Under the pieces are notes generated by a model. It was not told where the DNA came from. It was given only the letters and a program-made list of their open reading frames with translations, and searched no databases. A stretch of 26,798 bases of DNA from a virus. The stretch is from the IMG/VR virus record IMGVR_UViG_3300027704_000132, positions 1-26,798 of that record; one strand, written 5' to 3'. Position numbers and translations under genes: made by a program. This document shows, one piece after another, positions 1 to 26,798 of this stretch. How positions within the stretch are numbered: the first letter of the stretch is position 1; each line of letters begins with the position of its first letter.

Positions 1-2
1 AA

Positions 3-2225
3 CTTAAAGAGAGCAGTGACCATTTTGTGTACAAACATTTTCTTAACGCTGGCTCAGCTGGTGAGTTTGAAGACCAACAAAACGCTACTGGTAACTGGTC
101 AAAAGATAATGGAGTGCTTTACGACATAAAAGCTGCTACTATTGGCGATGGAACTCCAGAGTACGGAGTGCTACAAAAAATAGTAGGAGAGCTCGAAAGT
201 TCAAATGTAATTTCTAATATTACAAGCGACCCTAAAACACAAAACTTACTGAAAAAAGCTTTTGTAGATATGCTTTCTAAAATGTATGCTGAATCTTTAG
301 AAGAAACTAGTGCTAGACAAGGTCAACAGAGAAGACAAGGTAAAGGTATTTCAGGTTTTGACCAAGACATGTTACGTTCTTTTGTAGTAAATGGTTCTTC
401 TGAAGCTAATTTAATTGCAAACATGAGGTACGGGCAAGAAATTAATGTTGCACTTGGTAGGGTTCGTAAAGAAGCAGAAACAATAGATAGAAAAACTAAT
501 GACGGTAAAGCCAGCATGAAAAAAGTTTATAACATGATGGTTTTTCATTACAATGTTATGCTAAATAGAAAAGCTAGAGCGTCAGGTCTTACTGATGGTA
601 TAGCATCTACTGTAACTGCTTGGACACTTACTACTTCACTTTCATATCACCTTCAAAACGCAACACAAACTATAGCTGTAGCTGTTCCTATAATAGCAGC
701 TGATTTTGGTAGCTACTCGCAAACCATAAAAGAGTTAACAACTGGTTACGCAATAGCGCACAAGATGGTTAGCTATGACAAAAAGTTTCCTTTTATAGGC
801 AGTAAAGACGCTACATGGACAGTTAACGTTGACTCAAGTAAAGCGCCTAAAGAGTTGCAAGAGCTACTTGCTTTACTAGAAGAAATGGAACTACTAGACT
901 TAGGTATTGAGCAAGACCTTGCTGACGTAAATGCAGCTGAAACAGGATTTGCATCTGTAGATGCTACGCTTAAAGGCGCTGGTACTATGAGCCATAGGCT
1001 TTACCAAGTACCAAGAGGTGTAGAAGCATACAACCGTATCTCCACTGCTATAACAGCCTACAACTTAGCTGTAAAAAATCCTAAAGTTATGAAAATTTTA
1101 GATACAAATCCTTTGGACTACGCTATTAAGAAAGTCCAAGATACACAAGGAGACTTTACCGCTGATGGCGCTCCTGCTGCAATTAAATGGGCAATAAATA
1201 ATGTTACCTTTGGTAAATTAATGGTTCAATACAGAAAGTTTCCTATACTAATGGCTATGAATTACATACGCTCAACAGATATGGCACTTTCTGGAGCAAC
1301 CGAAGAAGAAAAGAAAATAGGGCGTAGAGCAATTAGAAACTTAGTTGCACACACAATGGTTTTATCTGGTTTGAGAGGTTTGCCTGTTATAGGCTCGGTG
1401 ACGGCAGGTACTTTATTCTTTATGACTTTATTCGGAGATGATGATGATGAAATAAAGTACGATCCTACATCAACTGACGGAGCTTTAGAAAGAAGAATTA
1501 ACGACATGTTCCCAGATAATCCTAAGTTTGCGGAAATGTTATACAGAGGCCCTAGTGCTGCTTTCTTAGGAGTAGATACTTCAATGAAATTAAGCCACGA
1601 TAAAATATTTAGCTTAATGCCATTTACTGAATTTGAAATGAGTGAAGATGGGGTTAAAGACATAGGTATGGGCTTTATGGGCGCTACTGGGTCTACTATA
1701 TTAAACCAAGCTAGAGGTTGGGAATTTATAGGTCAAGGTAATTACTACAGAGGTATAGAAAGTATGATGCCTAAAGGTGTTAGAGACCCAATGGAAGCTT
1801 GGAGGTTTATGATGGAGGGTTATACCAAAAAGAGCGGTACTTCTATAGTACCTCCGGAAGATTTTAAAGGTATGTCTATCATACTTAAAGCTTTAGGTAT
1901 ACCGGACAGAGACATTGTTAGAATGAAATGGAAGCGTGGAGAAATTTATCAAATAGAACAGTGGTTCCAAAAAGAACAAAAAAGCCTTAAAAACCAATAC
2001 AAAGCAGCTAAAGAAAGTAACGATACAAAACTTCAATCAAAAATTAAAAGAGAATTTCTTAACCTGCAAGATGGTAAAGACCGCGCAAGAAGCTTTGGTA
2101 ACAACGCTCCTAGTTTTATACCACGTTCAAGCCTTCTCAGCTTATACAATATGGATTTAAACGAATTTACGCAGTCCGAAGATATGCAGGAACAAATGAA
2201 TTCCGGTAGGTTTAAACGAAACTAA
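3..2225 (+). CDS. Large virion-type protein, C-terminal part (5' end outside window)
   Basis: The frame is open to the left edge: codons before the GTG at 27 are still coding, so this is the C-terminal part (about 740 residues) of a longer protein, not a gene that starts at 27. It is mostly helical and charged. A hydrophobic stretch near nt 1340-1440 (containing HTMVLSGLRGLPVIG and TAGTLFFMTLFG) ends in a run of four aspartates and could cross or insert into a membrane. The C-terminus is rich in Lys, Gln and Asn. Very large proteins lying last in the structural gene order, with membrane-active segments, are typical of internal virion or polyvalent phage proteins that travel with the DNA. That role is inferred from size and place; I recognise no catalytic motif. 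Its TAA overlaps the stop of the convergent small gene that follows. Confidence 0.7.
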   Translation, partial: LKESSDHFVYKHFLNAGSAGEFEDQQNATGNWSKDNGVLYDIKAATIGDGTPEYGVLQKIVGELESSNVISNITSDPKTQNLLKKAFVDMLSKMYAESLEETSARQGQQRRQGKGISGFDQDMLRSFVVNGSSEANLIANMRYGQEINVALGRVRKEAETIDRKTNDGKASMKKVYNMMVFHYNVMLNRKARASGLTDGIASTVTAWTLTTSLSYHLQNATQTIAVAVPIIAADFGSYSQTIKELTTGYAIAHKMVSYDKKFPFIGSKDATWTVNVDSSKAPKELQELLALLEEMELLDLGIEQDLADVNAAETGFASVDATLKGAGTMSHRLYQVPRGVEAYNRISTAITAYNLAVKNPKVMKILDTNPLDYAIKKVQDTQGDFTADGAPAAIKWAINNVTFGKLMVQYRKFPILMAMNYIRSTDMALSGATEEEKKIGRRAIRNLVAHTMVLSGLRGLPVIGSVTAGTLFFMTLFGDDDDEIKYDPTSTDGALERRINDMFPDNPKFAEMLYRGPSAAFLGVDTSMKLSHDKIFSLMPFTEFEMSEDGVKDIGMGFMGATGSTILNQARGWEFIGQGNYYRGIESMMPKGVRDPMEAWRFMMEGYTKKSGTSIVPPEDFKGMSIILKALGIPDRDIVRMKWKRGEIYQIEQWFQKEQKSLKNQYKAAKESNDTKLQSKIKREFLNLQDGKDRARSFGNNAPSFIPRSSLLSLYNMDLNEFTQSEDMQEQMNSGRFKRN

Positions 2226-2386
2226 AGAACTACGTATAGTTCGTCTACCAGTGTTTCTTTCTTCTTGCGTCTATCTAAATCAACGCCATGCTTACGACCA
2301 ATTTTTTCCAACGCTTTAGCGTCAAGTTCCATAAGCTTCTCTTTGTTAAGTGATGCTGACCAAAATGGTTTATATTTGTTACTCAT
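2222..2386 (-). CDS. Small basic protein, 54 aa, SAP/Rho-N-like fold possible
   Basis: ATG at 2386 is preceded by a strong ribosome site (AAGAGGAGAAAC), and the frame runs 54 codons to a TAG at 2224-2222. The protein starts MSNKYKPFWSASLNKEKL and continues with a helix-turn-helix-like segment (ALEKIGRKHGVDLDRRKKKE, then TLVDEL). The pattern 'L..lGrk.gv.ld.r..k..lvd.l' resembles SAP, HeH or Rho N-terminal helical motifs, which bind nucleic acid; this is a weak resemblance on a short protein. It is the last gene of the - strand unit, and its stop codon shares two bases with the stop of the convergent + strand gene. Confidence 0.7.
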   Translation of the reverse strand: MSNKYKPFWSASLNKEKLMELDAKALEKIGRKHGVDLDRRKKKETLVDELYVVL

Positions 2387-2411
2387 GTTTCTCCTCTTAG
2401 TTATAAAGACT

Positions 2412-5348
2412 TTATTGTTCTAGTAGTGTTTCAGTTTCTACGCCTTCTTCTGTCTTTACCAAATGTAAAGGGGCGCTATCGCCAAACAACTTACCGTACT
2501 TAAATTCGTAACACCTTGACTGTCCACTTGGTATTGTGGAGCCAGAACCAATGTATACCTTGACGCTAGGCGAACCGTCGGCAGCGTATATTAGATACCC
2601 ACCCTTATCAAGTTCTTCTTTCATCGTCGCTGGTGCTACGCCGTGATCCTTGCACCAGTCGTTAACTGTCTTAGCAGTTATGTAAACTTTCTTATCATCT
2701 ATGCACACTCTACCAACTGCAGGAGCTCTAAGCATCTCCATTGGAGACTCTTTAGTCTTAGCTCTAGCATCGTTGAAGTGTTTAGTTATGATTAGTCTTC
2801 CCGGCAACGTCGCTATAAACTGAGCGATGTGTTCACCAATGTCTGTGTTGCTTTCCTTACGGCTTTCTCTCATAAGTTCCACTTGGTTTATTGCCCACTT
2901 CTTCATACTCTTAGTGTTAAACAATATCAATCCTAGTTTCTCTGCAATCTTTCCTGCAACAACTGCGGTAACAATAGTGTCGCGGTAGAAACGTTCTTTG
3001 TTATCTTCATTAGACTCGGGGTTAAACTTCCCTCTAGCTGCCGTAAGCTGCCTACGTACCCAGTCGTGGTTCTTAATAATAAACCTAATAAAAGGTCGAC
3101 ACGCTTCACCATACACATTGTCCATATGGTTTTCGATAAACGATTGTGTTATGTCGGGGAACACCTTAGTTCTAAAGTCCTCGGGTAGCTGCACTTCAAA
3201 GAATCGCAACTGCGTCGCTTCAACGCGGTAACCTGCCGGTAGCTTACTGATGTTTTCGTGCAATGAGTCGTTAGAGGTAATAAAGCTATTTTTAAACCAC
3301 TGCCCACCAACTGTGGCAAACTTACCATTAGAGCCAAGTCTTTCCTTGTCTCTACCATTGGCTAGTGCGTATCCTGTTCGCGTTAGTTCGTCCGGCTGCC
3401 TACCCGAGAACTCGTCTAGTAGCATAGGTAGTGAACCCATGATAGCAATTCTTTTTATAACTGCGTTCAGCGTAGCACCTTGCTCACCTGTTTGGCGTTC
3501 CATAAATTCGGGGTTGCCGTAGAAACCACATGCAATCTTAGCAGCAGTAGACTTACCTGTACCACCATGTCCAGTAAACGCAAGAGGTAACCCATGCCAG
3601 TTAGATGAACCCATTAGTTCAACAAGTATAGAACCCATGCTATGGCACAAAGCAAACTGAAACGGCTCTGCCCCTGGTCTATTGTATAAGGTGTCTATGT
3701 TAGCAATCCATTCATCAATAGAGCCGGAAGTTCCAAAGTCTACTGCTATGTCTGTAGGTATGTCCGAGTCGCACAGTACCGCCTCGTCGTCCTTGAGCTT
3801 AATCATCTTAGTTCCCATAACGAAACCTTTTCTGTCGTCTGTCCAACCAAATTGACTATATGTTTTAGTTTCTATCTTCCATGCTTGAAGCGTTTCGATT
3901 AGTCCTTCTGCAAATTCAGCCATATCATTCCTCGCTTTTTGAGTTCTTACTAAAAATATTTCTTGAGAGGCTAACGTCTTACACATTAAGTCAGCTGATG
4001 CTAACTCTGATGTAGGCATGAAGAACTCTCTCCATCTACCGTTCTTTTCTTTTGCTCTCCAGTGTACTACCCATGTGCCTTCCTTATCTTTAATTCTGTT
4101 GATAGGATATATAAACGAACGACAAAAAGGTCTCCATTGTACGACGCCGTCTTCGTCCTTGATCGACCGGGACAACGATTGACCATTCCATCTGTAGCCA
4201 CTACTAGGCCAGTACGGTATGTTCTGCCCTTCTATTACTGTGTTAGGAGTTGCGGTGTTAACTGGTGATGGATTAGTTTCTTCCTCTACCGAGTTAACTT
4301 CTTCTTTATGACCTAACTGAATAGAGAACTTGCATTTGTCTGACATAGGACATTCTTCCATACAACCAAGTATGGCGTCCATCTCTATACAAGAAGTCGG
4401 GCCGACTGCCCATTCATCAATCTTCGTTTGCGTCTCTGCTTCACTGTAACCTTCGTGTCCTTTACTCCACTCGTGGATAATCTCTTGACCGTTCTCACAG
4501 TGCTTGACTACTCCGATGGCTCTATGCCAATGAGGTTCTGATATGTCACCTTTCTTGTCACGAAACTGACCAATTGCGAAACAGTGGTCTGCAACAATGT
4601 TGGCGTCTGCAGCAGGGTATTCCCCTAGTGCTGCCGCGAAAGGATTAACTGATTTGTTTTTGGTATTAGTTGGTGCAGGTGCAACCGAGTTGTCCTTTAT
4701 ATAACTTTGAAGTTTATTCCTAATAGTATCTAAAGGGTAAGCCTTGCCTAGTTTAACTAACTCAACCTTAACTGGTGGCTCAGTCTTACGATTGTGAGTA
4801 CCGACTGGTCGAAGTATACGAGCACTGTCCATGTCAACGGCTCGGTCTGCTTTAACGCCTAGGTGAGTCGTAACATCGCGTTTTAACGCTGATAACTCCT
4901 CCCAAGTAGCCTTGTCTATGTCTGCATCTAAAGAGAAGTAACAGTGATAACCTCCACCGGATGAAGTAATAGTAGGAGTTAGCTTTAGTGCATTAGCAAT
5001 CTTAATTATGTCTGCTAACGCTTCTTCTCTCGTCGCGTACTTTTTCGGATCGTCGGAGCCTACGTCGAAGTCGTCAAACAAAGACCGACATGAATGAACA
5101 TTCTCTTGAGTTCTTATACGCTTCTTGTTCTTGTCCTTATCTAAGTACCAATTGTTAAATGAGTTAACTGCAAAGAAAACAGTTTCACCTAAGTCGTCAA
5201 AATGAATAGCGGCGGTAGCAGCTTCTTCAGTGCTATCGTATCGCTTGTACTTAAACCATACCCCTCCGTCTTTCGTTGGAGAAGCCAAGGCTATTATCTT
5301 GCCCCCTTTGTCGGGCAGTACTAAGTCTAAAAATTGTTGAGTTGCCAT
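2412..5348 (-). CDS. PrimPol-helicase fusion (replicative primase/helicase)
   Basis: This 978-aa protein probably makes primers and unwinds DNA at the phage fork. Residues about 55-190 carry an archaeo-eukaryotic primase (PrimPol) pattern: acidic FDDFDVG (91-97), SSGGGYHCYF (129-138) with His135, and DMDSARILRPVGTHN (172-186). Residues about 270-345 look like a PriCT-type linker (HWHRAIGV, EWSKGHEGY) followed by a cysteine cluster (C320, C329, C333, C339), a probable metal site. Residues about 385-560 resemble the DUF927 region, followed by a P-loop ATPase: Walker A GHGGTGKS (593-600), Walker B PMLLDEF (641-647). The order primase, Cys cluster, helicase matches D5-like phage and plasmid primase-helicases. 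The ATG at 5348 has only a weak ribosome site (AAGGGCAG). A terminator and a conserved dyad lie just upstream, so it may be expressed separately from the upstream gene. Confidence 0.88.
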   Translation of the reverse strand: MATQQFLDLVLPDKGGKIIALASPTKDGGVWFKYKRYDSTEEAATAAIHFDDLGETVFFAVNSFNNWYLDKDKNKKRIRTQENVHSCRSLFDDFDVGSDDPKKYATREEALADIIKIANALKLTPTITSSGGGYHCYFSLDADIDKATWEELSALKRDVTTHLGVKADRAVDMDSARILRPVGTHNRKTEPPVKVELVKLGKAYPLDTIRNKLQSYIKDNSVAPAPTNTKNKSVNPFAAALGEYPAADANIVADHCFAIGQFRDKKGDISEPHWHRAIGVVKHCENGQEIIHEWSKGHEGYSEAETQTKIDEWAVGPTSCIEMDAILGCMEECPMSDKCKFSIQLGHKEEVNSVEEETNPSPVNTATPNTVIEGQNIPYWPSSGYRWNGQSLSRSIKDEDGVVQWRPFCRSFIYPINRIKDKEGTWVVHWRAKEKNGRWREFFMPTSELASADLMCKTLASQEIFLVRTQKARNDMAEFAEGLIETLQAWKIETKTYSQFGWTDDRKGFVMGTKMIKLKDDEAVLCDSDIPTDIAVDFGTSGSIDEWIANIDTLYNRPGAEPFQFALCHSMGSILVELMGSSNWHGLPLAFTGHGGTGKSTAAKIACGFYGNPEFMERQTGEQGATLNAVIKRIAIMGSLPMLLDEFSGRQPDELTRTGYALANGRDKERLGSNGKFATVGGQWFKNSFITSNDSLHENISKLPAGYRVEATQLRFFEVQLPEDFRTKVFPDITQSFIENHMDNVYGEACRPFIRFIIKNHDWVRRQLTAARGKFNPESNEDNKERFYRDTIVTAVVAGKIAEKLGLILFNTKSMKKWAINQVELMRESRKESNTDIGEHIAQFIATLPGRLIITKHFNDARAKTKESPMEMLRAPAVGRVCIDDKKVYITAKTVNDWCKDHGVAPATMKEELDKGGYLIYAADGSPSVKVYIGSGSTIPSGQSRCYEFKYGKLFGDSAPLHLVKTEEGVETETLLEQ

Positions 5349-5373
5349 ACTGCCCTTATCTAATTGCCTGTGA

Positions 5374-5394
5374 AAAGGTATCCGAGATACCTTT
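5374..5394. repeat. Conserved dyad copy 1 (GTATC-CGA-GATAC), between two replication genes
   Basis: AAAGGTATC and GATACCTTT form perfect 9-bp arms around CGA. The 13-bp core at 5378-5390 is identical to five other copies in this window. It lies between the terminator behind the ssDNA-binding protein gene and the start of the primase-helicase gene. It could be an operator, or an RNA hairpin in the primase-helicase leader. Confidence 0.8.
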
Positions 5395-5396
5395 GT

Positions 5397-5416
5397 AAAA
5401 CCGGGGCGTACCCCGG
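5397..5416 (-). terminator. Rho-independent terminator after the ssDNA-binding protein gene
   Basis: Read on the - strand, CCGGGG-TACG-CCCCGG (5416-5401) forms a 6-bp all-GC stem followed directly by TTTTAC. It lies about 20 bases past the stop of the gene at 5436-6020. It probably gives strong expression of the upstream genes and partial read-through into the primase-helicase gene. Confidence 0.65.
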
Positions 5417-5435
5417 GTTAATACTATTTCAACTA

Positions 5436-6020
5436 CTAATCGTCGAAATCCAGGCTATCTAAGGCTTCGTCTACGTCGTCTGTCTCAGCTGCAACTTTAA
5501 CGTCTTTAATGGCAACTTTCTTTTGTTTCTTAAAATCAAAGCTAGGCTCGAAGTTATCCGCACCGGACGCTTCTTCACTGTACTCTACTAAGTCAACAAC
5601 TTGTACTGCTTGTAACTCCAGTGAAGTGTTTGTCTTACCATCACGAGTCCATGTGTGGGCAGAGCATTGAACATTACATACAGAGCCATTGCCAATGAGT
5701 TCTTTAAACGCATTGCCGTAGACATCTACAACTACTACTGGGCGTTTAACTTTACCGTTAACACCGAACGTAGTAGACTTCTTTAGCTTAACTTGTCTAA
5801 GACCTTCTTCCAATACTACATCGTGTTCTTGGTTACGCTTAAACTTAGGAAACAAACCTGTCTCTTTATACTTATCAGCTTGAGCATCATCTAATATAAC
5901 TTGGATAGTCCAGTTATGTGTGCCTTCACCTTGGTATGGTGCTTCGGGTTTATCTTCTTGTAACTTAGTCCACATGACTTTTACGTTGTCAAACGAGTAC
6001 TTAGCTATTTCAGTAGCCAT
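5436..6020 (-). CDS. ssDNA-binding protein, DUF2815-like, with acidic tail
   Basis: This 194-aa protein probably coats single-stranded DNA during replication. The body has the look of a DUF2815/gp2.5-type OB-fold protein: an early aromatic strand (KYSFDNVKVMWTKL), HNWTIQVILDD, a basic middle (KLKKSTTFGVNGKVKRPVVVVD) and FKELIGNGSVCNVQC. The C-terminus is acidic and ends DEALDSLDFDD, the layout of the SSB/gp2.5 tail that docks polymerase and helicase. The neighbouring upstream protein ends almost identically. The start at 6020 has a clear GAGGAG site. A terminator follows the gene, as expected for an abundant protein. Confidence 0.78.
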   Translation of the reverse strand: MATEIAKYSFDNVKVMWTKLQEDKPEAPYQGEGTHNWTIQVILDDAQADKYKETGLFPKFKRNQEHDVVLEEGLRQVKLKKSTTFGVNGKVKRPVVVVDVYGNAFKELIGNGSVCNVQCSAHTWTRDGKTNTSLELQAVQVVDLVEYSEEASGADNFEPSFDFKKQKKVAIKDVKVAAETDDVDEALDSLDFDD

Positions 6021-6039
6021 AATTATTCTCCTCTATGTT

Positions 6040-6903
6040 TTAATCGTCGAAATCTAAGTTTTCTAAAGCTTCGTCTATATCGTCAAAGTCTTCCACTTTA
6101 GTAGTCTTACCTTCCGGTTCTTTAGGCTTAGGTTCAGCCTTAACTTCCGGCTTAGGTTCAGCTTTCACTTCCATGGGAGTAATTGGAAATCCCCCTATGG
6201 TATCAATTGGAGAGTCAATAACACCTGTTATAGTATCGATAGTCTTGCTCTCCGCATTAATTACTTGGTCTACAACTTTCAGTTCGTCTTCTTCAATGAA
6301 GCGAACGGCTTTAAATGTTAACACCGGATATTCCATCTCGGGGTTAAAGCCTAGTTGAGTCACTATATATTTAGGGTCTACACCACGCTTAACTAACTGC
6401 GCACCGTACTGCCCAAGAGTTTTTAACGACGTCGCGGTTACCTTAAGTAACATTATGTCGTCGAGGTTAGTCGTTGGAGACACACAAATTCGCATCGAGT
6501 CAGAACATGCTTTCCCTTTACCACCGCGCTCTGTTATACGAGAACCCCATTGCCCATGAGGACAGATAGCACACTTCTTAGCTTGAGGTGCATCTGCGTT
6601 CTCGGAAGGCGTACTGCCATTGTTGGAATAACAGGTAGGCTTAACCAAACTACCATCTTCAACATCTTTATCATAGTACACTTTTGACTTGTGTGGGTTA
6701 GCTGACAGTATCACAACGTCAAAAGTTGTCTCAAATATTGAATACCTGTAGTCACCATGTTCTACGCTAAACACTCCACCCTTAGTAGTAAGTGTCTTAA
6801 GCCCTTCAGCTTTAGTAGCTGCTGCAAAAGAATTACTTCCACTAAAGGTTGCACCTTTAAGATGCTTAGGTAGGTCTGCTTTTAACGCAATCATGTCGTT
6901 CAT
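6040..6903 (-). CDS. Second ssDNA-binding-type protein with Cys cluster and acidic tail
   Basis: This 287-aa protein has three parts. Residues about 1-150 include a cysteine set (C91, C111, C114, C133, C140) in the context KKCAICPHGQWGS and GKGKACSDSMRICV, a probable zinc site. Residues about 150-215 look like a beta-rich core. Residues about 240-275 are a Pro/Lys/Glu linker with a repeated VKAEPKP unit, leading to an acidic end DEALENLDFDD. That end nearly matches the DEALDSLDFDD end of the next gene, the probable ssDNA-binding protein, so I infer a second DNA-binding replication factor using the same docking tail. The exact family is not certain. The ATG at 6903 follows the upstream gene's stop with no gap; translational coupling is likely, and the ATG four codons on is a possible alternative start. 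Confidence 0.65.
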   Translation of the reverse strand: MNDMIALKADLPKHLKGATFSGSNSFAAATKAEGLKTLTTKGGVFSVEHGDYRYSIFETTFDVVILSANPHKSKVYYDKDVEDGSLVKPTCYSNNGSTPSENADAPQAKKCAICPHGQWGSRITERGGKGKACSDSMRICVSPTTNLDDIMLLKVTATSLKTLGQYGAQLVKRGVDPKYIVTQLGFNPEMEYPVLTFKAVRFIEEDELKVVDQVINAESKTIDTITGVIDSPIDTIGGFPITPMEVKAEPKPEVKAEPKPKEPEGKTTKVEDFDDIDEALENLDFDD

Positions 6904-7305
6904 TTACTTACGCCTAAAGTTAATAACCTGCGTCTCGCCCCAGTCAATACCAGGAGGTAGGTCGTTGGTTTCTGCTTTGTACTGCTCAACTGCTACCTTA
7001 CTTACGCGACGCTCTAACATTTCCCAAGCGCCTTCTTCTTTTATAAAGTCTAGTAAAGTTTCCCAGTCAGCAACTTTTGCTGATGCTCTGATTGACCTGT
7101 AAGCAGTGCCAACACCTCTAGAAGATACGTTATCTATGCCCCGCTCATTAAAACGTTTTAAGAACTCAATTTCGATCTTCTCTTGCTTCTCTTTATCTTC
7201 TACGTCGTCTAGACTGAAGTCTGCCTTACGTCTTGCCCTGCGGTCACGCAGTCCAATAAATATCTTCAACAACGAATTGTCGTCCATTTCATTAACCTTT
7301 GCCAT
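6904..7305 (-). CDS. Conserved phage-type protein of unknown function, 133 aa
   Basis: The protein is helical and charged with no membrane segment. Visible parts: an N-terminal helix (NSLLKIFIGLRDRRARRKADF), an acidic/basic middle (EDKEKQEKIEIEFLKRF), and a C-terminal region with WETLLDFIKEEGAWEMLERRVSK and GIDWGETQVINFRRK. I do not recognise a family. Its place between an HTH protein and two ssDNA-binding-type proteins suggests a replication accessory role, by context only. The start at 7305 has a strong AAGGAGA site and lies inside the end of the upstream HTH gene (14-base overlap). Confidence 0.65.
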   Translation of the reverse strand: MAKVNEMDDNSLLKIFIGLRDRRARRKADFSLDDVEDKEKQEKIEIEFLKRFNERGIDNVSSRGVGTAYRSIRASAKVADWETLLDFIKEEGAWEMLERRVSKVAVEQYKAETNDLPPGIDWGETQVINFRRK

Positions 7306-7483
7306 CTATGCTCTCCTTTTTATTAGATAACCAATCATTGATGTCAGCTTCATCCCATCTCAAAACTTTTTGAGATACCCTAATAGGGTGTGGAAAGCTA
7401 ACTTCTCGCCTACGTAAAGCAGGCAAAGCCCCTTTACTAATCCCTAATTTTTCCGAAACTTCTTCCGGTCTAAGTAGTTTCAT
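7292..7483 (-). CDS. AlpA/excisionase-like HTH DNA-binding protein, 63 aa
   Basis: This small protein is a MerR-like winged helix-turn-helix of the AlpA/excisionase type: LLRPEEVSEKLGISKGALP is the first helix pair, HPIRVSQKVLRWDEADINDWL is the wing and closing helix, with the usual 'lrW...di..WL' ending. Such proteins regulate transcription or help recombination. No integrase is visible in the window, so a transcription role looks more likely than excision. It is the first gene after a probable sigma70 promoter (7521-7549). The ATG at 7483 has AAAGGA about 11 bases upstream. Confidence 0.75.
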   Translation of the reverse strand: MKLLRPEEVSEKLGISKGALPALRRREVSFPHPIRVSQKVLRWDEADINDWLSNKKESIDGKG

Positions 7484-7520
7484 ATGTGTACAAGTCCTTT
7501 CGTATGAGTTCAGATAGATA

Positions 7521-7549
7521 AGGTTACACTAAAGATTAATGCGTGTCAA
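7521..7549 (-). promoter_or_regulatory. Probable sigma70-type promoter for the HTH/ssDNA-binding/primase genes
   Basis: On the - strand a perfect -35 TTGACA (7549-7544) is followed after exactly 17 bases by TAACCT (7526-7521), a weak -10 (3 of 6). It lies in the gap between the SF2 helicase gene and the HTH gene and would start an internal transcript at the HTH gene. The -35 overlaps the helicase stop region. Confidence 0.45.
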
Positions 7550-9117
7550 GACATAACTTTGTGTCTATGCGCTTTTATTTCGTCAAGCAGTGCGCCCTGC
7601 ATTTTTTGCTTGTTCTTAAGCCTTGCGTAAATCCTTTTCTCGACTTTTGTACCCTCAAGCATGATGATGAAGTTGTTCATCTTTTGTCCCGGTCTGTTGA
7701 TTCTACCGTTGGCTTGCTCAAACGTTTCGTTAGAGGTAACACATGAATACCAAATGATAGTACTCGCTGCCGTTAACGTAAGACCATGTGACATCGCTGC
7801 TGGTTGCGCGACGATAACTTTTAAATCTTTACCTTTTTGAAATGCCCCAAAGATGCGGTCACGCTCTGATTTCTTTACACCGCCATGAATAATCTCAACG
7901 TTGAAGTCCTTACTCAGTTCTGCAGCTACCATCTTGACTGACGATACATAAGGTACAAACACAATAACTTTACCTTCAGCGGAAGCAACTATGTTTTTTG
8001 TCTCTTGAATCCTGGGGTTAGATGGAATAGTAAACTCAGAGCCGTCGTCGGCGTACACAACACCGCAGGCAATCTGTATTAACTTAGCCATCTTAACCGC
8101 TTCATTAACTGCCGTAATCGCACCACTATCTGCTTGTGTCTGTAACCTATTCATCATTTCTTTGTAAGCTTTGTCTTGTTCTTTGGTAAGAGCAACCATA
8201 CGAGTTTCGTACATGAGTGGCGGTAGGTCTACGCATTCGTCTCTAGTAAACCTTACTGCAGGTTGCATGATGTCTTTTACTACGTCAGTTGCGTCGGGCT
8301 TAGGAATCCAAGTGAACTGCGTCAACTGTCTCATCACTTGCATTTTAAACCTGTTGAAGTAAGGCGGTACTTTGTCGGGTACTAGTAACCTACATTGCGC
8401 CCACGCATCTGTTGGTGCATTAGGTGTAGGTGTTCCAGTCATACCCCAACAAGCACGCTTCTTCTTATGCTTGTTGACTATAGTGTTTATAACTTTCCAT
8501 CTATCTGTACTAGCGTTACGAGCGCACTGGGCTATCTCGTCTAGCATTACTATGTCTATGTCCTGTCTTGTTCTTAGAGCAGGTTCTATAATAGGTAAGC
8601 CGTCGTGGTTAATAATGTAAACGTCTACGTCTTGTTGTAATAGTTTTATTCGTTTGGCTCTAGTACCATGTAGTACTGCACAAGTTAGATGAGGGAAGTG
8701 ATTAAATATCTCATCAGCCCAAGTTCTTTCCAACGTAGACAACGGTGCAATGATTAAGGCTTTGTTAAACTTACCTTCTTTCTTTAAATAATCATATGCC
8801 CATAGAGATGCTAGTGACTTACCAGTTCCTAGTTCACTTAGGTTAAATGCTCGTCTGTGAGTCGTAAGAAACGCTGCTGCATCTTTTTGTGCTTGAAACG
8901 GCGCGAACCTACCCGGCCAATCGTAGTAGTACCTAATAGGTGACGGTGCGTCATGCCCTAGGTTACGCAGTACCCTTGTTTCATCTAGTCGATGTGGTAC
9001 GGCTACGTAGTCTACGCCTTGTATCTTTACTTGTTTAGCACTAGGTAAAACGCTTAAAACTCTTTCGGGTTCTTTAAGTTTTAGTAGTAGTGCTTTCTTT
9101 TTCTTCCATACTAACAT
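7546..9117 (-). CDS. Superfamily 2 (SNF2-like) DNA helicase/translocase
   Basis: A 523-aa ATP-driven DNA translocase of the SNF2/phage type. Motifs in order: Q/entry region FAPFQAQKDAAAFL (71-84); Walker A ELGTGKS (95-101); motif Ia LIIAPLSTLERTW (121-133); motif II MLDEIA (191-196); motif III WGMTGTP (224-230); then in the second domain KVIVFVPYVSSV, AAMSHGLTLTAA and QANGRINRPGQ (motifs V-VI with two arginine-finger candidates). Length suits compact phage helicases without extra domains. The role is likely fork remodelling or recombination, working with the nucleases encoded just upstream. The ATG at 9117 has no good ribosome site; a TTG-started mini-frame overlaps it and could couple translation. 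Confidence 0.85.
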   Translation of the reverse strand: MLVWKKKKALLLKLKEPERVLSVLPSAKQVKIQGVDYVAVPHRLDETRVLRNLGHDAPSPIRYYYDWPGRFAPFQAQKDAAAFLTTHRRAFNLSELGTGKSLASLWAYDYLKKEGKFNKALIIAPLSTLERTWADEIFNHFPHLTCAVLHGTRAKRIKLLQQDVDVYIINHDGLPIIEPALRTRQDIDIVMLDEIAQCARNASTDRWKVINTIVNKHKKKRACWGMTGTPTPNAPTDAWAQCRLLVPDKVPPYFNRFKMQVMRQLTQFTWIPKPDATDVVKDIMQPAVRFTRDECVDLPPLMYETRMVALTKEQDKAYKEMMNRLQTQADSGAITAVNEAVKMAKLIQIACGVVYADDGSEFTIPSNPRIQETKNIVASAEGKVIVFVPYVSSVKMVAAELSKDFNVEIIHGGVKKSERDRIFGAFQKGKDLKVIVAQPAAMSHGLTLTAASTIIWYSCVTSNETFEQANGRINRPGQKMNNFIIMLEGTKVEKRIYARLKNKQKMQGALLDEIKAHRHKVMS

Positions 9118-9170
9118 TGCAGTTCAGTGTGGTAACGCGTACCGTTGCACTGCCTATTGTTTGTTTCCAA
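9111..9170 (-). CDS. Possible 19-aa leader peptide overlapping the helicase start
   Basis: GAGGAG lies six bases before a TTG at 9170. The frame METNNRQCNGTRYHTELQC ends at TAG 9113-9111, inside the first codons of the helicase gene (ATGTTAG). The helicase ATG itself lacks a ribosome site, so translation of this mini-frame could deliver ribosomes to it. Too short to be sure; it may just be an offset ribosome site. Confidence 0.25.
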   Translation of the reverse strand: METNNRQCNGTRYHTELQC

Positions 9171-9183
9171 TTTGCTCTCCTCA

Positions 9184-9459
9184 TTAAGCCTTTGATAAGG
9201 TTCCGTATACCCCAGGGTTTTTCTTTCGCCACCCTCTGTTATTTTTTCTGTTAATTACTCGTGTGTTTGAGTCATCACCGCTACCACCTTTAGCTAACAT
9301 TACTTTGTGGTCTACGTCTTTGCCGTCTCCAACCTTAGCTCTACCTGCCTTAATCGCATGACGCCTTGCTTTGTTTTGAAGCACTCGTCGCGCTTGAACT
9401 TCTGGACGCTTGTTGTAAGCTGCCTTAGTTGCAAGCGATTTTTTAGATGTTATAGTCAT
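9184..9459 (-). CDS. Small HNH-type endonuclease
   Basis: This 91-aa basic protein carries an HNH-like nuclease pattern: DVDHKVMLAKGGSGDDSNTR (49-68) then VINRKNNRGWRKKNPG. The D-H pair, the GG loop and the downstream Asn residues are in the usual order; the final His of a classic HNH is not obvious, so it may be an HNN variant. The N-terminus is Lys/Arg rich and probably binds DNA. It may be a repair or recombination nuclease, or a free-standing homing-type endonuclease; lying within an overlapping gene string argues for the first. The start at 9459 uses GGGAGG inside the end of the upstream VRR-NUC gene (17-base overlap). Confidence 0.75.
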   Translation of the reverse strand: MTITSKKSLATKAAYNKRPEVQARRVLQNKARRHAIKAGRAKVGDGKDVDHKVMLAKGGSGDDSNTRVINRKNNRGWRKKNPGVYGTLSKA

Positions 9460-9739
9460 CTATTACCTCCCTAACTTGTTCAACGTCATCAACTACTATA
9501 GCAACACCTTTTGCATTATTAATACCTGCAATCTCTCTATCTTGGTTTGCCGTCGTGTTGCCTATCTTGCCCGGTGATTTAACTTCGAAGGCCAAAAAAT
9601 GACCTTTGTAACATACTAGTATATCCGGACACCCTACTCTACCCATACCGTTCGACACTGGCAGGTAGTACCATGCACCAGTTGTTACTAAGTACTCTTT
9701 AATTTTCTTCTTTACCTTACCTTCCGGTGTCATAGCCAT
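9443..9739 (-). CDS. VRR-NUC domain nuclease
   Basis: A 98-aa single-domain protein with the VRR-NUC fold of the PD-(D/E)XK group: N-terminal helix MTPEGKVKKKIKEYL, then GRVGCPDILVCYKGHFLAFEVKS (catalytic D in GCPDI and E-V-K in FEVKS), T..Q in TTANQDREI, and the closing strand GVAIVVDDVEQV. In phages such stand-alone domains act as structure-specific nucleases, possibly resolving branched DNA before packaging. The start at 9739 has GGAG at good spacing, three bases after the upstream Cas4/RecB-like gene. Confidence 0.85.
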   Translation of the reverse strand: MAMTPEGKVKKKIKEYLVTTGAWYYLPVSNGMGRVGCPDILVCYKGHFLAFEVKSPGKIGNTTANQDREIAGINNAKGVAIVVDDVEQVREVIDDYNI

Positions 9740-9742
9740 AGC

Positions 9743-10411
9743 TTATTCTCCACAGAAATCGCACAATTTTTTACCTACTGGACACCAGTTACGGCATAAA
9801 CCCGAGGGCTTTGCCTGCCACTTGTCCTCGTTGAATGCTATCTCTAACCGATCAACTCTTGGTAGAAACTCACTCCATATCTCTTGTATCTGCGCTCTCG
9901 TATATACTTCTTTATCAAATGATGAGTCTTTTAGCCAAATAAAACCGCACACTACTTTCTCTATCCATGGGTAGTAAGCAAAAGCTAACGCAGCGAACAA
10001 CATAAGTTGGTCTGAATTAGGCTTACGCTTGCCTGTTTTCCAATCTAGTAAGTAAGCTTTCTTAGAACCTACTACACCTATGTCTACGATACCTCTACAC
10101 CATACATTCTTAGCCATCCATTTGGTAGGCTTAAAATTGTTGTCTATAGCCATACGTTCTTCTACTAAACGTTTACCCTCGTATGTAAAAATTTTATCTA
10201 CGTACTTAGCGTATTTCTGTAAGTCTTTAGGCAGTTGATTTTTACCGTTAGCATAGTCCTCTAAATGTTTATGGACTTTGTTACCCCATATAGATGCTTC
10301 ATGTTGCTTTTCATGTGACTCTTTGGTTACTCGTGTAAGTTGATACCTACGAGGGCAAGTTTCAAACGCCGTTAACGCCGAGTAACTCCAAGGTCTAGTC
10401 GGTTTTACCAT
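9743..10411 (-). CDS. Cas4/RecB-like PD-(D/E)XK exonuclease with Fe-S type cysteines
   Basis: A 222-aa nuclease. It starts with WSYSALTAFETCPRRYQL (8-25), the classic RecB/Cas4 entry with Cys19; GIVDI gives Asp110; LLDWKTGK gives the D123-W-K125 pair; Q135 follows. Four more cysteines at the C-terminus (C206, C210, C217, C220), together with C19, fit a 4Fe-4S cluster as in Cas4/AddB-type nucleases. Expected activity is trimming of DNA ends for recombination. No CRISPR array or Cas1 is visible, so this is a phage replication/recombination nuclease. It overlaps the upstream small gene by 17 bases; AGGA lies before its ATG. Confidence 0.85.
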   Translation of the reverse strand: MVKPTRPWSYSALTAFETCPRRYQLTRVTKESHEKQHEASIWGNKVHKHLEDYANGKNQLPKDLQKYAKYVDKIFTYEGKRLVEERMAIDNNFKPTKWMAKNVWCRGIVDIGVVGSKKAYLLDWKTGKRKPNSDQLMLFAALAFAYYPWIEKVVCGFIWLKDSSFDKEVYTRAQIQEIWSEFLPRVDRLEIAFNEDKWQAKPSGLCRNWCPVGKKLCDFCGE

Positions 10412-10571
10412 CTGCTATTTCCTGTTTACGAAACTTATCTAAGTACTTATCCATGTAATGGTCGTAAGCTTCGTCGTAACTTACAGGACTGCCACTTGAC
10501 GCTACTTTATCAGCGTACTTGTTAGCCTCGTCCTCGCACTTGTCTTTATACGTCTTTTTTCCAGTCTGCAT
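10395..10571 (-). CDS. Small charged protein of unknown function, 58 aa
   Basis: I place the start at the ATG at 10571, which has AGGA upstream, giving a 58-aa protein (MQTGKKTYKDKCED to the end ADGKTD). A start 12 codons earlier (10607) is possible but lies deep in the upstream gene. It is hydrophilic, rich in Lys, Asp and Tyr, with YDEAYDHYMDKYLDKF. No family recognised. It overlaps both neighbours, which supports it being a real gene. Confidence 0.55.
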   Translation of the reverse strand: MQTGKKTYKDKCEDEANKYADKVASSGSPVSYDEAYDHYMDKYLDKFRKQEIADGKTD

Positions 10572-11109
10572 TAGTTTTCCTATGCCCACGCCACGCAACA
10601 AATCCACCGATGCGGAGTGCGTAGTAAGCTAAATAATTTAGTACGAAGAAACCGTTCACACATATATTTATGTCGCGAAACGTTTCGTCCATCCATTTTT
10701 GGTCAACAGTACCATGTGCAGTCTCTTTGTTTGAGTGCAGTAAAGTTTGGTACTTATACCCATAGTCATGGACTAGTCCACCCATGAGCAATACACCCAT
10801 TGGCGACAACCATGACCTTAAGAACTTAGGCACAGATGCCCCATCAAACTTAAAACCTTTTGGTACAACAAAAACAGCACCATCTATACTGTATGTCCAG
10901 TCGTCTACTATTTCCCATTTGCGTGAGGCGGTGAGCCACATTTTTATACCTTTCCAAAAACCAACACCGCTTGTACCCATAGGTAATGGTTTCATGTGTG
11001 GCATTTCTTCTGACACGAAAGTTATTTTTGGGTCTCTCTTGTCAAGTTTGTTAAAAAGCCATCCAATTAGTATCGCGGATACTACTACACCATAAATTAT
11101 GTACATCAT
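10546..11109 (-). CDS. DUF1353-like membrane-anchored protein
   Basis: A 187-aa protein with an N-terminal membrane anchor (MMYIIYGVVVSAILIGWLF) followed by a DUF1353-like domain: FVVPKGFKFDGASVPKFLRS, then GGLVHDYGYKY and DQKWMDETFRDI, and a second hydrophobic region NGFFVLNYLAYYALRIGGFV. The 'P.GF.fDgaSVP' and 'HD' motifs are the hallmarks of DUF1353, a phage family without a firmly known activity. The Asp/His pattern could hold a metal, but this is inference. The membrane anchor and place in the replication unit suggest an inner-membrane role. The start at 11109 has GGAG; ATG at 11106 is an alternative. Confidence 0.75.
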   Translation of the reverse strand: MMYIIYGVVVSAILIGWLFNKLDKRDPKITFVSEEMPHMKPLPMGTSGVGFWKGIKMWLTASRKWEIVDDWTYSIDGAVFVVPKGFKFDGASVPKFLRSWLSPMGVLLMGGLVHDYGYKYQTLLHSNKETAHGTVDQKWMDETFRDINICVNGFFVLNYLAYYALRIGGFVAWRGHRKTNADWKKDV

Positions 11110-11153
11110 GTTTTACTCCTGTTTTTTGTGTGATGAGTCGTAAGTGTACACTA

Positions 11154-13067
11154 TTATTTAGCGTCGCCGTACGTATCTGCAATGTCGCCTTCGCTCCAAG
11201 TTAAGAGTTCTGGCCACCATGTAGGAGGTGTTCGCATTATCTTTTGTACCATGTCGAGCGTCGTTTGAGCTGCACCCGTAGGAACGACATAGACGAGTTC
11301 GTCGTGAACCATCAATGCAGGTATAAGCTTCGACACTCGTTGTATCTCTAAGGCGTTGTCTGCTATCACACACCTAGCCAAATGCTGAACAATGTTCTCG
11401 TCTATTTTCCCTGCATATATCCTTGCCTTGTTACGACCTTCGCCGTATACAAATTCACTTCTGCCTGTTTCTTCATTAGCTTCTGTGCGTAAGTTAGGGT
11501 ATCTGATTACCCCTTTAGGTGTTTGTAACCCTTCGGGAATAGGGTAAACCATACCCCATGGGTCTACTGCTCCACCACTAGCACCACGCAATATTGTGCC
11601 TAAAGCTTTGTGACAAGTTCGCCACCCTCTAGTTATCTCGGGGTAAGCCATTCGCCAAGTGTCGACGATGTCTTTAGATTCTTCCAGGTTGAGTTCGACG
11701 CCACCCATAAGTTTTGCTACTTTTTGGAATGTCGGCGCACCTGCACCAAAGCCTAATCCTAAGTGTGCAACCTTACCAACTTGGCGTTGGACTTTAGTTA
11801 CGGCGGTGTCTTCCACTTCATATAAAGTACTAGCGAAGTCTTTATATAAGTCAGCGTTCTCTGTATCTTTCTTAAACAACTCCATGCTTGAGGGAACTTT
11901 CCATAAGAAGTGGTTAACTCTTAACTCAATACCCGATAGGTCAGCCACTACGACCTTATATCCCTTGGGTGCAATGAGAGACTTACGCAATGCGTCTGAT
12001 GGTTTAGGGGAATATGGATTTATCCTCGGTAAATTTTGAGGGTTATATGCCCACCCCGACCAACGACCAGTAGTGTCGGCTCCATAGTACTTGAGGGGGA
12101 TAGGAACTTTTCGTTGTGGGTGTGCTTCAGTTGCAGCGAGGAACGACGCAATGCGAGTTTGTAGTATAGTACTCTTGGCATCTAACCGAGCATTTGAAGC
12201 CATTGCTACTAATGGGTTGTCATGTTCCTGTAAAGCAATGAAGGCTTCATCAGTCTTTGCTAGGGCAGGTATATCTTTACCTGTAGTGGGCGACACTTTA
12301 GTAGGAACTTCGACACCAACGCTACCTAGAAAATCCGCAAATTTTTTCGATGATGATAATAAAGTTAGTACCTCGGATACTCTTTCATCGTCGTCTGTCC
12401 CAGTAATAGACATCCTATCTGCTGCAACCTTAAGAACTTCACGCTTTCGTATGCCTTCTTCTACTAAGGTGTTGTTCAGTAAATCTGTATCACACTCAAA
12501 CTGTGGCTCTATCAATGAGCGAATTGTCATATCTATTAGTTTTACTTCGTCTTTTTTTGTCTGTGGCATGAGTCGTTTTAGCAAACCGTAACATTGGTCG
12601 ACATCAGCTTTGTTGTAAACACGCATGTCTGCAATCTCTTGTTCTGTGAAATCGCATAAGTGTCTACCTTTGGTTTGGAGCAAGGCAAAGTTATCTTTCT
12701 TACCAAGTCCATAATGAGTTACTAGCTTAGCTAGTGATAGCCCAACATCTTTAGCATGGATAGGGCGTGCCATTGCGAGGGTACAACCCCACAGCATGGG
12801 TTTGATGTTGAGTCTCCATGACAGAATCATAGAGTCAAATCCCGACAGGTTGTGTCCTACAACCCAGTACTGCGACCAGTCAATAGCGTCGCAGTATGCT
12901 TTTACTTTATCTTCACCAAATATTACTTCGGTGTCGGTGTTGCCAAACTTAAATGCACAACTGATTATCTCTGTGTCGGGGTGCATGCAGTAAGCAATAG
13001 GGGACATCTTAGTCAACGAATGACCGACATCCCAAAAAGTTTCTAAGTCAACAGTACATATTTTCAT
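11154..13067 (-). CDS. Family A DNA polymerase with 3'-5' exonuclease
   Basis: The replicative polymerase, 637 aa. Proofreading domain: Exo I VDLETF (Asp7, Glu9), Exo II GHNLSGFDS (Asp78), Exo III YNKAD (Tyr151, Asp155). Polymerase domain: TTGRWSG (332-338), motif A VVADLSGIELR (Asp376), motif B RQVGKVAHLGLGFG (Arg428, Lys432), motif C VHDE (Asp589). No 5'-3' exonuclease domain, as usual for phage Pol A. In motif B the position equal to E. coli Phe762 is Leu436 and that equal to Tyr766 is Phe440. Leu762-type enzymes are common in marine viral sequence sets. The start at 13067 overlaps the upstream stop as ATGA, so translation is probably coupled. Confidence 0.95.
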   Translation of the reverse strand: MKICTVDLETFWDVGHSLTKMSPIAYCMHPDTEIISCAFKFGNTDTEVIFGEDKVKAYCDAIDWSQYWVVGHNLSGFDSMILSWRLNIKPMLWGCTLAMARPIHAKDVGLSLAKLVTHYGLGKKDNFALLQTKGRHLCDFTEQEIADMRVYNKADVDQCYGLLKRLMPQTKKDEVKLIDMTIRSLIEPQFECDTDLLNNTLVEEGIRKREVLKVAADRMSITGTDDDERVSEVLTLLSSSKKFADFLGSVGVEVPTKVSPTTGKDIPALAKTDEAFIALQEHDNPLVAMASNARLDAKSTILQTRIASFLAATEAHPQRKVPIPLKYYGADTTGRWSGWAYNPQNLPRINPYSPKPSDALRKSLIAPKGYKVVVADLSGIELRVNHFLWKVPSSMELFKKDTENADLYKDFASTLYEVEDTAVTKVQRQVGKVAHLGLGFGAGAPTFQKVAKLMGGVELNLEESKDIVDTWRMAYPEITRGWRTCHKALGTILRGASGGAVDPWGMVYPIPEGLQTPKGVIRYPNLRTEANEETGRSEFVYGEGRNKARIYAGKIDENIVQHLARCVIADNALEIQRVSKLIPALMVHDELVYVVPTGAAQTTLDMVQKIMRTPPTWWPELLTWSEGDIADTYGDAK

Positions 13068-13411
13068 GTCGCCATCATAGCCACTATTACTACAATTACT
13101 GCTACGACAACTACATACACAAGCATATTGTCTTTAGGGTATTCAAACTTCTCTAAACCTTCCATTGGAATTTTAACCCGAGATCCGACTGCTTGCTCCT
13201 TCTTAGGCTCTACCTTATAGGGTGCAGTTTTTTTAGGCGGTTTTGTAGTAAGACCTTTCAGTTGAAATCTAGGCTTAGCTTTTTTCCTTACTGGTACACT
13301 TAAAGCTTTCTTCTCTGACCAACCATGAAACAAACGGTTGTATACTGTTTGTGCAGGCAACCCTGCGTTTTTGGCTTTTTGAGCCATACTAAGTTTTTTA
13401 TTGTTTTTCAT
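13064..13411 (-). CDS. HTH-like domain joined to a C-terminal membrane anchor, 115 aa
   Basis: The first 45 residues look like a small helix-turn-helix (KLSMAQKAKNAGLPAQTVYN then RLFHGWSEKKALSVP), similar to short phage proteins of the 'GL....Vy.Ri..GWs...AL' type. A basic, proline-rich linker follows (about 46-90). The last 20 residues are a continuous hydrophobic helix (NMLVYVVVVAVIVVIVAMMA), a tail anchor. This would fix a DNA-binding head to the inner membrane. It is translationally coupled to the DNA polymerase gene, so tethering of replicating phage DNA is a reasonable idea. GAGGAT precedes the ATG at 13411. Confidence 0.7.
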   Translation of the reverse strand: MKNNKKLSMAQKAKNAGLPAQTVYNRLFHGWSEKKALSVPVRKKAKPRFQLKGLTTKPPKKTAPYKVEPKKEQAVGSRVKIPMEGLEKFEYPKDNMLVYVVVVAVIVVIVAMMAT

Positions 13412-13423
13412 AATTATCCTCGG

Positions 13424-13744
13424 TTAAAAAGGTGCATCGTTAATAGAAAGAAAGCGTTCGCGTCTGTCAAAGCCTTCCTTAGACCATATGAGTCCTGCCT
13501 TAGTTAGTGACAGTACTGCTCTCTTTATACTTGAGTGTGAAGTATCAGTCAAAAAGTATGGGTGCATGATTATGTTACTTATAGTAGCGTGACCATTTTG
13601 GTGTGCTACATAACACAGTACATCAAACTCTATAGTAGACAAAGGGTGTAACGGTTGTTCGTCGCCATCATGTACTCTATCTCTTATGTCGCGTAGCAAT
13701 GTGGCTTTATGCCAACCGCCTTTTAAATCTTCAATTGGTATCAT
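13424..13744 (-). CDS. MarR-like winged-helix DNA-binding protein
   Basis: A 106-aa protein whose centre and end form a winged helix: STIEFDVLCYVAHQ (helix 1), ATISNIIMHPYF, SHSSIKRAVLSLTKAGLI (recognition helix), then a wing with DRRERFLSI, the same arrangement as the 'DrR...l.lT' wing of MarR proteins. No ligand domain. Probably a phage transcription regulator, possibly a binder of the dyads in this window, though nothing shows this directly. It starts with an ATGA overlap on the lipoprotein gene. Confidence 0.65.
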   Translation of the reverse strand: MIPIEDLKGGWHKATLLRDIRDRVHDGDEQPLHPLSTIEFDVLCYVAHQNGHATISNIIMHPYFLTDTSHSSIKRAVLSLTKAGLIWSKEGFDRRERFLSINDAPF

Positions 13745-13968
13745 GCCTTGACCTCACATAAAGTTATACCATCACAACTAAGTGGGTGGTTTACATCGGG
13801 TATGCAACATATAGTTAGCTTTGGTGGAATAGTTAAGTCTATGTCTTTGTCGGGCAATGCCTTAAACATAGGTGAACAACTCGTTAGTAGCATCAGCACA
13901 ATGCCTAGCATCACAAAGACTGCTAAACCTCCTGCTGACATGAGTGTGTAATAAAGTTTCTTATGCAT
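13741..13968 (-). CDS. Small phage lipoprotein, 75 aa
   Basis: A lipoprotein signal is clear: basic start MHKKLYYT, hydrophobic core GGLAVFVMLGIVLMLLTSC and lipobox LTSC with Cys31 as the lipidated residue. The mature part is only about 45 residues, with three more cysteines (the ICCIP pair and the LSCDG one) plus LCEV. Lipoproteins made from early phage genes often block superinfection at the envelope; a spanin-like role is less likely because there are no lysis genes here. The role is inference. AAGGAG precedes the ATG at 13968. Confidence 0.7.
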   Translation of the reverse strand: MHKKLYYTLMSAGGLAVFVMLGIVLMLLTSCSPMFKALPDKDIDLTIPPKLTICCIPDVNHPLSCDGITLCEVKA

Positions 13969-13969
13969 A

Positions 13970-14638
13970 TTATTTCTCCTTGGTTAAACGATGGGCGACT
14001 GCCAATCGTGTTATGTTGTCTAAGTCTATGTCTAAATCCTCTACGGCTGACTTAACTGGTGATTGAGTACGCGGTGTACTCTTTTGCTCAAGTTTGCGTA
14101 TGTATTCGTCGGGAACATATAACTTTAACTCGGGCATTTCTTTGATAGCTGAATTAAGTGAGGCGTGTCTACCTAAGAACTTAGTCAGTTGTGACTCAAT
14201 ATCACCAAACATATCTCGAGTTTCTTTGTTCTCTGCGAGTTGCTTTTGTTTATCTAATATCCACTTAGTGATAAGAGGTGTCCAGTCAGACTGTTTTATT
14301 ACAGTATCACTCCATTTGTCATAGCTTGGTGGAAACAACATTCTGTGGTTGTCTGATGATTCGAGGTCAACTCGTATTGAGTTGTAGTCGTCGCCGTTTT
14401 CAAACTTTAGTCTAGCACTAGATATATCGCGACACCAACTATCGGGTAATTTACCCATAAGTTCGGGTGCTTCTTGCCACTCAATCTTATGCACAAGTTT
14501 TACAACCTCGTCGTGTAGAGGTGTGCCTATCTCAAAATTAGTTTGCTCTATGCGTTTGCTTAGTTCTGACTGCATCATACTGTTAACAGTATTAGCCACA
14601 TCATCTACTAGCGTTTGTGTTTTTCTAACGTATGCCAT
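13970..14638 (-). CDS. Unknown protein, 222 aa, in the MoxR/VWA gene string
   Basis: A soluble, mainly helical protein. Visible parts: an N-terminal helix (MAYVRKTQTLVDDVANTVNSM), a region DSWCRDISSARLKF, a middle SYDKWSDTVIKQSDWTPLITKW, a helical LGRHASLNSAIKEMPELKLYVP and a polar Ser/Thr/Pro linker before the last helix. No known family recognised. It begins about 10 bases after the upstream gene with a good GGAGAG site, so it belongs to the same transcript. Function unknown. Confidence 0.6.
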   Translation of the reverse strand: MAYVRKTQTLVDDVANTVNSMMQSELSKRIEQTNFEIGTPLHDEVVKLVHKIEWQEAPELMGKLPDSWCRDISSARLKFENGDDYNSIRVDLESSDNHRMLFPPSYDKWSDTVIKQSDWTPLITKWILDKQKQLAENKETRDMFGDIESQLTKFLGRHASLNSAIKEMPELKLYVPDEYIRKLEQKSTPRTQSPVKSAVEDLDIDLDNITRLAVAHRLTKEK

Positions 14639-14648
14639 TTTGCTCTCC

Positions 14649-15248
14649 TTATTTAATTATATACGAAATAGATAACAATGAACCACTTCTTATCTTATTT
14701 ATTAAATCAGCACGAGTAACCGCTTGTTGCTCGTCTATTGGTTTCAAGTAATCGTTAAGAAACTTTTCCTTGTCCTTGGTGTCAAAGTTACGAGGTATAG
14801 GTACATCAGCAACACCCTCTGTCGACCAAAGACTTTGTTTCCTAATTTCTTCATGTGATAACTTACTTATGCCTTTAGCACTTAACTTTTCTAACCAGTA
14901 GTCAGTACTCCTATACCCATAGTTATCTTCGGGTGTCATTCTCGCTATAGCAGCGATATAAGCAACTGCCTCCTCTATCTTGTCGGGCTTTATCATCTCT
15001 AAAGGTATATCTCTGTTCCAATGACCTCCATGATTTAAAGTGTCTAAGCCATGATGCTTGAGGAAATGCTCAATCCACCATGCGGTTTCCCAACCACAGT
15101 TGGCTACTCCTGTATCTATTGCTTTACACACGATGTTCTTCATTCTGCCCGACCATCTACTGGTGTCAAAATCCATCTCAACGCGTGCTTCCTTAGTGGC
15201 GTAGTTCTTAGCCATACCACATACTTCTCCAAAGTTATCTTGGTGCAT
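14649..15248 (-). CDS. Unknown protein, 199 aa, in the MoxR/VWA gene string
   Basis: A soluble protein with many Trp, His and Cys residues in its first half (GWETAWWIEHFLKHHGLDTL, then HGGHWNRDI). The His/Asp-rich stretch could bind a metal, but no catalytic family is recognised. The second half is helical and charged (EEIRKQSLWSTEG, KDKEKFLNDYLKPI). The ATG at 15248 overlaps the stop of the upstream gene as TAATG, with GGAG in that gene's last codons, so translation is coupled. A later ATG (residue 12) is possible. Confidence 0.6.
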   Translation of the reverse strand: MHQDNFGEVCGMAKNYATKEARVEMDFDTSRWSGRMKNIVCKAIDTGVANCGWETAWWIEHFLKHHGLDTLNHGGHWNRDIPLEMIKPDKIEEAVAYIAAIARMTPEDNYGYRSTDYWLEKLSAKGISKLSHEEIRKQSLWSTEGVADVPIPRNFDTKDKEKFLNDYLKPIDEQQAVTRADLINKIRSGSLLSISYIIK

Positions 15249-15961
15249 TATCTTTCTCCTTTAGTGTATAAATAATCTACTTTCGTAGTAGTCCGAGGGT
15301 ACTCAAACCCATTCCATACTATCTGTTGCAAGTCGCTACGCAACTGCCAATCACTAGCAGTACATATGTCAGCTACTATTTCCTGTGATGATGAGTCGAG
15401 CCATGTTTCTTTAGCTATGTACTTACCTGTCGCTTGGTATGTTTGTTTCTTCTGTTGCATTTTGTAGATAGCGACTATTGCAGGTATTACTTCGTTAATG
15501 AGTATCGGGGATACTATTTTCTTGTACTCTGGGTTGGGTGTCTGAACTTTTATCATACCCATTGGTACAGGTAAACGCTCTGCACCTGCCCAGTAAGCCA
15601 AGGCATGATGCACATGCTTGCCTAAGTACATAGGCTTAGTTAGGTGTTGCCTACCCTTTAGCACAACGGCAACATTCTGCTCATGGTCAATAGCTAACTC
15701 CTGCATACCATGATGGGTTATCCATGCCTTCTTGACTGGCTCGGTACACTCTTTGTCGAGGTACAACTGTGGACACTCTTTGTCTGTCGTCGCTACTAAC
15801 TGTATGCCGTAGTCGTCGTACATACGCCTGTCATACTGTTGTATATAACTCTTTACCATAACCTCACCAGTATCAAACTCTACCATGCCACCATTGGTAG
15901 CGTGAAACGCTTGGAATCTATCCCAAGATTTACTTTGGTGGTCAAATTTAAACTTCTTCAT
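15248..15961 (-). CDS. Unknown protein, 237 aa, in the MoxR/VWA gene string
   Basis: A soluble protein with strand-rich first half (GGMVEFDTGEVMVKSYIQQ, KAWITHHGMQELAID, NVAVVLKGRQHL) and a helical second half (ILINEVIPAIVAIYKMQQKK). A variant of the conserved dyad (GTATC-GGG-GATAC) lies inside the gene at 15502-15514. No family recognised. The start at 15961 overlaps the stop of the 79-aa gene as ATGA with GAGGAGG upstream. Confidence 0.6.
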   Translation of the reverse strand: MKKFKFDHQSKSWDRFQAFHATNGGMVEFDTGEVMVKSYIQQYDRRMYDDYGIQLVATTDKECPQLYLDKECTEPVKKAWITHHGMQELAIDHEQNVAVVLKGRQHLTKPMYLGKHVHHALAYWAGAERLPVPMGMIKVQTPNPEYKKIVSPILINEVIPAIVAIYKMQQKKQTYQATGKYIAKETWLDSSSQEIVADICTASDWQLRSDLQQIVWNGFEYPRTTTKVDYLYTKGER

Positions 15962-16197
15962 TTGTATTCCTCCTCATCTGCCCAATGGTAAAAACCTTTA
16001 GGCGTTTCATCATCATCATTCATACCACACTCACAACTTACACCATCTTTTAGTTGTCCATCTGGCCAAGCACAATCGTCACAAGTGAACTCTTGCTCGT
16101 ACTCGGGTTCGGGTTCGGGTGGTATTATCCGTTCAGCAGTTAAGTTTGCAATGACTTGCTCTAACTCTGCAATTTTTTTATCTTTACTTGTACTCAT
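15958..16197 (-). CDS. Small acidic protein with CxxC/CxC zinc-ribbon-like site, 79 aa
   Basis: An N-terminal coiled-coil-like helix (KDKKIAELEQVIANLTAE), an acidic Pro/Glu linker, then C39-x2-C42 and C55-x-C57, which could hold one zinc. The C-terminus is acidic and aromatic (GFYHWADEEEYK). A small zinc-binding adaptor is likely; partner unknown. It starts inside the end of the VWA gene (ATGA overlap, GGAG), so it is probably made together with it. Confidence 0.6.
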   Translation of the reverse strand: MSTSKDKKIAELEQVIANLTAERIIPPEPEPEYEQEFTCDDCAWPDGQLKDGVSCECGMNDDDETPKGFYHWADEEEYK

Positions 16198-17360
16198 AAT
16201 TGCTCCATATTAAATGTAATTACCTCACCGAATGGAAAGGTATCCTTATCAGTCGTTACCCACACAGTATCTATTGCAGGTTCGTCTAAGTCGTTTTGGT
16301 CGCCCCACCCATCTGTGAAGTAAACTAGACACTCTACCTCGCCTGCATATGAGTCGAGCCAGTCGAACACAGGCTTGAACGAAGTACCACCGCCACCTAC
16401 AGGCTCGAGAGTTATCGGTAACTCGTCGGGTGTGTACTCTCGTATGCCACCAATCTCATAGTCGCAGTAGATAACAGTAACTTTCTCGGGTAAGCAAGTT
16501 TCCATTATGCGATTGATGTGTGCGTTGAAGTGGGATAAGTCTTTATTGTTTAGACTGCCCGAGGTGTCTACCGCTACTACTACCTCGCCCATGCGTGGTA
16601 TGTAGTCGTAGCCTGGGAGATACATACCCTGACCGACGAAACGACGATTAGGTCTGTTCCATGAGTAACCATCTCTAACCTTGGCATGCATGTATCTCTC
16701 TAACTTCTCGTGCCAAGGAGTTACTACATTAATCATATCGTCTACTAATCGCTTGATAGACTCGGGTAACTTACCCGAAGATTGGGCAGCTTTTGCCGAC
16801 TGAATGGTATCAATCTTAGCTTGAGCCTCGAGGGCGTGTATCTGTGAGTCGTCTAGTGCTTGACCATCGTCGTCAGTAGCATCACCTACATCTTGACCTA
16901 TACCGCCTTGGCCTAAGTCATTGTCGTCCTCGTCGTATAATTCCTCGGACGCATAACTTCTACCATTGTCGAGAGTGATACCGCCATCAATGAAGTCACC
17001 TACTTTGGCATCTATGAGTGTGTCGTTGATGACTTTGTCACATGCTACATTCCATGCCATGTGGTCTCGATGTTTGCGTCGTAGTGCATGAGATAACATG
17101 TAGTGCAAAGCCTCGTGAGCCATAAGAAACATAATGTTCTTGACTGTCAAAGGCTCTACCCATGCAGGATTGAGTATCATCTGACCTGTCGCTGACATAC
17201 CCGCTGTGGGTACTTCGTCTCCATATTTGATAGGTCGCCTAGATACGGCAGTACCAAAGAATGGGTGGTCGAGTATCAACAAAGCTTTCGCCTTGCCGAC
17301 CTTACGCTCGACCTCTGCTTGGTTAACAGTATCCGAGATACTAATTGTATTAGCAGTCAT
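16194..17360 (-). CDS. VWA-domain protein with metallopeptidase-like N-terminus (DUF2201/CobT-like)
   Basis: A 388-aa protein. The N-terminal half has a zinc-peptidase signature HEALH (His82, Glu83, His86) in a helix, LMAHEALHYMLSH, as in the DUF2201 N-terminal domain. A long acidic linker follows (about 140-175). Residues about 255-385 are a von Willebrand A domain: MIDAS motif DTSGS (265-269), Thr326 in GGGGTSF and Asp350 in YFTDGWG, so metal-dependent partner binding is intact. Such proteins work with MoxR-type AAA ATPases, as in CobS/CobT chelatase and RavA/ViaA; the ATPase lies two genes upstream. The first codons contain an exact copy of the conserved dyad (17329-17341). Whether the HExxH site cuts protein is unknown. 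Confidence 0.82.
   Translation of the reverse strand: MTANTISISDTVNQAEVERKVGKAKALLILDHPFFGTAVSRRPIKYGDEVPTAGMSATGQMILNPAWVEPLTVKNIMFLMAHEALHYMLSHALRRKHRDHMAWNVACDKVINDTLIDAKVGDFIDGGITLDNGRSYASEELYDEDDNDLGQGGIGQDVGDATDDDGQALDDSQIHALEAQAKIDTIQSAKAAQSSGKLPESIKRLVDDMINVVTPWHEKLERYMHAKVRDGYSWNRPNRRFVGQGMYLPGYDYIPRMGEVVVAVDTSGSLNNKDLSHFNAHINRIMETCLPEKVTVIYCDYEIGGIREYTPDELPITLEPVGGGGTSFKPVFDWLDSYAGEVECLVYFTDGWGDQNDLDEPAIDTVWVTTDKDTFPFGEVITFNMEQL
17329..17341. repeat. Conserved dyad copy in the VWA gene start
   Basis: GTATCCGAGATAC lies over codons 7-11 of the VWA gene. The flanks AACA and AATT also match the copy at 18321-18333 when that is read on the other strand, so these two share about 20 bases with one or two differences. 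Confidence 0.75.
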
Positions 17361-17361
17361 G

Positions 17362-18384
17362 CTACACCAACCCTGTCATGTTGCGAACTAGTTCATCTAT
17401 CTTGGTAACCGCTTGCTCACGAGATGATTTATGGGTGCGAAGTAACTCTTTACCCATCTCACTAGAGTACGAACTAACTAAATCTCTAAGGTCGTCTATC
17501 TGACCTTGCATCATAGCGTCGTCGCTGATGTTGATTTTGTTCATACGCTCCGACACTTCTACTAAGTTGTCGACTAAGGTATCTCTGAACACAGAGCCGT
17601 CAGTACCTATCGGTACGGATAGCTTGGCGATTGCTCGTTGCATTGGCTCTATCATTGACTGAAGCACATGCTGATTAGCATTTACCTCGGCGTCATGTAG
17701 TTGTTGTTGCAATGAGTCTTTATCCTCGTCGGATATGCCTACTCTGAAATCACCAGTAGTTGGTACTGGCATGTAGCGTATGTTGATACCGAATTTTGAT
17801 CGAAGTTCGTCGACCTCGGGATAGTCACTAGCGTTGGCTAAGTTTGGTTTGCCTTTGGCTATTGATATCTGTGTCAAGCGGTCAAGGTCTGCCTTGACTT
17901 CCTCGTCCCAAAACAAGCACAGAGTGTCGACTGCTTTATATGCTGAGTCAACACGCTGACGAAGTCCACTAGTAAATTCCATGTAGTGGTCTATGTTGAG
18001 CATGTCTACACCAGTAGTCCATGGCACAGTATTGTCTTTGACATATGTATAGACATCTGTAAATCTGCTGATGGTAGCTTTGACTCTGTTATCTCTACCC
18101 TCGAACAAATGCTTGTTGACATTACCCGCACCATACTTCTTGCTTTCTTCTTGGTCTAGCTTGTATGGTGAATACATATTACGCTTGACACTTATCAGTA
18201 CTGCTTTCTCGTCAAGACCTTTGATGTTGACTGCCAGTTTATTAACTAGCACACCCTTAGTCGTCGGTGTTACAGGCGATGAGTCGAGCGGTACTGCTTG
18301 TCCAGTCGGTGGCGTAATTGGTATCTCGGATACTGTTTCCGTGGCAACTGCGTTGCTGATTGCATTTGATAGTATGTTATTCAT
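17362..18384 (-). CDS. Middle protein of the MoxR/VWA trio, 340 aa, unknown
   Basis: The first 45 residues are polar, low-complexity and probably disordered. The rest is helical, with DMLNIDHYMEFTSGLRQRVD, LCLFWDEEVKADLDRL and a long helical C-terminus. No catalytic motif seen. Comparable three-gene sets (AAA ATPase, helical middle protein, VWA/peptidase) occur in phages and bacteria, where the middle protein may be the adaptor or the substrate binder; here that is context only. Its start overlaps the ATPase stop as TAATG with GGGAGGA, and its own end is one base from the VWA gene, so the three are translated together. An exact dyad copy lies in codons 17-21 (18321-18333). Confidence 0.7.
   Translation of the reverse strand: MNNILSNAISNAVATETVSEIPITPPTGQAVPLDSSPVTPTTKGVLVNKLAVNIKGLDEKAVLISVKRNMYSPYKLDQEESKKYGAGNVNKHLFEGRDNRVKATISRFTDVYTYVKDNTVPWTTGVDMLNIDHYMEFTSGLRQRVDSAYKAVDTLCLFWDEEVKADLDRLTQISIAKGKPNLANASDYPEVDELRSKFGINIRYMPVPTTGDFRVGISDEDKDSLQQQLHDAEVNANQHVLQSMIEPMQRAIAKLSVPIGTDGSVFRDTLVDNLVEVSERMNKINISDDAMMQGQIDDLRDLVSSYSSEMGKELLRTHKSSREQAVTKIDELVRNMTGLV
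18321..18333. repeat. Conserved dyad copy in the 340-aa gene start
   Basis: GTATCTCGGATAC on the + strand, that is GTATCCGAGATAC on the - strand. It lies over codons 17-21 of the middle gene of the trio, in the polar, probably disordered start of the protein, where the protein sequence is free to vary. Confidence 0.75.
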
Positions 18385-19397
18385 TAGTTTCCTCCCATGA
18401 ATATGTCTTTGTTAGCAACTGCCCAGTCAATGAATTGCTTAGTCTGTTGCAGTTTAGGGTGTAGGCGTAACGCATCTGTTACATACACCATCTGAAATTC
18501 CTTCGGCATACGCGACATGAATATCATATCTCGCTCGAACGCCTCGGGTTCTGTGGTCATAGACAACGCCGTTGATACTGCATACTTTACGGCAGGCTCG
18601 TCGGGTATCTCTATCTTGTCGGGTGATAACCTAATTGCGTCAATGCTCGGCATCTTGCCCATCAAGTCTCTCGCTGCAACCCACTCGGCTGCTGCTCCCT
18701 CACCTACTTTGCCCTCACATGCCATCATGTATAGGTCTGTCGGTAAGTCGTTGGGTACTTCGGTGAACAGTTGCGACCATGCTCGTTGTGTCGGATTGAC
18801 TGAGCGACTGGCGTCGAAGTCATTGAGCAGTTGTGGTCGCATACGCAAGAACGCAATACCGAGTGGCTCGATATCATTCTCCATTGCCCAACCGCACCAG
18901 TCGTCCAGAGATGTTTCCATCTCGAACTCGTACATTCTATTGGATAAGTGGGTAAGCAGTTGTTTCGCACCTGCTCTATCTTCCACACGATTACCAGTAA
19001 CAAGAAAACGAATGTCTTTGTCTAGCTTGAAAGTTGGTGTGGTACGCTCGAGCAGAAAGCCCGCCGCCCATGTTTGGTGATGAGTCGACGATTGCGGTAA
19101 CTCCTCTAACACTATCAGTCCTGCACCTGTGCCTTCGCGGAACTTGTAAAACATCTCGGTAGGGTTGAAGCGTGTCTGTCCGTCAACTACTGATGGTACA
19201 CCTGTAAAGTCTACTACATCATGGTTGTTGACATGCACTATCAGTATCCTATCTTCTGCTATGCCTAAGTTACGCCCGACCTGTAAACATGCGTCGGACT
19301 TACCCATTCCTGGCTTACCTTTAAAGAACGGTACGGCAGTCGGTGATTTGCGTAATATTTGAGTAGCTACGCTTACTACTTGATTGATTGATGGCAT
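18384..19397 (-). CDS. MoxR/CobS-type AAA ATPase
   Basis: A 337-aa AAA ATPase. Walker A is GKPGMGKS (27-34). The Walker B strand reads LIVLEEL (94-100), with Glu where Asp is usual. A sensor-1 strand follows (FLVTGNR) and an arginine-finger region (LLTHLSNRMYEFEM). The NNHDVVDFTGVP insert and the overall length match MoxR/CobS ATPases, which remodel protein complexes through a VWA partner. It is the first large gene of the trio and has the best ribosome site of the group (AAGGAGGG before ATG 19397). Confidence 0.85.
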   Translation of the reverse strand: MPSINQVVSVATQILRKSPTAVPFFKGKPGMGKSDACLQVGRNLGIAEDRILIVHVNNHDVVDFTGVPSVVDGQTRFNPTEMFYKFREGTGAGLIVLEELPQSSTHHQTWAAGFLLERTTPTFKLDKDIRFLVTGNRVEDRAGAKQLLTHLSNRMYEFEMETSLDDWCGWAMENDIEPLGIAFLRMRPQLLNDFDASRSVNPTQRAWSQLFTEVPNDLPTDLYMMACEGKVGEGAAAEWVAARDLMGKMPSIDAIRLSPDKIEIPDEPAVKYAVSTALSMTTEPEAFERDMIFMSRMPKEFQMVYVTDALRLHPKLQQTKQFIDWAVANKDIFMGGN

Positions 19398-19418
19398 TAT
19401 GCCCTCCTTGGTTTAAAG

Positions 19419-19574
19419 TTAAAGTAATCTACTTGCAATAGCATGAAGCACCATTGCTGAATACAGACAACTGACTGTAATCGTAGCTAACATTATGTAC
19501 TTGATGTATTTGGCAAGTACTCTCTTGGTTGTAAGTTGAACTTGTACTACTTGTATATTTCGCATTTGTTTCAT
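19419..19574 (-). CDS. Small single-span membrane protein, 51 aa
   Basis: ATG at 19574 has AAAGGAG at ideal distance. The product starts with a basic, polar segment (MKQMRNIQVVQVQLTTKRVL) and has one hydrophobic helix (YIMLATITVSCLYSAMVL) near the C-terminus; stop TAA at 19421-19419. It is the first gene of the long - strand unit, directly downstream of a copy of the duplicated 16-base element. A small inner-membrane early protein; function unknown. Confidence 0.65.
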   Translation of the reverse strand: MKQMRNIQVVQVQLTTKRVLAKYIKYIMLATITVSCLYSAMVLHAIASRLL

Positions 19575-19594
19575 GTGTTTCTCCTTTGGCATTG

Positions 19595-19610
19595 ATATAC
19601 CTATGAGTCG
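19595..19610 (-). promoter_or_regulatory. Duplicated 16-base element, copy A
   Basis: ATATACCTATGAGTCG is identical to 19916-19931. Read on the - strand it is CGACTCATAGGTATAT, and copy A ends 20 bases before the ATG of the first - strand gene. TATATC or TATATG at its end may serve as a -10 box; no good -35 is seen. Confidence 0.4.
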
Positions 19611-19632
19611 AGCGGTTGTAATAAGTCGCTTG

Positions 19633-19903
19633 AATAAGACAATTTGATAATGACTTAATCAATAAAGAACAACGACTTACTTTGGAATAAGACAATAAGA
19701 CAGTTTGAAACAGAGAGAGTATCCGAGATACTAAATCGTCTGCATTTTGAGGATATTTGTAAGAGTTCATAATCATTTCTATATATATTATTTATTAATG
19801 TCTTATTGTCTTATTGTCTTAATAGGCACTTGCAACCCTAACTGTATAAGCGTTCTTGTATTAAGACAAAGTTCTATATATTGTCTCAATGCGTGTCTTA
19901 TTG
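19633..19903. other. AT-rich repeat region, candidate replication origin or control region
   Basis: The 450 bases between 19575 and 20025 hold no convincing gene. AATAAGACA occurs at 19633, 19686 and 19694; its complement TGTCTTATT at 19799 and 19894; TTGTCTTA is repeated three times with an 8-base period from 19799 to 19822; TTAAGACAA is at 19861. Between the two opposed groups is a very AT-rich stretch (19776-19798, TATATATATTATTTATTAA). Opposed iteron-like repeats around an AT-rich core are typical of origins or of multi-site operators. One conserved dyad (19719-19731) lies inside. Confidence 0.45.
19719..19731. repeat. Conserved dyad copy in the repeat region
   Basis: GTATCCGAGATAC with arms extended by A/T (AGTATC...GATACT). 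Placed between the first group of AATAAGACA repeats and the AT-rich core. Confidence 0.8.
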
Positions 19904-19915
19904 CAGTCGGCGTGC

Positions 19916-19931
19916 ATATACCTATGAGTCG
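19916..19931 (-). promoter_or_regulatory. Duplicated 16-base element, copy B
   Basis: Identical to 19595-19610 over 16 bases. It lies 12 bases from the dyad at 19944-19956, as if the two belong to one control unit. Confidence 0.4.
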
Positions 19932-19943
19932 TGCCTCAATTAA

Positions 19944-19956
19944 GTATCCGAGATAC
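19944..19956. repeat. Conserved dyad copy beside duplicated element B
   Basis: GTATCCGAGATAC. Read on the - strand the longer context GCAATGAGTATC-N3-GATACTTAATTG matches the copy at 20508-20534 in both flanks, with the spacer inverted (TCG in place of CGA). Confidence 0.8.
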
Positions 19957-19988
19957 TCATTGCTGACAGAATTTACGACCAGACGCAC

Positions 19989-20012
19989 GAAAACCCCGAC
20001 CGAAGTCGGGGT
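19989..20012 (-). terminator. Rho-independent terminator of the 154-aa gene
   Basis: Read on the - strand, CCCCGAC-TTCG-GTCGGGG is a 7-bp GC-rich stem (8 with the closing A-T) with the very stable C(UUCG)G loop, followed by TTTTCG. It begins about 14 bases after the stop at 20026. Strong and textbook in form. Confidence 0.88.
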
Positions 20013-20025
20013 AGTCATTTTGATA

Positions 20026-20490
20026 TTAGTAGTCAAGAACATTAACCACTTTAGTCATTTGAGCCTTAGTCAGTCCAAACTCTTTTACAACTTTTTGAGC
20101 CTGTTCCTTTGCAGTTCTCTCGCTGACTGTAACCTTAGTAGTAATAAACTTGTAAGGCTTTGGATTTCTAGCAAGTTCGGACTCGGTGAAGTGTCCAGCT
20201 TTGGTTAGTGGCTTACTAGCTTTCATTAACGAAGTGCGTTCAGTCAATGACTCTTTAGCGGTTAGACCGAACACAAGCCTTTGAGTTGCTGACTTATTGA
20301 TACGGTTTTGAATACGCTTGATTGATTGAGCGTTGCCGTCAATGTGTGCGTACTCGGTTACCCATGCGAGGTAGCTTGGGTTGTCAGTCTTAGAACGAAT
20401 GACCGAGCTGATTATTTTATTAAGCTCAACACCTAACTTAGAGGCGTTGTCGCTATCCATGTGTAACTTTTGAAAGTCTTTTGTTTCCAT
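20026..20490 (-). CDS. Stand-alone early gene, 154 aa, unknown (candidate regulator)
   Basis: The start is taken as ATG 20490 because AGGAG lies five bases before it; a TTG at 20511 is in frame but has no site. The protein is basic and helical: SSVIRSKTDNPSYLAWVTEY, NAQSIKRIQNRINKSATQRL, and a C-terminal EQAQKVVKEFGLTKAQMTKV that could be a helix-turn-helix. I recognise no family. It has its own leader carrying the conserved dyad and its own strong terminator, so it is a separate transcript at the head of the - strand. That layout fits an early regulator or host-takeover protein. Confidence 0.7.
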   Translation of the reverse strand: METKDFQKLHMDSDNASKLGVELNKIISSVIRSKTDNPSYLAWVTEYAHIDGNAQSIKRIQNRINKSATQRLVFGLTAKESLTERTSLMKASKPLTKAGHFTESELARNPKPYKFITTKVTVSERTAKEQAQKVVKEFGLTKAQMTKVVNVLDY

Positions 20491-20507
20491 TGTATCTCCT
20501 AGTGTGT

Positions 20508-20534
20508 GCAATGAGTATCCGAGATACTAATTGC
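20508..20534. repeat. Conserved dyad, longest copy, in the leader of the 154-aa gene
   Basis: GCAATgAGTATC-CGA-GATACTaATTGC is a 27-base dyad with only one unpaired position in each arm (core 20515-20527). It lies 18 bases before the ATG at 20490. A TATAAG box (- strand, 20540-20535) directly upstream would put the transcription start within or beside the dyad, the usual place for a repressor site. Confidence 0.8.
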
Positions 20535-20764
20535 TTATAGTCTGACTAAGTCATTATTGACTTAACCCCTATACTGTAGGGGAGTAGTCCGTTGCTAGGG
20601 GAGGGGTAGGGAACACTCGCAGGTGGACACCCACCCAGTACTTAGGTAGCCCGTACATCAAAACTAGATTTTTATACATAGATATCATTTTGAACCGCAT
20701 AGTAAAAATTCGCCCACAAAAAAAATTCCCCCTGTTAAAATGAGCAAAACGGAGGTACGATATT
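20535..20764. promoter_or_regulatory. Divergent control region between early and late units
   Basis: No convincing gene lies here. Structures seen: TAAGTCA-TTAT-TGACTTA (20547-20564, perfect 7-bp arms), CCCCTA-TACTG-TAGGGG (20566-20582), GGTGG-ACAC-CCACC (20622-20635), a G-rich run (20594-20611), and an AT-rich stretch with TTTTTATACATAG near 20670. It must hold the promoters for the leftward 154-aa gene and the rightward terminase/head genes. No full -35/-10 pair is clear for the rightward unit. Confidence 0.5.
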
Positions 20765-20881
20765 ATGAGAGAATTAAAATTCTTCTTTAACATGATAAGT
20801 TTTTTGATGTTAGGTACAATCACCGGAAGCATCGTGTACTTAGCACTATGGTTTAAACATTACGAGCATTACATACTATGA
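20765..20881 (+). CDS. Small single-span membrane protein, 38 aa, before terminase
   Basis: GGAGG lies nine bases before ATG 20765. The product is MRELKFFFN followed by one hydrophobic helix (MISFLMLGTITGSIVYLALW) and a His/Tyr-rich end. Its TGA overlaps the terminase small subunit ATG (ATGA), so it is translated with the packaging genes. Size and layout would suit a small holin or other inner-membrane factor, but no lysis gene is nearby and the role is open. Confidence 0.65.
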   Translation: MRELKFFFNMISFLMLGTITGSIVYLALWFKHYEHYIL

Positions 20882-21225
20882 GTAACCAAGTAGATAAACT
20901 CACTAGTCCTGATTTCGAGCACACCTCGATATTATCCAGAGGACAGTTGCAGATGATCGAAGACGATCCGACCAAGATGGAGACGTTAGCGAGACTTATG
21001 GGAGCTGTCAACTTAGACAACCTATTCCGTCACATGCAGAACCCCACCATCAATCCAGCCACTAGACTAGAGTTTCAGAAGATGCTGAACAAACTAGGAA
21101 AGCTTGAGCCAGATGGTAAGGACGTTGTAGGTACAGCCGGTGGCCCTCAAGTAGTTATTAACATAACTCGAGCCAAAGATAACGAAATTGTTATCGATGG
21201 TGCTGCTACAGAAATCGAGGCATGA
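20878..21225 (+). CDS. terS: Terminase small subunit (probable)
   Basis: A 115-aa protein directly before the large terminase, with which it overlaps by ATGA. Helical centre (KMETLARLMGAVNLDNLFRH, then PATRLEFQKMLNKLGKL) fits the oligomerising core of small terminases that recognise the packaging site. The end (GGPQVVINITRAKDNEIVID) is strand-forming, as in several small terminases where it contacts the large subunit or forms the central channel. Sequence identity to known families cannot be judged by eye; the call rests mainly on position, size and layout. Confidence 0.7.
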   Translation: MSNQVDKLTSPDFEHTSILSRGQLQMIEDDPTKMETLARLMGAVNLDNLFRHMQNPTINPATRLEFQKMLNKLGKLEPDGKDVVGTAGGPQVVINITRAKDNEIVIDGAATEIEA

Positions 21226-22664
21226 CACAGGCAGTTGTAGCTCCAGCACACGAAATCAATTTTGAGGTTATAGCATCACTAGATGACTTTTTCTACTCAA
21301 AAAAATTCATATCATTAGCCGTAGGCCCCGTAGGATCTACCAAAACGACAGCCGGTATTATGAAAATACTACATCATGCTGCGGAAATGGCGCCGTGCAA
21401 GGATGGCGTACGTAGGTCACGAGCGATATGGGTACGTAATACCCGAGAGCAGCTACGTGATACATCTATACCAGACTTTATGAAGTGGATACCCGATGGC
21501 ATAATGGGTTCTTTCTTAAAGACAGAGTACAAATATGTGATAAAAGTTGGTGATATAGAGTGCGAAGTCCTGTTTCGTGGACTCGATGACGCGAATGACG
21601 TCCGTCGTTTGTTATCTCTTCAGGCTAGCTTCTTCATCTTCGACGAGTTTAGAGAAATTCACCCCGACATTTTTAACGCTGCACAGGGTCGTTTAGGACG
21701 TTATCCCGACAAAATGATGAATGTTGTTGGTTGTAAGACCGATGACGGCAGACCGAACGCCCACCTTTGGGGTATGACTAACCCACCAGACCAAGATACA
21801 TTCTGGGAGGACATACTTTCCAAGCCACCTGAAAATTGTCATGTGACGATTCAGCCAAGTGGGTTATCTCCAGAAGCAGACTGGACACAATTTTTGCCTG
21901 ATGATTATTACGATAACTTAGCGCATAACAAAACAGAAGACTGGATAGCAGTTTACATACATGCAGAATTTGGTAAGTCCCTAGCTGGACAGCCGGTGTT
22001 TCGAGCGTTTGACAGAGCTACTCACATTAGTAAAACTGAGCTAGTTCCAATGTCTCCAATAAACGATTCGCCTTTATTGGTAGGAATTGATGCAGGGCTA
22101 ACGCCCGCAGCAGTTATAGGGCAAGTATCGTACGACGGCCGGTTAGTAATATACGACGCCATAGTATCTGACGGAATGGGCGCTTTAAGATTTGTGAGGG
22201 AAAAACTAAAACCTTTATTAACAAATAAGTTCCCTGGACGAAGATGCCTTGTTATAATTGACCCAGCTGCCTTTCAGCGCGTACAGACAGATGAGCGTAC
22301 CGTAGCTGATATTTATAAAGCAGAAGGTTTTACAATAAAACCTGCTAGAACTAACTCTATTGCTGCTAGAATAGCAGCAGTGGATAAATTTTTAACTAGG
22401 TTAGTCGATGGTAAAAGTGGTCTTATAATAGACCCTGAGTCTGCAAGTCCCCTAGTAAAAGCCCTTGCTGGTAAATATATGTACAAAATAAATACCAAGG
22501 GTGCAAAGGACGAGAAACCAGACAAATCACATCCATGGTCTGATATTGCGGATGCATTTCAGTACATGTGTTTACACGCCGATGGCGGAGAAGTATTTGG
22601 AGCAGCAATGCATACAAACAATCGTAGAGAAGTTAAAAAAGTGTCAGCCGGCGGCTGGACATAG
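21222..22664 (+). CDS. terL: Terminase large subunit (packaging ATPase and nuclease)
   Basis: A 480-aa motor that pumps DNA into the prohead and cuts concatemers. ATPase: Walker A GPVGSTKT (35-42), Walker B SFFIFDEF with Asp141-Glu142, coupling motif WGMTNPP (183-189). RNase H-like nuclease: GIDAG (Asp290), VIIDPAA (Asp347) and HPWSDIADAF (Asp441/Asp444), three acidic positions in the expected order. Length is typical. No intein or intron seen. The packaging mode (headful or site-specific ends) cannot be told from this sequence. Confidence 0.94.
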   Translation: MTQAVVAPAHEINFEVIASLDDFFYSKKFISLAVGPVGSTKTTAGIMKILHHAAEMAPCKDGVRRSRAIWVRNTREQLRDTSIPDFMKWIPDGIMGSFLKTEYKYVIKVGDIECEVLFRGLDDANDVRRLLSLQASFFIFDEFREIHPDIFNAAQGRLGRYPDKMMNVVGCKTDDGRPNAHLWGMTNPPDQDTFWEDILSKPPENCHVTIQPSGLSPEADWTQFLPDDYYDNLAHNKTEDWIAVYIHAEFGKSLAGQPVFRAFDRATHISKTELVPMSPINDSPLLVGIDAGLTPAAVIGQVSYDGRLVIYDAIVSDGMGALRFVREKLKPLLTNKFPGRRCLVIIDPAAFQRVQTDERTVADIYKAEGFTIKPARTNSIAARIAAVDKFLTRLVDGKSGLIIDPESASPLVKALAGKYMYKINTKGAKDEKPDKSHPWSDIADAFQYMCLHADGGEVFGAAMHTNNRREVKKVSAGGWT

Positions 22665-22675
22665 GAGATGAATTT

Positions 22676-24733
22676 ATGAACGCAATTATTCCAGTAGCGA
22701 GCTCGGCACAGTTAGAAGCACAAGAAAAGAATAAACAAAAAAACGAAAAAAATCAATTAAGACCTCTTGTAGTAGGACTATCGGCCCACGTTAATAAACG
22801 TTGGTCAGTTATGCGTGACCACAAGAAACAAGAGATTGAAGACCGACTAACTAAAACTGCTCGTGCCCGTAACATGGAGTACTCTCCATCTAAGATGGCG
22901 GAGATTAAAGCTCAAGGTGGTTCAGAAATATTTATGGGTATTGTTAGTACGAAGTGTCGTACAGCTACTGCGTGGTTAAGAGATACTCTACTTGGTACTG
23001 GCTCCGATAGACCTTGGTCTATTTCAGCAACTCCTATTCCAGATGTTCCTCCCGATATTATGGAAAGACTCCAAGGAATAATGGAGCAAAACCTTATGCA
23101 GCATTATGAGCAAGGTGGAGATCAAGTTCAAGAAGGAGACTTGAAAAAACTTGCGGAAGGTATGAAAGATACCGCTATGCGCGAAATGAAATTTGAAGCT
23201 GAAAAACGTGTTGAGCGTATGGAGCTTAAGATGGAAGATCAACTTTTAGAAGGCGGCTTTGTTAAAGCGTTGTTTGAGTTTACTAACGACGTAGCAACTT
23301 ACCCTTATGCTGTTTTAAAAGGCCCAGTTCCTCGAAAACGTAAAACGTTAAAGTGGAAAGATGGTGGTTTAATTCCTGAAGAAATTGTTAGAGACGAGTG
23401 GGAAAGAGTTGACCCTTACAAGTTTTATTGGGCTCCATGGGGAGACGATATTCAAAACATGCCTGTAATAGAGATTCACCACTTAACTAGAGAAGACTGC
23501 GAAGCTATGATAGGCGTCGAAGGCTACGACGAGAGCGCGGTTAGAGCGTTGTTAACGGATTTTAGTCTAACCGGTATAGATTGGTTAGATAGTGAAGATT
23601 CTGAAATGGAAGACTTAGAAGGTAAGGATTTTGATGATTCCGGTGAAGATTTAGCAGCAGCTATCCAATTATGGGACTCAATTCCAGGAGAGTTACTACT
23701 TGAATGGGGTTTAAGTAAAAAAGAAATTGAAGACCCTCAAAAATCTTATCCATGTGAAGTATGGATGGTAGGTACTACAATTATTAAAGCAGTACTAAAC
23801 TATGACCAGTTAGGACGTAAACCTTATTACGTCACGTCGTTTGAGAAGGTACCGGGCCGTATTGACGGTAACGGTGTATCAGATTTATGTATGGATGCGC
23901 AGAGTATGTGTAACGCAGCTGCTCGTTCACTATCTAACAATATGGGTATTAGCTCAGGCCCACAAGTAGGCGTAAATATAAGTCGCCTGCCTGCAGGTGA
24001 AGATATTACACAGATGTATCCATGGAAGATTTGGCAGTTTCAACAATCCGAGTACGGCGATTCTTCGCCGCCAATAAATTTCTTTCAACCTGATTCTAAC
24101 GCTGGAGCTCTTATGCAAGTGTTTGACAGGTTTATGGATATTGCCGACGAAATGACAGGTATTCCTAAGTACATGACAGGACAACACGTACCAGGTGCGG
24201 GTCGTACGTCATCAGGTTTGTCTATGCTAATTTCTAACGCAGGAAAAAGCATTAAACAAGTAATTGGCAACATTGACCACGACGTGTTAAAGCCTATGCT
24301 TGAAAGACAATACCAAAGGAACTTAAGGTACAGCCAAGACCCAGATTTAATTGGTGATGTGCAAATTGTTGCTCAAGGCGCTATGTCGCTTGTTGTTAAA
24401 GAAGCTGAGTCTGTTCGTAAAACTGAGTTCCTACGATTAGTACTAGAAAGCCCTGTAGCTCAAGAAATTGTAGGGCTTCCAGGTACAGCTGAACTTATGA
24501 GAGACCTTGCTGGAAATCTAAATAGTAATATTGATAGACTTGTACCGTCTCGTGAAGAGGTTGAGAAAAAACAACAGATGGCGCAACAAATGCAGCAACA
24601 ACAGCAAATGATGCAACAACAAATGCAGCAAGAGGAGATGGCTCAGCAGCAAAGTGCAAATTTACAAGAAGATGGGACAGAAATGGGCGGAAGGCAAGAC
24701 AGCAGTTTCGCTCAGAGGCCTAATGGTCGTTAA
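22676..24733 (+). CDS. Portal protein
   Basis: A 685-aa protein right after the large terminase, where the portal is expected. It has a long charged helical N-terminus (ending near SKMAEIKAQGGSEIFMGIV), a strand-rich wing region (WERVDPYKFYWAPWGDDI), and a stem/clip-type segment with DEMTGIPKYMTGQ and GAGRTSSGLSMLISNA, a layout repeatedly seen in podovirus-type portals. The C-terminus is a Gln/Met-rich tract (about 631-659) and a polar tail. Size suits the long-portal class rather than short HK97-type portals. GGAG lies before ATG 22676. Confidence 0.88.
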   Translation: MNAIIPVASSAQLEAQEKNKQKNEKNQLRPLVVGLSAHVNKRWSVMRDHKKQEIEDRLTKTARARNMEYSPSKMAEIKAQGGSEIFMGIVSTKCRTATAWLRDTLLGTGSDRPWSISATPIPDVPPDIMERLQGIMEQNLMQHYEQGGDQVQEGDLKKLAEGMKDTAMREMKFEAEKRVERMELKMEDQLLEGGFVKALFEFTNDVATYPYAVLKGPVPRKRKTLKWKDGGLIPEEIVRDEWERVDPYKFYWAPWGDDIQNMPVIEIHHLTREDCEAMIGVEGYDESAVRALLTDFSLTGIDWLDSEDSEMEDLEGKDFDDSGEDLAAAIQLWDSIPGELLLEWGLSKKEIEDPQKSYPCEVWMVGTTIIKAVLNYDQLGRKPYYVTSFEKVPGRIDGNGVSDLCMDAQSMCNAAARSLSNNMGISSGPQVGVNISRLPAGEDITQMYPWKIWQFQQSEYGDSSPPINFFQPDSNAGALMQVFDRFMDIADEMTGIPKYMTGQHVPGAGRTSSGLSMLISNAGKSIKQVIGNIDHDVLKPMLERQYQRNLRYSQDPDLIGDVQIVAQGAMSLVVKEAESVRKTEFLRLVLESPVAQEIVGLPGTAELMRDLAGNLNSNIDRLVPSREEVEKKQQMAQQMQQQQQMMQQQMQQEEMAQQQSANLQEDGTEMGGRQDSSFAQRPNGR

Positions 24734-24774
24734 TTTGTTCCATATTATTACAATTTTAGGTATTATACGAATAA

Positions 24775-24999
24775 ATGATTAACGTTAATAGTTTGGATTC
24801 TTCTGAAATATCGGCCCTAAACAGGCTTAGAGAACCAGGAATTAACAAAATAATTACAGTCCTTGAAGGTCAACTTGAAGAGACTAAGCAGAAACTGGTA
24901 TACGCAAACGAAACGGATCAAATCCACCGTTTGCAAGGACGAGCGGAAGCATTTGAAGATCTACTGAAGGCGATTGAGGAATCGCGTAAAGTAGGGTAG
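24775..24999 (+). CDS. Small helical protein between portal and scaffold, 74 aa
   Basis: An entirely helical, charged protein: EISALNRLREPGINKIITVL, GQLEETKQKLVYANE and RLQGRAEAFEDLLKAIEES, probably a coiled coil. Proteins of this size between portal and scaffold are common in phage head operons and may help head assembly. No family recognised. The ribosome site is weak (TTTTAGG about 20 bases upstream), but codon pattern and position support it. Confidence 0.7.
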   Translation: MINVNSLDSSEISALNRLREPGINKIITVLEGQLEETKQKLVYANETDQIHRLQGRAEAFEDLLKAIEESRKVG

Positions 25000-25093
25000 G
25001 AGCGCTAGAAATAGCGCATTTGTTAAGCACACCATAACGGGAACAGCATACATTGCGCTGTAGAACAGAGTTGGTGCTTTAAGGAGAAAGAAA
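25000..25093 (+). promoter_or_regulatory. Structured leader before the scaffold gene
   Basis: GCGCTA-GAAA-TAGCGC (25002-25017) is a perfect 6-bp hairpin with a GNRA-type loop. It is followed by a second unit in which AAGCAC (25025-25030) can pair with GTGCTT (25074-25079) and enclose ACAGC/GCTGT (25043-25061). The second unit ends next to the AAGGAG ribosome site (25081-25086). It may tune scaffold and capsid output; the first hairpin lacks the T-run of a terminator. Confidence 0.4.
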
Positions 25094-26104
25094 ATGGCAT
25101 TGCCAAAACAGATACAAGCCCAACTCGATGAAGTTGAAGCGTTAGAGAAACAATTAGCCCAAGGCGAAGAAACAACAGAAACAATTGAGCCAACAGAAGT
25201 TAAAGAAAAGAAAACTTCTAAAAAAGCCAAAGCCAAGGATACAAAAGTTGATATGACCGAAGTTCCAGTTCAACGAGAAGAGCCAGTAGCAGTAGAAGCA
25301 AAGCCGGCTGACGATATTCCAGAAGAAGTATCAGACAGCTTTAAGCAAAAGTACAGTACCTTAAAAGGTAAGTACGATGCTGAAGTACCTAGACTGCATC
25401 AGCAGGTTAGGGAACTCAGTGAGCAGATGAATGCTATCCGTGAGGAAGCAGTAACGGCTGAGAAAGTAAAGTCTGAAAAACCGAAAGAAAGAGTCAGTTA
25501 TGTAACTGATGCTGATCGAGATGAGTACGGTGATGATTTGATCGACTTTCAACGACGAGTTGCAAAAGAACATGCCCAAGAATTTGAGGGACGTTTTGAG
25601 CAACAGGCTAAAGTAATTGAAGAACTTCAAAAGAAGATTTCAACTACTGATAGTCAAGTTGGAGAGCAAGGTTTTACCCAGAGGCTAAACGTTTTAGTAC
25701 CTGGATTTGACCAACTTGACAACGACGAGCGTTGGGTTTCGTGGCTAAATGAGTATGACCCTATGTCTAGGGGGCCTCGAAGAGATCAAGCTCAAGCTGC
25801 GTTTGACGCAGGGGATGCAGAAGCAATAGCTCACTACGTGAGTTTATTTAATGGTTCTGTTAACCCAGTTGATACTAGTAAGAGTGATCGTCAGAAAGAA
25901 CTTGAGAAGCAGGTATCGCCAAATCGTTCTGCTAGTACCGCAAGTACGAAGAGCGCTGGTCAAAGTGACAAGATTTATTCCACTGCAAGTTCGGAAAAAG
26001 CTTGGAACAAGATTAGAACTTTGAATACTAATGGTAAGTACGATGAAGCGGAAAAACTTGAAGCTGAGCTAACCGTTGCATATATGGAAGGTCGAGTTAG
26101 ATAA
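25094..26104 (+). CDS. Scaffold-like head assembly protein
   Basis: A 336-aa highly charged protein directly before the major capsid gene. Its N-terminus is a Glu/Lys/Thr-rich low-complexity region (about 1-80), then a coiled coil (LHQQVRELSEQMNAIREEA and ARVAKEH-type helices through about 190), a more compact region (RLNVLVPGFDQLDNDERWVSW, about 195-255) and a short helical C-terminus (NGKYDEAEKLEAELTVAY), the end that in scaffolds grips the coat protein. Acidic, coiled, non-catalytic and next to the coat gene: the usual scaffold profile. AAGGAG precedes ATG 25094. Confidence 0.82.
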   Translation: MALPKQIQAQLDEVEALEKQLAQGEETTETIEPTEVKEKKTSKKAKAKDTKVDMTEVPVQREEPVAVEAKPADDIPEEVSDSFKQKYSTLKGKYDAEVPRLHQQVRELSEQMNAIREEAVTAEKVKSEKPKERVSYVTDADRDEYGDDLIDFQRRVAKEHAQEFEGRFEQQAKVIEELQKKISTTDSQVGEQGFTQRLNVLVPGFDQLDNDERWVSWLNEYDPMSRGPRRDQAQAAFDAGDAEAIAHYVSLFNGSVNPVDTSKSDRQKELEKQVSPNRSASTASTKSAGQSDKIYSTASSEKAWNKIRTLNTNGKYDEAEKLEAELTVAYMEGRVR

Positions 26105-26173
26105 CTTAATCTAAAAATGTAAGCAGCCTTAGCCAACAATGTTTTATTATTATAACTTTTAAGGAGTAACAAA

Positions 26174-26798
26174 ATGGCTGCTATTTTTCCCGTAGTGGGT
26201 TCCGGTGCATTTGACACCAACCCATCGTATTCAGGTAGCTTTATACCACAATTGTGGTCTAACAAACTGAATGCAAAATTCTACCTAAACACAATGATGA
26301 CTGAAATTGCCAATACCGATTGGGAAGGCGAAATCAAAAATCAAGGTGATTCAATCCGTATCCGTACTGCACCGTCAATCGTTATCGATGACTATGCTGG
26401 AGCGGGTACAACTCTAACAACTAGAGTTCCTGTGCCTATCTTTCAAGATATGCAGATTAATAAAGGTAAATACTTTAGTGTTCAAATAAACGACGTATTA
26501 GCACATCAAGCTGATATGGACTTAATGAACATGTTTACTGATGACGCTGCTAAGCAGTTGAAGATTGCTATTGAAAATGAAGCTTTCTTTAACTGGTTTG
26601 TAACTGAAGGTGCTGTTGCAGCGAACAAAGGTGCTGCTGCTGGTGCGATCTCTGGATCATACGCGCTAGGTACTGATGTTGCTCCACTTAACGACGCTGT
26701 AGCTGGAATGGTTTTAAAAACTATTCTTAACATGTCAGCTGCGTTAGATGAGCAAAACGTTCCTGAAGAAGGCCGTTGGTTGATTATATCTCCAGTAG
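26174..26798 (+). CDS. Major capsid protein (3' end outside window)
   Basis: ATG 26174 has AAGGAG upstream and the frame stays open to the right edge, giving the first 208 residues. The protein begins MAAIFPVVGSGAFDTN and shows HK97-fold/P22-like coat features: FIPQLWSNKLNAKFYLNT, ANTDWEGEIKNQGDSIRIR (the E-loop-type strand with G-D), VPIFQDMQINKGKYFSVQIND, and near the cut VPEEGRWLIISP, a phrase found in many phage coat proteins. It comes after terminase, portal and scaffold in the standard head order. Confidence 0.9.
   Translation, partial: MAAIFPVVGSGAFDTNPSYSGSFIPQLWSNKLNAKFYLNTMMTEIANTDWEGEIKNQGDSIRIRTAPSIVIDDYAGAGTTLTTRVPVPIFQDMQINKGKYFSVQINDVLAHQADMDLMNMFTDDAAKQLKIAIENEAFFNWFVTEGAVAANKGAAAGAISGSYALGTDVAPLNDAVAGMVLKTILNMSAALDEQNVPEEGRWLIISPV

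Follow-up and report, generated by a model that had tools for sequence, protein, structure and literature searches.

Nine palindromic sites mark the early region of the phage DNA analysed here (the window, 26.8 kb out of some 60 kb of genome). They are probably read by the protein that the first early gene, g161, encodes, which would be a dimeric early repressor acting on a stoperator-like network of operators and roadblocks, with a specificity exchangeable in the manner of immunity types. At the level of sequence, the sites themselves, their class-specific replacement at homologous places in related phages and their co-variation with g161 are evident. Together, the class-specific palindromes and the first early gene that changes with them point to an undescribed phage repressor whose code is swapped like immunity types.

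A first-pass annotation of the window had described a dyad, GTATC-CGA-GATAC, in six exact copies and two variants. A rescan recovered all of them, with every coordinate correct, and added a copy that had been missed (O8), giving eight copies with perfect arms, namely six of the exact GTATCCGAGATAC type (O1 to O5 and O9, O4 being reversed; Table 1) and two with other spacers (O6 and O8), plus one near copy with a one-mismatch dyad (O7). The annotation had also judged the repeat to exceed chance, and indeed only 0.04 copies with perfect arms are expected in the 26.8 kb, none of 100 dinucleotide shuffles reaching eight. For the arm lengths and spacings tried in the window, GTATC is the sole over-represented dyad arm, since, shifted frames of the same motif aside, no other arm exceeds two copies. 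The 13 bp are only a core, because the dyad extends outward (AGTATC..GATACT and, in the best case, CAATTA..TAATTG). The convincing copies are all confined to the leftward early region, between 5.3 and 20.5 kb, with none in the terminase and portal genes, as had been noticed for the head genes. Two further matches with one arm mismatch each (2586 and 23160) are at chance level, without the outward extension, and were rejected as sites. The earlier suggestion that the CGA spacer is itself recognised finds little support: in transcript sense, two window copies have CCC or CGC, and in relatives the centre varies inside one genome and occurs in both orientations.

Table 1. Candidate operators and associated features of the early region (window coordinates).
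Feature	Position	Strand	Location and description	Corresponding place in relatives
Second palindrome of g161 leader	20545-20566		GTTAAGTCAATAATGACTTAGT	Similar in several operator classes
O1	20515-20527		Leader of g161, preceded by a TATAAG -10-like box (20534-20539, - strand) and followed by the Shine-Dalgarno/ATG of this gene; extended dyad CAATTAGTATCTCGGATACTCATTG	Class-specific palindrome in nearly all g161-type phages
g161	20026-20490	-	First early gene, 154-aa basic protein; ATG at 20490 (TTG at 20511 in the ORF list)	
Intrinsic terminator-like hairpin	19990-20012	-	After g161; CCCCGACTTCGGTCGGGGTTTT	Similar hairpins
O2	19944-19956		Directly past the g161 terminator-like hairpin	L158: TTATCGCGGATAA, syntenic, inside the 82% identical stretch
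O3	19719-19731		Between g161 and the AAA gene, in an AT-rich stretch that contains TGTCTTATT repeats	
O4 (reversed)	18321-18333		5' coding part of g340	G005, L038, G019, G020, L124: class-specific operators
O5	17329-17341		Codons 7-11 of the VWA/DUF2201 gene	G005: an operator of its own some 20 bp ahead of this start codon
O6 (spacer GGG)	15502-15514		Inside g237	Same codons, L038: GTACAGTCCGTAC; G014: GTTCAGCCTGTAC
O7 (one arm change)	12368-12380		Inside the DNA polymerase gene	Same codons, G005: ATATCGGCGATAT; L038 and G014: GTACAGTCTGTAC
O8 (GTATC-GCG-GATAC)	11070-11082		Codons 10-13 of the DUF1353 gene	
O9	5378-5390		About 30 bp upstream of a primase/helicase-like gene, after a CCGGGG..CCCCGG-TTTT hairpin	G019: AGTCCGCTATGGACT

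The literal motif was not found in primase-based relatives and appeared only as single chance copies in DNA-polymerase-based ones. The first-pass annotation had held that absence from close relatives at matching places would speak against function; the motif is literally absent, but this is no refutation, because the matching places hold other palindromes. Relatives with 80-90% identical core proteins, all of them fragmentary contigs of metagenomic phages, instead repeat a palindrome of their own that shares this geometry, including AATATCGCCGATATT, ATTCTCGCCGAGAAT, AGTCCACNGTGGACT, AGTACAGNCTGTACT, TTTACAGNCTGTAAA and others. A count that allowed no more than one arm change gave 89 sites in 24 contigs, each contig belonging to one class. 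Several sites are placed homologously across classes: ahead of the first early gene, near the 5' end of the g340 coding sequence, and, with codons and frame unchanged, within the DNA polymerase gene and g237, where g161-negative phages have no palindrome. Site numbers reach ten in G005 and nine in the window, with several in other contigs; the DNA polymerase site is missing in several phages of the GTCCA class, and one g161-positive contig (L113) has no clear site set. Palindromes counted de novo with two mismatches in other relatives (GTTTACNNGTAAAC, GCTAACNNGTTAGC and ACGTCGN) are composition-biased false leads, left uncounted because they are not exact repeats and no leader site is tied to them. 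Four Rollin dyads in L036, with another spacing and in one terminal cluster, were also set aside.

Which protein, then, recognises these sites? The annotation had proposed the operator of a phage regulator, with the 154-aa protein and the MarR-like and AlpA-like proteins as candidates, and the comparative evidence upholds the general idea while favouring the first of them. The MarR-like wHTH protein is missing from an operator-bearing contig that covers its place (L052), the AlpA-like protein is 77-89% identical across differing operators and is also present in operator-free phages, and an HTH-TM protein likewise fails the tests of presence or conservation. An operator of MarR or AlpA type would call for a regulator that accompanies the sites everywhere and varies with them, which does not apply to these proteins. 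The product of g161 is basic (pI 9.7 in the window, mostly about 9.5 across relatives), and its confident structure model (pLDDT 90.5) is mainly helical with two beta strands, residues 54-64, including R59, forming the predicted recognition helix. No DNA-binding domain or HTH family is recognisable in its sequence (Pfam, PHROG), and structural searches with the whole protein (PDB, BFVD) and with its core, residues 33-122 (PDB), returned nothing usable, which is not proof of a new fold; profile comparison revealed no relation to the alternative first-gene family of g161-negative phages.

This lack of a recognisable domain, as well as the fact that the window covers 26.8 kb of the approximately 60-kb genome, would suit a regulator encoded elsewhere, either outside the window or by another early gene, with g161 as a mere fast-evolving target. 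We consider this unlikely, given how closely the operators follow g161. Repeat-bearing contigs have the gene where they cover its locus, and at least three exact copies of a 6+6 palindrome occur in 10 of 22 g161-positive contigs versus none of 54 g161-negative ones (Fisher 7e-7). Between operator classes, g161 is 18-49% identical and neighbouring genes 72-100%. Among 14 non-redundant phages, the distance between operators rises with that between g161 proteins (rho 0.42, p 0.001); for TerL (0.15) and AAA (0.09) the correlation is not significant, and for TerS it is weak (0.25, p 0.045). The exchange can be very local: L158 is 96.5% identical to the window over terS, terL and portal and 82% after g161, and the replacement in between is limited to g161 (18% identical) and its leader, both L158 operators reading TTATC..GATAA, so that in the stretch available g161 is the only gene exchanged alongside the operators. 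TerS and TerL of one phage are 100% identical, yet its g161 and operators are replaced. Finally, residue 59 of g161 is R or K for all ..TC half-sites and L, A or N for all ..CA half-sites, being the only aligned column with perfect half-site separation (family-wise permutation p 0.036), a pattern that had been noticed by eye before testing; the half-site labels switch at least four times on the tree, with only two independent contrasts on well supported branches.

Under the favoured reading, the dyads would be recognised by a single DNA-binding protein, homodimeric and sequence-specific. The g161 product is the most likely one, with helix 54-64 of each subunit as the presumed contact. Bound to the palindrome of its own leader, g161 would exert negative autoregulation on the early promoter, and on the eight further sites, placed in leaders and coding sequences of the leftward early and replication operon, its main effect would be to block or terminate elongation. 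In this way, occupied sites would repress, limiting early transcription during infection and shutting down an incoming phage of the same specificity; the pay-off could be immunity or early-gene shut-off, and a lysogenic cycle may be part of it. Related phages would have swapped g161 and, in step, the whole set of sites, giving heteroimmune-like classes on a shared backbone.

The same arrangement could also be read as antitermination of the N/nut type, in which the palindromes would fold as RNA hairpins once transcribed from the early region and g161 would be an antiterminator that binds them, a possibility that we rate slightly below that of a regulator encoded elsewhere. In lambda, each operon has one boxB, an RNA hairpin that is strand-specific and has a defined loop, and N/boxB pairs of lambdoid phages are also class-specific. 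The order of leader element, first early gene and terminator directly behind it resembles nutL-N-tL1 of lambda, the candidate protein-site pairs here are likewise class-specific, and the sites extend through the entire early operon on one transcribed strand. However, the RNA hairpin, which the first-pass annotation had listed as an option, is disfavoured because mispairs in transcript sense have no G-U bias (G-U 5, A-C 6, A-A/T-T 14) and asymmetric centres are found in either orientation (CAG 5/CTG 7, CGA 7/TCG 4, GCCC 2/GGGC 2), the G014 class holding both AGTTCAGCCCTGTACT and its reverse complement. Furthermore, it is the sequence of the arms, not their pairing, that is conserved within a genome, and many of the stems are AT-rich as well as short. 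Unlike boxB, the sites show no strand-specific hairpin with a conserved loop and would act as DNA palindromes irrespective of orientation, with as many as ten in an operon.

Sites for replication initiation or partition, similar to iterons or parS, are considerably less probable. The location of O2 and O3 in or near an AT-rich, origin-looking region with TGTCTTATT repeats would agree with them, and initiators co-evolve with iterons as well; nevertheless, only these two sites are near the putative origin, and this reading, together with the replication or primase signal suggested earlier, is disfavoured because the sites are single, scattered over 15 kb in 5' leaders (one before the first gene) and coding sequences, and change with one early gene. 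As for chance or codon-level repeats without function, to which the copies inside coding sequence could have been ascribed, the eight copies against 0.04 expected, their different reading frames, the leader and noncoding copies and above all the class-specific replacement at the same places leave practically nothing in their favour, and the comparative sequence data already refute them.

Dispersed class-specific repressor sites are best documented in actinobacterial phages, and the stoperators of cluster A mycobacteriophages would be the closest analogue of the repressor network proposed for g161. In those phages (L5, Bxb1), many repressor sites of about 13 bp are distributed genome-wide, some in the early promoter and most elsewhere; the consensus differs from relative to relative, site distance correlates with repressor distance, and heteroimmune classes share a backbone. 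Stoperators are asymmetric and follow the direction of transcription, and the repressor binds them as a monomer through its two DNA-binding domains (PMC6550527, PMC9283540). The present sites are likewise multiple, short and conserved, with few at promoters and with putative repressor binding, and their sequence co-varies with the candidate repressor. In contrast to stoperators, they are palindromic, with asymmetric centres in both orientations, number about 3 to 10 copies confined to the early region, and several occupy conserved codons of replication genes. The cluster A repressor combines an N-terminal HTH with a Stoperator domain, halts initiation as well as elongation and confers superinfection immunity; searches with g161 returned no HTH family and no structural match either way. 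Cluster A phages are temperate, with an integrase or parABS. No integrase or resolvase (PF00589, PF00239) was seen in the g161-type contigs, which are fragments; the HTH_3 domain of CI-type lysogeny repressors (PF01381) was not found in 12 mostly fragmentary records (controls positive in 14 of 14), unlike in a CI-type system, and in a TerL scan of bacterial genomes all matching contigs were without g161.

Streptomyces phage phiC31 has palindromic repressor sites (conserved inverted repeats, CIRs) scattered through its early region, just as the candidate sites here are palindromic and dispersed in theirs, although phages, hosts and repressor family differ; for the CIRs, no account was found of relatives that differ in their entire set of sites down to the codon level. 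The C1 repressor of phage P1 also serves many single operators over the genome, as one candidate repressor would do here, but those operators are asymmetric and belong to a known lysogeny repressor.

The present sites thus place dispersed class-specific palindromes, with a candidate regulator of unknown family, in an uncultured phage group comprising many marine metagenome contigs. A more far-reaching reading, which we hold to be about as probable as its opposite, is that g161 represents the first of a new phage repressor family that binds DNA and has no known fold relative, and that these marine phages carry about ten exchangeable immunity-type specificities, the whole operator set, including sites at fixed codons of the DNA polymerase and other genes, being rewritten at each exchange of g161. 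If so, residue 59 of a single helix would be the first letter of a readable recognition code. Some ten putative natural protein-operator pairs on a near-identical backbone make this code directly testable, and also allow the simultaneous rewriting of many embedded sites to be tested. And if these phages were obligately lytic, why would they diversify immunity-like specificities? The second palindrome of the g161 leader probably binds another factor, of host or phage origin.

The window, a 26.8-kb piece of an uncultured phage (a virus record), is organised in early genes reading leftward (named from searches together with our own reading of the translations) and late genes reading rightward from 20.9 kb. 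The repeated dyad noticed in the first-pass annotation is borne out in the early region, where eight perfect GTATC-N3-GATAC copies and one near copy are found (0.04 expected), with arms extended outward by A..T and often beyond. Conservation of this motif in close relatives, which that annotation named as a test, was not found: it is absent from all 13 primase-based relatives (at most 84% identical). De novo counting gave the reason, as several relatives carry their own repeated palindrome of the same geometry. On the gene maps these palindromes also fall within the early region, and several occupy matching positions. When the first early gene was collected with its leader from 22 distinct phages, each phage proved to have a single palindrome class. 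Ten arm patterns tabulated against 30 contigs give a nearly diagonal table, L113 being the sole g161-positive contig with no clear site set. This exchange of classes reaches into coding sequence: in the DNA polymerase gene, three palindromes occur in four phages at a single alignment position and in a single reading frame, and in phages lacking g161 (the first early gene, 154 aa) the codons there are non-palindromic. Two further early genes, g237 and (in its 5' end) g340, likewise carry class-specific palindromes at matching positions.

Features of the window and of related phage contigs (G and L handles)
Feature	Sequence or content	Phage	Position	Strand or direction
Early genes	primase/helicase-like, SNF2-type helicase, VRR-like and PD-(D/E)XK nucleases, DNA polymerase, VWA/DUF2201, AAA	window	20.5-2.4 kb	leftward
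Putative operators O1-O9	GTATC-N3-GATAC type	window	20515, 19944, 19719, 18321, 17329, 15502, 12368, 11070, 5378	
Palindrome class	AGTATC-N3-GATACT	window, L124, L121		
Palindrome class	AATATC	G005, L133		
Palindrome class	ATTATC	L158		
Palindrome class	ATTCTC	L122		
Palindrome class	AGTCCA	L126/G020, L130/G019, L112		
Palindrome class	AGTACA-type	L117, L164, L038 group		
Palindrome class	AGTTCA-N4-TGTACT	L037 group		
Palindrome class	TTTACA	L181; common to L052		
Palindrome class	AGTAGC	L162		
DNA polymerase site	AGA GTA TCC GAG GTA CTA	window		
DNA polymerase site	AGA ATA TCG GCG ATA TTA	G005		
DNA polymerase site	AAA GTA CAG TCT GTA CTT/A	L038 and G014		
8-mer	CGACTCAT	window	3263, 11133, 12568, 15391, 16349, 18279, 19080, 19603, 19924	-
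Repeats	TGTCTTATT	window	19600-19830	both
Second palindrome	GTTAAGTCAATAATGACTTAGT	window	20545-20566	
Terminator-like hairpins		window	19990-20012, about 5395-5420	
Tyrosine-integrase domains		G003; G009; G029 (g161-negative)	21765-22217; 42316-42714; 60430-60849	

Among the regulators suggested at first, only the 154-aa protein g161 (ATG at 20490) remained a candidate. Its identity between the window and other classes is 18-49%, that of the terminase proteins TerS and TerL and of AAA being 72-100%, and the distance between operators tracks that between g161 proteins (rho 0.42, p 0.001) but not that between TerL or AAA proteins. Of 22 g161-positive contigs, 10 have exact palindromes in repeated copies, versus none of 54 g161-negative ones. 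L158 is 96.5% identical to the window in DNA from 20875 on and 82% in the region after g161; it carries a foreign g161 and both its operators are of the TTATC..GATAA type, and it is a natural exchange of g161 together with its operators. The MarR-like protein is missing from L052 and the AlpA-like one is too conserved, so both were rejected, as was an HTH-TM protein, missing from G005. In about 40 g161-negative relatives (e.g., G001, G003, G009, L096), the first early gene at this locus belongs to another family, of roughly 160-330 aa, for which no relation to g161 could be detected; these phages have no repeated palindrome.

No recognised homology and no fold match were found for g161, which does not by itself demonstrate a new fold; its AlphaFold2 model is confident (pLDDT 90.5, 20 sequences), and helix 54-64 is the predicted recognition helix. 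Residue 59 within it is R or K in every phage whose half-site ends in TC, L, A or N where it ends in CA, and D in L162 (half-site ..GC). Although spotted by eye ahead of testing, it is the sole aligned column separating TC from CA half-sites (family-wise permutation p 0.036). The g161 tree requires no fewer than four changes of half-site type, one example being L117 (A59, CA), which is grouped with the window (R59) and L124 (K59) at 99/96 support; just two independent residue-59 contrasts fall on well supported branches.

The alternative reading of the sites as RNA hairpins fares poorly: among 89 sites whose arms carry no more than one change, mispairs in the transcript sense were A-A/T-T in 14 cases, A-C in 6 and G-U in 5, and asymmetric centres occur in both orientations, which fits a double-stranded DNA palindrome instead.

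O1 is flanked by a -10-like TATAAG and the g161 start codon, where it would be suited to blocking initiation, and O2 comes after the g161 terminator. The 5' coding parts of genes contain O4, O5 and O8; O6 and O7 are also within genes, and O9 belongs to the primase/helicase-like gene's leader. The intragenic positions suggest elongation roadblocks, and given both kinds of site we propose that a g161 dimer would exert autoregulation plus roadblocks. DNA binding, repression and immunity are what we infer from comparative sequence analysis of metagenomic fragments, and the diversification of site-protein pairs resembles immunity classes. Tyrosine or serine recombinases were looked for in the g161-type contigs, which are fragments, and none was found; some g161-negative relatives carry tyrosine-integrase domains, and the group may combine temperate and lytic members.

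The network is proposed to work like the stoperator system of cluster A mycobacteriophages, phiC31 CIRs and P1 C1 operators being further analogues. In cluster A phages the repressor has 20-30 sites, which are asymmetric and oriented along transcription and whose class-specific motifs correlate with repressor distance (PMC6550527); the protein that binds them is a monomer with two domains (PMC9283540). The window network is nevertheless not a member of that system, since its sites are palindromic and orientation-free and its regulator lacks recognised homology.

Other signals accompany the sites. On the early-region sense strand, CGACTCAT occurs 9 times in the window (0.55 expected; none on the opposite strand) and 43 times across six phages (0.9 expected), in all reading frames and in noncoding sequence; in G001, which lacks g161, CGACTCA occurs 15 times forward and never in reverse. 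It is similar to the T7 promoter core ACGACTCA, the rest of the promoter being missing in most copies, and is possibly an early-transcript signal acting on RNA or elongation. The TGTCTTATT repeats, located in the interval separating g161 from the AAA gene, adjoin AT-rich DNA; this region looks like a replication origin, and the ORFs of 79 and 115 aa listed there are probably not genes. The GTTAAGTCAATAATGACTTAGT palindrome, upstream of the g161 -10-like box, is similar in several phages differing in operator class and therefore probably binds a different factor. Read along the transcript, O2 and O9 are each directly preceded by a hairpin resembling an intrinsic terminator, and in L124 and L117 the terminator behind g161 is flanked by two operators.
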